64,000 nt of DNA, taken from the NCBI GenBank assembly GCA_029263395.1, contig JAJCXO010000170.1, positions 1 through 64,000 of the forward strand. Reading direction: 5' to 3'. Numbering within the stretch: position 1 is the first letter of the stretch; each line of letters opens with the position of its first letter. The notes under the pieces are model-generated. The model saw nothing but the letters and a program-made list of their open reading frames with translations. It was not told the origin of the DNA and ran no database searches. The position numbers and the translations under genes were made by a program. The DNA is from Acidobacteriota bacterium (GTDB lineage: Bacteria > Acidobacteriota > Thermoanaerobaculia > Multivoradales > J023). Of this stretch, positions 1 to 64,000 are shown one piece after another.

Positions 1-561
1 CCCCATCAACACCACCAGGGTGTCGATGCGGGCGAGCGCATTCCAGTCGAGTTCGGTGTTGTCCGCATTGTGGGCTGTCACCACAGCGAAGCTGCGGGCG
101 AGTTGCCGGTGGGTGAGGGGGATGCCGGCACTCGCCGGTACACCGCTTGCGCTAGTGACAGCGGGTACAACTTCCCACGGCACGCCAGCGGTGGTCAGGG
201 CTTCGGCCTCTTCACTTCCGCGGCCGAAAACAAAGGGATCGCCACCTTTGAGGCGGACGATCAGGCTCCCACGGCGGGCATGGTCGACCATCAAGCGGTG
301 GATTTCATTCTGGCCGATACCTGGCCGCCCCGGCGCTTTGCCAACGAAAACCTTGAGCGCCGTTGCGGGAGCTTCGTTGATCAGAGCGGGGTGGATAAGG
401 CGGTCATAGAGCACCACTTCGGCACGTTGTAGGCAGCGTAAGCCACGCACCGTGATCAGGTCGGGATCGCCGGGGCCGGCGCCGACCAACAAGACTTTGC
501 CCGGTCGAGGAAGTCGGCGGGGTTGATGCATGCCGTCGCCGTTCATACCGTCACCGTTCAT
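1..561 (-). CDS. cobA: uroporphyrinogen-III C-methyltransferase, partial (3' end outside window)
   Basis: This enzyme uses SAM to methylate uroporphyrinogen III to precorrin-2, the first committed step toward sirohaem and cobalamin. My reverse-strand translation from the ATG at 561 gives a short N-terminal extension followed by the SUMT signatures VGAGPGDPDLIT (near residue 25), VLYDRLI, RLKGGDPFVFGRG and a TSASGVPASAGIPLTHR stretch. These are the glycine-rich SAM-binding loop and family motifs. The reading frame stays open to base 1, so the C-terminal part is missing. The ATG overlaps the stop codon of the upstream precorrin-2 dehydrogenase gene as ATGA, which implies translational coupling. 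The start could also be one of the next two in-frame ATGs in a GDGMNGDGM repeat. The function call is secure. Confidence 0.93.
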   Translation of the reverse strand, partial: MNGDGMNGDGMHQPRRLPRPGKVLLVGAGPGDPDLITVRGLRCLQRAEVVLYDRLIHPALINEAPATALKVFVGKAPGRPGIGQNEIHRLMVDHARRGSLIVRLKGGDPFVFGRGSEEAEALTTAGVPWEVVPAVTSASGVPASAGIPLTHRQLARSFAVVTAHNADNTELDWNALARIDTLVVLMG

Positions 562-1214
562 GCCGTAGCCTCCGTCTCTGGTTCGACACCCATGATGGTG
601 GTCATCCTTTGTTGGGCACGGTTGTCTTCGCCGCGCTCGAGCAACTCGAGTACGTCGGAGTCGACCAGCTGGTACCAAAGCTCGCGGCGCGTTTCAAAGC
701 TCGGGAAACGTTCGGCGAGAGGCTTGCGCAACCGACCCGAGAGTTCGAGAAAGCGAGCGTAATGGTCTCCGAAGTTGCGTTCGAAGGTCTGGCGCAAGCG
801 GGCGGCCAAAGCAGGTGCTTTGCCAGCAGTCGAGATTGTGATGGTGAGGTCGCCACGGCGAAAAATGGCAGCGGCCACGAACGAACAATAGGCTGTCTCG
901 TCCTGAACGTTGAGCGGTACGCTGTGGCGTTCAGCCTCTGCCCAGACTTGTTGATGAACGGTTTCGCCGAGTCGCTCGCTGAAGACCAAGAAGGCGCCTT
1001 CGAGGTCTCCTTCGCGGTAGGGGCGGGCGATGTGCTCGATGGCACCGTCGGCGGCCAGACGCTGTAGACCAGGATTGATCCGGGGCGCAATGACTCGCAC
1101 TGTTGCACCTGTTGGCAGCAGGCCATCGGCTTTCTCTTCGGCTACTTCGCCACCGCCGAGTACAACGATCAGCCTGCCCTCGAGCTCGAGATAGATCGGG
1201 TAGTAGACAGTCAT
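558..1214 (-). CDS. precorrin-2 dehydrogenase / sirohydrochlorin ferrochelatase (CysG N-terminal domain type)
   Basis: A 218-residue cytoplasmic protein of the Met8p/CysG N-terminal family. The family oxidises precorrin-2 to sirohydrochlorin with NAD and often also inserts iron to make sirohaem. It starts MTVYYPIYLELEGR and then shows the Rossmann NAD loop VVLGGGEVAEEKADGL (about residues 17-32), as in the family. A central NVQDETAYCSFVAAAIFRRGDL stretch holds the usual Asp/Asn catalytic region (about residues 101-122), followed by the STAGKAPALAARLR helix. Length matches the stand-alone form. It overlaps the upstream cysH-like gene and the downstream cobA by four bases each, so all three probably form one sirohaem/sulfur assimilation operon: sirohaem is the cofactor of sulfite reductase. 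Whether the chelatase activity is present cannot be told from sequence alone. Confidence 0.9.
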   Translation of the reverse strand: MTVYYPIYLELEGRLIVVLGGGEVAEEKADGLLPTGATVRVIAPRINPGLQRLAADGAIEHIARPYREGDLEGAFLVFSERLGETVHQQVWAEAERHSVPLNVQDETAYCSFVAAAIFRRGDLTITISTAGKAPALAARLRQTFERNFGDHYARFLELSGRLRKPLAERFPSFETRRELWYQLVDSDVLELLERGEDNRAQQRMTTIMGVEPETEATA

Positions 1215-2017
1215 GGTTGCCCCAACTGCACCAGCGGTTCATCTGTCGAAGCGAAATGCAGGCCACATTCTTTGGATGTTCCCTCGGCTTCCCACCACCA
1301 CCGCCCGGCGCGGGAGTCTTGACCGGGCTCTACCGGCCGGGTGCACGGCGCACAACCGATCGAGGTGTAACCCTGCTCGTAAAGTGGGTGTGTGGGTACG
1401 TCGTGCGCTCTGAGGTAGGCCCAAACCCTGTCGTGGCTCCAGTCCGCGAGCGGATTGAGCTTGATGATCCCGCGGTGGGCTGAGTCGATCTCCAGCCGGC
1501 GGATGGTGGCTCGGCTGGGGGTTTGATCTCGTCGTAGACCAGTGACCCAGGCTCTCAGGTCGTGTAAGGCTGTTTTTAGCGGTGCAACTTTGCGAACGTG
1601 GCAGCAAGTTTGACGCCCTTCCAAGGAGTGGTAAAACAGATTGGGTCCATCGGTCGACATCATGGCGTCGACGGCCCGGGTGTCCGGAGTGTGGACTTCG
1701 ACACGAATGCCGTAGCGCCAGCGTACCCGTTCGATCAAGTTGTGGGTTTCCTGCGGTAGTCGTCCGGTATCCAAGGTTATGACTCGGATATCCGGGTCGA
1801 GTCGCCAGGCCATGTCGAGAAGCACGGAGCCCTCAGCCTGGAAGGCGGTACATACGGCGATCTCTTGCGGCCAGCGCTCGAGCGCCCAGTGTAAGAGTTC
1901 GCCAGCATCGGCATCGATGAGTGACGATCGCCAGTTGTCGACCTCCGCCGGGTCGTGGGGCTCGTCGTCGTCCGAACTCCCAGTGTGATTTGGAACCTTT
2001 TTTAGAGTTAAAGGCAT
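1211..2017 (-). CDS. cysH: phosphoadenylyl/adenylyl-sulfate reductase (4Fe-4S type)
   Basis: A 268-residue PAPS/APS reductase that reduces activated sulfate to sulfite. The PP-loop-type N-terminal part includes VCTAFQAEGSVLLDMAW and VITLDTGRLPQETH. The C-terminal part carries two cysteine pairs, TCCHVRKVAPL (near 153) and IGCAPCTRPV (near 225). These four cysteines bind a [4Fe-4S] cluster in APS reductases, so APS is more likely than PAPS as substrate. The end KECGLH holds the catalytic cysteine. It is the first gene of the minus-strand operon, and its stop overlaps the next ATG. ATG at 2017 follows an AT-rich leader with no strong Shine-Dalgarno sequence. The substrate preference is inferred from the cluster motif. 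Confidence 0.93.
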   Translation of the reverse strand: MPLTLKKVPNHTGSSDDDEPHDPAEVDNWRSSLIDADAGELLHWALERWPQEIAVCTAFQAEGSVLLDMAWRLDPDIRVITLDTGRLPQETHNLIERVRWRYGIRVEVHTPDTRAVDAMMSTDGPNLFYHSLEGRQTCCHVRKVAPLKTALHDLRAWVTGLRRDQTPSRATIRRLEIDSAHRGIIKLNPLADWSHDRVWAYLRAHDVPTHPLYEQGYTSIGCAPCTRPVEPGQDSRAGRWWWEAEGTSKECGLHFASTDEPLVQLGQP

Positions 2018-2351
2018 GGCTGTTGGTCTCCAGAAAGCGCGAGAACAAGAAAGGTTGCTATTGTGGATTTAGTCGCAATTTGATCCAAGCACACGCCCGT
2101 CGACATGGCCTGGTCTGCCGGCCATAGAAAACCCTTTCGAACGTTGCTCGGCGGAGCCGGGGCACCGTGTTACATGTAGAGTTGCCCAGGCAGAGTAGCT
2201 CCACCTGGATAGCCGTACTCTGACGGCCTTATCAGGCGAAACACGCCGATCGTCTGTCAGGTGCTCAGCTTGCGCCGGGATACAACGGAGTGTTCCGTTC
2301 TCCCGTTAGGCGATCCGCTTCTAGGGCGGAAGGCTGCACTGGCTGGAGTGA

Positions 2352-2405
2352 GCGGGTGGAACCTAAAATGATCCGCAGCAGGATCGCTCGGGGGGTTGCA
2401 CCCGC
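2352..2405. other. long imperfect stem with nested hairpin (possible structured RNA or cruciform)
   Basis: GCGGGTGGAACC at 2352-2363 pairs with GGTTGCACCCGC at 2394-2405 with one mismatch. Inside, GATCC (2370-2374) pairs with GGATC (2381-2385) around GCAGCA. The element lies some 335 bases upstream of cysH and 400 bases upstream of the hydrolase gene, so the strand is unclear. It matches no RNA family I recognise. Confidence 0.4.
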
Positions 2406-2692
2406 TAAATACAGACGCAGCTGCAACAGGTCTGGGAGAGATGGGCCTTGAAAAGGCAACACGACACCGGAGCGGTTGCGCGAATCGCAACACCCTCGAG
2501 ACCAGCGAAGCCAACAGCCGTTCGTCGTTGACGAATCACGCTCGGTTGGTGCGTCTTGGTCTGTGGATGGGACATCGTTGGGATCTATCTCTCAGCAGAT
2601 CGTTCTGGCCACTGTCTAATCTGGCCACCATCTAACACTCATTCGTGTAACCCTCAATCAGATCGAGAGCTGAAGACAGCGTACAGCCGCTT

Positions 2693-2707
2693 TTGACTGG
2701 AAGTCAA
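2693..2707. promoter_or_regulatory. small inverted repeat upstream of the secreted hydrolase gene
   Basis: TTGACT and AGTCAA face each other around GGA, followed by GGTTTTATT. It lies 100 bases before the ATG at 2808. It could be an operator or a weak terminator; the sequence does not decide. Confidence 0.25.
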
Positions 2708-2807
2708 GGTTTTATTCGCACGATGGCTTCAAGGTTGAATGAAGATTGGTGTGTGACAAGATATCGGTACTGCCGTTAAACGTTTCACGCACTAACAAGG
2801 GTTACCC

Positions 2808-4112
2808 ATGCCTCTACATAAAGTTCTTACGGTCTCCTTCCTCCTGACCTCTTTTGCAAGCCTCGCTGCCGAGGCTCAAACTGTGATGACTGGCCAAACC
2901 ACAAGCGGCGCTTTCTACCGCATCGAGGTGCCGGATGGTTGGCAGCCTTCGAATGGGTTGGCGATTTGGAATCATGGTTTCGACCTCGATCCGATCGGTG
3001 AGGTTGGGCCTGGCGACCTCGGTCCTTTGGCCGCAGTGCAGCTGACGCAAGGTTACGCGGTGGCTGCCTCGAGCTACAGCCTGGTCGGCTGGGCGCTGTT
3101 TCAGACCCTTCAGGACAACCGCGAGATGGTGGCCGAGTTCGAGGCTGAGTTTGGGATACCGGATCAGGTCTTGATCACCGGTGCATCTCTCGGTGGCATC
3201 GTGACTGCCCAGGCGATCGAACAAGGTGGCCTTGGGCAGGTGGTGGGAGCCTTCCCGTTCTGCGGCGCGGTGGGGGGAAGCCGAGTGTGGGATGGTGCGC
3301 TCGATCTGCGGCTGATCTACGACGTGGTGTGCGGGGACGTTCCTGGGGCCGCGATCCCCGGGGGTGCCGGCGGTCTACCGAATCCTCCTGATCCGGACTT
3401 CGGGCAATTCGAGCTTGGGCTAGCGGTGGAGATCTGTACTGGTGTGGTCACGCCGCTTCCGCCGACTCCTGCACAGCAGGCCCGACTAGATCAGCTCTTG
3501 GCAGTTACTGGTCTGCCTGAGGAGTTCCTGTTGACCGACATGGGTTTTGCGACCTTCGCGCTCAATGATTTAGTGTTCGATCCTGCAAAGCTCGACGGAG
3601 GCGTGGCGATGGAGAACGCCACCGTCGACTACGGCGATGCGACAATCAACGCCGCCATCGAGCGGGTTGCTGCCGATCCAGCAGCGCGAGCCCAGTTACG
3701 CGACAACTACTCGCCGAGCGGCGATGTCGGCACAGTTAAGATTGTCTCGATCCACACTGACAAGGATGGTCTGGTGATTGTCGAGAACGAGAGCGAGTAC
3801 GCTTCGGTCGTGCCGCCGCAAAACTTGACGGTGGCGATTGTGGCCGAAGACACACCGAGTCATTGCGGCTTTACTGAAGCCGAAGTGCTGGCGGGTTGGG
3901 AATCGCTGCGCGCCTGGGTTGGTGGCGCCGCCCAACCGACTGCTTCGTCAATCCAGAGCAGCTGTGAGGACTTGGTCACCGCCGGGACAGCAACCGGGCC
4001 GTGCCGCGTCGATCCTACTTTTGTGATTCCGGACATGGACGAACGGATCAGACCGAGGGACTTCATTTTTGGCGACGGCTTCGAGTCGGGGGATACATCA
4101 GCCTGGGGGTGA
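2808..4112 (+). CDS. secreted alpha/beta-hydrolase with C-terminal DGFESGD tail
   Basis: A 434-residue exported protein. The first 23 residues (charged MPLHK, hydrophobic LTVSFLLTSFASLAA, then EAQ) are a typical Sec signal. The mature part begins as an alpha/beta hydrolase: WNHGFD likely corresponds to the HG oxyanion region, and LITGASLGGIV (about residues 121-131) contains the nucleophile elbow GxSxG. A C-terminal PSHCGFT gives the probable catalytic histidine, with an acid likely in HTDKDGLV. Substrate is unknown; related proteins are annotated as prolyl oligopeptidase-like or esterase. The last 15 residues read IFGDGFESGDTSAWG, the same kind of tail as on the metzincin at 51319. The tail suggests a shared surface-sorting or anchoring signal. 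The following gene starts just 4 bases after this stop, so the two are probably co-transcribed. Confidence 0.78.
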   Translation: MPLHKVLTVSFLLTSFASLAAEAQTVMTGQTTSGAFYRIEVPDGWQPSNGLAIWNHGFDLDPIGEVGPGDLGPLAAVQLTQGYAVAASSYSLVGWALFQTLQDNREMVAEFEAEFGIPDQVLITGASLGGIVTAQAIEQGGLGQVVGAFPFCGAVGGSRVWDGALDLRLIYDVVCGDVPGAAIPGGAGGLPNPPDPDFGQFELGLAVEICTGVVTPLPPTPAQQARLDQLLAVTGLPEEFLLTDMGFATFALNDLVFDPAKLDGGVAMENATVDYGDATINAAIERVAADPAARAQLRDNYSPSGDVGTVKIVSIHTDKDGLVIVENESEYASVVPPQNLTVAIVAEDTPSHCGFTEAEVLAGWESLRAWVGGAAQPTASSIQSSCEDLVTAGTATGPCRVDPTFVIPDMDERIRPRDFIFGDGFESGDTSAWG

Positions 4113-4116
4113 CACG

Positions 4117-4884
4117 ATGCGAGCATTAGCAAACGGTTCGTCTAGATTCGTTCTCGCTGGTCTGGTGCTGTCAGTATGTTTCTGCGCCAGTGCCGACGAG
4201 CCGAGCGATCGCTGGAAGCGGCATAACGATCTAGGTAATCGCTACGAGGGGCGAATCGAGGTTTTGGTCGGGCGTCCACAGCTGGAAGTGGTGTCTTTGC
4301 TCGGTTACCGTGAAGCCTATGACAGCTCTGACACGGTGGATTTGAGAGTCCTTTTTTTTGTGCCGGAGTCTGGTGAGGTAAAGATCCAGGCGCGGGAGCT
4401 GGAAGACCAGACGCAGTACTTCATGGAAGCCAAGGCGCAGGAGTGGGCCGCGGGGGAGTGGCACGAGTTCGGGCCGTGGTCGACCGGCGACGTGTTGAGC
4501 CGCGAGCAGGTGGCCGCGAGCAACGTCGGCGTTGTGGTGTCGTTACGCGAACGGTCAGAGGAGAATTCGAGTCAGATTCTGCTACCTGCGTTCGTCTACC
4601 ATGCGCAGACGCCGAGTCGCGTTGTGGCCTACACCTTACGTTTGCGCCCGGATAGTGACTTACGAGAAGTGCGTTATCTCTTGAGGGCGGGCGAGGACGA
4701 GGTTTTCAGTGGCAAGTTGGTCGATTCCTTGAAGGCCGGCGAGGCGTTTCCGATCAAGCTGGACGTAGCGGACGTGCCCAACGGCCAACTCAAACTCGAG
4801 ATCGAGGGCCGGTTCAAGAATCGACCGGCGGGGCCAAAAGCGAGCTTCGAGATCTATCATCAGGGGCTGGGCAACGACGGCTGA
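4117..4884 (+). CDS. exported protein of unknown function
   Basis: I do not recognise this family. The 255-residue protein starts at the ATG at 4117, four bases after the hydrolase stop. An upstream TTG in frame would overlap the hydrolase and would bury the signal peptide, so I rejected it. Residues 1-26 form a clear signal sequence (SSRFVLAGLVLSVCFCASA). The mature part is rich in charged residues and alternating hydrophobics, suggesting beta-sandwich folds: a first half with VDLRVLFFVPESGEVKIQ and a second with FPIKLDVADVPNGQLKLEIEG. It has no cysteines in the mature part and no catalytic motif. Co-transcription with the secreted hydrolase suggests a shared extracytoplasmic role. Confidence 0.65.
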   Translation: MRALANGSSRFVLAGLVLSVCFCASADEPSDRWKRHNDLGNRYEGRIEVLVGRPQLEVVSLLGYREAYDSSDTVDLRVLFFVPESGEVKIQARELEDQTQYFMEAKAQEWAAGEWHEFGPWSTGDVLSREQVAASNVGVVVSLRERSEENSSQILLPAFVYHAQTPSRVVAYTLRLRPDSDLREVRYLLRAGEDEVFSGKLVDSLKAGEAFPIKLDVADVPNGQLKLEIEGRFKNRPAGPKASFEIYHQGLGNDG

Positions 4885-5094
4885 GTTGATCGAGAGACCT
4901 AGTTAAGTTTCGTCCAGTTTTCCCGTTTTCGGCTCGGTGAGGGAGGTCTTGTGGAGCGAGCAAGCAGCGAGCGTGTTTGAGCTTGTTACCTGTTGACCTC
5001 TCGTATCCGTTGGCATCAATAGGCCTTAGGCATACTGCAAGAGATCCGGCGAGTTTCCGGAGCTGCTGCGCAGCCCACAAGACCGACCGAGCTC

Positions 5095-8000
5095 TCAATG
5101 CGTTCTTGGACGGGAGCTAGTTCCTCGTGGAGCCGAGTTGATCGAGGACCGTGCTTCGCATTCCGTGAATGCTTGCTCGGCCTCATCTTGGGTCTCGCCG
5201 AGATAGTTTCTCCGAAACTCGGATTCGATGCAGCCACGGACGGTGTCCGCGATTCGCTGGCGTAGAACATCAGCATTAATCAGCCAAACCCGGGCGGTGC
5301 CGTCCAATGATGCAGTTACGACCTGTGTGCCGTCGGGGCTGAAGTCGGCGGCGGTGACGCGAAACGCCGCACCTGCCTCGTCGCGGTGCCACAGCACCAG
5401 AGGCTCACCACTTCCGTCGAGGCGCCACACCAGGGCACTACCATCTTTGGACGCGGAAACCACGTAGCGTCCATCTCGACTGAAGCGCGCCATTGTAACG
5501 TCATCGCGATGCCAACTCAGGGTTTGTCCGTTCGAAGCTTGTGGCTCAATTGGGGCGCCGAGTTGCCAGACCCGTACTGTGTCGTCATCTGAAGCGGTCA
5601 CGACCCATTGGCCGTCGGGGCTGAAGTCAGCGAAGCGCACGGCATGCTGATGACCTCGGAGGATGATCGGTTCTCTGCTGCCGTCAATGGTCCAGACGCG
5701 AGCGGTGTCGTCCTTGGCAGAGGTAACAAGCCGTCCACCATCATGGCTGAATGCTACTTTTTCGACTGCACCTTCATGCCCGAGCAGTTTCAACGATTTG
5801 CCGCCGGCCAGCGGCCACAGGCTGACTGAGCCGTCTTGCGAAGTGGTCGCCAACCATTGACTCTGAGGGGCGAAGGCGAGCGCCATTAAGGCGCTGTCCT
5901 GTCGACCTAGCTCGAGCGGGGTTGCGATAGGGTTCATTGAGTCGAGCTTGTCGAGGAACCACAATTGCACCACACCGTCCCAACTTGCGGTGGCAATACT
6001 CAGGCCGTCAGGAGCGAAGGCGACGGCTTCGAATCCGGCGTCCTGTGCCGAGATCACCAGCGGCTCCTCGCTACCGTTGGTTGCCCAAATTCGGACAGAA
6101 TCCTCGGACGCCGTTAGCACGCGATCTCCGGCTTGGTTTAAGGCAGCGCTGATTAACCGTTGACCATGCTCGAGCACGATCGGCGCTTCACCGATCGCAT
6201 CACCCGCGGGCCACAAACGGGCAGTGCCGTCGAGAGAAGCGGTGAGGATCTGGTTCCCGTCAGAGCTGAACAACGCTGTAATCAACGGCTCTTGATGGCC
6301 GCGCAGGGTTGTAGTGACGCGGGACTTTGCAAGTCTCCAGATGCGGGCGCTACGGTCTTGCGAGGCGGTCGCGAGGAGATCACCTGTGGCGTCGAACGCG
6401 ACGCTCGAGATTGCACCACCATGACCGGCGAGCGATTCGACGCTTGACGTCCCGGAGCCTGACCAGGTCCACAAGTGAGCCTTACCTGATTCGGAGATCA
6501 GCAGCGAACGATCACCGTGGGGACCGACGGTAGCCCTCTCGATCGGGTCGTCGTTGGTCGCTGCGTCCAGAGCGTCCGGGGCTGAGATGAACCATGGCTC
6601 TGTCTCGTCTTCGAGATGCCACCATCGAATATCGCCGGCCTCCCCGACAGTCAGCAGTTTGCTGCCCAGGCGACTGAAGCGCAGCAAGCGCTGCGGCCCG
6701 ATTTGACCCAGGTCGAGACCTTCAGTGAGCCCGTCGAGACGGAGGACCTCGGCTCGACCGGTGTGATCGAGTGTCAGCAGGCGGTTGCCGAGCGGATTGA
6801 AGCGGGCCTTCGCCAGGGGATGACCGGCAGCAACTATCCAGTGCGGCGGCGATTCACCGACCGCCGACCAGGACGCGACACCGCCATCTTGACCGACACT
6901 CACGATGCGTTTGCCCTCGGGACCAAAAGTTGCGTCCAAAATGAAATGCTCGGCACTGCCGAAACTCGAGCTGCCAGAGCCTGATCCACCTAAGGCTACT
7001 GGCTCGAATCCATCGTTCAAGTGCCAGACCCGAGCGGTACCGTCAGAGGCGACCGCCAGCACCCGTTCGCCAAGGGGGCCGAAGGTCGCACGATGGCAGA
7101 GTGCCGGGTTCTCGAGTGTCAGAGGTGCCGAGCTGGCGGCATCGGCCCAGTCGGATTGGGTAGTCCAGATGCGCAGGCTACCTTCGTCGGCGACAGTCAA
7201 CACGCGCTTCCCATCGGGACTGAAGTGGACGGCAGTCGGAATCTGAGTCTGCCCGGCGAGCTCGATAAAATGGGCACCTCCACCAAGCGTCCAGATTCGC
7301 ACTGTTTGATCCCACGACGCGGTGACCAGTCGACTTCCATCGGCGCTGAAGGCTGTCGCCGCCACCGGGCCACGATGGCCGCTGAGTTGATACTCGGCTA
7401 GACGCTGTCCCAGGGCCTGGCGCATTCGGGCGACAGCAAATGGGGCATTGGCCGGATCTTGGACCTCGAGTAGAACTTGGGAAGCTCGTGTCGGATCGAT
7501 GTTCAGATAGTCGCTGGCCACCGCCACCCGGGCGGCGTCCTCCGCCCGTGCGCGTTGGTCCTCGGCGCGCTGCCACAAGGCCAACCCACCGATGGCAATC
7601 ATTGACAGCAAGGCGATGCCAGCGGCGATCGCGGTCATCCTCCTTCGCCGTTTGGTGGCGGCCTGTTGCACGCTGTTCTCTAGAAACTCGCGCTCACCAG
7701 CTTCGAGCTGGGAGCCGCGTTGCTCGAGCCATCGAGTGCCTTCGGCTAATGCTGGTCCCACAAGCAACTGGCCTTGATGGCGGTTGGTGCGTCGCCACTC
7801 TCGGCGCGCGGTATCGAGGCGCTTGCGCCACAACAGCAGCTCGCGATCTTCGTCCAGCCAGGCTCGTAGGCGATCCCAGGACAAGAAGAGGATCTCATGG
7901 GCTACCTCTACGACTCGAGCCGCCGTTGCATTGTCTGAGGTGGTGGCACCGTTTTCAGCGAGTCGCCGTCCGTCAAGCCTACGTTCCGTCGAATCGAGGA

Positions 8001-9555
8001 CGGGCTGTCGACGCTCGACCAGCCGTCGCTCGGTCAGCAAACGAGCGGCTATGAAGCGATCAATTACAGGCTGTACTGCAGGCGGTATATCACTGTGTGG
8101 CAGCGGTCGCCGAGCGTATCGACCAGCCTCGGTGAGCTGTACCATCGCCAACATAGCGTCTCGAAAAAGCTGCAACTCCGGGCTGTCTAGCAACTCGGCG
8201 GCGAGGGCCATTTCGGCTGCTTTGGCCACGGAACCGCCAAGCCCACCAAGATCTTGTCGGTATTCGGCTACAGTCAGTCGGCGATCACTGCCGAAGTGCT
8301 CGTAGAGCTCGCGTAGGGCGAAGGCAAGTAACGGTAGTGCGTTGTCGGTGTCAGCGTCGGCCAACAGCTTGTCGATCAGGCCGTCCTCGAGGTCCACGCC
8401 CGCCACTTGGGCCGGCCCAGCGATCACCTCAACCAGACCTTCCGCAGTCATCGGACCAATCCGTAACGCATCGAACTTCAACTCACGGGTGGTGGCGTGG
8501 TGTTGGAATTCAGTCAACAGGTCGGTTCGAAGGGTGGCGAGGACTCGCAACGGGCTGGCCGGCGCGTCGAGTGCGGTCTGTAACAACGGCCCGAACCGTT
8601 GTTGGGAAGTATCGGTTGCGTGGTGCAGTAGCTCTTCCGCTTGGTCGATGACCACCAATACTTTCGTTGTCTCGCCGCCCGCTGCCAAGCGTAAGTCGCG
8701 CAGCATGGCGAGTAACGGCTCGACGCTTGGGATCGCACCACTTGCGGCGCGTTCGAGCTCGCTCTGGAGTTGGCGCCAGCCGCGCTGTCTTGCAGATTCG
8801 GTGGCCGCGGCTGTTGGGAGTGGGGAATTCGAGTGGCCAGAGTCGACGAAGGCTCGGGCCAAGGCGATGGCGAGCTCGCGCCAAGGTCGATCGAGGGGCC
8901 GGATCGGGCCGACGATCAACCACTGCTCGGACGCTCTGCGAAGCCGCGGAAGCAGACCGGCCCGCATCAGAGATGATTTGCCGCTGCCTGAAGCTCCAAG
9001 GATCAGCAGGGCTCGTCCTGCTCCATAACGACGCAGACGTTCGAGGGCCTCGAGCCCCTCGCGTAGTTCTTCTTCGCGGCCGAAGAAGATTGCCGCATCC
9101 TGCTCTTGGAGGGCTGCCAACCCTGGATATGGGGGGCGGCTCGAGGGCCACGGGAATCCTTCTCCGAGTGCATTTCGCAGAGCACCCTCGAGACGTTGAT
9201 AGGCGTCCTGGGCGTCGGCGGTGAGGTCGAGAACCTGCAGGTCAGTCAGAATCGAGTGAACGTCACAGGCTGCAACCTTCAATGGAAAGATGTGTTTGCC
9301 TAGAGCCTTGGCGTGGGTGATCTCGGCGAAGCACCAATAGGAGGCCATGGAGTGCGCACTGCACAGAACCAACACCGCGCCGCAGGTCCGCAGCTGATGG
9401 TAGAGTTCTTGCTCCCAGTCACGCCCCGCCGGAATGCCATCCTCTGGATCAAAATCGAGAAAGATCGAGGCATAGCCCCATTCTGTGAGTTGCTGAGCGA
9501 GCTCGGAGGCGGCCACGTTGTCATGGCTGCTGTGGCTAATGAAGATGGTGCTCAT
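5095..9555 (-). CDS. TIR - STAND NTPase - WD40 repeat protein, candidate antiphage sensor
   Basis: A 1486-residue multidomain protein. Residues 1-130 are a TIR domain (TIFISHSSHD start; SYWCFAEI with the likely catalytic Glu near 78), a fold that often cleaves NAD. Residues 150-560 are a STAND-type NTPase of the nSTAND1 kind: FFGREEEL entry motif, Walker A GASGSGKSS at 187-195 and Walker B VLVVIDQAEELL at 299-310. A transmembrane segment follows at about 641-661, flanked by KRRRR. From about 725 to 1440 I count around 16 WD40-like repeats with typical FSPDG and DGTARVW ends. This layout of effector, switch ATPase and sensor propeller is known from bacterial STAND immune proteins, but also from regulatory proteins. 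It stands alone, divergent from an acyl-CoA dehydrogenase gene, with about 80 bases between them. The defence role is inferred. Confidence 0.88.
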   Translation of the reverse strand: MSTIFISHSSHDNVAASELAQQLTEWGYASIFLDFDPEDGIPAGRDWEQELYHQLRTCGAVLVLCSAHSMASYWCFAEITHAKALGKHIFPLKVAACDVHSILTDLQVLDLTADAQDAYQRLEGALRNALGEGFPWPSSRPPYPGLAALQEQDAAIFFGREEELREGLEALERLRRYGAGRALLILGASGSGKSSLMRAGLLPRLRRASEQWLIVGPIRPLDRPWRELAIALARAFVDSGHSNSPLPTAAATESARQRGWRQLQSELERAASGAIPSVEPLLAMLRDLRLAAGGETTKVLVVIDQAEELLHHATDTSQQRFGPLLQTALDAPASPLRVLATLRTDLLTEFQHHATTRELKFDALRIGPMTAEGLVEVIAGPAQVAGVDLEDGLIDKLLADADTDNALPLLAFALRELYEHFGSDRRLTVAEYRQDLGGLGGSVAKAAEMALAAELLDSPELQLFRDAMLAMVQLTEAGRYARRPLPHSDIPPAVQPVIDRFIAARLLTERRLVERRQPVLDSTERRLDGRRLAENGATTSDNATAARVVEVAHEILFLSWDRLRAWLDEDRELLLWRKRLDTARREWRRTNRHQGQLLVGPALAEGTRWLEQRGSQLEAGEREFLENSVQQAATKRRRRMTAIAAGIALLSMIAIGGLALWQRAEDQRARAEDAARVAVASDYLNIDPTRASQVLLEVQDPANAPFAVARMRQALGQRLAEYQLSGHRGPVAATAFSADGSRLVTASWDQTVRIWTLGGGAHFIELAGQTQIPTAVHFSPDGKRVLTVADEGSLRIWTTQSDWADAASSAPLTLENPALCHRATFGPLGERVLAVASDGTARVWHLNDGFEPVALGGSGSGSSSFGSAEHFILDATFGPEGKRIVSVGQDGGVASWSAVGESPPHWIVAAGHPLAKARFNPLGNRLLTLDHTGRAEVLRLDGLTEGLDLGQIGPQRLLRFSRLGSKLLTVGEAGDIRWWHLEDETEPWFISAPDALDAATNDDPIERATVGPHGDRSLLISESGKAHLWTWSGSGTSSVESLAGHGGAISSVAFDATGDLLATASQDRSARIWRLAKSRVTTTLRGHQEPLITALFSSDGNQILTASLDGTARLWPAGDAIGEAPIVLEHGQRLISAALNQAGDRVLTASEDSVRIWATNGSEEPLVISAQDAGFEAVAFAPDGLSIATASWDGVVQLWFLDKLDSMNPIATPLELGRQDSALMALAFAPQSQWLATTSQDGSVSLWPLAGGKSLKLLGHEGAVEKVAFSHDGGRLVTSAKDDTARVWTIDGSREPIILRGHQHAVRFADFSPDGQWVVTASDDDTVRVWQLGAPIEPQASNGQTLSWHRDDVTMARFSRDGRYVVSASKDGSALVWRLDGSGEPLVLWHRDEAGAAFRVTAADFSPDGTQVVTASLDGTARVWLINADVLRQRIADTVRGCIESEFRRNYLGETQDEAEQAFTECEARSSINSAPRGTSSRPRTH

Positions 9556-9635
9556 CGCTCTTCAATTGTAGCCCGCTGAGTTCACGAGCCCCGTCTGGCT
9601 GTTAAAGTTATGGCCAACCAAATGGAGAATGCAGC

Positions 9636-11456
9636 ATGGAATACCGAGTCGATATCAAGGACCTCAAGTTTCAATTGCTGGATTGGCTGCCGACAGCAGA
9701 GCTGCTGGCCGCCGAGCGTTACGCTGATTGGGATCGCGACAGCATAGAAATGGTAGTGGATCAGGCTCTCGAGATCGCTCAGCAATCGCTGGGGCCGACC
9801 AACGAAGACGGCGATCGAGTCGGTGCGAGCTGGCAAGCCGGCGAAGTCACAGTGCCGCCGTCATTCCATGGCGCCTACGCAACTTTGCGGGAGGGGGGAT
9901 GGCTCGGTGCCTCTAGCAGTCCTGATCTCGGGGGCCTGGGATTGCCCCATGCGGTCACGACCACCGTCAACGAGCTGTTCTCCGGAGCTAATCTCTCGCT
10001 CTCCCTATTGACTCTGCTGACGACAGGCACGGCCCACTTGGTGGAGGCTTTTGGCGGCTCCAAACTGCGTGACCAGGTATGCGAAAAGATGTTCTCCGGT
10101 CAGTGGGGGGGGACGATGTGTCTGACCGAACCCCATGCCGGGTCGGACGTCGGCGCCAGCACAACCTCGGCGGTGTTGCAAGGAGACGGAAGCTACCTGA
10201 TCAGCGGCGAAAAAATCTTCATCACCTTCGGCGAACATGATCTGACTGAGAACATCATCCACGCGGTACTAGCTCGGACCCCGGATGCTCCTGCCGGAAC
10301 CCGCGGTCTGTCACTGTTCATGGTGTCCAAACTTCGCATCGAGGACGACGGTAATCTCGGCCAGCCCAATGATGTCCGCTGCGTCAGCATCGAACATAAG
10401 CTCGGCATTCATGGCTCGCCGACCTGCTCGATGGTGTTTGGCCAGGAGGGCGCTTGCCAGGGTTTCTTGCTCGGCGAAGAAGGCAAGGGCATGCGGTTGA
10501 TGTTTCAGATGATGAATGAGGCTCGCATCGAAGTTGGTGTGCAGTCAGTCGGCGTTGCTGGAGCGGCCCACCAGGCAGCCTATAAGTACGCCAAAGAGCG
10601 TGTGCAGATGCGGCATTGGGCCGGGGGTGGCGGCGGCCAAGTGCCGATTGTTGAACATCCAGATGTGCGGCGCATGCTGCTGACGTCATCAGCCTATGTG
10701 CAGGCAATGCGCGCGCTGTTGCTACGTACCTCGTATTACGTGGACAAAACGCGGGTCACCGAAGGTGAAGAGCGTGAGCGATATCAGGGCTTATTGGAAT
10801 TGTTGACTCCAATCTGCAAGGCCTGGGCTTCGGATTGGAGCTTTAGGGTCACTGAATGGAGCTTGCAGGTTTTTGGTGGCTACGGTTACACCAAGGACTA
10901 TCCGGCCGAACAATACCTTCGGGATGCCAAAATTGCCTCGATTTATGAGGGCACCAATGGTATCCAAGCGCTCGATTTTGTCGCTCGTAAGCTGCCGGCC
11001 CGCAGTGCGGCTGCTCGCGAGCTCCTGACCGCCGCTGGAGCCACAGCCCAACAGCTAGTCGAAGGCCCTCTCGCGGGGTCGGCTGCGTTGCTCGGCGCGG
11101 CGGTCGGCAAGTTCGGCCAGGTGGTACAGCAGCTGCCGTCCCGGGACGACGGCCGCCTGCTGACGGTGCTCAATGCGGTGCCCATCGCCGATGGTTTCGG
11201 CACATTGCTCGGTGCGCACTTCTTGCTCGAGCAAGCTGTCATCGCCGAGCGTCAGCTCGCGGAGTTGCTGGGCGAGAAGGGCATTGAGGCCGACGATGCG
11301 AAACGTGAGTTCTTGACCGCCAACCAAGATGCTGCGTTTCTGCACAACAAAGTTCAGGCTGCGATTCTCTTCTGCCATCGCGCCTTGCCGTTGATCGATG
11401 CCTACATTGTCGCGATTCAAGCGGGAGAGACTGCGGCAGTCGACGCAATTCTCTGA
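9636..11456 (+). CDS. acyl-CoA dehydrogenase, long form with C-terminal extension
   Basis: A 606-residue FAD-dependent acyl-CoA dehydrogenase that introduces the alpha-beta double bond in fatty acyl-CoA or a related thioester. It shows the family FAD/substrate motifs CLTEPHAGSDVG (about 167-178) and ISGEKIFITFGEH, then RIEVGVQSVG, and WSLQVFGGYGYTKDYPAEQ. The catalytic base is the Glu of IYEGTNGIQALD (about residue 438). The last 140 residues form the extra helical domain seen in the 600-residue subfamily that includes DmdC and FadE-like enzymes. The ATG at 9636 has GGAGAA about ten bases upstream. No electron-transfer flavoprotein genes are adjacent. Exact substrate cannot be assigned. Confidence 0.93.
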   Translation: MEYRVDIKDLKFQLLDWLPTAELLAAERYADWDRDSIEMVVDQALEIAQQSLGPTNEDGDRVGASWQAGEVTVPPSFHGAYATLREGGWLGASSSPDLGGLGLPHAVTTTVNELFSGANLSLSLLTLLTTGTAHLVEAFGGSKLRDQVCEKMFSGQWGGTMCLTEPHAGSDVGASTTSAVLQGDGSYLISGEKIFITFGEHDLTENIIHAVLARTPDAPAGTRGLSLFMVSKLRIEDDGNLGQPNDVRCVSIEHKLGIHGSPTCSMVFGQEGACQGFLLGEEGKGMRLMFQMMNEARIEVGVQSVGVAGAAHQAAYKYAKERVQMRHWAGGGGGQVPIVEHPDVRRMLLTSSAYVQAMRALLLRTSYYVDKTRVTEGEERERYQGLLELLTPICKAWASDWSFRVTEWSLQVFGGYGYTKDYPAEQYLRDAKIASIYEGTNGIQALDFVARKLPARSAAARELLTAAGATAQQLVEGPLAGSAALLGAAVGKFGQVVQQLPSRDDGRLLTVLNAVPIADGFGTLLGAHFLLEQAVIAERQLAELLGEKGIEADDAKREFLTANQDAAFLHNKVQAAILFCHRALPLIDAYIVAIQAGETAAVDAIL

Positions 11457-11660
11457 TTTACGGGCCTCGTCGAATGGCCGTTCGAGGCCACTCGATGAAT
11501 TGCCCAAACACCGTTCGAAGGTGGCTGGCTGATAGACTGTCAACTTGCGGTCCCACCATCAACAGCGACGTCCGGTGCTATTCGGTCGCGTCGCCGAGAC
11601 ACGTCGGTCACAGCGTCACGAGACGCTTCGAACCTGAAGCCCATGGGAGAGGTGTAGGTG

Positions 11661-12536
11661 ATGCGGAGTATGACGGGATTCGGCCAAGCGGCGGGGGAGA
11701 GCGAGCGCTTCCGCGTTACGGTGACGTTGCGAGGCGTCAACCATCGCTTTCTCGATCTTTCGATTCGCCTACGAGACGGACTGCGCCCCATCGAGCAGGC
11801 GCTTCGTGACCGGCTTGCGGCTCGACTATGGCGAGGGCGCCTCGAGGTATCACTCGACGTCGTGACATTGTGTGCCCGCAACCCAGAGGTCGCGATCGAT
11901 GAAGAGATGGCAGCGTCGGTGCGGTCGCTGTGTGACGACCTGCGTCAGCGCGGCGTGGTCTCCGGTGAGTTGGCGATCGGTGACCTGTTGCGCTTGCCAG
12001 ACGTCATCAAACTCCAGTCCCATGAGCCCGAGTGGGACGAAAGTGACCACGAGATGCTGTTTGGTGTTGTCGACGGTGCCTTGGATCAACTGATTGGTGC
12101 CCGCGTTACCGAAGGACGCAAGTTGGCATCTGTTCTCGACGAGCGTTTGGTGGGGTTACAGCGGCTCAACCAGGAGCTCATAGAACGAGGAGCAGAAGCC
12201 GTGAGCGGGTTGGCAAGCTCGCTGCGCCAGCGTGTTACCGAGCTTGTAGACAATCAGCTGGACGAGGATCGCCTGGCCCAGGAAGTCGCCTTCTTAGTCG
12301 ATCGGTCGGATGTGAGTGAAGAACTCGATCGGCTAGAATCTCACCTCGATCATTTTCGAACGGTAATGGCGCAAGATGGCAGCGTCGGCAAACGGCTCGA
12401 CTTCTTGACGCAGGAGATCTTTCGCGAGCTCAACACCCTGGGTGCCAAGTGTCGTGATAGTGAGATGACGCGTAGCGTGCTCGATTCGAAGGTCCTCTGC
12501 GAGCAGTTGCGTGAGCAGGTGCAGAACATCGAATAG
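11661..12536 (+). CDS. yicC: YicC-family endoribonuclease
   Basis: A 291-residue cytoplasmic protein of the YicC/DUF1732 family, whose members are RNases affecting small RNA turnover in enterobacteria. It begins MRSMTGFGQA, the family hallmark, followed by VTLRGVNHRFLDLSIRLRDGL. The C-terminal DUF1732 segment includes DRLAQEVAFLVDRSDVSEE and KRLDFLTQEIFRELNTLG, which hold conserved acidic and histidine positions. A GTG directly before the ATG is an alternative start; the ATG at 11661 gives the usual N-terminus. The neighbour gmk nine bases downstream is the standard order yicC-gmk-rpoZ-coaBC, supporting an operon. Confidence 0.95.
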   Translation: MRSMTGFGQAAGESERFRVTVTLRGVNHRFLDLSIRLRDGLRPIEQALRDRLAARLWRGRLEVSLDVVTLCARNPEVAIDEEMAASVRSLCDDLRQRGVVSGELAIGDLLRLPDVIKLQSHEPEWDESDHEMLFGVVDGALDQLIGARVTEGRKLASVLDERLVGLQRLNQELIERGAEAVSGLASSLRQRVTELVDNQLDEDRLAQEVAFLVDRSDVSEELDRLESHLDHFRTVMAQDGSVGKRLDFLTQEIFRELNTLGAKCRDSEMTRSVLDSKVLCEQLREQVQNIE

Positions 12537-12544
12537 TTGAGACG

Positions 12545-13201
12545 ATGCCAGACGGAATCGACACGACCACGCGCCGAGGAGAGCTGTTCATTCTGTCGGC
12601 GCCATCGGCAACCGGAAAAACGACGTTGATTCGGCGGCTGTTGTCTCATCATCGCGAGCTGGCTGAACATCTTGCTTTTTCAGTCAGTCATACCACGCGA
12701 CCGCCACGGGTAGGTGAAGTGGATGGCGATCACTACTACTTCGTGTCCGAGCAGGCTTTCGACGAGATGATCGGCGCCGACGCCTTTGTTGAGTGGGCGG
12801 TGGTGCACGGGTTACGTTACGGTACAAGCAAGGCAGAGGTGGAGCGATTGTTGGCAGCGGGCAACGACGTTATCCTAGATATCGATGTCCAAGGTGCCGA
12901 GCAAGTGCTGCGACAACAGCCAGCCGCGCCGTCGATTTTTATCCTGCCACCGAGTTTTGAAGAGTTGGAACGCCGGCTGCGATCCCGTGCCCTCGATGAC
13001 TCGGAACAAATCGAGCGCCGGCTGGTGAATGCCCGACGTGAGATGCGCTGCTATGACAGCTATCAATATGTTATTCTCAACGATGAACTGGATCGCGCCT
13101 CGGAGGCGCTAGCAGCTATCTTCCTTGCCAGGCGTTGCCAGCGAGACCGAATGCGGACGCAGATCGAGCGTGTGTTGAGCGGTTTTAGGAGCCAAGCCTG
13201 A
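12545..13201 (+). CDS. gmk: guanylate kinase
   Basis: A 218-residue enzyme that phosphorylates GMP to GDP with ATP. The P-loop is APSATGKTTL (about residues 18-27); this Ala/Thr-rich version departs a little from the usual GPSGAGKST. GMP-binding motifs follow: SVSHTTRPPRVGEVDGDHYYFV and FVEWAVVHGLRYGTS. The LID and late region is RRLVNARREM, followed by YDSYQYVILND. Length matches the family. It sits between yicC and rpoZ with short gaps, the common bacterial order linking nucleotide supply with transcription. Confidence 0.97.
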   Translation: MPDGIDTTTRRGELFILSAPSATGKTTLIRRLLSHHRELAEHLAFSVSHTTRPPRVGEVDGDHYYFVSEQAFDEMIGADAFVEWAVVHGLRYGTSKAEVERLLAAGNDVILDIDVQGAEQVLRQQPAAPSIFILPPSFEELERRLRSRALDDSEQIERRLVNARREMRCYDSYQYVILNDELDRASEALAAIFLARRCQRDRMRTQIERVLSGFRSQA

Positions 13202-13257
13202 GCTTCATGCCCGATCCACCTTGACGACGGGTGGATCCCCGTCAGCGGAACCCAACC

Positions 13258-13524
13258 ATGAGAAAAATTCCCGAGAAGATCGATAGTAAGTTTCGGTTCG
13301 TACTCTTGGCGTCCACCCGTGCCGAGCAGATCATGCGCGGTGCGATGCCCAAGGTTGATATGCCGGCCGCCAAGCCGACTCGAGCCGCAATGGAAGAAGT
13401 GCTTGCTGACAAGGTCGGTTGGGACTACGGCCCCGAGCAGGTTGCTGAAGCCGCTGGTGAAGCGGTGTCGTTGGTCGACGAGCCGGCCACTAGCGCACCC
13501 GCCGCGGATAACGTCGAAAACTGA
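13258..13524 (+). CDS. rpoZ: RNA polymerase omega subunit
   Basis: A small 88-residue protein aiding assembly of RNA polymerase around beta-prime. It starts MRKIPEKIDSKFRFVLLAST, followed by RAEQIMRGAMPK, which matches the omega core that reads R-A-x-Q-I-x-x-G. The ATG at 13258 is preferred over an upstream in-frame GTG because it starts the conserved core and sits in the expected place. The C-terminal half is acidic and Ala-rich and less conserved. The order gmk-rpoZ-coaBC supports the call. The stop is 16 bases before the coaBC start. Confidence 0.9.
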   Translation: MRKIPEKIDSKFRFVLLASTRAEQIMRGAMPKVDMPAAKPTRAAMEEVLADKVGWDYGPEQVAEAAGEAVSLVDEPATSAPAADNVEN

Positions 13525-13540
13525 TCCGGTCACGACGTTG

Positions 13541-14848
13541 ATGAGCCGCCCAAGCGGCATTGCGGATTCCAGTCTTAACGCCTCTGGTGGTCCCAGGGTC
13601 CTGCTAGGGGTCACCGGAGGGATCGCAGCGGTCAAGGCGGCGGAGCTGACACGTCGCATGATTGATCGTGGCTGCGAGGTGCGTTGCGCGTTGACCCGCA
13701 GTGCAGCCTCGTTCGTTACGCCTCTGAGCCTAGAGGTGCTGTCAGGCCATGCCGTCTACGAGCAAGAGTATTTGACCGCCACGGGTAGCGGCGAAGAGTC
13801 CCACATCGTTGCTGCCCAGTGGGCCGATGTCGTCTGTGTTGCACCAGCTACCGCCCACCTACTTGGGCGCATGGCGTTGGGATTGGCAGATGACTTCCTG
13901 ACCACGACCCTGCTCGCCTTTAAAGGCTCGGTAGTTGTTGCCCCGGCCATGCATTCCGATATGTGGGCACATCCGGCGGTTGCGTCTAACGTCTCGACAC
14001 TGGAGCAGCGAGGGGTACGTTTCGTCGGCCCGGTCGAAGGAGCCTTGGCCTCGGGGGAGACCGGGATTGGCCGACTGGCCGATCCTAGTGACATCGCCGA
14101 GGCGGTAGTGACGATTACGTCTTCGGTGGTCGACCGGCCTGGTTCAAGCAAGCTGGATGGGGCGAGCTCGGTTTGGGTTGGTAAACGGGTGTTGATCAGC
14201 GCCGGTCCGACCCACGAGCCTCTCGACCCAGTGCGTTACTTGGGAAATCGATCCAGCGGCAAAATGGGATTCGCGTTGGCGGCCGAAGCAGCGCGTCTCG
14301 GGGCTGAGACAACCCTGGTTGCAGGTCCGGTGGCACTGGCTACGCCGCCAGGAGTGGAGCGCATTGATGTCGAAACTGCGCTCGACATGCAGGCCGCGAT
14401 TGATGAACGCGCACCGGCGGCAGATTTGATCGTGATGACAGCTGCTGTGGCGGATTTTCGCCCTATCCGGCTAGCGGGGCACAAGCTCAAGAAGGCGACA
14501 GGCGTACCGCTCGTCGAGCTGCAAGAGAACCCAGACATCCTGGCCGGTCTCTCACAAAAAGCACCCAAAGCGCTCCGAGTCGGGTTTGCCGCTGAGACTG
14601 AGGCGTCCGAAGCCGAGGCCCGTGCCAAGCTGGAACGTAAGGGGGCCGACCTGTTGATTTGGAACGATGTCTCCCGATCCGACATCGGCTTCGGTTCTGA
14701 TCACAATGAAGTGACGATCTATTGGCGCTCCGGTGAGCCTGAAACCTTGTCGCGGCGTCCGAAAAGTGACTTGGCTTCAGCGTTGATCAAGGTCTTCGGT
14801 GCGGAGATGGTTGCACGAGACCGTGCGCATACAGTTGATCATGAGTGA
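13541..14848 (+). CDS. coaBC: bifunctional phosphopantothenoylcysteine decarboxylase / phosphopantothenate-cysteine ligase
   Basis: A 435-residue enzyme that catalyses two steps of coenzyme A synthesis. The N-terminal CoaC flavoprotein starts VLLGVTGGIAAVKAAELTRR and includes the PAMHSDMW motif (family PxMNxxMW), here with His replacing Asn. The C-terminal CoaB domain begins GKRVLISAGPTHEPLDPVRY, then NRSSGKMG, and includes MTAAVADFRP and KLKKATG for CTP and substrate binding. Translation starts at ATG 13541; a longer in-frame extension upstream overlaps rpoZ and is noise. The stop overlaps the next gene by 8 bases. The Asn-to-His change in the FMN domain is worth noting but not clearly inactivating. 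Confidence 0.95.
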   Translation: MSRPSGIADSSLNASGGPRVLLGVTGGIAAVKAAELTRRMIDRGCEVRCALTRSAASFVTPLSLEVLSGHAVYEQEYLTATGSGEESHIVAAQWADVVCVAPATAHLLGRMALGLADDFLTTTLLAFKGSVVVAPAMHSDMWAHPAVASNVSTLEQRGVRFVGPVEGALASGETGIGRLADPSDIAEAVVTITSSVVDRPGSSKLDGASSVWVGKRVLISAGPTHEPLDPVRYLGNRSSGKMGFALAAEAARLGAETTLVAGPVALATPPGVERIDVETALDMQAAIDERAPAADLIVMTAAVADFRPIRLAGHKLKKATGVPLVELQENPDILAGLSQKAPKALRVGFAAETEASEAEARAKLERKGADLLIWNDVSRSDIGFGSDHNEVTIYWRSGEPETLSRRPKSDLASALIKVFGAEMVARDRAHTVDHE

Positions 14849-15797
14849 CCGCTTGACATCAGAGATCAGAGAGACTCTGGAGTACCTCGCCGACATCGGC
14901 TACGACGAGATCTATCTCAGTGCACCGTCGACCGTAGACGATTCCGCCGGGCAGCCAAGAGGGTCGGAGACTAGGCTCCGTCCAGAGACGGCGCCCTCTG
15001 GCTCTGAATTGTCTAGACCGTCATCTGAGGCGTCACCGCCTGAAGCGTCGCCACCTGAGACTGAACCGTCGTCCGAGCGACCGTTGGTCGCCTCGCCGAT
15101 AACGCGGCCATCACCGCCTGCATCTGTTCCTGTGGCGCCACCCCCTGTCACCGCAGCAGCGGCGCCAACGCCTAGTTCTTCCTCCCCCTTGGCATCCTCC
15201 TCGTCGTCGCCGTCAGACCCCCCGGTGTCAGTCGCGGACCGGGCGGCGGCTCTAGAACTGTTGGCGGGAGAGGCCTCGGCCTGTGTTGCGTGTCGTTTGA
15301 GTAAAGGGCGACAGTCGGTGGTTTTCGGTAGCGGCTATTCCGATGCCCGCCTCATGTTGATCGGTGAGGGCCCAGGTGCAGAAGAGGACCGGCAAGGCCT
15401 GCCGTTTGTTGGTCCCGCCGGCGAGCTGTTGACCAAAATTTTGAAGGCGATTGAGCTCGAACGCTCACAGGTTTACATTGCCAACGTCGTCAAGTGTCGG
15501 CCGCCTCGAAACCGTGATCCAGAGCAAGACGAGGTTGTAGCCTGTCGAGGTTTCCTGGAGCGCCAGATTGAGCTCATCCAGCCGCAACTGATCGTCGCCT
15601 TGGGCAGGGTCGCGGCCCAAGCGTTGCTCGGCACCTCTGAGAGTCTTGGGCGCCTGCGTGGTCGCTGGCATAGTGTGCTCGGCATACCGACTCGCGCCAC
15701 TTACCATCCAGCTGCGTTGTTGCGTTACACGAAATACAAACGGCCAACCTGGGAAGATATGCAGCTGGTGCGTGATCGACTGCGGGAATTGAGCTAA
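14841..15797 (+). CDS. family 4 uracil-DNA glycosylase with long proline/serine linker
   Basis: A 318-residue base-excision repair enzyme that removes uracil from DNA. A short N-terminal helix (TSEIRETLEYLADIGYDE) is joined by roughly 100 low-complexity residues rich in Pro, Ser and Ala to the catalytic domain. That domain shows CVACRLSKGR, giving two cysteines of the iron-sulfur cluster, then GEGPGAEEDRQGLPFVG (motif A), NVVKCRPPRNRDP, and YHPAALLR (motif B). These are family 4 (thermostable UDGa type) features. The start ATG overlaps coaBC, implying coupling. The long disordered linker is common in this family in GC-rich bacteria. Substrate range beyond uracil is unknown. Confidence 0.93.
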   Translation: MSDRLTSEIRETLEYLADIGYDEIYLSAPSTVDDSAGQPRGSETRLRPETAPSGSELSRPSSEASPPEASPPETEPSSERPLVASPITRPSPPASVPVAPPPVTAAAAPTPSSSSPLASSSSSPSDPPVSVADRAAALELLAGEASACVACRLSKGRQSVVFGSGYSDARLMLIGEGPGAEEDRQGLPFVGPAGELLTKILKAIELERSQVYIANVVKCRPPRNRDPEQDEVVACRGFLERQIELIQPQLIVALGRVAAQALLGTSESLGRLRGRWHSVLGIPTRATYHPAALLRYTKYKRPTWEDMQLVRDRLRELS

Positions 15798-15900
15798 ATT
15801 CCATCCCATAAGCCATTGCCGCCGCCGTGTCGGCCGAGTCAAGATGACACTGCCGCAGTGAAGTCCGCGATCCAACTGAGGAAGCGATAGGATCTGATCG

Positions 15901-16656
15901 ATGCAACTGCGGACTAGGGCGCTCGATTGCCTGTATTTGAACTGGGCATTGCCCCGGGAGTCAGCTCCAACGCTCCCGACACCTCTTCGCTACGAAATCC
16001 ACGAATGGCGCGGCACAGAGTATGTGTTCGTCTCGGCGCTCTTGTTCCGCCTCTCCGGCTTGCGTCTAGATTCCCTGCCCTTCTTACGGTTGTCGTACCC
16101 GCAAATGAACTGTCGAGTCTACGTGCTCGACGGTGAAGGTGTTCCATCGGTATTGTTTCGACGGATGGTGGTGCCGCGCTGGGTGGTGCCGGTATCGCGT
16201 TGTTTGGCGCGTCAACCAGCTTCGGCGGGGCACTTCAACTACCCGAGACCGTCTGACGGACCCCGGCGCGACAATTGGCGATGGTCAATTCGTCAGCAGC
16301 AACGGTTGGAACTTTCGGGCAAATTAGCGTCTCCGCAAGTCGAAGTCGGCCCGCAACTCGGGTCGTGGCAGGCAACCCTCGACTACTTTCGCCAGCGCCC
16401 GCGAGGTTATGTTGTCTGGAAGGGACAGCTTCGTCCGATTCGAACCTCGCGCGTTTCGCTTGAAGTTTGGCCTCTCGCGGTCGAGGTTGGCAGTGCCGGA
16501 TTGATGACCGAGTGCTTCAGTGAGGTCGACGCCACAGTATGGCAGACCCCCCATTCCGCTTGGTTATGTCCAGAAATTCCTTTCCGCTTCGAACTCGCCG
16601 AATTGCGGGCTCTACGGATGCCACAGCGCCGGGTGGCGGCGACTGAAGGCTGTTGA
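15901..16656 (+). CDS. DUF2071 / YqjF-like protein
   Basis: A 251-residue cytoplasmic protein. The first half, with DCLYLNWALPRE, EYVFVSALLFRLSGLR and LSYPQMNCRVYV, resembles the DUF2071 family, a fold related to acetoacetate decarboxylase whose function is unknown. The similarity is judged by eye from the typical pattern of an N-terminal tryptophan-rich strand, an FRxxGxR-like motif and an N-x-R-x-Y-V motif. ATG at 15901 is preceded by TAGGATCT. It has no signal peptide or transmembrane segment. It faces the amidase gene with a 42-base convergent gap. No role can be assigned. Confidence 0.6.
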   Translation: MQLRTRALDCLYLNWALPRESAPTLPTPLRYEIHEWRGTEYVFVSALLFRLSGLRLDSLPFLRLSYPQMNCRVYVLDGEGVPSVLFRRMVVPRWVVPVSRCLARQPASAGHFNYPRPSDGPRRDNWRWSIRQQQRLELSGKLASPQVEVGPQLGSWQATLDYFRQRPRGYVVWKGQLRPIRTSRVSLEVWPLAVEVGSAGLMTECFSEVDATVWQTPHSAWLCPEIPFRFELAELRALRMPQRRVAATEGC

Positions 16657-16698
16657 GGGATGTTTCACAAAAGCGGGTTAGCCTCGATCGATACCGGC

Positions 16699-18354
16699 TT
16701 ATTCGAGAGATGAGCGGTTGAGCGCTTGTGGTCCAGCGAGTGGCGGGGTCGTGGTAGGTGGTACGCGATGTCCGGTAGCCTGCTCGTAGGCGTACGCGAG
16801 TTCGATCAGACGTGCCTCTGTCCAGGCATCGCCCAGAAATTGGAGACCGGTGGGAAGATGGTCGTGGACGAAACCCATCGGCACCGTAATGGCAGGGAAG
16901 CCGGTGTGGGGCGATAGGTCTTGACTGTTATCGCCGGCTGGCGTGTTCAAGTCGCCGATCAGTCGTGGCGGGTTGCTCCAGGTGGGGTAGACGAGGGCGT
17001 CTAGTTGATGCTCGGTCAATACTCTACGGACACCCTCAGCGAGCTTCTTGCCATTAGCCCAGGCGATGCGGCAGTCCTTGTCTTCGGACGGGGGGATGGT
17101 GTATTCGAGGAAAAACTCGAGGTTATTGGCGACCGAAGGATGGAATTTCCCGGACTCGAAGATCGCCCGCAACGACGAGAACGGTGCAGCCTCCCCGAGG
17201 CTGGCCAGATAGGCGTTGAGATCGTGCTGAAATCGCAGGCACCAGCGGGCGTTGCGAGGTATGGTGTCGAGTTCGTCGACTCGCACGGTCATGACTTCGG
17301 CGCCTGCCCGACGGAGGTCGCCCAGGGCTTCGTCGAATCGGTGGCGAATCGCGTCATCCGCCGTATCTGTGTCGATCAATTGGCGTACCGCCCCGAGGCG
17401 GGCACCTTGTAAGCCGTTGATGTCGAGATGGTCACTGAAGGTGGGCAGCTGGCGCTGGCGACTTGTAGCGGTCACTGGATCGGCTGGGTCGTAGCCAGCG
17501 ATGACATCGAATACTGCAACAGCGTCAGCGACGGTGCGTGCCATCGGGCCGCCGATGTCGTGGTCCAGGTAGAGTGGCACGATGCCGTCGCGGCTGGTTA
17601 GGCCCATTGTCGAACGGATGCCGACCAACAAGTTATGGGAGGACGGTCCACGGATCGAGTTGCCAGTGTCGGTACCTAGGCCAACTGCGCCGAGATTGGC
17701 AGCAACCGCGGCGGCAGTACCACCGCTCGATCCGGCGGTGACGCGGTTGAGGGCGTAGGGGTTGCGGGTGTAGCCGGGTAAGGCCGAACCCACCGTTTCA
17801 TACGGCGAGAATGCAAATTCCGCCATGTTCGACTTGGCGAGCACAATGGCGCCGGCTTGACGGATCTTGTGGACCTGGAAGGCGTCATCTGGAGGCATGG
17901 AGTGGATCAACGACAACGAACCCGCGGTGGTCGGCAAATCAGCGGTGTCGTAGTTGTCCTTGACGATGACAGGGATGCCATGCAGGGGCCCGGTAAGGCA
18001 TTGCCCGGTGGCCGGAGGTGGGCACGGCTGGACCGCGGCATCGAGGGCGTCGGCACGTTGTAAGGCGCGAGGGTTGAGCGTAATCAGAGCGTTCAGGGCC
18101 GGGCCTTGTTTGTCGTAGGCTGCGATCCGGGCAAGGTACTGTTCGACCAACTGACGCGCAGTCAAGCGCCCTTCACGCATCGCCTGGTGAATGGTAGCGA
18201 TGGTCGCTTCCTCGACCACGAATCTCGGTTCCGCCTCCTCGGCTGGGGAAGTCGGCACGAGCACTCCCATGAGGAGTCCTGCCAGCAGGAATGCCTTCAG
18301 CGGTAGGATGAGTCCTGTCCCAGGTTGTTGCCAGCCCACAGGATCAACGCGCAT
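16699..18354 (-). CDS. exported amidase (amidase signature family)
   Basis: An approximately 551-residue amidase-signature hydrolase. The Ser-cisSer-Lys triad is visible: Lys in VIVKDNYDT, and the glycine/serine-rich signature TAGSSGGTAAAVAANLGAVG with the nucleophile serine in the GxSxRGPSS stretch. I chose the ATG at 18354, which gives a hydrophobic stretch LILPLKAFLLAGLLMGVLV that acts as signal or anchor; a longer frame starting at 18414 is possible but overlaps the upstream gene by 71 bases. The stop lies only 42 bases from the convergent DUF2071 gene. It follows two amidohydrolase genes on the same strand with overlaps, so the three likely act in one extracytoplasmic degradation pathway. 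The substrate is unknown; GatA-type transamidase use is unlikely because gatB and gatC are absent. Confidence 0.88.
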   Translation of the reverse strand: MRVDPVGWQQPGTGLILPLKAFLLAGLLMGVLVPTSPAEEAEPRFVVEEATIATIHQAMREGRLTARQLVEQYLARIAAYDKQGPALNALITLNPRALQRADALDAAVQPCPPPATGQCLTGPLHGIPVIVKDNYDTADLPTTAGSLSLIHSMPPDDAFQVHKIRQAGAIVLAKSNMAEFAFSPYETVGSALPGYTRNPYALNRVTAGSSGGTAAAVAANLGAVGLGTDTGNSIRGPSSHNLLVGIRSTMGLTSRDGIVPLYLDHDIGGPMARTVADAVAVFDVIAGYDPADPVTATSRQRQLPTFSDHLDINGLQGARLGAVRQLIDTDTADDAIRHRFDEALGDLRRAGAEVMTVRVDELDTIPRNARWCLRFQHDLNAYLASLGEAAPFSSLRAIFESGKFHPSVANNLEFFLEYTIPPSEDKDCRIAWANGKKLAEGVRRVLTEHQLDALVYPTWSNPPRLIGDLNTPAGDNSQDLSPHTGFPAITVPMGFVHDHLPTGLQFLGDAWTEARLIELAYAYEQATGHRVPPTTTPPLAGPQALNRSSLE

Positions 18355-19708
18355 CGGGCCGGGTCCGATAGCGCTCGTACAGGCTGCGATGACGATTTGC
18401 GGTCTCGACTTCACGACCTTGAATGATCAAGTGCCGAACCTGGGTGGTGATCTCTAGCGGATCACCATTGGTGACGATGAGATTGGCGATTTTGCCGGCC
18501 TCGACGGTACCCAGCCGGTCGCTTAGCCCGAAGATTTCGGCTGGATAGAGAGTGATCGCCTTCAGCGCTTCCTCACGAGGCAAACCATAAGCTGCGGCCA
18601 TCGCGGTTTCGTAGGGTAAGGTCCTTGTGCTGTGAGGTCCTCCGGGACCAAAGCGGCTGCCAGCACCGGTCGAGAACGCAAGCTTGACACCAGCGGCATG
18701 TAGTTCGCCAGCGTTCCGGAATGGGCGATCGTAAGGATCGTCGTCCTCTGCCGGTAGCGCCTGCGATCGACCGAGAATGACCGGTATCCTTTTCTCAGCC
18801 AACAGCTCCTTGACCTTCCATGCGTCACGCCCGCCAGCCAGAATCATGTTGAGCCCCTCGCGTTCTGCGAAGTCAACGGCAGACTCGATATCGCGTGCGG
18901 CGTTGGCCAAAAAGATGACGGGTTGGCCGCGGTCGAGGACTCGAGCCAGAGCTTCGAGCTCGAGACTCCGTTCGGTGCGAGTACTCCCGGCGGCCTGCGT
19001 GTAATGGCGGGCTGCCTCCAGCCAGTCACGGAGCTCACCCTGGCCCTCCTCGGCCTCCTCTTTGGCCTCGTTGAACGGGCGCGATCGAAAGCTGAAGGTT
19101 GAACGATCGAAAATCCTGGTGGCAATATCTGGCCAGCGGACGACCATTGCGGCTGAGCGCTCGATCGCCATTTCGTCTACCGTCCAGCCATCGAGGTGGA
19201 GTACAGCGGCTTGGCCAGCGATAATGCCGTCACGGGTGCCGGGAGCGCTGATCGCGTGGGTGATGCCGTTGGCCCGGGTGACCGGGATCACTTCGCTTGC
19301 CGGGTGGACGGCGGACGCGGCTTGCAGGTGGGGGTTGAAGCGCCCGATTTCGGTGGTGTCCGAGGTCGCTGCGACGGCGCTGATCTCGACCAAGCCGAGG
19401 GTTGTCATAGCGTCGAATAGACCCGGATAAACATGCAGTCCTGTGGCATCGACTTGGATAGCGTCGGCAGGAATCGTGAGACTGTCACTCACTTCCTGGA
19501 TCAATCCATCGACGACGAGGACGTGGCCGACGAAGGGCTCGCCTGCCAGACTGTGGACCGTACCACCTTCAATTACCAAGGTCTGCCCGTCACTAATTGA
19601 TGCTGTGGCGAGCGTCAGTGAAGCTATTAAGGCAACGTGCCATCGCCAGGCGAGTCGACCGCGGTGCCGAATCTGTGCAGGGAAGTCAGGGTAGTGGGTA
19701 CTGCTCAT
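18344..19708 (-). CDS. exported amidohydrolase-family protein, metal motif HxH absent
   Basis: A 454-residue exported protein. The signal segment is WHVALIASLTLATASISDG. The fold is that of imidazolonepropionase-like amidohydrolases: TLVIEGGTVHSLAGE entry strand, GLHVYPGLFDAMTTLG, and a C-terminal VEAGKIANLIVTNGDPLEI. At the place where active members have HxH after PGLID, this protein has DAMTTLG. The later metal-binding histidines are also not obvious, so the catalytic metal site seems lost or remodelled. It starts by ATGA overlap with the larger amidohydrolase and overlaps the amidase start. Partner or scaffold functions are possible, as is an unusual metal site. Confidence 0.85.
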   Translation of the reverse strand: MSSTHYPDFPAQIRHRGRLAWRWHVALIASLTLATASISDGQTLVIEGGTVHSLAGEPFVGHVLVVDGLIQEVSDSLTIPADAIQVDATGLHVYPGLFDAMTTLGLVEISAVAATSDTTEIGRFNPHLQAASAVHPASEVIPVTRANGITHAISAPGTRDGIIAGQAAVLHLDGWTVDEMAIERSAAMVVRWPDIATRIFDRSTFSFRSRPFNEAKEEAEEGQGELRDWLEAARHYTQAAGSTRTERSLELEALARVLDRGQPVIFLANAARDIESAVDFAEREGLNMILAGGRDAWKVKELLAEKRIPVILGRSQALPAEDDDPYDRPFRNAGELHAAGVKLAFSTGAGSRFGPGGPHSTRTLPYETAMAAAYGLPREEALKAITLYPAEIFGLSDRLGTVEAGKIANLIVTNGDPLEITTQVRHLIIQGREVETANRHRSLYERYRTRPDAR

Positions 19709-22700
19709 GATCTTGCCTCCGATTGGGCCAAATTCGCGTCAGGGGGTGGTGGCTCAGCGTCCATCGTTTCGGTCTGGGGCTCTGAGTTATCTTCACCATC
19801 GCTCTCTTTTTCGTCCGTGTCTTCGCTAGGGTGCAGCTTCGCTTTGAGATCGTCGATGGCCGTTTGACGCTGCCGGTCGGCTTCGAGTTCGAAGTACAGG
19901 TCGCCATCGATGAAGGTCTTCTGGACAATGGAATAGACGGATAGCGGATGGCCATCGTAGAGCGTCAAGTCGGCATCCTTGCCCACTTCGATCGAGCCGA
20001 CGCGGTCGTCGATACCGAGTTGGATGGCGGGATTCAAGGTCACCAGTCGTAAAGCCGCGTTTTCATCTAAGCCGCCCCACTTTATGGCCTTGGCCGCTTC
20101 TTGGTTGAGATGGCGCATCTCCTCGCCACTGTCTGAGTTGATCGAGACCAGAACACCACGTTCGGTCATCAAAGCGGCGTTGTGAGGAATGGCGTCGTAG
20201 GCTTCGACCTTGTATCCCCACCAATCGGAGAAAGTTGAGGCGCCTGCGCCATGAGCGGCAATTTCGTCGGCTACTTTGTAGCCTTCGAGTACGTGTTGGA
20301 GGGTAGAGATGCGAAACCCGAACTCATCAGCTAGCTGCAGCAGCTGCAAGATCTCGTCGGCGCGGTAGCAGTGTGCGTGAACCAGACGCTCGCCGGCCAG
20401 GATCTCCGCCAGTCGGTCGAGTTTAAAATCGGGACGTGGCGGCAGGGTTCCCTTCGGCCCTTGTTCAGCTTGTTGGCGAACTCTGGCGTACTCACGCGCT
20501 TCGGTGAACGCTTGGCGAATCACGTCCATCACCCCCATGCGGGTCGCAGGGTAGCGTCGTGCAACTCCTGGAGGTGGGTTGCCGCGGGAGCGTTTGGGGT
20601 TCTCGCCGAGCGCAAACTTGATACCGGCCGGCGCCCCGGCAAAGCGGAGGCCGTCCGCATCACTGCCCCAGCGTAGTTTGAGCACTGCATTGCCACCACC
20701 GATCGGATTGGAGCTACCGTGCAGGACATTGATCGTGGTGACGCCTCCAGCCAGCGCTCGATAGATAGCGATATCCGCTGGGGCGATCACGTCTTGGATC
20801 GTCACCATGGAGGTGACTGCTAGCGAGCTTTCGTTGACAGCACCATCGACCGCGATATGGGAGTGAGCGTCGATGATGCCGGGGATCAGCGAACCGCCAG
20901 CGGCATCGATCACCTCGAGGCCGGCCGGCACCTCAATGTCTTGGCCAAGCGCGGCAATCTTCCCGTCGCGGACTACGACGGTAGCGTTGGTGAGCGTGCT
21001 GTCGAGGGTTGGATCAGAGACGGTATAAACCCTGGCGTTGGTGATCGCGAACGAGCCGATTCGACGAACTGGCCCACGATAGAGAGACATCGCGTGCTCG
21101 AAGTCTTCATTGGAGACCGCTGGTGTTTCGCCCTCATCTTCCTTGCTCGCAGCAGCCGCAGTGCGTTCCCCAGTGAGGTCCATGCTGCGCGGCCCGACGC
21201 TCAATGAGCCATCGACGGTTTCGCCAGTGACAGTGAGGGTGTACTTCGCCTCGACGGTGCGGGGGCCCATGGTGCGTTGTGTCTTGAAGGTCAGCATATC
21301 GTCGGCGACCTTGCCATCCTTGATAGCCCGGGTGCCGCGCTCGCTAGTGATCTCACCGCTGACTTTGCCATCATCTTTCATATTGAGCTCGGCGGTGAGC
21401 TGGCGGACGCCGCCGGGGGTGGTGAGCTCGAGTGCCCAACTGCCGCTGACATTGACCGATGGTGGTTCACTCTCTTCGTCGTCCGGTCGGCTTTCATACT
21501 TCTTGCCATCGACGAACACCGCCTTGATCTCGACATCCTCAGCCCAGGGCTCGGCGCTGGCCAAAACCAGATTAGCGATTTTGCCGGCTGCAATCGATCC
21601 CAGTTGGTCCTCAACTCCGAGAATCCGTGCGGCGCCGAGCGTCAATGCTTCGAGCGCGTCATCGACACTCAGACCGGCATCGATTGCAGTGCGCAGTTTT
21701 TCGAAGAGCATCGAAGGTCCGCTGAGCTCGCCGGAAGTAAAGGCAATCTCGACACCTGCTTCAAGGAGGGCTGCCGGTGTTGATGGCGCCATCCGGTGGT
21801 GATAAAGCGTCGGTAGGGGAGTGTCGGCGTCTGGGTCTTCGTTTTTGTCGGCTTCCGGCCAGTCGAGGTTGACGACAACCGCAGCATTGCTGGTGCCGAG
21901 CATAGCGGCCCGAGCATAGGCTGCCTGGCCACCGACCAGAATCGGCCGTAGTTGCCATCGTTCAGCGATGGCAAGCATGCGGTCGATCTCGTGACCGTGA
22001 TCGGCCGGCAAGAAGAATGGAACACCAACTTCGACCGCCTCACGAATCGGGTCGATTGCTCGATCATAAAGCGGACGTTCTCGGCCGACGGGGGAACGTT
22101 CATAGAGCTTGCGGACCTGGGCTGAGTATTGAGCATCGGAGAGCACCTGCTGGATGTAGGAGATGCGCCCCATGAGAGAGCCCGGAAAGGTGCGAGAACG
22201 GCCGGCGAGGACGATGCGCTGCGCCACGGGAGTGGCGATGACCCGCTCGTCTTTCTCACTTTCGCCGAGATGAATCAGGGTCGCTTGGCCGGGAAAAATG
22301 CCGCCTTCTGGCACTGTCACTGCGGCAGTGAAGCCAGCTTCACGCCAGCTTTCGATGCGGCCATCGTCGTCGATCAGCAGGTCTGCTGCACTCTTCCAAG
22401 GAGTTGTCTGGGGACGGTCTTCTGGTCCCCGTATCGTTGGCTGATCGCGACCTGACCTCTCTGGGCCAGCGCTTGGCGGGCCGCTTTCAGGCGGCGCCTG
22501 GCCAAGGGTCGTCATGGCGTCGATCAACCCGGGATAGACCACTAGGCCCGTGCCGTCGATCACCCAAGCGTCGGCCGGAATCTCGAGGTCTGCTCCGACA
22601 GCCTCGATCAAACCATCAGCGATCAGGACCGTCGCCCGTTCCAGCACATGCCCCGGTGCGGTGACAACTTGGGCGTCGCGGATCGCGTAGAACGGCGGCG

Positions 22701-22818
22701 GCTCGGGACGTTGAGCGATGGCGGGCGCGCTGAGCATGCCGATGCCGACCATGAGGGCCGCAGCCCTACAGCCAGTCCAGGCTCGCTCAGTGCAGGAGGG
22801 GAGTTTCAGATCGGGCAT
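19705..22818 (-). CDS. exported double amidohydrolase (degenerate domain + intact domain)
   Basis: A 1037-residue exported protein with two amidohydrolase modules. ATG at 22818 is preferred because AAAGGAG lies 8 bases upstream; a GTG 18 bases earlier is the alternative. The signal segment is AAALMVGIGMLSAPAIA. The first module (about 40-440) has VYPGLIDAMTTLG, lacking HxH. A short beta-rich segment follows (VNVSGSWALELTTPGG and KVSGEITSE, about 450-550). The second module (about 590-1000) keeps IPGIIDAHSHIAVDG with HxH, then LVHAHCYRADE and STLQHVLEGYKV as metal histidines, and SINSDSGEEMRHL with the catalytic Asp. So one module is probably active and the other structural. First gene of the three-gene operon, reading away from the divergent leuB-like gene. 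Cyclic amide, dipeptide or imidazolone substrates are all possible. Confidence 0.88.
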   Translation of the reverse strand: MPDLKLPSCTERAWTGCRAAALMVGIGMLSAPAIAQRPEPPPFYAIRDAQVVTAPGHVLERATVLIADGLIEAVGADLEIPADAWVIDGTGLVVYPGLIDAMTTLGQAPPESGPPSAGPERSGRDQPTIRGPEDRPQTTPWKSAADLLIDDDGRIESWREAGFTAAVTVPEGGIFPGQATLIHLGESEKDERVIATPVAQRIVLAGRSRTFPGSLMGRISYIQQVLSDAQYSAQVRKLYERSPVGRERPLYDRAIDPIREAVEVGVPFFLPADHGHEIDRMLAIAERWQLRPILVGGQAAYARAAMLGTSNAAVVVNLDWPEADKNEDPDADTPLPTLYHHRMAPSTPAALLEAGVEIAFTSGELSGPSMLFEKLRTAIDAGLSVDDALEALTLGAARILGVEDQLGSIAAGKIANLVLASAEPWAEDVEIKAVFVDGKKYESRPDDEESEPPSVNVSGSWALELTTPGGVRQLTAELNMKDDGKVSGEITSERGTRAIKDGKVADDMLTFKTQRTMGPRTVEAKYTLTVTGETVDGSLSVGPRSMDLTGERTAAAASKEDEGETPAVSNEDFEHAMSLYRGPVRRIGSFAITNARVYTVSDPTLDSTLTNATVVVRDGKIAALGQDIEVPAGLEVIDAAGGSLIPGIIDAHSHIAVDGAVNESSLAVTSMVTIQDVIAPADIAIYRALAGGVTTINVLHGSSNPIGGGNAVLKLRWGSDADGLRFAGAPAGIKFALGENPKRSRGNPPPGVARRYPATRMGVMDVIRQAFTEAREYARVRQQAEQGPKGTLPPRPDFKLDRLAEILAGERLVHAHCYRADEILQLLQLADEFGFRISTLQHVLEGYKVADEIAAHGAGASTFSDWWGYKVEAYDAIPHNAALMTERGVLVSINSDSGEEMRHLNQEAAKAIKWGGLDENAALRLVTLNPAIQLGIDDRVGSIEVGKDADLTLYDGHPLSVYSIVQKTFIDGDLYFELEADRQRQTAIDDLKAKLHPSEDTDEKESDGEDNSEPQTETMDAEPPPPDANLAQSEARS

Positions 22819-22916
22819 CGACGCTCCTTTTCGCACCGGTCGCGGGAATGGCTCGAGGCCGACGCCAGCGATCGTGACCTTGGGATGATCCTGGGGCCCT
22901 CTGCTCTTGGGTAGCT

Positions 22917-22940
22917 CCGGCTGCTAGCTCTAGCAGCCGG
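22917..22940. terminator. perfect hairpin in the divergent gap between amidohydrolase and leuB-like genes
   Basis: CCGGCTGCTA (22917-22926) pairs exactly with TAGCAGCCGG (22931-22940) around GCTC, followed on the plus strand by CTTTTAG. It sits about 150 bases before the leuB-like ATG. It looks like a terminator or attenuator stem but has no long U run. Regulation of one of the divergent operons is possible. Confidence 0.35.
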
Positions 22941-23087
22941 CTTTTAGAGGGCTCTATTAGTGATTCAAAAACACGACTCCTATGATAACCGTGGTTCCTC
23001 TCGATCGTGAAGCATGGGACACCTCGACGCTGGGGATCGTGACTCCGCGTGGCGCGATCCATGAGTCGGCTGTGGTACGATGCAACC

Positions 23088-24272
23088 ATGACTCTCGACC
23101 AATCTCAATCTGCCGAGGACGCTCCGTCGTCCTCTAGAACAGCCTCTTCCGAGGCCTCTTCTTCCATAACCGGCCGCGCGACGGATGGCACGAGCCGGCA
23201 GCGAATTGCGGTACTTCCCGGAGACGGCATCGGCCCAGAAGTCACGACCGAGGCGGTCAAGGTCATCGACGCCGCTGCCGATCGTTTCGGCTTGGCTCTC
23301 GAACTGGTTGAGCTGCCGTGGAATGCGGACCACTACCTCGCCACCGGAGAGACGCTGCCGGACGGTGCCTTGGATGACTTCCGCGATAACTATTCCGCGA
23401 TTTTTATAGGTGCCTATGGTGATCCACGGGTGCCAGACATGAAACATGCGGCAGACATTCTTCTCGGCATCCGTTTTGGACTTGATCTTTTCGTGAATTT
23501 TAGGCCGATCAAGCTCTACCACGAAGGCCTCTGCCCATTAAAAGACAAAGGCGTTGACGACGTCGATATGGTGGTGTTTCGAGAGAACACTGAAGGCGCT
23601 TACGTCGGGATCGGGGGTAACTTCAAGAAGGGCACCGCAGACGAAGTTGCGGTGCAAGAGGAGATGCATACCCGAAAAGGTGTTGAACGGATTATCCGCG
23701 CAGCCTTCGAATTTGCCCGCGAAAAAGGGCGCAAGACAGTCACGATGTGTGACAAATCCAATGTCATGCGATATGGCCATGATCTGTGGCTACGCTGTTT
23801 CGAAGAATTGAGTGGAGAATTCCCCGAGATCGAGACACAGCACCTCTATGTTGACGCCTTGGCGATGCAGATGGTGCGACGACCTGAGAACTTCGACGTG
23901 GTAGTGACCAACAATATGTTCGGCGATATCTTGACGGACCTCGGTGCAGCGTTGCAGGGTGGACTGGGGGTGGCCGCATCAGCCAATGTCCATCCCGGCC
24001 GTACTTCGATGTTCGAGCCGGTGCACGGTTCGGCTCCAAAGTATGCCGGCCTAGGACGTGCTAACCCGGTTGGAGCGGTGTTGTCTGCTGCCTTGTTGCT
24101 CGACAACATTGGGCATAGCGAGGCGGCGGCGGCGGTCGAGCAGGCGGTTGCTACCTCTCTGCAGCGCGGTGAGACGACCCGGGATTTGGGTGGAAACTTG
24201 GCAACGACAGAGGTCGGTGACTTGCTGGCGACTGCGGTGCGTGACACGTCAGCGGCTGCGAGTGAATCCTGA
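23088..24272 (+). CDS. leuB: 3-isopropylmalate dehydrogenase-like beta-decarboxylating dehydrogenase
   Basis: A 394-residue NAD-dependent enzyme of the isocitrate/isopropylmalate dehydrogenase family. A Ser/Ala-rich N-terminal tail (about 35 residues) precedes RQRIAVLPGDGIGPEVTTEA. Other family residues are VVFRENTEGAYVGIGG, TMCDKSNVMRY, VTNNMFGDILTDLGAAL and TSMFEPVHGSAPKYAGLG. The TSMFEPVHGSAP cofactor loop fits LeuB. It lies just upstream of a leuA-like synthase gene, which supports a leucine or a related 2-oxoacid chain-extension pathway. Isocitrate, homoisocitrate or tartrate as substrate cannot be excluded. The ATG at 23088 is chosen; an upstream frame adds only a non-conserved leader. 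Confidence 0.85.
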   Translation: MTLDQSQSAEDAPSSSRTASSEASSSITGRATDGTSRQRIAVLPGDGIGPEVTTEAVKVIDAAADRFGLALELVELPWNADHYLATGETLPDGALDDFRDNYSAIFIGAYGDPRVPDMKHAADILLGIRFGLDLFVNFRPIKLYHEGLCPLKDKGVDDVDMVVFRENTEGAYVGIGGNFKKGTADEVAVQEEMHTRKGVERIIRAAFEFAREKGRKTVTMCDKSNVMRYGHDLWLRCFEELSGEFPEIETQHLYVDALAMQMVRRPENFDVVVTNNMFGDILTDLGAALQGGLGVAASANVHPGRTSMFEPVHGSAPKYAGLGRANPVGAVLSAALLLDNIGHSEAAAAVEQAVATSLQRGETTRDLGGNLATTEVGDLLATAVRDTSAAASES

Positions 24273-24288
24273 ATCCCGCAGCCGTGCG

Positions 24289-24294
24289 TATAAT
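24289..24294 (+). promoter_or_regulatory. candidate -10 box before the leuA-like gene
   Basis: A perfect TATAAT lies 63 bases before the ATG of the leuA-like gene, just after the leuB-like stop. I see no good -35 hexamer 16-18 bases upstream, so it may be chance or a weak internal promoter. Confidence 0.3.
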
Positions 24295-24356
24295 GAGATG
24301 AGGCTTTACATGTGGGTCGAGGAGGAATCAACGGGACCAGCTGGACTTGACGCGTG

Positions 24357-25595
24357 ATGCACCCCGAAGAGACAGACTTAGTTTACGACTGGAACGGTAG
24401 TCCACAAATCGATCCGTCGACGCGCACGATCGAGCTCGATGACGAGACGTTGCGAGACGGTCTGCAGTCGCCGTCGGTACGAACGCCTTCGATCGAGCAG
24501 AAGCTCGAGATGCTCCACTTGATGGCGGAGATCGGAATCGATGGCGCCGATATTGGTCTGCCGGCCGCTAATCGCCAGACCTTTGACGATGTCCTTCGTC
24601 TAACCGAGGAGATCGTTGATCAGAAGCTGCCGATTGTGCCCAATGCAGCAGCACGAACGGTGATCTCGGACATTGAGCCGATCGTCGAGATTTCGCAGCG
24701 CACCGGTATTGCCCTCGAGGTGGCGGCTTTCATCGGATCGAGCCCGATCCGTCAATACGCCGAAGAATGGAACATCGATCAGTTGGTCGAGTTGACCGAC
24801 AAGGCGGTGTCCTATTGCACCGCCAACGGTCTGCCGGTGATGTACGTCACCGAAGACACCACCCGCGCCAAACCCGAGGATCTCAAACGTCTATATCGCA
24901 CCGCGGTAGAGGCTGGGGCCCGCCGAGTCTGCGTTGCGGACACCGTCGGCCATGCCACACCGCAAGGAGCGGCGGCGGTGATTCGCTTCATCCGGGCGGT
25001 GGTGGATGCCACCGGCGAAAAGGTCAAGGTCGACTGGCATGGCCATCGTGATCGTGGGTTGGCTGTAGCCAATGCGCTAACCGCCGTGGTGGCGGGAGCC
25101 GACCGGCTACACGGTACGATCTTGGGTGTTGGCGAGCGGGTCGGCAACACTGCAATAGATCTGCTGCTGGTCAACCTGCAACTGTTGGGTTGGACGGAGC
25201 GGGATTTGAGCCCGCTGTCGCGGTATTGCCGCTTGGTGGCCGACACAACCGGCGTACCGTTCCCCGACAACTATCCGGTCTTCGGTTACGATGCGTTTCG
25301 CACCGGTACCGGTGTGCATGCCGCCGCGATTATCAAAGCCCGGGCCAAGGGAGACGACTGGCTTGCTGACCGCGTGTACTCGAGCGTTCCAGCGTCCCTA
25401 GTGGGTTGTCGGCAAGTGATCGAGCTTGGGCCGATGGCAGGTGTCTCGAACGTGATCCACTGGTTGAAAGAGAACGGCTACACGCCGGATCAAGACTTGG
25501 TACAAGTGGTCTTCGAGCGTGCCAAGAAGAGTCCTGGGGTGATGTCCGAGGCGGAGATCCACGAGATCTGCCAGGGAGCGATGTCAGCCGCTTGA
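24357..25595 (+). CDS. 2-isopropylmalate synthase / homocitrate synthase-type aldolase
   Basis: A 412-residue HMG-CoA-lyase-like TIM barrel enzyme. It shows ELDDETLRDGLQSPSV, the acetyl-CoA/2-oxoacid binding start, then GADIGLPAANRQTF, VCVADTVGHATPQG, and the metal site VDWHGHRDRGLAVAN with HxH. The glycine-rich loop is LGVGERVGNTAIDLLLVNL. It lacks the C-terminal regulatory domain found in long LeuA, so it resembles homocitrate or short isopropylmalate synthases. The gene follows the leuB-like gene, and the pair would perform condensation and oxidative decarboxylation of a chain extension; an isomerase is not in this window. The start may be the GTG at 24354 or the ATG at 24357. A GAGGAGG at 24319 lies too far upstream to settle the start. 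Confidence 0.83.
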   Translation: MHPEETDLVYDWNGSPQIDPSTRTIELDDETLRDGLQSPSVRTPSIEQKLEMLHLMAEIGIDGADIGLPAANRQTFDDVLRLTEEIVDQKLPIVPNAAARTVISDIEPIVEISQRTGIALEVAAFIGSSPIRQYAEEWNIDQLVELTDKAVSYCTANGLPVMYVTEDTTRAKPEDLKRLYRTAVEAGARRVCVADTVGHATPQGAAAVIRFIRAVVDATGEKVKVDWHGHRDRGLAVANALTAVVAGADRLHGTILGVGERVGNTAIDLLLVNLQLLGWTERDLSPLSRYCRLVADTTGVPFPDNYPVFGYDAFRTGTGVHAAAIIKARAKGDDWLADRVYSSVPASLVGCRQVIELGPMAGVSNVIHWLKENGYTPDQDLVQVVFERAKKSPGVMSEAEIHEICQGAMSAA

Positions 25596-26482
25596 ACCAG
25601 CCTTGGAGTCGGACCCTGGGCGCTTATCTCGATGCCCTGGCCGCCGAGCGCGGGCTGGCGAAGAACTCTATTGATGCCTATCGTCGAGATCTCCAGCGTC
25701 TTGGGGAAGATCTCGAAGAGGCCGGCAGCGATTTGCGGACCGCCGGGGTTCAAGATCTACAGCAACACCTTCGCAAGCTCCGCAAGCACGGACTCTCGCC
25801 GCGCTCGGTGGCTCGTGCACTGGCGTCTTTCCGAGGGTTCTACGCCTACTTGATCGAAGACCGCCAGCGCAAAGACAATCCCTCGATCCATCTTTTAGCC
25901 CCCAAGACCTGGCAGCAACTGCCCAAGGTTCTCAGCGAAACGCAGGTTGCAGATTTGCTGGCAGCCCCGGACCTCGCCAAAGCCCTCGGGGTGCGTGATA
26001 AAGCAATGCTCGAGTTGCTTTATGCCTCGGGGCTGAGAGTCAGCGAACTGGTTGGCCTGGAGCTTTCCCAAATGCGTCTCGATCAGGGGTTCCTAATCGC
26101 TTATGGCAAGGGTAGCAAGGAACGGATTGTGCCAGTGGGGGAGCGAGCTGAGGTTTGGGTTGGCCGTTACCTGAGTGAGGTCCGCCCGCGCCTGGTCGCC
26201 GGTCGGCACCCGACGGTTTTTGTCAACAGCCGTGGGCTCGGAATGACCCGCCAGGGATTCTGGAAGATCATGAAAGCGTATGGTGTTGCAGTTGGTATCC
26301 GCGGCCTTTCACCGCACGTTCTGCGTCACAGTTTTGCCAGTCATCTGCTCGAACATGGAGCTGACCTGCGAGCGGTGCAGATGATGCTCGGTCATGCCGA
26401 TGTCTCAACCACCCAGATTTACACCCACATCCACCAAACGCGGCTCAAGTCGCTTTATGATCGATTTCATCCGCGGGCGTGA
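25592..26482 (+). CDS. XerC/XerD-type site-specific tyrosine recombinase
   Basis: A 296-residue tyrosine recombinase, the length of XerD, which resolves chromosome dimers at dif. The N-terminal SAM-like domain starts NQPWSRTLGAYLDALAAERG, followed by the catalytic domain. Catalytic residues are visible: Arg in ASGLRVSEL, Lys in GKGSKER, HxxR in SPHVLRHSFASHLLEHG, His in MLGHADVSTTQIYTH and the Tyr in that same stretch. I place the start at TTG 25592, which overlaps the preceding stop by three bases; the longer frame upstream lies in the leuA-like gene and is a shadow. Which of XerC and XerD it is cannot be settled without the partner. Confidence 0.88.
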   Translation: MNQPWSRTLGAYLDALAAERGLAKNSIDAYRRDLQRLGEDLEEAGSDLRTAGVQDLQQHLRKLRKHGLSPRSVARALASFRGFYAYLIEDRQRKDNPSIHLLAPKTWQQLPKVLSETQVADLLAAPDLAKALGVRDKAMLELLYASGLRVSELVGLELSQMRLDQGFLIAYGKGSKERIVPVGERAEVWVGRYLSEVRPRLVAGRHPTVFVNSRGLGMTRQGFWKIMKAYGVAVGIRGLSPHVLRHSFASHLLEHGADLRAVQMMLGHADVSTTQIYTHIHQTRLKSLYDRFHPRA

Positions 26483-26486
26483 GGTG

Positions 26487-26915
26487 ATGATTCCTGCTCG
26501 CCATGACCGCTGGGCGCTCGCCGGGTTGGTTGGGTTGGCGCTGCTGATGATCCTGGCCTGCGGGCCAGAGATGCCGCCGGAGGCATCAAGCCAGGCCTCC
26601 CCCGAGGGACGGCATCAGCACAGTAAAGAAGACTCGAACCTACGGTCGCTCGTGCCCGCGGATCAGTTGCTGCCGCGGGATGGCTGTGAGCTGCTTTGGG
26701 AGGGGATCGAAGGGGCTCGCTACAGTGTTGCGGTGACCGACGAACAGTTGACCCTTCTGGCCCAAGGTGTTGGCCTGACGGAAGCTAGCTATCGACTGAC
26801 ACCAACCGCCCTTGTCCACCTGGCACCTGGTGACAAGATACTCTGGCAGGTCGAAGCGACCCTACCGAGCGGCGTGCGACACAGTTCCCAGACTTTTGTC
26901 GCACGCCTCGAGTAA
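26487..26915 (+). CDS. small lipoprotein of unknown function
   Basis: A 142-residue protein starting at ATG 26487, four bases after the xer stop and preceded by GAGGTG. The N-terminus is a lipoprotein signal: LAGLVGLALLMILAC ending in the lipobox ILAC, so the mature protein would be lipid-anchored at Cys. The stretch after it is Pro/Ser/His-rich. The C-terminal 70 residues (ELLWEGIEGARYSVAVTDEQ, later ILWQVEATLPSGVRH) look like a fibronectin-III-type sandwich, often seen in such lipoproteins. No catalytic motif is visible. It is likely co-transcribed with xer. Function unknown. Confidence 0.62.
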   Translation: MIPARHDRWALAGLVGLALLMILACGPEMPPEASSQASPEGRHQHSKEDSNLRSLVPADQLLPRDGCELLWEGIEGARYSVAVTDEQLTLLAQGVGLTEASYRLTPTALVHLAPGDKILWQVEATLPSGVRHSSQTFVARLE

Positions 26916-26939
26916 GCCAGCCAGCAACTCTCTTGGCGG

Positions 26940-27386
26940 TTAGCCGTCGGAGTCGTCGTCGTTGCTGTCGCTGCCGTCATCCGAAACGGCTACGCCAAGC
27001 ACCGCACCGGCAATGACCGGCACGTACCAGTATTTCTTGAGCCACTTTCCGAAACCGCCATGCGTGTTGACCTGACGCGCTACTTGAGTCTCGAAGGCGA
27101 TGCGTGAGGTCTCTTCCGACGCCATCCACTGAACTGGTTTGCTGCGTTCGAGCAGCACCGGGCTGGTTTCTGCAAGCCGATCTGGGAGCTCAATCTCGAA
27201 CCGAACCACCTCTTCTGTCAACTCGAAGGGCAGGGCCGCGCCCTGGGCAGCAAGCGCCTTCACGAGATGAAGTTCGTTCCCGCCTTGGTCAACTGCGGCC
27301 TCACCTGCGCCGACAGGTATCACGGGCAGCAAGAGCAGTAGAGAAAGAGAGAGACTCGTAACGTTGCGGTGAAAGGGTGTCCTCAT
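26940..27386 (-). CDS. small exported membrane-anchored protein with acidic tail
   Basis: A 148-residue protein. ATG at 27386 has AGGAGA 8 bases upstream; an upstream frame starting 96 bases earlier has no such site. A signal sequence (LSLSLLLLLPVIPVGAG) is followed by an approximately 90-residue periplasmic part with VVRFEIELPDRLAE, and a late hydrophobic segment KKYWYVPVIAGAVLGVAV. The last 15 residues are nearly all Asp, Ser, Asn and Gly. A membrane anchor followed by an acidic tail of this type is seen in many small acidobacterial proteins, but no function is known to me. Gene converges with the lipoprotein at 26487. Confidence 0.55.
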   Translation of the reverse strand: MRTPFHRNVTSLSLSLLLLLPVIPVGAGEAAVDQGGNELHLVKALAAQGAALPFELTEEVVRFEIELPDRLAETSPVLLERSKPVQWMASEETSRIAFETQVARQVNTHGGFGKWLKKYWYVPVIAGAVLGVAVSDDGSDSNDDDSDG

Positions 27387-27509
27387 GCCTGGTCTCCTGT
27401 GAATGATGTGTCGGGCTGATTGGGATCTCCTCCCACCATGGTTGGAATACCCATCACTATTCACAGAGTCCAAACGGTACAAAATCCTTCGGAGTCTCAG
27501 ATGTTGTCA

Positions 27510-27538
27510 GCAGGCAGACAACGTTCTTGTCTGCCTGC
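27510..27538. terminator. perfect 12-bp hairpin between two minus-strand genes
   Basis: GCAGGCAGACAA (27510-27521) pairs exactly with TTGTCTGCCTGC (27527-27538) around CGTTC. It lies 33 bases beyond the end of the Cys-rich protein gene (minus strand). That fits transcription termination, although there is no immediate U tract. Confidence 0.5.
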
Positions 27539-27570
27539 TCCTGGTGCGCCTGCTCCCGCTCGTTCGGATC

Positions 27571-28008
27571 TCAGAAGTGATCAGTGCCGCAGACGCATTT
27601 GTCCGTAAGTGGTTGGGTCGTACATGAGATGCTGACAACGCAGGTTCTGCCGAAGCCGCCGCACGACGTTCCTACGGGCCGATTCGCGCAGGCACTGACG
27701 CTGCAGGGGCCACACGTCCAGCCGAATGACGCCGCACTCATGGGCAGCGCGGTTTCCATACCGAGAGCTGCCGTGAACGCCGTGTCCGAAGGGCAATCCG
27801 GCTCGACCGAGGATTCGAGGCTCTCGGGGTCAGCCGTCACGCTCGAGTCGCTGGCGAGGTCAGCCACCAAGTTTTCCGTCACGGACGGGTTGCGGGGCTC
27901 CGGGTTCATCCCATCGGTGGAGTCGTTATCAGCGTGGGCCATGCCAACCGTCAATCCGAACAGGAGAACAGACACCGACACCCTGATGAGTTTTCGCAAT
28001 TCGTTCAT
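27571..28008 (-). CDS. small exported cysteine-rich protein
   Basis: A 145-residue protein with a strong GAGGAG ribosome site 10 bases before the ATG at 28008. Residues 1-26 form a Sec signal ending AHA. An acidic Ser/Asn/Glu-rich middle follows (about 27-75), then a C-terminal domain in the last 50 residues containing ten cysteines, among them CGPC, NRPVGTSCGGFGRTC and the final VCGTD. The cysteine spacing suggests disulfide bonding outside the cell. The domain has a knottin-like or toxin-like look, but I recognise no family. It is followed by the hairpin at 27510 and lies divergent from a metallo-beta-lactamase fragment. RiPP precursor is less likely because of the Sec signal and no biosynthetic genes nearby. 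Confidence 0.6.
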   Translation of the reverse strand: MNELRKLIRVSVSVLLFGLTVGMAHADNDSTDGMNPEPRNPSVTENLVADLASDSSVTADPESLESSVEPDCPSDTAFTAALGMETALPMSAASFGWTCGPCSVSACANRPVGTSCGGFGRTCVVSISCTTQPLTDKCVCGTDHF

Positions 28009-28184
28009 CGATAGTACTCCTCAAACAAAGCCCTGAGTGGATGGACTCCACCTGGACACCAATAGTTCTCTGGCATGTGGCCAGAGGCGAGACGCATGGT
28101 CGAGATCAAAAGCGATCTATTGCTAAATAGATAATAGGCTATGGGAGTAGCGAACGCAATCAGGAAATCCCCGGCGGCATTGCG

Positions 28185-28380
28185 ATGAAAGCTCTGCATT
28201 CACTTGTGTTGGGTCCGGATCGGCTTGAGTGCTTAGGGTGTCACGACCTGCTCGCCCCTGATGGGACGCTTCAGTTCGGCGTCTTGAAGGTGCAGCATCA
28301 CGGCGCCTTGGCCAACATCACGGAAGAGTTCGTTCACGATATGACCGCCGACCCTTATCTTTTCTGCAGAAATGGTGCCC
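28185..28380 (+). pseudogene. metallo-beta-lactamase-fold fragment, broken at a repeat
   Basis: A reading frame of about 65 codons reads LLAPDGTLQFGVLKVQHHGA, then NITEEFVHDMTADPYLF. That is the KVxHHGS segment and following helix typical of ComEC/MBL-fold hydrolases, with the usual LKVPHHGS changed to LKVQHHGA. The N-terminal metal motif HxHxDH is missing and the frame runs into the repeat unit that starts at about 28380. I therefore see a decayed remnant, not a functional gene. Confidence 0.55.
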
Positions 28381-28392
28381 GCCCCTGCTCCC

Positions 28393-28498
28393 GGTGCCAG
28401 GCACACATCCTGCGCACACATCCTGCGGGGCGAGGAGCCCCCGAACGCACGCCTACTCCCCGTGCAGTTCCCCGTGCCAGGCACACATTCCTCCTGCT
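28393..28498. repeat. 106-bp repeat unit copy A (two GTGCCAGGCACACAT heads)
   Basis: GGTGCCAGGCACACATCC at its start and a second GTGCCAGGCACACATTCC near its end bracket about 60 bases. The whole block is repeated at 34078-34183 with only one base difference that I can see. It abuts the end of the metallo-beta-lactamase fragment. Read backward it encodes the recurring peptide RRMCAWHREQG, a sign that frames through it are not real proteins. Confidence 0.85.
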
Positions 28499-28633
28499 TG
28501 CCACGGCAACATTTTCAAGTACCTCAGTCAGGCATGGATCTATAAAGGAGACTTGATCCACCGCGGCGATAGTCCAACGGGTTTGAGTCGCTATCGGCGG
28601 TCACCACGGAATTCGACGGATGAGCGAAGCGTC

Positions 28634-31036
28634 TCACTGTGCGTGCGATTCCATGGCCTCCACCATCCATTCTACCGGGTCCTTGCCCGGCGGACGCGGA
28701 CGGTCAAGCTGCCAGTGTCGACGCGGCTTCGGGAAGCGGTAGCCGCCGAGCGGCGACAGGAAAAGCGAATGTGCCGCCGGCTTCAGCTCGAGTCCGTCGA
28801 ACCGATAGCCCAGCAGATAGAGCGAAGCCTGGTAGACGTTCTCGAGAGTGGCAGGCTGATTGAGGTCCGCGGATAGGGTCTCGCCAGCGGCCTCGGCGCC
28901 GAAGGTGAGGTCCCACAGGCGGACAGTCCGGTCCGTCGAGCCCGAGGCCAGGCGGGTTCCGTCGGGGCTGAAGGCTACGCTCCAGACCCGATCTTCGTGA
29001 CCCTGAAAGTGGGCGACTTCCTCGCCCGAGGCTACATCCCAGACGCCGATGCTGTGATCTTCATGGCCCGAGGCCAACCGAGCGCCGTCGGTGCTGAACG
29101 CCACGCTCCAGGCCCGATCCGGTGTCTGGAAACGGGCGATCTCCTCACCGGAGGCGATGTCCCAGAGGCGGAGGGTCCGATCTTCCGAGGCCGAGGCCAG
29201 CAGCTTGCCATCGGGACCGAAAGCCACACTGCGGACTGCTTTCGCATGGCCTACGAGGTTGACGATCACTTCACCCGAGTCCACGTCCCAGAGCGGGACA
29301 TTGCGCTGATGCGAGGCAGCGGCCAGGCGACTGCCGTCGGGATGGAAGGCCAAGCCCCAGAATCCGCTGACGCCGCCGTGGCCACCTCCGGCCCCCTGGC
29401 CGTGGCCCGTGCCTCTACTGCCGTGGTGACCCGCGGGCGCTCGAAGGAGAGCAACTTCCCTGCCCGAGGCGACGTCCCACAAACGGATAGTCTCGTCTTG
29501 CGAGCCGGAAGCCAGGCGGGTTCCGTCGGGACTGAAGGCCACACTCCAGACCCGGTGCCCATGGCCCTCGAGGCGGGCGATTTCCTGACCCGAGGCGACG
29601 CCCCAGAGCCGGGCGCTACGATCGTCCAAACCCAATGCCAGGTGGGTTCCGTCGGGACTGAAGGCCAGGCCTCTGACCAGAGACCTGGGAGGATGAAAGC
29701 GGGCTGTGTCGATCCCGGAAGCGAGGTCCCAGAGCCGGGCGCCCTCGCCCGAGCCGGCGGCCAGGCGGGTTCCGTCGGGACTGAATACGACGCTGTAAGC
29801 CGGCTCCGCCTGGCTTTGCAGACGAGCGATCTCGGTGCCGGTCGCGACGTCCCAGAGACGGAGGGTCGGGTCTGTCCCCCCCGAGGCCAGCCGGCTGCCG
29901 TCAGGACTGAACGCCACGCTGTGGATCTGGTCGGCGTGGTCTTCGAGACGGACGACCTCTACGCCGCTGGTGACGTCCCACAGGCGCAAGCTCCGATCGT
30001 CCGATGCCGAGGCCAGGCGTTTGCCGGTGGGATCGAAAGCCAGGCTCGAGACCCGCGCCGTATGGCCTTCGAGGCGCGCGATCTCTTCGCTCGAAGCGAT
30101 GTCCCAGAGACGCAGGGTACCGTCTTCGGAGCCCGCAGCCAGGCGCCCGCCGTCGGGGCTGAACGCCAGGCTCCAGACCCGAGCCGCATCCTCTTGCAGG
30201 CGCGCGATCTCGACGCCCGAAGCGGCATCCCACAGACGGAGGCTCCTGTCGTACGATCCCGAGGCCAAGCGGCCGCCGTCAGCGCTGAGCGCCAAACTCA
30301 GGACGCTCCTCGCGTGGCCTTCGAGGCGGGCGACCTCTTCGCCCGAGGCGACGTCCCACAAACGCAGAGTCTTGTCGTACGATCCCGAGGCGAGGCGGGT
30401 TCCGTCGGCACTGAAGGCGAGGCCCAGGACGCTGCTCCCATGGCCTTCGAGGCGCGCGACCTCCTTGCCTGAAGCGATGTCCCACAGGCGCAGGCTCTTG
30501 TCGTTCGATCCCGAAGCCAGGCGCCCGCCGTCGGGACTGAACGCCACCGCCGAGACCCGAGCCTGGTGGCCTTCGAGGCGAATGATCTCTTCGCCCGAGG
30601 CCAGGTCCCAGAGGCGGATGATCTGGTCGTCCCCGGCCGAGGCCAGACGGCTACCATCGGGACTGAAGGCAACGCTGCGAACGGCGACCAAGGCCGGCGG
30701 CGAGCGCCAGGTCTGGCGAAAGGCGTCGGCGGCAAGCGCCGACGATAGCAGGCTCGCCAGCGAGTCCGGCCACCGCTCTCCCGAGCCGCCGCTGTGCCGC
30801 AGAGCGGCCAGCCCGTAGAGCCAGGCTTGGCGGTAGGCCTCCTGGGAGCCACCGTTTACGGCGACGCTGCGTGCGGCCTGCGCGCTGGCGACCCATGCCC
30901 GCACCGGGCTGTCGGCGTCGATGTCGACGCCTGGGCTTTCGCAGCCCGCCGCCCGGGCCGGTAGCCGAGCGAGACCAAGACTCGCCAGAACAAGGAGGAG
31001 GACGAGGCTCGGGGTGCCGGGTCGTCGCTGGGTCAT
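28634..31036 (-). CDS. exported WD40-repeat protein, 14 repeats (two 7-blade propellers)
   Basis: An 800-residue protein. The start is ATG 31036 with AAGGAG 9 bases upstream; a longer frame begins 69 bases earlier without one. The signal is SLVLLLVLASLGLARLPARA. A helical 90-residue part (AWVASAQAARSVAVNG) is followed from about residue 120 by WD40 repeats of about 42 residues, each ending DVASGEEVARLEGH or close. I count 14, enough for two 7-bladed propellers. Between repeats 10 and 11 there is a Gly/His-rich insert (GHHGSRGTGHGQGAGGGHGG). Repeats 1-14 are very alike at DNA level, which argues for recent internal amplification. Likely a periplasmic or surface scaffold. It stands near the multicopper oxidase, on the same strand, but with a 125-base gap. 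Confidence 0.85.
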   Translation of the reverse strand: MTQRRPGTPSLVLLLVLASLGLARLPARAAGCESPGVDIDADSPVRAWVASAQAARSVAVNGGSQEAYRQAWLYGLAALRHSGGSGERWPDSLASLLSSALAADAFRQTWRSPPALVAVRSVAFSPDGSRLASAGDDQIIRLWDLASGEEIIRLEGHQARVSAVAFSPDGGRLASGSNDKSLRLWDIASGKEVARLEGHGSSVLGLAFSADGTRLASGSYDKTLRLWDVASGEEVARLEGHARSVLSLALSADGGRLASGSYDRSLRLWDAASGVEIARLQEDAARVWSLAFSPDGGRLAAGSEDGTLRLWDIASSEEIARLEGHTARVSSLAFDPTGKRLASASDDRSLRLWDVTSGVEVVRLEDHADQIHSVAFSPDGSRLASGGTDPTLRLWDVATGTEIARLQSQAEPAYSVVFSPDGTRLAAGSGEGARLWDLASGIDTARFHPPRSLVRGLAFSPDGTHLALGLDDRSARLWGVASGQEIARLEGHGHRVWSVAFSPDGTRLASGSQDETIRLWDVASGREVALLRAPAGHHGSRGTGHGQGAGGGHGGVSGFWGLAFHPDGSRLAAASHQRNVPLWDVDSGEVIVNLVGHAKAVRSVAFGPDGKLLASASEDRTLRLWDIASGEEIARFQTPDRAWSVAFSTDGARLASGHEDHSIGVWDVASGEEVAHFQGHEDRVWSVAFSPDGTRLASGSTDRTVRLWDLTFGAEAAGETLSADLNQPATLENVYQASLYLLGYRFDGLELKPAAHSLFLSPLGGYRFPKPRRHWQLDRPRPPGKDPVEWMVEAMESHAQ

Positions 31037-31161
31037 ACCAAGGCTCCTTCGCAACGTCGTCACCGATCGGGATCCGGCGCCTTCCTCGGTCGGTGGGACA
31101 CGCAAGAGAAGAGGGCGACCGATCCGGCCACCCTCGCGCTGAATCGCCAGCGGCGAGCCGG

Positions 31162-33531
31162 TCAGTTACCGATGGGCTCGTAGATGTTCTCGTCGATGTC
31201 GATCTTGCAGCCGGAGGCGTCCGCGTCCGCGGCCGGTGCGATGCACAGATCGGCGATCATGCCCAGAGCCGCATGGTGCAAAATGTGGCAGTGGAACAGC
31301 CAGCGGCCGACTCCACCACCCATCTCCGCGTTGGTGTACTGCGGTAGATCTCCCGCCCCACCGTAGGGCTGGCTCTGGTCGTAGGGGAATTTGGACAGCA
31401 GCTCGAGCCAGCTGAACTCCTCCTCGTCGGGGATCTTGAACCGGTCGTTCATCTGCATCCGGTACTTGATGGCCTTGCCCGGTTGCATGACCTCGACGTC
31501 CAAGAACTCGTTGTAGTCGTAGGTGAAGACCGGAGGCTCGATGAGCTCGACCGAGTCGTTTGTCCCATCGCCGTTTGTATCCACGGAGTTGAAGTTGTGG
31601 ATGCTGATCGGTTGGAACGAGAAGCCGTGCGGGTGGAAGGGGTGGTGCGCGGCGAAGGTGTCGTTAGCATAAACGAACTCGATCACGTCCCCGATCCTGG
31701 CATAACGCACGGAGGCTTGCGTCGGTACCTGATCGCCAGCGGCGTCGACCCCCTCATAGCTCCCCTTGTTGGCATTGATCGCGGGAAAGCGCCTTTCCAG
31801 TGGGAATTCAGGCGTCGGCGCCACACGGGAACCGAGCACGATGTTCGGGTCCTCGGTGCCTTCGAACGGAGTCCCCAGGAAGGGATCGAATCCCAGCGGC
31901 ACCGCTGACAGCTGGGCCAGGGCTTCATTCTTGATGTTCTCCGCCGGCCGGTTGACCAGCGAGTGCGCCATGAGCGGGTCGCCCTCGGAGAGGTCGTACG
32001 GTGGCAGTCCGAAGAAGTTGTGGACGACCTTGATGCGCACCAGCTTGCGGGCGTTGGTGTCCCGGTTGTTGATGTCACCGTCGCCGTTGGTGTTGTTGAA
32101 GAACGGGGTGAACAGTCCATGAGGATAATCGATGGTCCAGATGTACAGGCTGTCGCCGGGCTCCAAGTAGTTGCCCTCTCTGTCCTTCGTCAAGACAATG
32201 AACTCGGTGCGCTCGGCGACGCCGAGAAAGTCCTCACCCGTTCGGATGACCGTGTCGAAATCGCGAGGCTCGAACACCGCTGCCGGGGGAATTTCCGGTT
32301 GACCCTCCAGGCGGGCGTGATCGAGCACGCCGTTCTGACCGCCGATGCGGTACAGGGGAAGACCCTGGTCGCAGGAAAGTGGGTCGGCGCCGGAGAACTG
32401 CTCCGTGCTGCCGTCGGCGTAGCACTGGCCGGTGGTCGCCCGGTTGACCTGCACTGACGGGCCGAAAGGCGGCTCTTCGCCCTCGAGCAGGAGACGGAAG
32501 CGGTAGAAGCGCTCGTTCGACGAGTTGATGAATGCTACCCGGGCGGCCTGGCCTTCCGGGACGTAAATGGTCTCGATGTCGTTGGCGCTGGTGGGGACCT
32601 GGCCGTTGACGAACAGCAGTTCGCCTTCCGGGACGATGCAATCCCCAGGACCGCGATCGCACACACCATCACCGTTCAGGTCGGGCGCGATGTTCGGCAT
32701 GAGATTGTTGTCGACCTCCTCGGCGGTATAGAAGTCCTCGAAGACCGTTCCATTTCTGTAGGCATCTCGATTGAACTCGTTGGCCACCGTCGAATCCGAC
32801 AGCGTGATGGCCCTGTACTGGAAGGGCAATACTCCATGGAGCGTCAGCAGCTCCTCCTCCCAAGACCGCACAATGAGCCTTCCAATCATGCCACGGGACT
32901 CGGTGAGCAACGGTAGGACATGCGGGTGGAACCAGTAGTTGCCGGGCCGATAGAGCCTGTATTGATAAAGGCGTTGCTCTCCGGTCTCGATGCCGAACTC
33001 GGAAACCGGGGTACCATCGCTCTCGTTGTCTAGCTCCATACCGTGCCAGTGAACGATTTGCTTGTTGTTGGCCGGGGCAAAGAAGCCGGTCTCGATGGCT
33101 TCTCCGTTCACCGCCTCCGGCAGCTCGTTCTTGACCGTCAGCTGGAGGACGTCTCCGACGTGGCCCACGATCTGTACGTCTGCGAGCTTGCCGTTGTAAG
33201 TCGCCGCATTTGGCACGACGACGGTGCCGTTGGTGTCGAGATAGCCGTCGGTGAAGGTCAGCTGCGGCCGCAGAATACACGGGTCGGCGTCCTCGGCCAC
33301 ACCTTCGGAATCGATGCCGCCGCAGGCGATGCCATCGGGATCGTTCTTGAAATCACCGATGACATCGACAATCTCGTAGTCGGGTACCGGCACTTCGAAG
33401 TCGATCTCTTTCATGACGATCTCCTTCTTGATCAGGAAGAAAGGATCGCCGTTCGCCAGGGCCACCTGGCTCACAATGAGCATTAGGGCCGTTCCAGCTG
33501 CGAGTGACAGGCGTCGTATCGTGTTCTTCAT
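31162..33531 (-). CDS. exported multicopper oxidase
   Basis: A 789-residue protein that oxidises a substrate and reduces O2 to water with four copper ions. The ATG at 33531 has AGGAGG about 9 bases upstream. Signal: LSLAAGTALMLIVSQVALA. All four copper motifs are visible: VHWHGMEL (near 160), WFHPHVLP (near 200), HHPFHPHGFSF (near 625) and WLFHCHILHHAALGM (near 740, type 1 copper with axial Met). Loops with GDGVC and NGDGDINNRDTN look like inserted calcium-type repeats. The size exceeds simple laccases, so a manganese oxidase or a large bilirubin-oxidase-like protein is possible. No partner protein is adjacent. Confidence 0.93.
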   Translation of the reverse strand: MKNTIRRLSLAAGTALMLIVSQVALANGDPFFLIKKEIVMKEIDFEVPVPDYEIVDVIGDFKNDPDGIACGGIDSEGVAEDADPCILRPQLTFTDGYLDTNGTVVVPNAATYNGKLADVQIVGHVGDVLQLTVKNELPEAVNGEAIETGFFAPANNKQIVHWHGMELDNESDGTPVSEFGIETGEQRLYQYRLYRPGNYWFHPHVLPLLTESRGMIGRLIVRSWEEELLTLHGVLPFQYRAITLSDSTVANEFNRDAYRNGTVFEDFYTAEEVDNNLMPNIAPDLNGDGVCDRGPGDCIVPEGELLFVNGQVPTSANDIETIYVPEGQAARVAFINSSNERFYRFRLLLEGEEPPFGPSVQVNRATTGQCYADGSTEQFSGADPLSCDQGLPLYRIGGQNGVLDHARLEGQPEIPPAAVFEPRDFDTVIRTGEDFLGVAERTEFIVLTKDREGNYLEPGDSLYIWTIDYPHGLFTPFFNNTNGDGDINNRDTNARKLVRIKVVHNFFGLPPYDLSEGDPLMAHSLVNRPAENIKNEALAQLSAVPLGFDPFLGTPFEGTEDPNIVLGSRVAPTPEFPLERRFPAINANKGSYEGVDAAGDQVPTQASVRYARIGDVIEFVYANDTFAAHHPFHPHGFSFQPISIHNFNSVDTNGDGTNDSVELIEPPVFTYDYNEFLDVEVMQPGKAIKYRMQMNDRFKIPDEEEFSWLELLSKFPYDQSQPYGGAGDLPQYTNAEMGGGVGRWLFHCHILHHAALGMIADLCIAPAADADASGCKIDIDENIYEPIGN

Positions 33532-33799
33532 CGTCTGAGTCCTCCTGTTCCCTGGGTTGAGGATACTGGGTGGTCAGGATTTGGGATATCGACGTGGCCG
33601 GGACAGCAGGCATCTTTGTCGGCTGATTTCCGGGACGAGACTGGCAGTTCGGGGCGAACACGCTTTAGCTCGCTGGCCGCTGCCAAACCCGCATAGGCAT
33701 AGGCGTAGCCAAGCCTACACCGAGCGCACCGTTGGCGGCGCAACTCCTCAAGCCAACGTTTTTCTCCATGCGGCTCGCTCTTCAGTTGAGCCACATGTG

Positions 33800-33821
33800 C
33801 ACTTCTGAAACGTTAGAAGTG
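33800..33821. promoter_or_regulatory. inverted repeat upstream of the multicopper oxidase
   Basis: CACTTCT (33800-33806) and AGAAGTG (33815-33821) form a 7-bp inverted repeat about 270 bases before the oxidase ATG. Spacing and sequence resemble an operator, but the distance is large. No promoter boxes are clear. Confidence 0.25.
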
Positions 33822-33936
33822 TCTAACTAAAGCAACAATAACGACCGCTGGGCCTCTAGCCAACTGTCCCAATTTTGCTACTCATCCCCATCTCTTCCAG
33901 GCAGTTTTGCTAAAATACTGTATGTTAGGCAACATG

Positions 33937-34077
33937 TCAAGCGAATTTGCGATCAATGGTTTGTCCGCCGGTTCCTTTCGGCGAAGCCTGTAGTTTCCGC
34001 CAGCTAATGCCGACCAGGAAAAGGGCCAGCAAGGCCAGGCCAAAAGGGCCGAGGGTAGGAATCGCTGCCCCTCCTGC
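33937..34077 (-). pseudogene. C-terminal remnant with IPTL-CTERM sorting signal, cut at a repeat
   Basis: On the minus strand 46 codons read AAIPTLGPFGLALLALFLVG, then SWRKLQASPKG and a stop at 33937. This is the IPTL-CTERM layout: IPTL, a hydrophobic helix, then basic residues. Such tails are processed by dedicated sorting enzymes. The N-terminal protein is absent, because the frame enters the repeat unit at 34078 directly. It is the broken end of a once larger exported protein. Confidence 0.7.
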
Positions 34078-34183
34078 GGTGCCAGGCACACATCCTGCGC
34101 ACACATCCTGTGGGGCGAGGAGCCCCCGAACGCACGCCTACTCCCCGTGCAGTTCCCCGTGCCAGGCACACATTCCTCCTGCT
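34078..34183. repeat. 106-bp repeat unit copy B
   Basis: Near-identical second copy of the 28393-28498 unit, with T for C at the one difference I find (CCTGTGGGG versus CCTGCGGGG). It starts exactly where the IPTL-CTERM fragment is cut and ends before the next gene. Confidence 0.85.
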
Positions 34184-34313
34184 CAATGAACCGGATAGGG
34201 TCAGTCAGTTAAACTCGCGACCCGCTGGCTCTGATCGCTGAATCGGGTGTTTTGCGCTCGAGGATTCAGTCCACTGCACGTCAAACAGCTCAGGTCTCAG
34301 AGGAGAGAACAAC

Positions 34314-34985
34314 ATGCCAGATCCCTCCCGCTTCTTCCCCGACCAGATCGCGTCGACCACCACCGCGTCTCGGACCGATGGCGCATCCTTCGACCTGATC
34401 GCGTACTTGTTTTCGCCTCCAAACCCGCCGATTCCGCCCTCGGTCGATCCGCGCCAACTCAAAGACATCGAGCTTTGGCAGAGGCGGACCCCGGCTGGTG
34501 GCATCGGGGTCAATATTCGGTATACCGACACTCTGGTTCAGTACTACCGAGGGATTCTTCCACCGGAAGGAGAGCGTCCTAAGCGGGTGGTGTTCAGCTT
34601 CTTGACGGGACATCGTGGTCCGGACGAGCCGATCGCCTACTTCGGACGCACGGTGGGGCAGCAGCTTGAGCCCCAGGGCAGTCGGCCGTCCGAGGTCTTC
34701 GCCTTCTTGGGGCGGAAGCTGGTAGCGCCCAACCCGCTCAACAAACGGCGGATCGAAGTCTTCGGCTATCGCCACTCGGATCCGCTCGACCGGGTGATCC
34801 GCTATGGACTCCTGGGTATCGCAGCAGATGGCGTGTGGTTCCACTACGAATGGGACTTCGTGGGCCGGAACTCGTGGGCCTTTGACTCGACGGACCGCAT
34901 CATCAATTTTTGTCTCGACCACGGGCGGCCCGATCCGGCCCTCGACGAGTTCTTGCTCTTTCGTGGCGAGTCCGCCCCGGCTTGA
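34314..34985 (+). CDS. hypothetical protein, unknown family
   Basis: A 223-residue soluble protein with no signal peptide. The ATG at 34314 has GAGGAG about 12 bases upstream. The sequence includes IELWQRRTPAGGIGVNIRYT, VVFSFLTGHRGPDEPIAYFG and VIRYGLLGIAADGVWFHYEW. I recognise no family or catalytic motif. It is flanked by repeat units on both sides and may have been carried in with them. Codon choice looks like that of its neighbours. Confidence 0.5.
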   Translation: MPDPSRFFPDQIASTTTASRTDGASFDLIAYLFSPPNPPIPPSVDPRQLKDIELWQRRTPAGGIGVNIRYTDTLVQYYRGILPPEGERPKRVVFSFLTGHRGPDEPIAYFGRTVGQQLEPQGSRPSEVFAFLGRKLVAPNPLNKRRIEVFGYRHSDPLDRVIRYGLLGIAADGVWFHYEWDFVGRNSWAFDSTDRIINFCLDHGRPDPALDEFLLFRGESAPA

Positions 34986-35193
34986 AGAGGCTCGAGGCCG
35001 GCTACCACAAAGCCCCTCATAACCCGAGTTTCTCCAAGAGAACGGGGATCTCTTTCTGTGGGTTGCGCGGCTTGAACCGATTCCCGTGTAAGGCTTGCTG
35101 ATCAAGCGACATCAACGAGCAATTCTTATGAGTGCCTGGCATCGATACCTGGGCTCGGTTACAAGTCCGGTGCAGGTGCCATCTTTTGATCCG

Positions 35194-35274
35194 GCGCCCA
35201 GGATGGGCGCAATCGTAAAGCCTGGGGTGAAACCCCAGGTAGGGAGGCTTCTCTCCCGCGCCCTGAAAGGGCGC
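35194..35274. repeat. triple-hairpin structured cassette
   Basis: Three perfect stems in a row with purine triloops: GCGCCCA-GGA-TGGGCGC (35194-35210), CCTGGGGT-GAA-ACCCCAGG (35221-35239) and GCGCCCT-GAA-AGGGCGC (35258-35274). A GTGCTAGGCACACATCC head variant begins directly after, at 35286. This kind of stacked, GC-rich palindrome is typical of REP/BIME-like mobile non-coding repeats. Confidence 0.7.
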
Positions 35275-35281
35275 CACATTC

Positions 35282-35310
35282 TGCGGTGCTAGGCACACAT
35301 CCTCCTGCTC
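35282..35310. repeat. variant head of the GTGCCAGGCACACAT repeat
   Basis: TGCGGTGCTAGGCACACATCC followed by CTGCTC, with one base changed from the common head (GTGCTAGG for GTGCCAGG). It follows the triple-hairpin cassette. Confidence 0.6.
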
Positions 35311-35635
35311 CCGGTGGGAGTCACTAGATGAGGATGCGCGATCGGTCGTCAACCAGTCCACGGCGGATTGATCGCAGGTTCCGGCGGATTCCTGCGTGGG
35401 CACAAGTTGAGGTCGATGGCCACCGACTCGAAGGGGGTTGGGCTGGGACCAATCGAGGTATTCCCAGTTAGCTGTCAGGTTCTGGGAGACTCGTGAGACC
35501 GAGACTTCGGGCTGCCGGCAGCCTCCCTTTTCCGCTCGCAGCAGCCGCTCCGAGCCTGGCCGCGAATCGGCGCCGACTGGAACTGAAGCGCGAGGTAGAG
35601 AGTCCAAGTACTGTGATCAACGTAAGGAGCCTGCC

Positions 35636-36259
35636 ATGAGGCGATCGACATCAGACCCTAGACGACGACTGCTAGTCCTAGTCGCGTTGGTCTGTGGCGC
35701 GGGGTTGACCTCCCAACCCGTTGACGCGTGTAGTTGCAATCCTGCAAGGCCTCCAGATGTTGCGTTCGATCACTCGGATGCGGTCTTTGCGGCAACTGCT
35801 ATCGACGTTCCGGGCTACCCCGACAACACGTCGATCTACATCTATAGAAAGTTGGCCGAGATCGACAACTTCCTTGGCACTGAGTTCACCGCCCGCGACT
35901 GGGGACGCACCGCGGCCTTCAAAGTCGACGCCTCTTGGAAAGGGGTCGAAACGACACGGACGGTGGTCCGAACCGGCTACGGAGGAGGCGACTGTGGCTT
36001 TCCTTTTGTGGAAGGCAATCGATACCTGATTTATGCATATCTCTCGGACGGGGAGCTGTCTGCGAGCATCTGTTCACGGACTACCAAGCTTCACCACGCA
36101 CATAAGGATCTCAGCGAGTTGGCGAAGCGTGGACGACTCACACTGAGTGAACCGGAGCCGGTGACTTATCTCCTCGCAGGCCTTGCAGTCGTCGCGATTC
36201 TTGGCTGCCTGGTAGTCGGTGTGTGGCTGGGCGGCAGGCCAGCAAGCTCTGGCACCTGA
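35636..36259 (+). CDS. exported, membrane-anchored NTR/TIMP-like protein
   Basis: A 207-residue protein; ATG at 35636 follows AAGGAG 8 bases upstream. After a signal sequence ending near VDA, the mature part begins CSCNPARPPDV and includes SDAVFAATAID, VDASWKGVETTRT, GYGGGDCGFPFVEGNRYL and a late CSRTTKLHHA. This spacing of an N-terminal CxC and GxGxGDCG is that of bacterial proteins resembling tissue inhibitor of metalloproteinases (netrin-like fold). A final hydrophobic helix (YLLAGLAVVAILGCLVVGVW) anchors it. Function unknown; not necessarily an inhibitor. Confidence 0.65.
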   Translation: MRRSTSDPRRRLLVLVALVCGAGLTSQPVDACSCNPARPPDVAFDHSDAVFAATAIDVPGYPDNTSIYIYRKLAEIDNFLGTEFTARDWGRTAAFKVDASWKGVETTRTVVRTGYGGGDCGFPFVEGNRYLIYAYLSDGELSASICSRTTKLHHAHKDLSELAKRGRLTLSEPEPVTYLLAGLAVVAILGCLVVGVWLGGRPASSGT

Positions 36260-36344
36260 ACAGAACCTCAGTTCGGTTGTTAGAGGCTAGCGGGCAATGT
36301 GTCCTAGATCTCGGCGAGTCGGTAAGCCCTGATCACCTGCTCCC

Positions 36345-36354
36345 GTGCCAGGCA
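36345..36354. repeat. short repeat head next to the group II intron fragment
   Basis: CCTGCTCCCGTGCCAGGCA ends at 36354. It contains the repeat head but stops before CACAT. The group II intron-like hairpin starts 7 bases later, so the intron seems to interrupt the repeat. Confidence 0.45.
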
Positions 36355-36360
36355 GATAGC

Positions 36361-36670
36361 GCCGGTTAAAACCGGCAGAGTGTAGGAGGTGAAAGTCCTC
36401 TATAACGAAAGGAGTAGCGATCCACGTTAGCCCCGAGTCATGCGGTCGGTACCGTAAGGTGCCGGACGAAGCGTTGACAGGGGGTGTACGAGCAGGGCTA
36501 TTGAGCCGTGAAAACACGTAAGTTTCGGACGTCCACGTTGTTGCCAGAGGCGGGGACTGCACCGACTGTCGCGTTATCGCGAGTGTCAGTTGGGTCCGGC
36601 GCGGTCGGAGAACCTTTGCGCGTACACAAGCATTCTGCGCGGGAACCGGGAGATCCCGTGACCGACCTTG
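36361..36670 (+). ncRNA. group II intron 5' fragment (domain I-like)
   Basis: A hairpin GCCGGTT-AA-AACCGGC (36361-36376) is followed at 36380 by GTGTAGGAGGTGAAAGTCCT and further by GAGTCATGCGGTCGG, then GACGAAGCGTTGACAGGG and later GGGAACCGGGAGATCCCG. These are group II intron domain I features that I recognise: a GUGYG-like 5' end and GTGAAAGTCC with GAAGCG and GACAGG. The intron-encoded reverse transcriptase and domains V-VI are not here, and the next DNA is a repeat unit, so only a fragment survives. A hairpin directly in front of the 5' end fits group IIC insertion next to terminators, but the class is uncertain. Confidence 0.55.
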
Positions 36671-36690
36671 GTCGATGGTGGCAGGGTCCC

Positions 36691-36800
36691 CCTGCTCCCG
36701 GTGCCAGGCACACATCCTGCGGGGACCGCTGGCAGTTCCCGGGTTGCATCTTCGTGCACGCCTCGAGGCGAACCCTCGAGGCGTGCCAGGCACCTTATAA
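36691..36800. repeat. complete head-hairpin-tail repeat unit
   Basis: CCTGCTCCCGGTGCCAGGCA and CACATCCTGC form the head (36691-36720). A 13-bp perfect stem follows, GCACGCCTCGAGG (36756-36768) with CCTCGAGGCGTGC (36774-36786) around CGAAC. GTGCCAGGCACCTTATAA (36783-36800) is the tail. This is one of the clearest complete copies of the family. Confidence 0.75.
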
Positions 36801-36847
36801 GGAGGGCACCTCATAAGGAGATCAAGCAGGGTCCGGCACCGGCCCCG

Positions 36848-37630
36848 TTAGCCCTTGTTGCCAGCGCGCTTGGCGGTGGCGAAGAGGTTCTGGCACCGCT
36901 CGAGCTTGTAATTGACAGTCAAACGATAGTTGACCGGTACCGGTTTGCCTTCCAACTGAGCCGGCTTGAACCGCCAGTCTCGGACAGCCTCCATCGCGGC
37001 GAAACCGAGCAGAGGATCTTGGGCTGTCAGCAGACGAGGGTTCGTCGGCAGACCTTGTTCGTTGATGATGAAGCCGACCTTGATGGGGCCGTCGAGGCAA
37101 GAGCTATATTTGCCGTACGGGTACTTGGGGAGAGGGGCTCGGATTTTCTTCGGGGCGATCACGTCTTGCTCTTGCGTTTCGTCGAGTAGATCGATTCCGG
37201 TCTTTCCTTCGGAATCATCGGGAGAGACTCGCCACGGCTCCAGCAGTTTGCCAGCGGCTCCGTAGCGGGCAAGGTTTTGCTTCGAGAGCTCGGGCACCAG
37301 AACCTGGGCCGAGATGAAGTCCCAGTTCGCAGCCTCTTCCTTGCCGAGGCCGGCCTCAGCAAGAGCACGGAGGAAGGTCGCGGTACCGAGGAGCTCGGCA
37401 ACTCCCTCGCCACCTTCGATGCGAGCGCACATTTCGTCGAGGACTGCGTTCGCTGTTTTGTATGCCTTCTTCCACTCGCCCGACTTCAGCGCGGTGTCGG
37501 CCTTGTTGAGTGTCTGTGTCCACCGCTCGACAACCTGCGGCCGCTTGATTCCAACAGGCTGGTTGTGTTGCGCTGCGAGCTGGGGAGCGATGAGAAGTAG
37601 ACCCAAAAGAACCGTGGTAAGACATCGCAT
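36848..37630 (-). CDS. exported TPR/TonB C-terminal domain protein
   Basis: A 260-residue protein. The start is ATG 37630 with GAGGAGG upstream. The longer 486-codon frame that reads through from 38308 is an artefact joining a recombinase remnant via a repeat. Signal: LTTVLLGLLLIAPQLAA. The middle has helical TPR-like stretches (ALKSGEWKKAYKTANAVLDE), and the last 100 residues read PLPKYPYGKYSSCLDGPIKV, GFIINEQGLPTNPRLL, and AAMEAVRDWRFKPAQLEGKP. The latter is the TonB C-terminal signature VxxWRFxPAxxxGxPV. There is no N-terminal membrane anchor typical of TonB itself, so it is a TonB-like periplasmic protein. Function unknown. Confidence 0.78.
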   Translation of the reverse strand: MRCLTTVLLGLLLIAPQLAAQHNQPVGIKRPQVVERWTQTLNKADTALKSGEWKKAYKTANAVLDEMCARIEGGEGVAELLGTATFLRALAEAGLGKEEAANWDFISAQVLVPELSKQNLARYGAAGKLLEPWRVSPDDSEGKTGIDLLDETQEQDVIAPKKIRAPLPKYPYGKYSSCLDGPIKVGFIINEQGLPTNPRLLTAQDPLLGFAAMEAVRDWRFKPAQLEGKPVPVNYRLTVNYKLERCQNLFATAKRAGNKG

Positions 37631-37784
37631 TTCTCGTTCCTCCTCTGCAAAGATTAGAAGAGCCCATAGCGGGCAGAGTTTACCATCTCGATAGGGAAGC
37701 GGCTCGCAAGCGAGATCCTTCTCGAGAAGTGCCCTGGGCCCCACCCTCGATGGATTCAACGAGTGGCCGCCCTCGATGGGTGTC

Positions 37785-37812
37785 CCCCTGCTTCCGGTGC
37801 CAGGCACACATC
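37785..37812. repeat. repeat head at the broken end of the serine recombinase
   Basis: CCCCTGCTTCCGGTGCCAGG followed by CACACATCT. The recombinase frame runs from 38308 down to this point and then continues as nonsense through the repeat. Confidence 0.75.
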
Positions 37813-37813
37813 T

Positions 37814-38308
37814 AGGAACAAGACGGATCTGCTGCTGGATAGTGCGAATTAGGATCTTGCGACGTTCCTCATAGGCTGCCTCCGCGGCGAAAGCCTCGCT
37901 GGTGCGACTCGGAGATTCGGTCGACCATTCATACTCGAACCCGACTTCTTCTAGAGCATTACGACTGGGCTGAATTACTCCAGCCGTATCGAGGAGTTCA
38001 GCACCCAGAGCTTGGACACGCTGTTTCAACACGTTGTAAAGCGGGTAGCCTCCGCGAGAGAAGCGTTCAATGTACCGGATGATGACAGCATCAACCTTCT
38101 CTGCTCCGGTCTCTAGGCGCCCTAGCATCTGGTCAAGAATTGGGCGATCGTTCTTGAGTCCAGTGTAGGGTTCACGAAAGACACCAACAACTCGAAAGTT
38201 GTGAAGCTGGGCGTACTTCCGTCCGATGTCTTCTTGTAGGTCGAGGCTCTCGCCGAAGTCGGCCTGTTGAGGTGTGGAGACCCGAAGATAGAGGAATGCA
38301 GATTTCAA
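37814..38308 (-). pseudogene. N-terminal part of a serine recombinase, cut at a repeat
   Basis: About 165 codons read FLYLRVSTPQQADFGESLDL, the catalytic serine motif of serine resolvase/invertases (YxRVSTxxQ). Then FREPYTGLKNDRPILDQML and IIRYIERFSRGGYPLYN follow, the usual core with the catalytic Arg residues. The frame ends in RTIQQQIRLVPRCVPGTG; CVPGTG is the repeat read backward. The recombinase and DNA-binding parts, normally another 300 or so residues, are absent. It is a broken gene. Confidence 0.8.
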
Positions 38309-39448
38309 ACGAGAGTAGAGAAATTAACTGCCGAATATACTCTTTGGTTCGGTCAACTGGATCACTTGGCGTCCGTTACATCGAAGAATAGATTATCGAA
38401 CGAGCGGTGTAGCTGCTCAAGCGTGCATTGTGATAGGTCTTTAATAGACTTGTCGCCAGTAACTGCATACATAGAGTTGAAGAAGAGCTCTGTATCTCGA
38501 TAGAGAGTTAGGTAAGTCTCTAGGACTGCGAGTCGAGTTTTTCGGTCGGAGGGGAGCATAAGAATACGAGAAAGGACGATGCACTCCACAACGGCAAGAA
38601 CTCCGTCGCTTCAGCGTGCATCGCCCTCTCTTGTCTCAATTGAGAGGGTCCGATGTAAAGCCGGTGCTGACTTCTGTTCTTGTCGCGCATGAGCGCAGAA
38701 ATCAAAATAGCAAAAATAGACCTTGGTTAGTTTGGCGAATGTACTCCGGGCCGTCAAGTGAAAATAGTCCACCTGTTGAACCGTTCATCGCAAAGCATGG
38801 GCCAAAGGTCAAGCACATTTATTAAAAGAGAAGGTTGGTCTCTCCGGCTAGAGCCTTGCTAGTTTGCCCGGTGCCAGGTGGTTTGCTCAGATTGAAGCTG
38901 GCACGCTCACGATTAGTTCATGATCAGTATTTGTTATCAAAAGCTGGGATCTCCTGGATCTTCCAGTCGATTCCAGAATTGTCAGCTGTGCAGGGAGCGT
39001 TCCTCGTCATATTGGCCGTGAAGTGTAGTAGCACTCAGCAGTAGTGTCGAAGCTAGCGAAGTTCTCAGCGTCGCCGACATACACCGTCGAGAAGCCTGGC
39101 GCCAGCGCTGGTGAGACAGCCGGACGGAGCACCCCTCGCGCTATTGGAATTGCCGGGCCGCACTGGATGCATGCAGCAGCAGTGTTCATTTCGGGAATGG
39201 GTCGCTGAATGCGTCAACTCTAGCGCACCGCAGCAATTCTGAGCACCGCATTTCCTCTGAGTAAGAGAGGTTTTATCAGCATCGAGATTGAGAGTGACTT
39301 ATAATCGATATTGATTGTTGAGAATTTCTCGTAGGAAGAGAGCTTGGATTGTGAATGGAAGTGGATTTAGGTCTATCAGTAATGCTGCGATAGGTTTCTA
39401 GAGTCAGAATATTCTGCTGATCGGGAGGGTTTGGATGCTATGTAGAAG
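38309..39448. other. AT-richer accessory DNA, no convincing gene
   Basis: This stretch has visibly lower GC than its surroundings and only short frames. A partial repeat (CCCGGTGCCAGGTGG) lies at 38867-38881. On the minus strand 38362-38589 has a plausible 75-codon frame (see next entry) and 39007-39189 a 60-codon frame of unknown meaning. A TATAAT at 39300 precedes the big gene at 39449 by about 145 bases without a good -35. It looks like imported DNA in decay. Confidence 0.5.
38362..38589 (-). CDS. possible small protein
   Basis: A 75-residue frame with no recognised motif, containing LAVLETYLTLYRDTELFFN and LSQCTLEQLHRSFDNLFF. The composition looks protein-like, with alternating charged and hydrophobic residues, and differs in base use from the flanking genes. 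A second frame just upstream (MHAEATEFLPLWSA) hints at a frameshifted longer gene. No clear ribosome site. Confidence 0.3.
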   Translation of the reverse strand: MECIVLSRILMLPSDRKTRLAVLETYLTLYRDTELFFNSMYAVTGDKSIKDLSQCTLEQLHRSFDNLFFDVTDAK

Positions 39449-42400
39449 GTGCAGTCCACGACTGAATATCAAGACACGAGGCTTCGAGCCTCTCGATTCG
39501 TCCTAGGAATGCTGGCTCTTCTTGCTCCGTCGACCGCGATCGCTGAGTTCAGTCTCCCCGAACAGAACTCAGACCTCTACTACAGCTACGCGATCGTGGC
39601 CGGAGAGGAGATCAAAATCCGAACCCAAGCCCAGCTGACAGGCGATGTGCATGCCAACGGCAGTATCGACCTGAAACCGCTTAGTAGCGTGAATGGCGAC
39701 GTCTCGGCTGTCGAGGCCATCCGAGTGCGGGGTACCGTTACTGGTGCTGTGCTCGAGGGCGTTGAGCCGCTTGCGCTGCCGCGCCTCTACACCCGAGCGG
39801 AGTCGCTGGCCCTTGCTAACCGCGTCTTTCATGAGGGCACTGCTTTTGTGGATGAAGTTATCGACGACATCGTTTTCGTGGACGGTGAGGTTCTCATCCG
39901 GGGCAGTCTCGTTGGTACTGGCTCTCTCATCGCGAGCGGCGGGATTCGCTTCGAAGACAGTGACAACGACTCAGACAGCGATAGCGACTCAGACAGCGAT
40001 AGCGAACCGGCTGGCCCGCCACAGCCTGGAAACCGCCTGTCACTGATCGCATTCGACGACATTGAGGTGGGAGAGGGCTGGTCACTGCGCGGGGTGTTGC
40101 AAGCCGGTGGCGAGATCATCCTCGGGCGAGGTGTTTGGATAGAGGGTGTGCTGGTGGCGGATGGCAGCGTCCGGGTCGAGCGGGATGTTCAGTTGTCCTT
40201 CTTCGACTTCGACGAGATGCCGCCACAGCTCGTACTACGCACACCAAGCGAATCCAATTGGTACAGCCGCCCAGACCTACAAGTCTTGCTCGAGTATTCG
40301 GATGGTGGGTCCGGGGTCGACTTGGCCAGCTTAGACGTGCAAGTTGATGGCAGTCCGGTGGCCTGCCAGGCGAGAGCTACGGCGGCGACGTGCGATCTTT
40401 CGTCTCTCGACGCAGGAGCCCATGAACTGACGGCAGCAATATCGGACACAGCCGGAAATGTCGCTAGTACGACGTTCACGTTCGAGATTCTGATCGACGA
40501 GATCCTTCCCACAGTGCAGGTCGTCGAGCCGACTACGACAGCGCTTTATGATCCCGCGCCAGTCTTCTTAATCGGCTACGGTGACGCCGACTCAGGGGTA
40601 GATGCTGACCGTCTACGGGTTCTCTTGGAGGGCGTCGATCTGGCGCTACACTGCCTGTTCGGCCTATCTGCCGCAGAATGTGAGATCCCGCTCCCAGATA
40701 TCAGGTCGTACACACTCGACTTGGAGATCAGCGATCGCGCTGGCAACGTCGGGACTTCGAGCTTCTCGTTCGAACGGGTTGCCGATGCCGTGGCACCAGA
40801 AGTCACTATCGTTTCGCCGAGCGCCGAAGTCCTGATCAACGAAGCCGAGCTGAGGGTGCGCGCTGACTATGTCGATCACGGCTCGGGCGTGGATCGGGCC
40901 AGCGTGATCGTAGAGCTCGATGGTGTTGATCGGACGGAATCCTGCCTAGTCGGCGAGCGATCCTTGGCCTGCCAACCTTTGGGTGTAGAGCCAGGGGATC
41001 ACCAGCTAGGGCTCCAGGTCACCGACAGAGTAGGCAACGTGGCAGAGGTCGAGCACTCGTTCGAGATCGTAAGGGATGACAGCCCACCTTCTGTGACGAT
41101 TTCGACGCCCTTAGACGGTGCAGTTGTCGCAACCTCGACGGTGGTTGTGGCCGGTACTGTCACCGACGACGACGTCGTTACTGCGGTCTTGGTGAATGGC
41201 GTCCAGGCAGATTTGGTCGATGAGGGCTTCAGTGCAACAGTATCTATCCCAGAGGGTGCGAGCTCTATCTCTGTGGTCGCAACCGACAGGGCAGGACAAA
41301 GCAGTGAAACTGCCCTCTCTGTGGTACTCGATACCACGCCGCCTGAGTTGCAGATCGATCGGCCGGAGGCGACTGGAAGGACTCACAACACGACAGCCGT
41401 GGTAGAGGGGAGTGTCAGTGACACACATGGTGTCGCCGAACTCACGGTCAGCAGCACTGTTGTGGAAATCATAGGCGGCCGCTTCCAGGCACTCGTCGAT
41501 CTCGATGAGGGGGCCAATCTGATCCCCGTGACCGCAACTGACTCCGCGGGAAATAGTGCGGTGCTGGAGGTCGAGGTCGAACGCTTCTCGATTCCGATTC
41601 TCAGGATCTCTTCACCCAGCGATCAGACTCTGGTCTCGACAGGTACGGTTGATGTCATCGGCACAGTCACTGATCCATCGGCAACGGTGCAAGTCAATGG
41701 CATCTCAGCAGTAGTCTCTGGTGAGAGCTTCGTTGCTTCAGGGGTGACGATTGTTCCAGGTGGCAACCTGTTGAACGCAGTTGCGACGGACCTTGATGGG
41801 CGTCAGGCCAGCACAAAAGTGACGGTCTTCCATGATAGCGAACCGCCACGAGTGACGATCGATCGGCCGGCGGATGGCGAGGTATTACCCGAAGCGGTCG
41901 TAGCGGTGAGTGGTCTGGTCAATGATCTGATCACTGCCACGCTTGATGTAGGAGAGTTGACCGTGCAAGTGAATGGCGTATCGGCGAGAGTCTCAAACCG
42001 CAGTTTCGTGGCAGATGGCGTACCGCTGGTTCCTGGCGAGAATCTTCTGCGAGCAGTGGCCACTGATACCAGTGGCAATCAAGGTGTGAGTGAGATTAGC
42101 GTGCGCTTTGAAGCGCCGCTTGGCCAACATTTGCGGGTCCACTCGGGGGATCGTCAGGAGGCGATGATCGGGACGACACTCGCCGAGCCGTTGGTCGTGC
42201 GCCTGACCGACGCTAGTGGTTCGCCGATTGCCGGTGAGACGATACACTTTCGTGTCCGTGGCACGAACGGTCACCTTGACGGTGAACGGCGCCAGCTATT
42301 GAAGGTAACCAACAGTGACGGTTTCGCTGAGGTGATCCTCACACTCGGTACTCGGGCCAGCGTCGGCCAGCAAGTCGTCGAGGCAAGTGCTCCAGGAGGC

Positions 42401-44638
42401 GGTGGTATGGCTGTGTTCACCGCCGACGCGACATCGGCGTTGCCCGCAGGACTCTTCGTTGATAGCGGCGACCAACAGACAGGAATCGTAGGCCAAGAAG
42501 TACCAGATCCGTTGGTGGCGGTGGTCACCGACTACGGATTCAATCGCCTCGCAGAAGTGGCTGTGCGTTTTACGGTAGTGGAAGGTGGAGGCACGTTCCC
42601 AGATGGAACACAAGAGATGGTCGTCTTCAGCGACAGCGTCGGTCAGGTCAGGACAAGCTTGTTTCTTGACGCAGCGGAAGGGGTGGCCAATAACGTTGTC
42701 GAAGCAGTCTTAGAGGGAGTCACGGACTCCCCGTTCGTCAGCTTCGTCGCCAGTGGTCGAGCGGCTGGCCCAGCAAGTGAGACCTCAATTAGTGGGTTAG
42801 TACTCGACAACACCGACCTTCCGGTTCCTGGAGTCACACTTCGAGTGCACGATACGTCTCTTTCAGTACAGGCAGACGAGAGCGGCCTCTTCAACATTAC
42901 CGGAGTACCAGTCGGGACACTGTTACTCGAAGTCGACGGTTCGACGGCGCAGCGAAGCGGCGTGTGGCCACATCTCGAATTCGCACTGACCACGATCCCG
43001 GGCCGAGACAACACGGTTGGTATGCCGATCTACCTCCTTCCTCTCAACACAGAGGGCTTGGCAGTCAGCGAGACCACGGGCGGGATCGTGACTCTGCCGC
43101 AGATCCCTGGCTTCTCGCTCGAGATAGAGCCCGGCTCAGCCACCTTTCCTGGCGGGAGTCGTAGTGGCATCGTCAGCGTGACACTGGTACATGGTGACAA
43201 GGTACCGATGGTGCCGAATTTTGGCCAGCAGCCACGGCTCGTCGTCTCGATTCAGCCATCGGGAGCCCGCTTCGACCCTCCGGCTCGATTGAGCTTTCCT
43301 AACGTCGATGGCCTGGCTCCCGGCGAAGTGACGGAACTGTATTCGTTCGATCACGACCTCGGGCGTTTCGTCTCGATCGGCCCAGGGACGGTGAGTGAGG
43401 ACGGAGTGCTTGTCGAGTCCAATCCCGGTGTCGGCATCGTCAAGGCCGGCTGGCACTGTGGTGGCAATCCAGTGGGCTCCGGCACGCCGCATGCGTGCAA
43501 GCAGTGCTGGGAGTGCTTCCGCAACCGATGTCAGCCCGTGGGCACTGGCAACCCGTCCAGTTTCGAGTTCGATGGTATTGAGTTGAACACGCTGAACAAG
43601 ATGTCAGTGCCGTGTACGGACGATGGCGAGCCTTGTACCAAGGACATCTGTGTCGGGGGAGCGTGTACTCATCCCCCGGTCGAAGACGGGACCACATGCC
43701 CGGACGACGGTGATGCGTGCACCGAAGATGTTTGTGTCGATGGTGAGTGCTCTCACCAGGCAATCGATTGCGGAGCCTGCCAGAAGTGCGACGGCGGAGA
43801 AGGTTGCGTTGCTGACCCAGAGGAGGAGAACATGGTCTGCGATGACGATGGCGACGTCTGCACGAAAGATGTCTGCCAGGGCGGTGATTGCAGGCACCTG
43901 CCAAAGTCGATTGACTCGATGGCCATCCAATTCGAGAACCCGATTCGCGACTCTTTGCCGACAGCGATCCGGGCCGACCAGCAACCGGCCAACTTCACTG
44001 CGACCGTCAGCGCGATGAACTGCGAAGAAGAGGAGTATCAAGTCGAGTGGGATTGGGGCGATGGAAGCACCTCAAAGACTCGAGCGGGAAGTCGAACGTA
44101 CGCTGAAACCGACACTTACACGGTGACAGCAACTGTGCAATGCGGCGAATGCTCTTCTTCCGCCAGCAGCGGCGAAACAGAGGTCACGGTCGGTTTTCTC
44201 GCTACCTGCTACATCATCGCAGATGAGTCCGAGTTTGGGCCACCGATCGTCACCGATCCCAACGGTCTGGTCGGTGACTTCTCGGAGCCGTTCCTGCGTG
44301 AAGTGAGGATGCAGGGCTCGGGTCGTTCGAACGGTGGTGATCTGATTCAGATCGATTGGATGCGAGGCGATCCAATGGAGACCTTCGGGGAGACGTTCTT
44401 CACGGTTGTGGACGACATCATTACCGCCTCCGGCAATCCACTCGACGCCAACACTATTGCTGTGGACCCTTCAGTCATTCCGCTCGGCGGCGATGTCGAA
44501 GTCGTCGGTTTGGGCTTGCGCGGTGCCGACGACACGGGTGGTCGGATCACTGGCTACCACATCGACGTCTTCGCTGGATTCGGAGAGGAGGCCTGTGCCG
44601 GATGGCCTAACCTGGTTTATCCGATCACGGGCTACTGA
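39449..44638 (+). CDS. giant exported protein: bactofilin-like start, Ig-like domains, Cys-rich repeats, PKD, 3D domain
   Basis: A 1729-residue exported protein. GTG 39449 is the start because it precedes the signal (FVLGMLALLAPSTAIA); the ribosome site is weak. Domains in order: a polymer-like region with repeated hydrophobic TGDVHANGSIDLK strands (about 45-200), an Asp/Ser run (DSDSDSDSDSDSEP), many Ig-like repeats each opening with P(P)xVTIxxP (about 260-860) and a Big_1-like part (GETIHFRVRG). A carboxypeptidase-regulatory fold (GLVLDNTDLPVPGVTLRVHD) follows, then Cys repeats of the CTxDxCxxGxCxH kind, a PKD domain (VEWDWGDGSTS) and a 3D domain at the end. The 3D motif ends AVDPSVIPLGG, GADDTGGRITGYHIDVFAG, found in lytic glycosidase-like proteins. 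A surface-exposed enzyme or adhesin is likely. It heads a three-gene cluster. Confidence 0.82.
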   Translation: MQSTTEYQDTRLRASRFVLGMLALLAPSTAIAEFSLPEQNSDLYYSYAIVAGEEIKIRTQAQLTGDVHANGSIDLKPLSSVNGDVSAVEAIRVRGTVTGAVLEGVEPLALPRLYTRAESLALANRVFHEGTAFVDEVIDDIVFVDGEVLIRGSLVGTGSLIASGGIRFEDSDNDSDSDSDSDSDSEPAGPPQPGNRLSLIAFDDIEVGEGWSLRGVLQAGGEIILGRGVWIEGVLVADGSVRVERDVQLSFFDFDEMPPQLVLRTPSESNWYSRPDLQVLLEYSDGGSGVDLASLDVQVDGSPVACQARATAATCDLSSLDAGAHELTAAISDTAGNVASTTFTFEILIDEILPTVQVVEPTTTALYDPAPVFLIGYGDADSGVDADRLRVLLEGVDLALHCLFGLSAAECEIPLPDIRSYTLDLEISDRAGNVGTSSFSFERVADAVAPEVTIVSPSAEVLINEAELRVRADYVDHGSGVDRASVIVELDGVDRTESCLVGERSLACQPLGVEPGDHQLGLQVTDRVGNVAEVEHSFEIVRDDSPPSVTISTPLDGAVVATSTVVVAGTVTDDDVVTAVLVNGVQADLVDEGFSATVSIPEGASSISVVATDRAGQSSETALSVVLDTTPPELQIDRPEATGRTHNTTAVVEGSVSDTHGVAELTVSSTVVEIIGGRFQALVDLDEGANLIPVTATDSAGNSAVLEVEVERFSIPILRISSPSDQTLVSTGTVDVIGTVTDPSATVQVNGISAVVSGESFVASGVTIVPGGNLLNAVATDLDGRQASTKVTVFHDSEPPRVTIDRPADGEVLPEAVVAVSGLVNDLITATLDVGELTVQVNGVSARVSNRSFVADGVPLVPGENLLRAVATDTSGNQGVSEISVRFEAPLGQHLRVHSGDRQEAMIGTTLAEPLVVRLTDASGSPIAGETIHFRVRGTNGHLDGERRQLLKVTNSDGFAEVILTLGTRASVGQQVVEASAPGGGGMAVFTADATSALPAGLFVDSGDQQTGIVGQEVPDPLVAVVTDYGFNRLAEVAVRFTVVEGGGTFPDGTQEMVVFSDSVGQVRTSLFLDAAEGVANNVVEAVLEGVTDSPFVSFVASGRAAGPASETSISGLVLDNTDLPVPGVTLRVHDTSLSVQADESGLFNITGVPVGTLLLEVDGSTAQRSGVWPHLEFALTTIPGRDNTVGMPIYLLPLNTEGLAVSETTGGIVTLPQIPGFSLEIEPGSATFPGGSRSGIVSVTLVHGDKVPMVPNFGQQPRLVVSIQPSGARFDPPARLSFPNVDGLAPGEVTELYSFDHDLGRFVSIGPGTVSEDGVLVESNPGVGIVKAGWHCGGNPVGSGTPHACKQCWECFRNRCQPVGTGNPSSFEFDGIELNTLNKMSVPCTDDGEPCTKDICVGGACTHPPVEDGTTCPDDGDACTEDVCVDGECSHQAIDCGACQKCDGGEGCVADPEEENMVCDDDGDVCTKDVCQGGDCRHLPKSIDSMAIQFENPIRDSLPTAIRADQQPANFTATVSAMNCEEEEYQVEWDWGDGSTSKTRAGSRTYAETDTYTVTATVQCGECSSSASSGETEVTVGFLATCYIIADESEFGPPIVTDPNGLVGDFSEPFLREVRMQGSGRSNGGDLIQIDWMRGDPMETFGETFFTVVDDIITASGNPLDANTIAVDPSVIPLGGDVEVVGLGLRGADDTGGRITGYHIDVFAGFGEEACAGWPNLVYPITGY

Positions 44639-44640
44639 GC

Positions 44641-45636
44641 ATGAAATATATATCGAAACAGCTCTTCTTGGGTGTTCTTGCAGGCTTCGCCATCGCGGCG
44701 TTGCCCTCGCCACCAATAGCACCGAAGTTGGCCTATCTTGCTGCTGATGGAGGGCTCGTCGTCTGGTCACAAGGCAAGACTGCGACCTTGGACTCTGAGC
44801 CATTGGTACCTGGGTTGCTGGTATGGTCGCCGACAGGGGACCGAGTTGCCCATGTCGGCTCGCAGCCACCAGCGCCAGGTGAGCCGATCGAGATATCGAT
44901 CCTAGAGCTCGACGGCAAAGTCACGCGACTGCTACTGAATCGCGAAAAAGATCGACGCAGGTGGCGAGGAGCTAGCGGCCTCGAATGGCCTACCCAGGAA
45001 CAGCTCGCTATCGTTGGTAGCATTGACCCAAGCACTGCGATCATGATCGTGGTCGATCCCAATTCGGGCGAGATCGAGACGTCCCACTGGGGCAAGTTTT
45101 TCTCGTATTCGCCATCCGGCAGGAACCTAGCAGCGATCGGCTGGATTCCGCACTTCGCCCCCGCTCATGTCCGGCAGCGGGACTATGTTCAGATCGACGG
45201 CGAGACGGTCTATCCAGCCAGCAAAGGCAGCGGTGCCGGCCGAATCAGCCCACCGCTCTTGTGGCATCCCAGCGAAGCTTCGGTAGCTTTTGTCGAGCAT
45301 CAGGCAAAGGCCGCCTTCCTGGTGGTGGCGGCAGCGGACAGTGCACCTAAGAGCTTTCCCCTAGCCGAAGCCTTCGAGATCTGTGCCTGGTCGAGCGACG
45401 GTCGGTTTCTGTTGTTTCGTGTGCCTGACGAGAACTCGTATCTTGAGATAGCAGTAGCGACGGGGAGAAAATCTCGAGTTGTCGGAGAGCGGTTTTCCGA
45501 GGCCTACAGCGCTCATCTTGAGACCGAAAGCCGACAAACAAAATTGCGGCAGCTGATGCTCCCTTCTGGGGCATGGTGGCCGCCATCTTTGGCGACAGCC
45601 CAGCGGGAGGGAAGCGGGGCTCATGAAAATGACTAG
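44641..45636 (+). CDS. exported TolB-like beta-propeller protein
   Basis: A 331-residue protein starting 3 bases after the giant protein stop. Signal: [19 protein letters not shown]. Repeated strands such as [44 protein letters not shown] and [14 protein letters not shown] are WD/TolB-type propeller blades, each with SPDG-like turns. No TolB partner genes (pal, tolA) occur here, so a general extracytoplasmic propeller is the safer name. It overlaps the following gene by 14 bases. The tight packing with the big surface proteins suggests they work together. Confidence 0.7.
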
Positions 45637-48600
45637 TTATCGCGGCAACTCGTCGAGCGGTGGTCGTTCCAGTGGCTTGGTAGCTCTTCTTCTAGCGATA
45701 GTTCTGGGAACTGTGGGCGGCAACGCCGCAACAGCACAGGAAGGGGCGCTTGACGAAACCTGTATCGTCAGTGCGCTCAACCGATCAGCCCCTGTTGATG
45801 CCGAAGGGGTTTGGGTCCTCCCAAACGTACCGGCCAACGGCAGCCAGGTCCGGATTCGTGCCACGTGCGTTGAAGGCGGCGCCACTCGATCTGGCCAGTC
45901 AGACTTCTTCGATGTCCCGACTGATGGCGTTATTAGAGTGGCGGAGGTTGTCTTTGATGACCCGCAGCCGATCCCGACCACTCTGACGCTCACCGCTTCC
46001 GAGAGCGTGTTGACCTTCCCGGGCCAGACAGTTCAGGTCACTGCCATCGCGTCGTTTCCTGATGGTTCGATAGCGGACGTTTCCGCAATCAATCAAGGGA
46101 CCAACTACATCCTCAGTAATACGCCGGTTGCGACAATTGACGAGAGTGGTCTCTTGACGGCTCAGGCGAGCGGGACAGTGCTCGTGAGCGCAACGCATCA
46201 GGGGGCCCTGGGTGTTGTTCTCCTGCGCGTCTCGCTGTCCGGCGATTCCGACAACGATGGAATGCCTGATGATTTCGAAGTCGCCAACGGACTTGACCCC
46301 AACAATGCCGCAGATGCCTTTGGCGATGCTGATGCCGATGGACTGACCAACCTCGAGGAGTATCAGGGTGGCACCGATCTGCTCAATCCCGATACCGATG
46401 GCGACACCCTGCTCGACGGCGAGGAAGTTCAAGCCGGTACCAGCCCGCTGCTCTTCGACACAGACGGTGACCTGGTCTCTGACGGTCTCGAGGCTCTCGC
46501 CGAGAGCGACCCTCTCGACCCCGCGAGTGTCAACCTGGCACCCATCCTCGATGAGCTTGTCGTCACTCCTGGTAGCTTTACACTGACGTTTAACACTGTA
46601 GTCGGTGAAGCGTCGAGGCGGGTCGCGGTCACCGGTACGTTGATTGACGGCACTGAGCTCGACATCACTGGACCACCGTACGGAACGAACTACGGTTCAA
46701 GCGACCTCACCATTGCGAGCTTCGGAGCTGAAGCAGGGCGGGTGTTTGCTGGAGAAGATGGCACCGCGAATGTGACGGCGTCAAATGGCTCCCAGGCGGG
46801 GGATGTCGAGGTGACAGTGAGGACTGTTGCACCGACTGCGCTTTCATTCTTGCGTATTCCTGGCTTTGCCAACGGAGTTGCTGTCCAAGGTGATTATGCA
46901 TATGTGGCGGCGGGAGATAGGGGGCTGTATGTCGTCGACATCAGCGACCTCGAAGCGCCGTTCATCGCAAGCTCGTTGGATACATCCGGCAACATCAATG
47001 ACGTTCAGGTCGATGGTGACTATGCGTACCTGGCCAGTAGTCGCAATTTCTCAGGCCTGCTGATTGTCGATGTGGGCAACTCGTCAAGTCCTCAGTTGGT
47101 GGGAGCCGCTTCGGTGAATGGTGGTCAAGGGACAGACGTTGCGATTGCGAATGGACTGGCGTTTCTCGCTGCGGGTAATGCCGGCCTGCGAATTTTCGAT
47201 GTCAGCGATCCGGAGGAGCCCGATCTGCGCGGTAGTCTCAACACGTCAGGCAATGCCCGAGGTGTCGATGTATCAGGGGATCTCGTGTTGGTAGCGGACG
47301 ATACTTCTGGCGTGCAGGTGATTGACGTCAGTGATCCCGCGAGCCCGCTCCTGGTGGGTTCGACTCACACCCGAGGCGGGAATTCCCGGGCTGCCAACGT
47401 TGTGGTGCGTGAGCGGCTGGCCTACGTCGCGGACGGTTCGCGGGCAACCCCTGGAGGCCTGCGAGTGATCGACTTCAGTGAGCCGACGACGCCATTCGTA
47501 GCCGGCTCGACCGGCGACGCCTTCGGCTTGACCGGAGTGGCTCTGGAGCGGGATTTTGCAGTGACCTCTGATTTCTTGTTCGCTAACGCCGTACCGATCT
47601 TCAACGTTGCAAACCGGTCTCCTGTGTTCACTTCCGCGCTCGATTTTTCGGGGGCGCCAAGTTTTCGCGCCGACCAGGGGACGGGTATCGCGGTGCGTGA
47701 CGGTGTAGTCTTCCTGACCGCCGTCGCCGGCCCGAGTGGGATCAACGATAACGGGATCCTGGGAGACAGTGGGCTCTACATCGGGCGTTACTTGGACCCG
47801 GAGAGCTTCGAGAACATTCCGCCGACCGTGATTTTGACCTCTCCAGAAGCCGGCACCTCAGTGCTCGAGCGTCGGCTGTTGACGGTCACCGCCGAGGCGA
47901 CGGACGATATTCGGGTCGCATTGGTGGAGTTCCTGGTCGACGGAGAGGTCGATCATCGGGACTTCCAGGCGCCGTTCGCGCATACGTTGACTGTGCCGGC
48001 GGGAGCCTCCGATCTGAGACTGAGAGCGCGGGCCTTGGACCTGGCAGACAACGAGGGAATCGCCGAAGAGATCACCGTGGACGTCCTGGCAGATACGGTG
48101 CCGACCGCAATCCTGTTGAGTCCTGCGGATGGTTCTACCTTTACCGCAGGCACGACCATCCCGGTTGTGGTCCAAGCGACGGACGATATCGCTATTGCTT
48201 CGGTGGAGCTCCAAGTCGACGGGGTCTCTTATGCGACGCGAACAGCTCGGCCCTATCAATTCACCGTGCCGGTGCCACCGGGAGTTGCGCAACTCAGCCT
48301 GTCGGCGATCGTCACCGACGATGTCGGCCAGACTGCTGTAGCTGGCCCAATTGTCGTCGGGGTCGTGGCTGATCAGCCGCCAGAAGTGTCACTGATCAGG
48401 CCCTTGGATGGCGACGGTGCTGTTGCCGGTGGTCAGCTACCGGTCCTGGTTGGTGTGGTGGATGATGTTGGCGTCGATCGAGTCCGACTGCGGGTCGATG
48501 GTCAGCCAGCAGGAGAAGTTCTCGATGAACCCTACCAGTTCGAGATTGCTATACCGGCTGGCGCGTCTAGTCTGACGCTAGTTGCAGAGGCCATTGACAC

Positions 48601-49219
48601 GTTGGGGCAAAGCTCACTGTCCGAGGGGGCTCAAGTCCAGGTGATTGCGGATCCCGCGACCACCGTCTTCGGTCGGGTAGTCGATGAGAGCGATCAACCC
48701 GTGGCGGGGGCGGATGTCGAGACGATCGGTGTCCGTGTCGACATCAGTGATGGCGAGGGGTTCTTCACTATTCCTGATGTGCCGACGATTGAGGGTGACC
48801 TGGTGGTCTCCGGCGCAGCGGTGATCGGTAGTGTTCCTGCCGTTGGTGAGTCTCAGCCGACAGTGCCGAATCCTGGCGGCGTGACCGATGTTGGCGACAT
48901 CAAGCTCATGGAGCTGCCAGCTTCGGATCTGTGCCCATGTACCAATCCGGCCAACTGGAGCGATGCCAACGGTGTCATCTGGTCCTTTTTCTTAGATGGC
49001 ACGATCGGTGCTGCCTCGTGCACCGACACCGCAACGGTGACACAGCTTGGCGCTGAGTGTGTTTCGGTGAACGTCGATGCATCGGTCTCCGAGTGCCAGA
49101 TCATCTTGCCGTGTGGCGGATCGAATCTTGCGTTGCCGATCGAAGCAACAGAGATCACTGTGTGCCGTGAGGCGTTGCGACAGGCAGCTGCGGATCGTGG
49201 GGTTGGGTGTAGTCCGTAG
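45623..49219 (+). CDS. exported multidomain protein with TSP3-like repeats, LVIVD propeller and Ig-like domains
   Basis: A 1198-residue exported protein. ATG 45623 has GGGAGG upstream and overlaps the previous gene. After the signal ([20 protein letters not shown]) comes a Big_2-like segment. Calcium-type repeats follow ([51 protein letters not shown]), as in thrombospondin type 3. From about 420 to 720 there are LVIVD-type repeats ([25 protein letters not shown]), a propeller. Three Ig-like domains ([28 protein letters not shown]) and a carboxypeptidase-regulatory-like end with four to five Cys pairs follow. No catalytic motif. Probably a calcium-dependent surface or matrix protein. Confidence 0.8.
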
Positions 49220-49358
49220 GCCGATGTTACGAACTTGAAGGTACTTGATACCCAGCGGATCAACTTCAGTCACAAGGATACAGAAGCGTGACTATCCGTA
49301 GGCATGCGGTTTGCCCACAGACTCCAGGCCCGAGGAACCCCCAACGGGGGATGAAGAT

Positions 49359-50765
49359 ATGACTGACACCCTGAGTCCAGCCACTGTGAGATCGAGGCAA
49401 CGTCGCACAGCCGGCCTCCGAGTCTTTGGGGCGCTGGCACTTGCCCTGATTCTGGCGTGTAGCAAGCCACCGTCTGCTGAAGCGCCCTCCGCCGAACCGG
49501 CATTTCCCGGTCCGATCCTCGTGATCGACCTCGACACCCTGCGCGCCGACCACCTCGGCTGCTACGGCTACGATCGCCCCACTAGCCTGCATATCGACCA
49601 GCTCGCCAGCGAGGCGTACCGGTTCGAATGGGCTTATGGCCAAGCCCCGGATACCGCGCCGTCCCACAGCTCGACCTTCACCAGCCTCTACCCGAGCGTG
49701 CATGGCGTGAACTACAACGGCGCCCGTCTACCCGACGCCGTGACCACGATGGCGGAGGTTTTCTCAAGTGCTGGTTACCTGACGGCGGCCTTCGTGGACG
49801 GCGGCTTCATGATTCCGGAGTTCAACCTCAACCAGGGCTTCCAGCACTACGCCGTCAGCGATTGGGGCGGCTTCTACCAATTCGGACAAGAAGCGATCGA
49901 CTGGATCACGGAGCACGCCGACAAGAAATTCTTCTTGTGGATCCATAGTTACGACGTCCACGCCGACTACTACGCTCCCGAGCCCTTCCGTTCCTATTTC
50001 ACAGACGGCATCACCCCGACCCCCGGATTCGAGCCCACGGTCCGGGAGCTCGAAGTGATCCGCCGCTCCCACTTCGGCCCCGAGCCCTTACAGTTGAACG
50101 CCGAGGACCTCGCGTTCACCAAGGCTCGCTATGACGGCGGCATCCGCTACGCCGACTACTGGGTCGGCCGCATCCTCGACCAGATCCGACAACTCGGCCT
50201 CGACCGGACGGCGACGATCATCCTGCTCTCCGACCACGGCGAAGAATTCCAAGAGCACGGTTCCGTCCAACACGACCGTCTCTACACGACGGTGACCCGT
50301 ATCCCGCTCCTCATTCGTCCGCCAGGCGGCACCGACGGTAAGGTCATCGACACCGTGGTCCAGGCCCTCGACCTGATGCCAACCCTGCTCGACGGCGCTG
50401 GCATCGAGCCCCCAACCGGGCTCCAAGGCCGCAGCCTGATGCCGCTGCTCCGCGGCAAGGCCCTTCGCGACCTGCCCGCCATCTCCGAATCCCCCTACTT
50501 CGGCCACCGCCGCGCGGTGGCTCTGGGGGAATATCGATTCCTCGCCGCCCGCGGCAACGACCGTCGGGAGTTGTTCCGATTCCGCCAAGACCCCTTGGAG
50601 CAAATCGAGCTCTCGGCCACCCATCCGGACGTCGCCGACAATCTCTACTCCCTTCTCGAGTCCTGGCAAGATGTCGTCGACCGCCGAAGCGCAGGGCCGG
50701 CAGAAATGCCGAACCTCGACGACGAGACCGTCGAAGGCCTCAAGGCGTTGGGCTACTTGGACTAA
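49359..50765 (+). CDS. sulfatase-like lipoprotein (alkaline phosphatase superfamily)
   Basis: A 468-residue protein. ATG 49359 is the chosen start, since the longer frame adds only a non-conserved leader. The signal ends in the lipobox ILAC (FGALALALILACSK), so it is lipid-anchored. The sulfatase core shows VIDLDTLRADHLGCYGYDR (metal and N-terminal site) and the later LSDHGEEFQEHGSV. At the active-site position where sulfatases have CxPxR, this protein has TAPSHSS, so the formylglycine cysteine is absent and threonine may be the nucleophile. Such members act as phosphohydrolases or other esterases. The C-terminus ends in EGLKALGYLD, a common acidobacterial ending. The substrate is unknown. 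Confidence 0.85.
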   Translation: MTDTLSPATVRSRQRRTAGLRVFGALALALILACSKPPSAEAPSAEPAFPGPILVIDLDTLRADHLGCYGYDRPTSLHIDQLASEAYRFEWAYGQAPDTAPSHSSTFTSLYPSVHGVNYNGARLPDAVTTMAEVFSSAGYLTAAFVDGGFMIPEFNLNQGFQHYAVSDWGGFYQFGQEAIDWITEHADKKFFLWIHSYDVHADYYAPEPFRSYFTDGITPTPGFEPTVRELEVIRRSHFGPEPLQLNAEDLAFTKARYDGGIRYADYWVGRILDQIRQLGLDRTATIILLSDHGEEFQEHGSVQHDRLYTTVTRIPLLIRPPGGTDGKVIDTVVQALDLMPTLLDGAGIEPPTGLQGRSLMPLLRGKALRDLPAISESPYFGHRRAVALGEYRFLAARGNDRRELFRFRQDPLEQIELSATHPDVADNLYSLLESWQDVVDRRSAGPAEMPNLDDETVEGLKALGYLD

Positions 50766-51014
50766 TCCGGCACAACGCGAGCTTCCTCTTTCTGGGACCG
50801 GATCAGGTCCACGAAATGGGAACAAACCCGAGTGCTTAACGATCTCAGAAACTTGCAACCACTGCTGGGCGAGTAGCCCTTGATTGGCCGGCACCCGGGA
50901 GGCAACAACCCATGTCGACACGTCCAGCGTTTCAATGAAGAGAGCAGAGGGCGCTACCTATCCGAGCAAGAGGTCGCCTGAATGGGCACTGTCGGTGGGG
51001 GGAGAGTTAGTCAA
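50766..51014. other. intergenic stretch without gene
   Basis: No coding frame or clear element is seen before the repeat head at 51015. Confidence 0.4.
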
Positions 51015-51046
51015 CTGCTCCCGGTGCCAGGCACACATCCTGCGGG
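51015..51046. repeat. repeat head before the 272-bp duplicated block
   Basis: CTGCTCCCGGTGCCAGGCAC followed by ACATCCTGCGGG. It opens the unit whose tail is the end of the 51047-51318 block. Confidence 0.75.
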
Positions 51047-51318
51047 TCTCAACTTGACGACGCATCGCGTATCGTGAGGTAGGTCACGGTCGAGAATTTT
51101 CGATCCGAAGTCGCGATGATCTGGGGTTGCCGGATCGCCAACGCAACTCCTTAATGATACCCGAAGGCCGGGCCGACGCGTTGGAAAGGCTGCGACCCAT
51201 TGCCGTAACCTGCTCTGCCTGCTGATCGATGATGTCGAGCGCTTTTGCTTGCGGCAACACCTCTGAGTGACGTCGTGGTAAAGCTTTAGGAATGCCAGGC
51301 ACCTTAAACTGGTGGCCC
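51047..51318. repeat. 272-bp direct repeat copy 1, ends in a tail motif
   Basis: It begins TCTCAACTTGACGACGCATC and ends GCCAGGCACCTTAAACTGG, then TGGCCC. A second copy of about 271 bp lies at 54656-54926, with about seven base differences and one single-base indel by eye. The block contains open frames on both strands, none resembling known proteins. It ends exactly at the stop codon of the metalloprotease gene. Confidence 0.85.
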
Positions 51319-52428
51319 TTACGGAGTCGACCAGCTCGACAGGTCGCCGGACTCGAAGCCGTCGAAGAACATCACATCCCAAGAAACACCCGAGCTGATC
51401 GTGACTCGGATGATTCCCAAAAAGGGATCAGGGATCACAGCATGATGAACCCACCCCAAGGGGGGCATAGTCGGATCTATTGCCACTAGCTCGGCTTCAC
51501 ACAATCCGAGTTCACCCGCTCCGAGCGGATCGAATAGCACCTCGATTTCCGCATCCGCGCAGTCATCGACGAGAGTTAGCTTGATCGTGTAATCGTCGCC
51601 GGTTCCTGCTGTCGCATCGAGCCCGCTCATACCGTGGCGGGTTGTGTTGGTGTCGTCGGCGGTGAGTCCTGAATAGACCATGTCGCGAGCGGCTACCCCA
51701 TGCATGACGCTCTGTGTATTGTCGCCAGCTCCAAGCAGATCAGCCACATATCGATTAGCGCTCGCCGGCCATGTGCTACCGGCTGGTAGATCGCTATTGA
51801 TTTTCGAGAACGTACTGGAATCGATCACAGTTCCATCGATGATCACCGGGTTATTGTCTGATTTCCTGAACCAGTGATTGAGCACGGCACTTGGCGGCGG
51901 CGGGCTCGGCGGCGGTGTGGCGACATCGTCGCCGGATCCCCGGATGTTGTCGGCTCCGTCATCGTATGAGGTTATGCCGGTGCCTGCGGTGAAGTTATCC
52001 AGCGGCGAACCGGGTCCGGCCTGAAAATTACTATGCTCCAAACCGATCGCGCAATGCCCCAACTCATGAGCCATCGTTGTGATCATTCGCGCAACCCCTG
52101 GCGGGTTGGGATCATCGGCAGATGCGCAGTCCGTACAGTTGCCCGTTGTCGGTGTTAGACCGTTCCATATCTCGATCGCCTCGACTAGCGCCGGCTGTAC
52201 GAATGGAGCGTCACCCGGCCGAATGCATATCGGGATCTCGATCTCTCCACCGATCCCGGCCGACGTGTACCCGACCGGATGCACGATGATAAAAGTATTG
52301 CAAGGATCACAGCCGCTCGGCGTACAGTCGCAACACGGCCCCACGTCGGACGTAGAACATAAGAAAACACCTGCCCAAGCCGACGAAGACGAGAGCAGAG
52401 CCAACGCAAGAAAAAGCCTGTAGATCAT
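51319..52428 (-). CDS. exported metzincin-like metalloprotease with C-terminal DGFESGD tail
   Basis: A 369-residue protein with signal LFLALALLSSSSAWA. ATG at 52428 follows GGAGGTG. An N-terminal Cys cluster (CCDCTPSGCDPC, about 32-43) is followed by the zinc motif MAHELGHCAIGLEHSN (HExxHxxGxxH, near 125), and SVMHGVAARDM could be the Met-turn. This is a matrixin/metzincin-type zinc peptidase. A Pro-rich loop (PPPSPPPPS) sits near 178. The tail reads MFFDGFESGDLSSWSTP, the same kind as on the alpha/beta hydrolase at 2808. The gene starts by ATGA overlap with the upstream gene, forming an operon. Target proteins unknown. Confidence 0.82.
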   Translation of the reverse strand: MIYRLFLALALLSSSSAWAGVFLCSTSDVGPCCDCTPSGCDPCNTFIIVHPVGYTSAGIGGEIEIPICIRPGDAPFVQPALVEAIEIWNGLTPTTGNCTDCASADDPNPPGVARMITTMAHELGHCAIGLEHSNFQAGPGSPLDNFTAGTGITSYDDGADNIRGSGDDVATPPPSPPPPSAVLNHWFRKSDNNPVIIDGTVIDSSTFSKINSDLPAGSTWPASANRYVADLLGAGDNTQSVMHGVAARDMVYSGLTADDTNTTRHGMSGLDATAGTGDDYTIKLTLVDDCADAEIEVLFDPLGAGELGLCEAELVAIDPTMPPLGWVHHAVIPDPFLGIIRVTISSGVSWDVMFFDGFESGDLSSWSTP

Positions 52429-53492
52429 TTTTTCACCTCCCCGCGAGCGGCTTCGAATTGATCGTCCAGAGCTTGCAATATTGCCTTGAGCCCCTGTACC
52501 TGGATCCTTTCGGGGTAGCGCTCTAGGGCTAATCCGACATCTGGTAATTGATACTTACGAGTTAGGTTATTCCTCGTGTACTCTCCCCGCTGATACGTCT
52601 CTAGATGGATCTCGCCACCCGCCCCGCCCGCGTCAGTTCGGCTACGCCATCTGAGCGTGTCGTGATCCCACTCGGCGAAACCGTGATCGACGGCGATACG
52701 GACAAGCTCGACCATATCGGGATAGTCCAAGATTCGATCGAAACTTTCCCGCGTAACGTTCCCTTGTTCGATGTTGCGCAGCTCTAATCGTCCGTCGCCA
52801 TAGAGGCGCATCGAGCGGGTGGTCGACAACCCATAGAGCCGTCCAAAGCTAAATATCAATTCTGTCGGATCACTCGACAGAGTGAACTTCGCGGACTCGT
52901 AATTGGCGGCGGGGATCTCGATCGATCCTTCGCGCCTGGCTGCGCTGAGCTCGACCTCGAGCACGGCGGCAAGATCCGCCAGCGCTTGCGATTGGACAAT
53001 CCCCGGATAGTCGGCCGGACAGATCCCCCGCGTCGACTGATTCGCGCCCGCGCCGTGGCGATCGTAGGCCGTGAATCTGAGTGTGGCCTCGACTCGAGGC
53101 GTCTTGCACGGCTTTCGAAAGGCGGCATCCTCGCCTATCTCCAGAATGAGCAGATCCGGCCCAAATTCGGCGAGCCCGTGATCCACAGCGGTGCGGAAGA
53201 TCTCAAGCATCCGTGAGCGGTCGAGACGGCGGCTGTAGCGCTCATCGTCGCCGGTCTGGATGTTTAGCCGTCCGTCGCCGTAGAGGCGCATAGAGCGCCC
53301 GTCATGGTCCACACGGAGCACCATCACGGCGGCATCATCCGAGATCTCGAACGTCGCTTCTGAATACGGCCCGGGCGGGTAGCCGTTGGCCACCGCCACG
53401 GCTGACGGGCGCGGCCCAGCGTCACCACCTGACGCGAGGACAAGCCCTGCGAGGCCTAGCCCCGCGAGACCAGCTAGCAAAAAGCGATTCAT
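52425..53492 (-). CDS. exported protein with internal duplication, unknown function
   Basis: A 355-residue protein with signal LLAGLAGLGLAGLVLASGGDA. The sequence contains an internal duplication: the first half has DHDGRSMRLYGDGRLNIQTG and AVDHGLAEFGPDLL, and the second half STTRSMRLYGDGRLELRN and AVDHGFAEWDHDTL. Each half is about 150 residues. I recognise no family. The ATGA overlap with the metalloprotease suggests it is its partner, for example an inhibitor or pro-factor; this is an inference only. A 14-base perfect palindrome lies about 40 bases upstream of its start. Confidence 0.62.
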   Translation of the reverse strand: MNRFLLAGLAGLGLAGLVLASGGDAGPRPSAVAVANGYPPGPYSEATFEISDDAAVMVLRVDHDGRSMRLYGDGRLNIQTGDDERYSRRLDRSRMLEIFRTAVDHGLAEFGPDLLILEIGEDAAFRKPCKTPRVEATLRFTAYDRHGAGANQSTRGICPADYPGIVQSQALADLAAVLEVELSAARREGSIEIPAANYESAKFTLSSDPTELIFSFGRLYGLSTTRSMRLYGDGRLELRNIEQGNVTRESFDRILDYPDMVELVRIAVDHGFAEWDHDTLRWRSRTDAGGAGGEIHLETYQRGEYTRNNLTRKYQLPDVGLALERYPERIQVQGLKAILQALDDQFEAARGEVKK

Positions 53493-53529
53493 TTTTTTCC
53501 CCTTCCCCTCTCGCCGATAGTTACTAATA

Positions 53530-53543
53530 GTTTCGGCCGAAAC
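53530..53543. promoter_or_regulatory. 14-bp perfect palindrome upstream of the protease operon
   Basis: GTTTCGGCCGAAAC is fully symmetric and lies about 38 bases before the ATG of the first gene. This is the size and place of a dimeric repressor operator. Confidence 0.4.
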
Positions 53544-53609
53544 TGGCCGAGCATTGGATTTCAGCCCTACTATTTTAGAGATTTTTCCGTAGACCCGTTC
53601 CTCGTTTCG

Positions 53610-53919
53610 CTATCTTCTGGCGGACTTTCGGAGTGATGACACCGTCTGAGTGTGGGCACAAATGCCCGGGATGCAAAAGTGTTTGGCTGCCTGCCGTTTC
53701 GTCGCCTCCCCGCGTCGATCATACTTCGCCGTTGTACTAGGGACGGCATGGCCCGCAAGATGTTGGACCGTGAACACGTCTACGCCGTTCCCAAGCAACT
53801 GCGATGTAAGCGATCTTCTAAGGTCATGCGGACTGAACGCCTCGACTCGAACCGCTTCTTGCCGGCGTCTCAGAATGAACGAGATCGACTCTCCCCACAT
53901 CCGACTGATCCTGACATTG
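53610..53919 (-). pseudogene. C-terminal part of a tyrosine recombinase, cut at a repeat
   Basis: A 115-codon frame begins inside the repeat. From MWGESISFILRRR onward it looks like a real integrase: HDLRRSLTSQLLGNGVDVFT (HxxR), VQHLAGHAVPSTTAKYDRRG (His and the Tyr nucleophile). The N-terminal core-binding domain and the first catalytic arginine are absent, because the frame meets the GTGCCAGGCA head at 53931. It is a remnant of an integrase. Confidence 0.8.
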
Positions 53920-53940
53920 CCCCTCCTGCGGTGCCAGGCA
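53920..53940. repeat. repeat head at the broken end of the tyrosine recombinase
   Basis: CCCCTCCTGCGGTGCCAGGC, the variant head also found at the IPTL-CTERM remnant (34065-34083). The recombinase frame begins to make sense just beyond it. Confidence 0.7.
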
Positions 53941-54474
53941 GCAACTTGAGAAGTCATCTAAATGTTGCTCAAGCCCTTCGCCAAGCGGTTCTAGGGCAAA
54001 TTCATAAGGGTGGGCCACATAGCAACCCGGCCTACTGGGGAGCTTTTGCTGTCATTGGTGGCTGAGCACTCCGCTGCCATACTTCTTGAGTATCAGGCAT
54101 GCCACCGGCATGCTCAAGCTCTGCACCACACATCCTGCGGTGCCAGGCACACATCTAGCGTAGCCGACCACAGTACCGCCGGCTGCCAGTTTTAGGTGAG
54201 CCAGGCATCTAAACCTGGGCACACCCATCGTCCAAGCTCGCGACGGCAAGACGAGCATCGATCGGGCGGCCTACAGACTGGGGGTCGTGTCGTATCGCCG
54301 AGCTGTGGTTGCCATCGTGTCGCCCAACACGTTGCCGAGCCGCAAATGGGCGATCGCATGCGCTGGCAGCGCGTTGTTGACGCGGCTGAGGTTTTAAGAG
54401 GACGCTCGAGGCGCGTTATCGAGCGTCGATTCCGCCACTCAGCCCGTAGTGGAAGCGTCGTTTACCGATGCTTC
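53941..54474. other. repeat-rich stretch between the integrase remnant and the minisatellite
   Basis: It holds a further head at 54129-54156 and a tail-like GAGCCAGGCATCTAAACCTG near 54199. Frames on both strands are short and I recognise none. The piece 54225-54390 has codon-like composition and may be the relic of an unidentified gene. Confidence 0.4.
54129..54156. repeat. repeat head
   Basis: ACACATCCTGCGGTGCCAGG followed by CACACATCT, the same version as at the serine recombinase break. Confidence 0.65.
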
Positions 54475-54690
54475 GAGGATTCTGGCGTCCCAACTGGCCA
54501 ACGCATCCGATGTTTTGAGGATTTTGGCGTCCCAACTAGCCAGCGCATCCGATGTTTTGAGGATTTTGGCGTCCCAACTAGCCAACACATCGGATGCGTT
54601 GAGGATTTCGGCGTCCCAACTAGCCAACACATCGAATGCGTTGAGGAACTTGCTGTCTCAACTTGCCGACGCATCGCGTATCGTGAGGTA
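54475..54690. repeat. 42-bp tandem repeat, about five copies
   Basis: Units beginning GAGGATTTTGGCGTCCCAAC start at 54475, 54517, 54559, 54601 and 54643, exactly 42 bases apart, with drift in the last copies. The period is 14 codons, so the array is open in both directions. On the plus strand it encodes RILASQLANASDVL-type units. Its end merges into the 271-bp duplicated block. Confidence 0.88.
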
Positions 54691-54926
54691 GGTCACGGTC
54701 GAGAATTCTCGATCCGAAGTCGCGATGATCTGGGGTTGCCGGATCGCCAACGCAACTCCTTAATGATACCCGAAGGCCGGGCCGACGCGTTGGAAAGGCT
54801 GCGAGCCATTGCCGTAACAGCTCTGCCTGCTGATCGATGATGTCGAGCGCTTTTGCTTGCGGCAACACCTCTGAGTGACGTCGTGGGAAAGCTTTAGGAA
54901 TGCCAGGCACCTAAAACTGGTGGCCC
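54656..54926. repeat. 271-bp direct repeat copy 2, ends in a tail motif
   Basis: Second copy of the 51047-51318 block. It starts TCTCAACTTGCCGACGCATC and ends GCCAGGCACCTAAAACTGG, followed by TGGCCC. It overlaps the last unit of the 42-bp array. Confidence 0.85.
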
Positions 54927-54976
54927 AGACTGATCCTAAGTGCAGCTGTTGTCTTGCGGTAGACTGCTCGCTCGCC

Positions 54977-55540
54977 ATGCTCGACCGACTCATCATCCCT
55001 GAGCCCATAGCCCTCTCAGGCCGGCCCGCTCCAGGCGAGTACGCAGACTACGCACAGGCCGATTTCGATCATGTCGAGGGCGACGACGCCGTCGCCGTGT
55101 TGGCCGCGGTCGCTGACGAGACCCTGGAGATGCTCGAGCCGCTCGCCGAGACCGCGGTCGCAGGGCTGACCTACGCGCCGGGAAAGTGGACGGCCAAAGA
55201 GATTGTCGGCCACCTGGCGGACGACGAGAGGATCTACGCCTACCGCGCGCTCGCCGTCGCCCGCAGCGACGAGACGGTATTGCCCGACTTCGATGAGAAT
55301 CTCTACGTGTCGACAGCGGAGGCCGAGAAGCGTCCTCTCGCCCACCTTCTCGCCGAGTACCGGTCTGTCCGCCAGGCATCCCTGGCCTTGTTCGCGGGCC
55401 TTCCTGCCGCCGCCTGGCAACGCCGAGGTCACTTCGGCGGTTACCACCCCTCCGCCCGCGGCCTTGCCTTCCACATTGCCGCCCACGAGCTGCACCACCT
55501 CCGCATCCTGCGGGAGCGCTACCTGCCGCGGATCGGTTGA
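54977..55540 (+). CDS. DinB-family protein
   Basis: A 187-residue four-helix bundle protein of the DinB/YfiT type. The ATG at 54977 is chosen, since the upstream frame runs through the repeat. Family features: WTAKEIVGHLADDERIYAYR (His of the metal triad) and HIAAHELHHLRILRERYLP (the HxxxH ending). Members are metal-dependent thiol transferases or of unknown function. It is intact and sits between repeat blocks, apparently undamaged. Confidence 0.85.
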   Translation: MLDRLIIPEPIALSGRPAPGEYADYAQADFDHVEGDDAVAVLAAVADETLEMLEPLAETAVAGLTYAPGKWTAKEIVGHLADDERIYAYRALAVARSDETVLPDFDENLYVSTAEAEKRPLAHLLAEYRSVRQASLALFAGLPAAAWQRRGHFGGYHPSARGLAFHIAAHELHHLRILRERYLPRIG

Positions 55541-55577
55541 GCCCGGACGGCACGCCGGGGCCAGCTCGACCTCCGAG

Positions 55578-55621
55578 AGCTCGTGCCAGGCACGCATCCA
55601 GCTCGTGCCAGGCACGCATCC
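55578..55621. repeat. two tandem 22-bp repeat heads at the truncation of the helicase gene
   Basis: AGCTCGTGCCAGGCACGCAT followed by CC occurs twice in tandem at 55578-55599 and 55600-55621. This is a variant head (GCATCC for ACATCC). The next base begins the sense frame of the helicase. Confidence 0.75.
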
Positions 55622-55622
55622 T

Positions 55623-58600
55623 GCTGACCTGATCGAGTTGCGGCACGCTTGGCGGTGCCCGGTGACCCGGCGGCTACTGCCGAGAGCCTTCCGGGGCCTT
55701 ACTCCCTACCTCACCTCGGCAGATGCCACAGCCGCCAGTTGCGAGGAGCTCACGATGCCCCGGGTGCGGGACGCGCGATGGCGCGATTCTCGGGACCAGC
55801 GGTGGAGCGGGAAGGATATCTTCAACTGGCTCGAGGAGGATCTTTCGGTTGTGGAGCTCCGCAGCCGGGGCCTGTGGAGCGATCTGAGTGACCGCTTGGT
55901 GTCTGGGGTCGAGTACTACCGGGCGGCGGAGCACTCGGCCCAGCAAAGCGGTACCCGGCTTCGGGAGCTGGAGAAGGAGTTCAAGCAAGGGCGCGTGAAC
56001 CTCCTGTCCTGCTCAACCACCATGGAGATGGGCGTCGACATCGGCGGTCTTTCGATGGTGGCCATGAACAATACCCCTCCGAGCCCATCCAACTTCTTGC
56101 AGCGCGCCGGCCGCGCGGGGCGCCGCGACGAAGCCATTGCCGTGAGCTTTACCCTGTGCAAGGCCACTCCCCATGGTGAAGCGGTCTTCGAAAATCCCCT
56201 GTGGCCGTTCAGGACTCCGATCTACGTGCCCCGGGTCTCGTTGGAAAGCGAGCGCATCGTCGAGCGTCATGTCAACGCCATGGTCCTGGCGCGATTCTTC
56301 GCTAATCTTGGCAGCGAGGTCGAAGCATTGAAACTGGACGCCGGCTGGTTCTTCGGCTGTGATGCCGGGACCACATCCACTCCGGCGGAGTTGTTCTGCG
56401 ACGCCTGCCGCTCGTCCCAGATGTTGGGGGACGAGAGCTTGACACGAGGCCTCCAAAACCTTCTCCAGCGTACATCGCACGAGGACAGCTCATGCGAGGA
56501 GCTGCTCGAGCAGTCCGCCAGCGCCATCGAGGGCATCCGGGGGAGGTTCGCCAAAGAACGGAACAGCCTGCTTGATGATCTGAAATCGGTCGAAAACCAG
56601 CATACCGGCAAGGAGACGCCGGAGCAAAAAGCGATTCAGATCCAACTCAAACGATTCCTGGGCGAATACCTGCTCTCGGAGCTGGCGAGCAGGGGGTTCC
56701 TTCCCGGCTATGGTTTCCCGACCCACGTGGTGCCGTTCGTTCACACCACCGCCAAGCAATTCGAGGCCGAGCGCCGATCCCGACAAGGTGAGAAGACCAG
56801 GGAAGACAACCGAGCCTTGCGCCGCAGTTATCCGTCCCGGCAGCTCTCGATCGCGTTGCGGGACTATGCTCCGGGCAACGAGGTCGTCCTCGACGGCCGG
56901 GTCTACCGCTCGGAAGGAGTGACGCTCAACTGGCACGTGCCGCCCTCAGATGGTGATGTCCGCGAGCTCCAGGCGTTTCCCGTTGCTTGGCGTTGCCTGG
57001 AATGCCATTCCACTGGCACGCGCCCGAGCCAGCAGGAGGAGTGCCCCTCTTGCGGCGCACGTAAGGACAGGCTCCGGCAGAGGAGCTTCCTGCAGCCCGC
57101 GGGCTTCGCGGTCGGCATCCGCTACCAGCCCCACAACGACATCTCATATACGCCGTATCTACCGGTCGAAGAGCCCTGGATCTCCGCAGCTGGAGAGGAC
57201 TGGACTGATCTCCCTGACCACCGATGGGGCCGCTTTCGTTACAGTCCGCGGGGGCACGTCTTCCACTACTCTCGGGGTACGGCCGGTTATGGCTACGCGA
57301 TCTGCTTGGGTTGTGGGCGCGCCGAATCCGAAGTGGAGCCTCGACCTCGGGAGGGCGAGAGCGACTTGCCCGGGAGCCTGCCAGGCCACAAACGCTTGCG
57401 GGGTGGCCGGGAGGCGGAGGGCACGCATCTCTGCCGGGGCGGTACGGAAGCAAGGCTGGTCAAGAGGTGGCAGTGGCTCGGCGCACCGGCACGGACCGAC
57501 GTCTTCGAGCTTCAGCTCCTTCGGCCTACCCGTGAGCCGCGGATCGCCGCCTACTCGATCGCCGTGGCCCTGCGCGAGGCGCTTGCCGAGAAGCTAGGCA
57601 TCGACCCGCGGGAAATCGGCTGTGCCGCAAGCGAGGCCGAGCGGCAGGATGGCGAGCCCAGGACCTACTCGATCGTTCTCTTCGATACCGCGAGCAGCGG
57701 AGCGGGCTTCGTGGCGGCAGCCGCCGAGCACCTCCCCGAGCTACTGCGGGCCGCCCGAGGTCGACTCGCCAAGTGCCCACGCCACTGCAATCGCGCCTGC
57801 CATGCTTGCCTGCTGACCTATGACTCTCAGTACCAGGACGCTCTGCTCGATCGCAGGATCGCGTATGAAGCTCTGGACGATGAGATGATCGCCTCCCTCG
57901 ACCTGCCAAGGGCTCAGCAGTATTTCGGTGGTGCTTCGGTTGCCATCTTCGCGAATCCTCCAGATACTGTCCGCCGCGAGGCCCAGCGGCAACAGATACG
58001 TCAGGTGGAGATCTTTCTCGGGGGAGATGGCGCCCGGTGGGAGATCGCGCGCTGGAATCTCCATCGACACTTGCTGGGCTGGGCGGAGAGTAAGCAGGTG
58101 CGCCTCGTGCTCGATCGCCGAGCACTGGTGCAGATTCCCCCTGAGGTATCGGCGGTGTTGGCCGACCTCTCACGGGTCGACGGTATCGAGCTCGCTTCGA
58201 TCCCGGAGCTACCCGCGGCTCCGGAAGGCGGTGTCCTGTTGGCCCGCGTCGGCGACGGCGAGCGTTGGACGGCCTGGGCCAGCGCGTCGGCGTCGGCAAC
58301 TGAGCCCGGCGAGGCGTGGGGTGCGCTGGGTGATCGGGAGTTCCTGGTGCGGGCCGCTGACCTGCCCGATGCGGTGTTGCAGACGGACCCGATCCCGGTG
58401 CAAGATCTGCTGAGACCCTATCTGGGCGCATTGCTCGAGATGAAGATATCCCGGGAGCTGGATGGACCGGTCAGCGGGTTTGGAGAGAAGTTCTGGAAAG
58501 CGTTACTCGAGTCGGCACCGCCAGTAGGTGCACTGCTGAACGCCGGCGAGCCTCTTGAGAAGATCTCCTACTGCGACCGCTACCTCCGCTCTCCCCTAAC

Positions 58601-59048
58601 CGTGAAGCTGCTGTATGAAATTGTGAAGGGACTGCACCGGCACAAAGGGCTCCAGGCCGACGACTGCGTCGTGGAGATCCACACGACCCCACCACGCGCG
58701 AACCGCCCGCCCCAAAGAGTCAGCGACGATTGGGTTCATGCCAGGGCGGCGCGGCGCGCCATCGAAACGGTATTCGGAGATCGCTGCAAGGTCCGGCAGA
58801 CATCGATTCAGGATTCCCCCCATTGGCGAGAGCTGGCCTTGCACTTCCGTGGCGGTCGCCGGTGGCGCCTGAGGCTCGATCAAGGCTTCGGATTCTGGAG
58901 CGAACGCGGATACCTGACTTTCCCATTCGAACGTCCGGCTGAAGACCAAGCAGAATGGCTCCGGAAAGAGCGATTTAGTATCGTTGCCCGGCCATCCCGG
59001 CACAGCACAGCGCTCTATGTCTTCACACCAGAAGGTCCCGAGAGTTGA
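55623..59048 (+). pseudogene. helicase C-terminal + DUF1998 protein, 5'-truncated at a repeat
   Basis: Roughly 1140 codons. The preceding 140 codons read from another frame of the DinB gene and are noise. From 55623 it reads WRCPVTRRLLPRAFRGLTPY, then LLSCSTTMEMGVDIGGL and FLQRAGRAGRRDE (helicase motifs V and VI). After that come a long region and a DUF1998/MZB zinc module: LFDTASSGAGFVAAA, then CPRHCNRACHACLLTYDSQ. The upstream helicase half with Walker A and DEAD motifs is missing; it should precede 55623. Such helicase-DUF1998 proteins belong to defence systems such as Druantia (DruE) or DISARM (DrmA/B). Either this gene is dead, or the rest supplies a partial function. The stop overlaps the next small frame. 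Confidence 0.78.
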
Positions 59049-59293
59049 CAATCGCCGCCGACTTTGCCGGCTGGGAGCACGACAACGCCAAGTTCGAAAA
59101 GCAGTTCGAGCGGGTGGTGAAGGCGTTGAGGACGGATGAGAGGGCGCGGGAAGAGGAGCGGGAGTTGAAGCTGCAGCATTGGTTGGTGCCTTTCTCGAGG
59201 CTGCGGCTTCTCCGACTGGGAGATCGAAACCGCCAAGCTCTGGAACCCCGATCTCGACGCCGACGAGCGCGCACCACCATCGGTACGAGATAG
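59045..59293 (+). pseudogene. decayed fragment behind the helicase gene
   Basis: An 82-codon frame starting at a TTG inside the helicase stop. [20 protein letters not shown] and [13 protein letters not shown] look like a real protein start, but after about 45 codons the sense shifts to another frame ([18 protein letters not shown]). This suggests a frameshift and decay of a gene that once followed in the operon. I do not recognise the family. Confidence 0.4.
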
Positions 59294-59434
59294 AACGCAT
59301 CCGCAGCGAGCAGCCCTTCGCCCGAGGACGCCGATGAGGGCCTGACGGCGACGCGGGTCGCAAAAGGTCTCCGACGAACCGGGACGACTCATTCTCGGGT
59401 CCAGGCTGCTTCCGTAGAGTTTGCAAACTCTTGC
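59294..59434. other. short gap without gene
   Basis: No coding frame or element is seen. Confidence 0.35.
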
Positions 59435-60016
59435 TCAAGGGCTCCGGGAATCAATGGGCGACGGCGAGCTGGGAGTCGTTTGCTCGAGCGGCTCCAAGCC
59501 CAGTCGCTTGCGATGCTGCTCTAGAAACTCCTGGACCTCACTCGACGCGGGACCAAGGTCTGATACCCTGGCTGGCAGCTTTGCAATCTCTCGACTCTTA
59601 GCAAGCAGCCTACGCCCTTCCTCGACAAGCCCGATCTCTTCCAGTTGATCCCCGACCTGCCGGAGAATCCAACTACTCTCGGGAGATGCATCCGCTGTCT
59701 TGCGCAATTGCTTGATTCCAGCTTCACGCTGTCCGCTGGCAATCAGCGCCTTGGCCAGCTGAATGCGGAACGCGGCACTTCTTGGGGAGATGTCCAGGGC
59801 GGCCCGCAATGGTTCGAGTGCCGCGTCCGGTTGTCCAGAATGGAGCAAGGTTCGGCCAAGGGCGGCCTGGTACACATCGCCTCCCGGCTCAAGACCTATC
59901 GCCCTACGCAACGCCTCGGCCGACTCCTGATAAAGCTCGAGTTCGAACAGTCTGGAACCGAGCTTGCGGTAGTCTTCGGGCTTCTTCGACTCGCCTCTCA
60001 GTGCTCGGCGATACAT
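59435..60016 (-). pseudogene. TPR-repeat protein, 5' part lost at a repeat
   Basis: From ATG 60016 the frame reads MYRRALRGESKKPEDYRKLG, then LFELELYQESAEALRRAIGL and VYQAALGRTLLHSGQPDAAL, tetratricopeptide repeats of about 34 residues. Upstream the same frame continues as RRMCAWHRER, which is the repeat read backward. The true N-terminus is therefore lost, and the 194-codon part may be either a fragment or a shortened protein. A C-terminal Pro/Ser tail ends it. A function cannot be given. Confidence 0.65.
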
Positions 60017-60024
60017 GGCAGCCG

Positions 60025-60098
60025 CCCGCTCCCGGTGCCAGGCACACATCCTGCGAGAATAGTGGTAAGTTACTCGTGGCAGGCACCTAAACTTGGGG
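60025..60098. repeat. compact head-tail repeat unit
   Basis: CCGCTCCCGGTGCCAGGCAC and ACATCCTGCG form the head, then about 20 bases later GTGGCAGGCACCTAAACTTG is the tail. It starts where the TPR gene is cut. A reverse-facing GTGCCTGGCACC lies further on at 60181. Confidence 0.75.
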
Positions 60099-60304
60099 CG
60101 GGGCCCACCATCAGACGATTCCCGCGCAGTGATGGGGGCCGTTTCGAAGGCGCCCGGCGTCACTGAATCCGTCAGAACTAGTGCCTGGCACCGCTAAAAA
60201 TGGAGTCAATTGCTTTGGCGTAGATTCCCGTTGTCTCCGCGCGGGAATCGGGGACCTGTAATGGAGTCGCCCAGTCGGAACGATTGATAAGAGGGATCGA
60301 TTGT

Positions 60305-63300
60305 ATGACCGACGCATTTTTCGATAGGCCCATCCTGAACTCGCCTTACGAAATTCCACGCCGTCATTGGGAACTCGACGAGGACGGACAGCCGACTCAC
60401 CGGATTCTTGATTCGAGACGGCCGGCGCGGTTCATTAGTCCGATCCCCAAGCCGAAGAAGCGTCGTCGAGATCAGCAGGTTGAGATTGCTTTCGAGGACG
60501 CTCACGGGCTGTCGACCGAGGATCAGCGATATGACCCGACACCCACCATTGAGCAGTTGCGAGGCTATCTGGCCGGCTGGCGCTCGCTAAGCAATCCGCG
60601 TGACTGGGCCGTTACTCCTGAAACGGCTCGATTGCTCCAGCACTGGCGTACGCACAACTTTCAGACTATCCGGCCGTTCTTCTGCCAATTGGAAGCTGTA
60701 GAGACAGCGATTTGGCTGACCGAAGTTGCACCCCGTCGGGCACGGGCCCTCCTTGAGCGTCTGGAAGCGGCCAACGAACAGGCAAATCCTGGGCTGCCAA
60801 GGCTCGCTCTCAAGTTGGCAACGGGTGCCGGCAAGACCATGGTCATGGCGATGCTCATCGCCTGGCAGACGATCAACGCAGTCCGCCGCCCGAGAAGCCA
60901 GAAATTCACACGCGGTTTCCTCGCCATCGCGCCGGGATTGACGATTCGCGACCGCTTGCGCGTTCTTCAGCCGAACGATCCAGATAGCTACTACCGGACA
61001 CGTGAGTTGGTACCGAGCGATTTGCTCGGTGACCTCGGGCGCGCCAAGATCGTCATTACGAACTACCACGCATTCAAACAACGCGAGAAACTTCGTCTTT
61101 CGAGGGGCAATCGGGCGTTGCTCCAAGGGCGTGGCCCAGCGATTCAGACACTCGAATCTGAAGGCGAGATGCTTCAACGTGTGATGCCCGAGCTGATGGG
61201 CATCAAGGGCATCCTTGTCCTTAACGACGAAGCCCATCATTGCTATCGTGATAAGCCCGGTGATGACGAAGAGCGGCAGCTCGTTGGGGATGACCGCAAG
61301 GAGGCCCAGAAGAATCAAGAAGCTGCCAGGCTGTGGATTTCTGGGATTGAAGCGGCAACCCGCAAGCTTGGTGTTTGCCGGGTCTTTGACCTGTCCGCGA
61401 CACCATTTTTTTTACGAGGATCCGGATACGCTGAAGGAACACTCTTCCCTTGGACGATGAGTGACTTCTCGCTCATGGACGCGATCGAGTGTGGCATCGT
61501 CAAGCTGCCGCGCGTACCGATCGCCGACAACATCCCAGGCGAGGACATGCCCACCTTTCGCGAGTTGTGGAAACACATCCGAAAGAAGATGCCCAAGAAG
61601 GGCCGAAGCAAGGCTGGCACACTTGATCCCTTAAAGATCCCGGTCGAGCTTCAAACTGCGCTGGAAGCGCTCTACGGGCATTATGAGAAGACTTTCGACC
61701 TCTGGGCTGATGCGGAGATCGATGTGCCGCCTTGCTTCATCGTCGTGTGTAATAACACGTCAACATCAAAGCTGGTTTATGACTATATCGCCGGCTTTGA
61801 ACGACGGGACACCGATGACGCGACGCATCTCACCAACGGCCGTCTCAGACTGTTCAGGAACTACGACGAACACGGGAATCCCTTGGCACGCCCGAGGACC
61901 CTCCTGATCGACAGTGAGCAGCTCGAATCCGGTGACGCTCTCGATCGCAATTTCAGGAAGATGGCTGCGAGCGAGATCGAACGGTTCCGGCGCGGAATCA
62001 TCGAGCGAACCGGAGACAGGCAACAAGCCGAAGATTTGACGGATCAGGATCTCCTGCGTGAAGTGATGAATACCGTCGGGAGGAAGGGCCGGCTCGGCGA
62101 GTCAATTCGTTGTGTCGTGTCTGTCTCGATGCTCACAGAAGGCTGGGACACCAACACTGTGACGCATGTCTTGGGTGTCCGTGCCTTCGGAACCCAGCTT
62201 CTCTGCGAGCAGGTGATCGGCCGGGCGCTCCGGCGTCAGTCGTACGATCTCGGAGAGGATGGCCTCTTCCCCGTGGAATATGCAGATGTGCTCGGCATTC
62301 CCTTCGATTTCACGGCCGAGCCCGTGGTGGCGCCGCCACAACCCCCGCGCGAAACAGTATTGGTGCGCGCGGTCTCGCCCGACCGAGACGACTGCGAAAT
62401 CCGGTTCCCGAGAGTCGAAGGGTATCGCGTCGAATTGCCCGAAGAGCGGCTGGCAGCGAAGTTCACGGGCGACTCGACCTGGGTTCTGACGCCAGACGTG
62501 GTCGGCCCGACGGTGACTCGCAACGCCGGAATTCTCGGTGAAGCCGTTGACCTGAGCCTCGTCCATACTAACGAGCTGCGGCGCTCGACCCTACTCTTTC
62601 ACTTGACGCATCGGCTCTTGGTGACGCATTGGCGCGATCCCGACGGAGAGCCCAAGCTGTTCCTCTTCGGCCAGCTCAAGAGCATTGCGCGTCAATGGCT
62701 CGACAAACATCTCGAATGTCAGGGCGGTACCTATCCTGCGCAGTTGATGTATCAGGAACTGGCCGATATTGCCTGTGAGCGCATCACACGTGGCATCGTC
62801 GCTCGGTTCGTCGGTGAGAAGCCAGTCCAGGCGGTGCTCGACCCATACAATCCCGTTGGCTCGACGGCACACGTGCGGTTCTCGACCTCCAAACCGACGC
62901 GCTGGAAGACGGACGCACGTCGTTCACACGTGAATTGGGTGGTTTGTGACAGCGATTGGGAGGCCGAGTTCTGTCGAGTTGCCGAGTCACATTCTCAAGT
63001 CTTGGCGTACGTCAAGAATCAGGGCCTTGGCTTTGAAGTGCCGTATCGCGTTGGCGCTGAAGCGCGCCGGTATCTTCCCGACTTTATCGTGCTTGTGGAT
63101 GACGGCCGGGGACGCCATGATCCGCTGCAACTCATCGTTGAGATCAAGGGCTACCGCCGCGAGGATGCCAAGGAAAAGAAGGCGACGATGGACACCTATT
63201 GGGTGCCTGGCGTCAACCATCTCGGGCGCTATGGCCGATGGGCATTCGCGGAAATTACTGAGGTCTACCGCATCGAATCCGATTTCAAAGCGAAGGTCGA

Positions 63301-63376
63301 GAGCCTATTTCGCGAAATGATCGACACCACCACCGCGGCCGGCCCGTCGAGCACCGCGAGTGAGGATCCTAGCTGA
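60305..63376 (+). CDS. type III-like restriction endonuclease (helicase-nuclease)
   Basis: A 1023-residue protein. ATG 60305 with GAGGGA upstream is chosen; the longer frame adds only seven residues. It opens AFFDRPILNSPYEIPRRHWE, as in BPTD_3080-type restriction enzymes. Superfamily 2 helicase motifs: Walker A LATGAGKT (172-178), LVLNDEAHHCY (DEAH, near 308), SVSMLTEGWDTNTVTHV and QVIGRALRRQ (motif VI). The C-terminal PD-(D/E)xK nuclease shows RRYLPDFIVLV and LIVEIKGYR (near 960). The methyltransferase that follows overlaps it by one base. It looks intact, so the pair is a likely working restriction system. Confidence 0.9.
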   Translation: MTDAFFDRPILNSPYEIPRRHWELDEDGQPTHRILDSRRPARFISPIPKPKKRRRDQQVEIAFEDAHGLSTEDQRYDPTPTIEQLRGYLAGWRSLSNPRDWAVTPETARLLQHWRTHNFQTIRPFFCQLEAVETAIWLTEVAPRRARALLERLEAANEQANPGLPRLALKLATGAGKTMVMAMLIAWQTINAVRRPRSQKFTRGFLAIAPGLTIRDRLRVLQPNDPDSYYRTRELVPSDLLGDLGRAKIVITNYHAFKQREKLRLSRGNRALLQGRGPAIQTLESEGEMLQRVMPELMGIKGILVLNDEAHHCYRDKPGDDEERQLVGDDRKEAQKNQEAARLWISGIEAATRKLGVCRVFDLSATPFFLRGSGYAEGTLFPWTMSDFSLMDAIECGIVKLPRVPIADNIPGEDMPTFRELWKHIRKKMPKKGRSKAGTLDPLKIPVELQTALEALYGHYEKTFDLWADAEIDVPPCFIVVCNNTSTSKLVYDYIAGFERRDTDDATHLTNGRLRLFRNYDEHGNPLARPRTLLIDSEQLESGDALDRNFRKMAASEIERFRRGIIERTGDRQQAEDLTDQDLLREVMNTVGRKGRLGESIRCVVSVSMLTEGWDTNTVTHVLGVRAFGTQLLCEQVIGRALRRQSYDLGEDGLFPVEYADVLGIPFDFTAEPVVAPPQPPRETVLVRAVSPDRDDCEIRFPRVEGYRVELPEERLAAKFTGDSTWVLTPDVVGPTVTRNAGILGEAVDLSLVHTNELRRSTLLFHLTHRLLVTHWRDPDGEPKLFLFGQLKSIARQWLDKHLECQGGTYPAQLMYQELADIACERITRGIVARFVGEKPVQAVLDPYNPVGSTAHVRFSTSKPTRWKTDARRSHVNWVVCDSDWEAEFCRVAESHSQVLAYVKNQGLGFEVPYRVGAEARRYLPDFIVLVDDGRGRHDPLQLIVEIKGYRREDAKEKKATMDTYWVPGVNHLGRYGRWAFAEITEVYRIESDFKAKVESLFREMIDTTTAAGPSSTASEDPS

Positions 63377-64000
63377 TGGCAAAGAAACGCAAGAAGTCGC
63401 CCAAGCAGGTCGAGACGATCGTCCATGATGAGGCGAAGCGCACCAATATTCCGACGGCGGAGTTTCAGAGCTTCCTCGATGACGAGGCAAAGCATCCGAT
63501 CCAGGTCGCCTACGAGCGGCGCAATCCAGATCTCGATCCACAGTTGGTTTGGCGCGGTAAGGATCTACAAGATTGGTCGGATCTCGTGGCACCGGCCCCG
63601 CCGCTATTCATTCAGGAGAAGGTCCATCCCAAGGTCTTGATCGATGCTCTTCGAGCAAGGACCAGTCGGTCAGAGGCCGAGCAGTCGGGATTTCAGGCCG
63701 ACCTATTTGCCGACTTCAATGGCTTGCCGAACGCCGACGTCAAGACGGATTTCTACCAGCACGACGCCAACTGGACGAATCGGATGATCCTGGGAGACAG
63801 CCTCCAGGTTATGGCGTCACTTGCCGAGCGCGAAGGGTTGCGGGGCAAGGTTCAATGTATTTATTTTGACCCGCCGTATGGCATCAAGTTCAACTCCAAT
63901 TTTCAATGGTCGACGACCAGTAGAGATGTCAGGGACGGCAAGGCGGACCACATCACACGCGAACCTGAGCAGGTCAAAGCATTTAGGGATACCTGGCGGG
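63376..64000 (+). CDS. DNA methyltransferase of the same restriction system, partial
   Basis: The first 208 codons of a site-specific adenine methyltransferase. The ATG at 63376 shares its A with the stop of the endonuclease (TGATG), a common coupling. The start MAKKRKKSPKQVETIVHDEA and PTAEFQSFLDDEAKHPIQVA is lysine-rich, then WTNRMILGDSLQVMASLAE and VQCIYFDPPYGIKFNSN with the catalytic motif DPPY (near residue 165). It runs off the window; later motifs (FxGxG, target domain) are not visible. The order motif IV before I suggests a beta-type enzyme. Confidence 0.9.
   Translation, partial: MAKKRKKSPKQVETIVHDEAKRTNIPTAEFQSFLDDEAKHPIQVAYERRNPDLDPQLVWRGKDLQDWSDLVAPAPPLFIQEKVHPKVLIDALRARTSRSEAEQSGFQADLFADFNGLPNADVKTDFYQHDANWTNRMILGDSLQVMASLAEREGLRGKVQCIYFDPPYGIKFNSNFQWSTTSRDVRDGKADHITREPEQVKAFRDTWR

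Follow-up and report, generated by a model that had tools for sequence, protein, structure and literature searches.

A probable REP-like hairpin repeat at the cut ends of genes in a decaying island of an Acidobacteriota bacterium

Introduction

In the 64-kb stretch of DNA analysed here (hereafter the window; contig JAJCXO010000170.1 of an Acidobacteriota bacterium), a number of gene fragments lie against copies of a short hairpin module, which raises the question of what this module is, how it came to occupy a single region, and whether it has a part in the breakage of the genes beside it. The features concerned are collected in Table 1.

Table 1. Module copies, duplicated segments and gene fragments along the window
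Feature	Position	Strand	Basis or remark
MBL-fold hydrolase, C-terminal part	28185..28376	+	aligns from ~residue 295 of a 450-aa homolog to 'CRNG'
Two-head element, heads at 28,394 and 28,474, direct	28382..28505	+	99% identity with 34,077-34,183 over 107 nt
Orphan IPTL-CTERM sorting tail, gene body absent on module side	33940..34068	-	
Two-head element, second copy	34066..34189	+	repeat search
Head copy GTGCTAGGCACACATCCTCCTGCTCCC	35274..35315	+	17-mer search
Head copy 3' of group II intron remnant	36689..36722	+	17-mer search
Tail-like palindrome with duplicated 3' tag CACCTTATAAGGAGGGCACCTCATAAGGAG	36783..36820	+	repeat comparison
Head copy between upstream region of TonB-C gene and serine-recombinase fragment	37785..37817	+	
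Serine recombinase, N-terminal ~162 residues	37818..38308	-	homologs from relatives
Head copy abutting duplicated 280-bp segment	51012..51045	+	
280-bp segment, near-identical to 54,654-54,933; tail palindrome at 51,292 ends the segment	51046..51325	+	
Tyrosine recombinase, C-terminal ~100 residues	53613..53918	-	homolog (317 aa) aligned from its residue 230
Partial head copy TGCCCCTCCTGCGGTGCCAGGCA, gene fragments on both sides	53918..53940	+	23 nt identical to 34,066-34,088
Probable CHAT-domain protein, C-terminal 40 residues, starts at module edge	53943..54065	+	weak Pfam match
Head (54,140) then tail (54,199, two core mismatches)	54128..54220	+	
280-bp segment in longer context; tail palindrome at 54,900	54654..54933	+	part matches G000:C208
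22-nt head variant, tandem, 2.2 copies	55578..55625	+	
Druantia type III DruE helicase, C-terminal ~1,130 residues	55623..59048	+	profile match
Head (60,035) then tail (60,076)	60023..60096	+	
Sole reverse-orientation exact core on the contig	60181..60191	-	core search

The repeat and its copies

Within the window, the 17-mer of the module gave 12 matches at up to three mismatches when 0.14 were expected, a number that none of the shuffles reached, and all 12 lie on the plus strand between 28,394 and 60,051. Its core GTGCCNGGCAC, allowing one mismatch, matched 20 times against 3.55 expected (9 in the top shuffle), with the first match at 28,394. The initial annotation had counted about 20 copies between 28.4 and 60.2 kb and none before; the empty left part agrees with ours, while the right-hand limit has to be given up, since the contig, 68,800 nt long, carries a further exact copy at 68,620. 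The genome-wide search that it had proposed was run with the 17-mer at one mismatch or fewer and found 14 places in 10.68 Mb, 13 of them on the window's contig, on which the exact cores number 14, one being inverted. Most likely, the module is a REP-like element with the hairpin GTGCC-A-GGCAC and with feet that differ by genome and locus, and a subtype with the foot ACATCCTGCG occupies, in one orientation, the last ~40 kb of the contig, where defence and recombinase genes lie in a decaying island. Note that a string search for the motif in print, using three spellings, listed no match whose title names a bacterial repeat.

Several candidates were set aside. Outside this genome, the 17-mer matched once in each of 12 stretches, which were taken as chance, and the 42-nt repeats at 54,465-54,675 belong to a separate dispersed family. 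The copy at 36,345, previously described as bordering a group II intron fragment, is the 5' end of the intron itself. A 68-nt stretch starting TCCCGTGCCGGGCAGATAGCGCC, whose core differs by one letter, lies on another contig, C96.

Some copies belong to larger duplications. The ~280-bp piece at 54,654-54,933 has a duplicate at 51,046-51,325, which begins exactly at the 3' edge of a module and extends to just beyond a tail, an arrangement that would be expected if heads were the left ends and tails the right ends of composite single-strand elements, moved by a Y1 transposase as head, cargo and tail, with the gene fragments as cargo. The unequal head-to-tail spacers in the window are consistent with this reading, as is the order of the ends: four of the five tails have a head within 300 nt upstream and none has one within 300 nt downstream, which was equalled by 38 of 100,000 random placements (a post hoc count, with 36,345 among the heads). 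However, at five head sites (28.4, 34.1, 35.3, 37.8 and 55.6 kb) the next 300 nt downstream hold no tail, and a single cargo occurs twice. A DNA search with the second half of the region as query, in which 40 of 128 candidates were scored, listed neither the DruE nor the tyrosine-recombinase fragment a second time in this genome, so that these fragments look like in-place remains rather than copies. We therefore regard such composite elements as an unlikely explanation.

The copies are local, short, of one orientation, sometimes partial and in several cases placed at joints, as would also be the case if breaks in the island had been patched with short templates from nearby palindromes, leaving modules that are scars and not mobile. 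This account seems quite improbable to us, given that two sites share the ~124-bp two-head element with hardly a change and that the tandem arrays of relatives, which stand next to RAYT genes and to genes that seem intact, need an element with a biology of its own.

Genes cut at module edges

At five sites, a gene is cut at the edge of a module, as judged from homologs or domain models. The MBL-fold fragment ends at the module at 28,382, beyond whose edge its homologs run on. The module at 34,068 borders a bare IPTL-CTERM sorting tail that scores above the cut-offs of two curated models (24.7 bits for a cut-off of 20.5, and 22.9 bits for one of 20.8). For the serine recombinase (module at 37,817), the tyrosine recombinase (53,918) and the helicase (55,625), homologs likewise extend past the module edge. 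Of 11 serine-recombinase homologs in relatives, nine have open frames between 523 and 621 aa long and two have frames of 241 and 274 aa; the fragment's own frame now crosses the module and enters the TonB-C gene. The DruE fragment covers positions 937-2052 of a 2055-position profile, the first 936 being absent at the module, and the complete DruE helicase that Druantia type III membership calls for is thus not present. These five sites bear out the initial annotation, which had named a sixth, a TPR protein at 60,016; there, TPR matches start near the module, and the repeats give no firm register.

A further junction, which the initial annotation had not listed, was recognised on the far side of the 53,918-53,940 module, where the downstream frame is probably the end of a CHAT protein, its Pfam match covering positions 248-288 of 289 at 18.2 bits, below the cut-off of 24. 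This module joins the probable CHAT end to the truncated tyrosine recombinase, while the 55,578-55,625 module has an intact DinB gene on one side and a helicase without its N-terminal half on the other, and neither junction is a simple insertion. The earlier suggestion that the module marks recombination joints keeps some support from these two modules. No empty site was found, and the best relatives match piecewise, at ~70-77% DNA identity.

Arrays and genes in related genomes

Counts of the core against its reversed pattern showed over-representation in three of six family relatives (262 v 3 in G002, 105 v 8 in G006 and 33 v 6 in G001), and values near background in the others (2 v 2 in G003, 13 v 8 in G004 and 7 v 10 in G005). 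In 52 relatives of the order outside the family, the summed counts were 134 v 144, and in the present genome (G000) they were 46 v 7, its own core copy number being modest. The family palindrome forms 21-33-nt tandem arrays and also occurs in frame within open frames. As in REPs, it is a short palindromic repeat in many copies, mostly intergenic. The feet seen, which were read by eye, are CTGCGG, TTCGCAG, TTATCCG, ACATCC, CTAAACTGG and CTATACTT; on the other strand beside the stem they read GCAG, CGAA, ATAA, ATGT, TTAG and ATAG, two of which differ from GTAG by one letter, and neither a GTAG nor a CGTC foot was among them. An orientation following the replication strand or GC skew was also considered and rejected (25 of 39 regions, p = 0.11).

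In G002 and G006, coding flanks were judged by our own codon model, and they were lacking at 16 of the 30 clusters of arrayed or tagged copies, compared with 122 of 1,200 random points (26 untagged single cores were counted apart). When ten of the 15 listed genes abutting arrays were scanned with Pfam, two had no domain and none of the other eight showed a domain cut at its array-facing end; five of the eight (SLT, GGDEF, pseudouridine synthase, peptidase S9 and CsgG) have a last domain that is whole, or almost so, near the C-terminus. We therefore reject gene breakage as a rule for the repeat: truncation is not its general habit, and arrays beside seemingly intact genes indicate that the presence of a REP alone does not break them. 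Truncation may be special to the island, a contrast that rests on eight genes and in which short decayed fragments of relatives could be overlooked. When the codon model was applied to the window as a control, 12 of 17 module positions were without a coding flank and five had one; since the model is blind to short decayed fragments, the contrast between island and relatives rests on homology and Pfam.

These results bear on whether the boundaries in the window are a coincidence, REPs being usually near gene ends and the island being rich in dead genes. Other REPs are reported to be distributed near gene ends (PMC3733652), and in G002 and G006 a stop codon stands 1-12 nt before the edge of some arrays, the edge being set 12 nt outside the first core. 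In the window, however, the cuts fall inside domains at the module edge and not at natural gene ends, and chance alone appears very unlikely. The initial annotation had held that the pattern would be chance if modules elsewhere lay far from gene ends and close relatives had full-length genes; a place near gene ends proved to be the ordinary habit elsewhere, and truncation was absent from the eight informative genes of G002 and G006.

Transposase genes of the family

A RAYT or other transposase gene had been proposed as the partner of the module. This expectation was right in kind, since many long RAYT-like genes of the family are flanked by the palindrome, though no Y1 gene was found on the contig of the window. 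The set comprises 51 long Y1 genes, 41 in a first count (216-499 aa, some ending at contig edges) and ten added later; two Y1 pieces of G000 (97 and 131 aa, at contig edges) and the short IS200-class genes lie outside it, and gene numbers are lower bounds, with at most five candidates scored per genome. The palindrome GTGCC-N-GGCAC (up to one mismatch) lies within 450 nt of 22 of the 51 genes, whereas 29 permuted arms gave a mean of 2.6 and a maximum of 9; it is not nearby in the other 29 genes, and it was found at one of 17 short IS200-class loci. When palindromes were sought de novo, GTGCC stood out (0 of 50 shuffles) at no more than four of 41 family loci, and it was never among the top three palindromes at 17 RAYT-like loci of the order's other families.

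The feet at RAYT flanks match those of dispersed copies, namely CTG.. in G002, TTC.. in G006 and, in G000, CTAAACTGG, which is the foot of the window's tail. The family palindrome therefore flanks its cognate RAYT genes in the manner of a REPtron, whereas the head subtype does not, its foot GGCACACATCC being found at none of the 51 long Y1 loci.

All 51 long Y1 proteins carry the HuH motif, and 46 have L.Y.L.[HN]..KE about 60 residues on, the tyrosine of which would be the catalytic one from alignment to ISDra2 TnpA; both marks of a RAYT are thus present, the tyrosine by alignment only. The long Y1 profile matches the structures of ISDra2 TnpA and E. coli TnpAREP, and the Class 2 signature Y---NP occurs in 0 of 51 proteins. 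For all eight proteins given to NCBIfam, the REP transposase model NF047646 was the best-scoring family, at 36-57 bits for a cut-off of 80.

The link between the family palindrome and Y1 genes also argues against the modules being attachment sites, integron-like or of a serine integrase, at which a site-specific recombinase shuffles cassettes. The single orientation, the gene pieces between sites and the recombinase fragments close by would agree with such shuffling, but the 21-33-nt tandem arrays and in-frame copies would not, and no intact integrase was found among the window proteins scanned between 27 and 64 kb. We disfavour this reading and hold it to be extremely improbable.

Possible mechanism

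The identity of the repeat, its association with RAYT genes in the family, the gene cuts at several copies and the one duplicated REP-ended segment are the observations from which a mechanism can be proposed. We consider it fairly probable that the REP spread locally and that rearrangement at its copies followed. The subtype with the foot ACATCCTGCG would have spread in one orientation, and the gene cuts would result from insertion with later rearrangement at the same copies, either by deletion between direct copies or through a RAYT that cut adjacent DNA as a single strand and joined it anew. That a RAYT moved the window copies, and that insertion preceded deletion, we infer. The earlier idea that the module mobilises or captures its flanks keeps some support from the duplicated 280-bp piece and from a duplicated 130-nt unit of G002, made of the last ~27 pseudouridine-synthase codons and the palindrome, while the clusters and abutting genes of G002 and G006 speak against generality. 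More speculatively, and with limited expectation, a Y1 subclass outside the 2018 classification might act on GTGCC-A-GGCAC hairpins with private feet, so that composites of two direct hairpins, the head as left end and the tail as right end, would carry along the DNA between them and, in a local burst, turn the island into a mosaic of REP-bounded fragments.

The ~40-kb subtype of one orientation, the duplicated REP-ended segment and the gene cuts offer concrete joints for testing, and they suggest a route of defence-island decay. In a literature search for REPs tied to pseudogenes, deletions or breakpoints, only Coxiella MITEs, judging by title, concern bacterial palindromic elements among the matches listed.

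Comparison with known systems

The system resembles the REPtrons of E. coli, Stenotrophomonas and Pseudomonas (REP/BIME with TnpAREP, or RAYT) in its short multicopy palindrome, often intergenic near gene 3' ends, in Y1/HuH genes flanked by copies with matching feet, and in copies sometimes in frame inside genes. It differs in that no GTAG or CGTC foot was seen (the tail type comes nearest, its opposite strand reading TTAG or ATAG), the foot is genome- or locus-specific, the stem is 5 bp with a 1-nt centre, the copies are mostly in direct tandem and not in inverted pairs, and the window subtype is limited to a ~40-kb region. In a further REP system, the repeats are likewise limited to a few chromosomal blocks, whereas they are GTAG-tagged and, in the passage concerned, not linked to truncated genes.

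TnpA_Y1 subclasses 2.1 and 2.3 of Quentin et al. (2018, PMC6006769) have Y---NP and are reported without REP-like flanks. The long Y1 proteins are similar to them in length (2.3 has a median of 325 aa), in an added C-terminal domain and in an NH.H-type HuH motif, and depart from that account in L.Y.L.[HN]..KE (46 of 51), in Y---NP (0 of 51) and in the palindrome, which lies next to 22 of the 51 genes. Judged by their sequences, the long Y1 proteins, which carry HuH and a long C-terminal domain but lack Y---NP, thus appear unlike these published subclasses, and REP-like palindromes are here linked to long Y1 proteins whose C-terminal domain is big, whereas the survey reported none for its subclasses 2.1 and 2.3.

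The ends of IS200/IS605 elements (IS608, ISDra2) are comparable through their hairpins and through the profile similarity to ISDra2 TnpA, and strand-specific single-strand movement of that kind would explain the one orientation in the window; in contrast to these elements, no self-contained IS copy occurs here, and the element is without a transposase. REPINs, inverted pairs of palindromes according to PMC6006769, would be mobilised in trans by a RAYT (Bertels and Rainey 2011), and the present palindromes are alike in being putatively RAYT-moved. Unlike in REPINs and BIMEs, pairs are mostly direct, with one of 14 contig cores inverted and the arrays of G002 and G006 listed as direct. At some RAYT genes, however, the copies on one flank are oriented oppositely to those on the other.

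Structure and distribution of the repeat

The repeat is a REP-like palindrome found with two types of foot (the sequence next to the stem), namely head and tail. The head reads CTGCTCCC-GGTGCCAGGCAC-ACATCCTGCG, with a GTGCC/GGCAC stem around a single central A, and the tail consists of the head's core followed by a CTAAACTGG-like sequence. With the 17-mer head query (GTGCCAGGCACACATCC, up to 3 mismatches), 12 matches were identified in the window between 28,394 and 60,051, all on the forward strand, vs 0.14 in shuffled sequences. The shorter core around the stem (GTGCCNGGCAC, up to 1 mismatch) matched 20 times vs 3.55 expected, again first at 28,394, in agreement with the initial annotation, which had counted about 20 copies and none in the first 28 kb. 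That the copies end by 60.2 kb holds within the window but not beyond it, since a further exact head copy lies at 68,620 of the 68,800-nt contig. The search of the whole assembly (10.68 Mb) that had been proposed placed 13 of 14 17-mer sites (up to 1 mismatch) on this one contig.

A head lies within 300 nt upstream of 4 of the 5 tails and within 300 nt downstream of none, and four such spacings were reached by 38 of 100,000 random placements (post hoc test). A two-head element of ~124 bp occurs at 28.4 and 34.1 kb, with 99% identity over 107 nt and larger differences at its left end, and the copies at 55,583 and 55,605 stand in tandem with a period of 22 nt. The core match at 36,345, previously read as a copy bordering a group II intron, was rejected as a module because the same stretch, slightly different, starts an intron match on contig C96, and is the intron's own 5′ end; C96 carries a second group II intron 5′ end.

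Gene fragments and joints at the modules

From 55,623 onwards, the DNA encodes the C-terminal part of a Druantia type III DruE protein (a score of 1,191 bits over positions 937-2052 of the 2055-position profile), which aligns from its residue 6 with a 2,108-aa PDB helicase starting at helicase residue 980; the DinB gene on its left has a complete domain and ends at 55,540. In the tyrosine recombinase at 53,918, everything N-terminal to homolog residue 230 (of 317) is gone, and across the 23-nt module from it starts a probable CHAT C-terminus (18.2 bits against a Pfam cut-off of 24, at model positions 248-288 of 289), whose 40 aa match CHAT or TPR proteins with E of 0.1-0.4 among the six matches listed. 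At 37,817, a serine recombinase breaks off after 162 residues; its alignments extend to residue 149, and the 11 homologs in relatives have open frames of 523-621 aa (nine cases), 241 and 274 aa. These results bear out the initial annotation, in which all three genes were cut at a module. For the MBL hydrolase, the same claim stands at the module-side end (28,382), where the fragment stops after residue 64 and a 450-aa homolog continues, but the fragment also lacks its N-terminal part and that break is not at a module. The IPTL-CTERM remnant was correctly placed at a module, its tail alone being left at 34,068, and the repeats of the TPR protein at 60,016 give no alignment register. Sequence related to contig C208 of the source genome ends at 54,891, at most 10 nt from the tail core at 54,900, and its C208 counterpart is, by eye, a gene end.

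After a simple insertion, the module would be flanked by the two parts of a single gene. The 53.9 and 55.6 kb modules join separate genes, or a fragment to an undamaged neighbor. Palindrome-bounded flanks also get copied, because segment 54,654-54,933, which ends just beyond a tail, has a second copy at 51,046-51,325 that begins directly at a head's 3′ edge, and because a 130-nt unit (the palindrome together with the final ~27 codons of a gene for pseudouridine synthase) occurs twice on contig C24 of the family relative G002. An empty site was not seen for 44,500-64,000, since the best relatives match this stretch only in pieces, with ~70-77% DNA identity.

Palindromes and RAYT-like genes in the family

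Four of the seven family genomes have far more matches to the core than to its reversed pattern (46 vs 7 in the source genome, 33 vs 6 in G001, 262 vs 3 in G002 and 105 vs 8 in G006); core matches were near background in G003 (2 vs 2), G004 (13 vs 8) and G005 (7 vs 10). Outside the family, 52 order relatives gave 134 core matches vs 144 reversed, the highest being G038 (13 vs 6) and G011 (11 vs 1). In G002 and G006, copies often form direct tandem arrays with units commonly of 21-33 nt, and the foot is characteristic of the genome (CTGCGG in G002; TTCGCAG or TTATCCG in G006).

GTGCC-N-GGCAC (up to 1 mismatch) lies within 450 nt of a gene end in 22 of the 51 long Y1_Tnp (RAYT-like) genes of the seven genomes, vs an average of 2.6 and a maximum of 9 loci for 29 same-letter permuted arms; the palindrome is present at 1 of 17 short IS200-type loci, and under a more stringent, de novo test GTGCC stood out at only 4 of 41 long Y1 loci. 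The feet beside the RAYT-like genes of G002 and G006 are those of their dispersed copies. Looking for a RAYT in the source genome, as had been advised, revealed RAYT-like genes, e.g., on contig C48 with the 'tail' foot; the 'head' foot was found at none of the 51 long Y1 loci of the family. On C268 of the source genome and C3 of G002, RAYT-like genes stand next to arrays.

HuH is present in all 51 proteins and L.Y.L.[HN]..KE in 46. A profile of 14 proteins matched, among solved structures, entries that we take to be ISDra2 TnpA (E 2e-5), as well as E. coli TnpAREP (E 0.005). For the 8 proteins tested, the NCBIfam REP transposase model was the best family, yet under its cut-off, and at E ≤1e-20 the profile matches 12 of 396 phylum genomes, 10 of them from the same order, source genome included. 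Y---NP, the signature published for class 2, is absent from all 51 long Y1 proteins. In Quentin et al. 2018 (PMC6006769), subclasses 2.1 and 2.3 have added C-terminal domains and are reported to be without REP-like flanks, whereas here the palindrome accompanies 22 of 51 genes.

Generality of gene breaking and proposed course

A codon model applied to 40 G002 and G006 regions detected no coding flank for 16 of the 30 clusters that were tagged or formed arrays, vs 122 of 1,200 random points; in the window, this model, which misses short decayed fragments, left 12 of 17 module positions without a coding flank. The edge of several arrays (12 nt outside the first core) falls 1-12 nt past a stop codon, and among 10 array-abutting genes searched in Pfam, none of the eight with domains had one truncated on the array side. 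In G006, some arrays are read through in frame by long open frames and would add, for example, EVPGT, VPGTSQ or GARHLSE repeats to the protein. No sign of general gene breaking by the repeat was found in the 8 informative genes of G002 and G006. With the caution due to this number and to the codon-model limit, the broken ends seem to be characteristic of this island, in which genes for defence and recombinases are decaying.

RAYT-driven local spread followed by rearrangement at the copies is, with moderate confidence, the most likely course. As suggested by the association of palindrome and transposase genes, a REP subtype would have been dispersed over this region, in a single orientation, by a trans-acting RAYT of the group described here. 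The joints in turn suggest that many direct copies in dispensable DNA may have led to deletions and rearrangements resolved at the copies, either through recombination between repeats or through cleavage and religation by the RAYT itself. Cleavage of single-stranded REPs by TnpAREP is described by Corneloup et al. 2021 (PMC8266576), and the genome distribution of REPs by Di Nocera et al. 2013 (PMC3733652).

Neighboring features

Coordinates of tails, in-frame arrays and neighboring features
Feature	Position	Remark
Tails	51,292; 54,199; 54,900; 60,076	relative of tail at 36,783
In-frame palindrome arrays, G006 loci	L273:11001-11093; L276:4790-5068; L259:9990-10091	open frames 848-1,556 codons
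Gene with 14 WD40 matches	28634-31105	directly right of first element
Group II intron D1-D4-6 model	36392-36614	full-length match, 176 bits
Gene end coding FDGFESGDLSSW-like C-terminus	51328-51397	by eye
42-nt tandem repeat CCGATGCTTTGAGGATTTTGGCGTCCCAACTAGCCAACGCAT	54403-54686	separate family, both strands
~100 nt past DruE fragment	59052-59151	83-90% identity to recurrences
Large ResIII / type III restriction-like gene	60284-63376	relative in G001 71% identical

The 42-nt tandem repeat also occurs on eight other contigs of the source genome and several of G001, and the ~100 nt past the DruE fragment recur on three other source-genome contigs and one of G001. The DNA of the FDGFESGDLSSW-like gene end recurs family-wide in many places (78-97% over 30-66 nt), as if it encoded a shared C-terminal motif.
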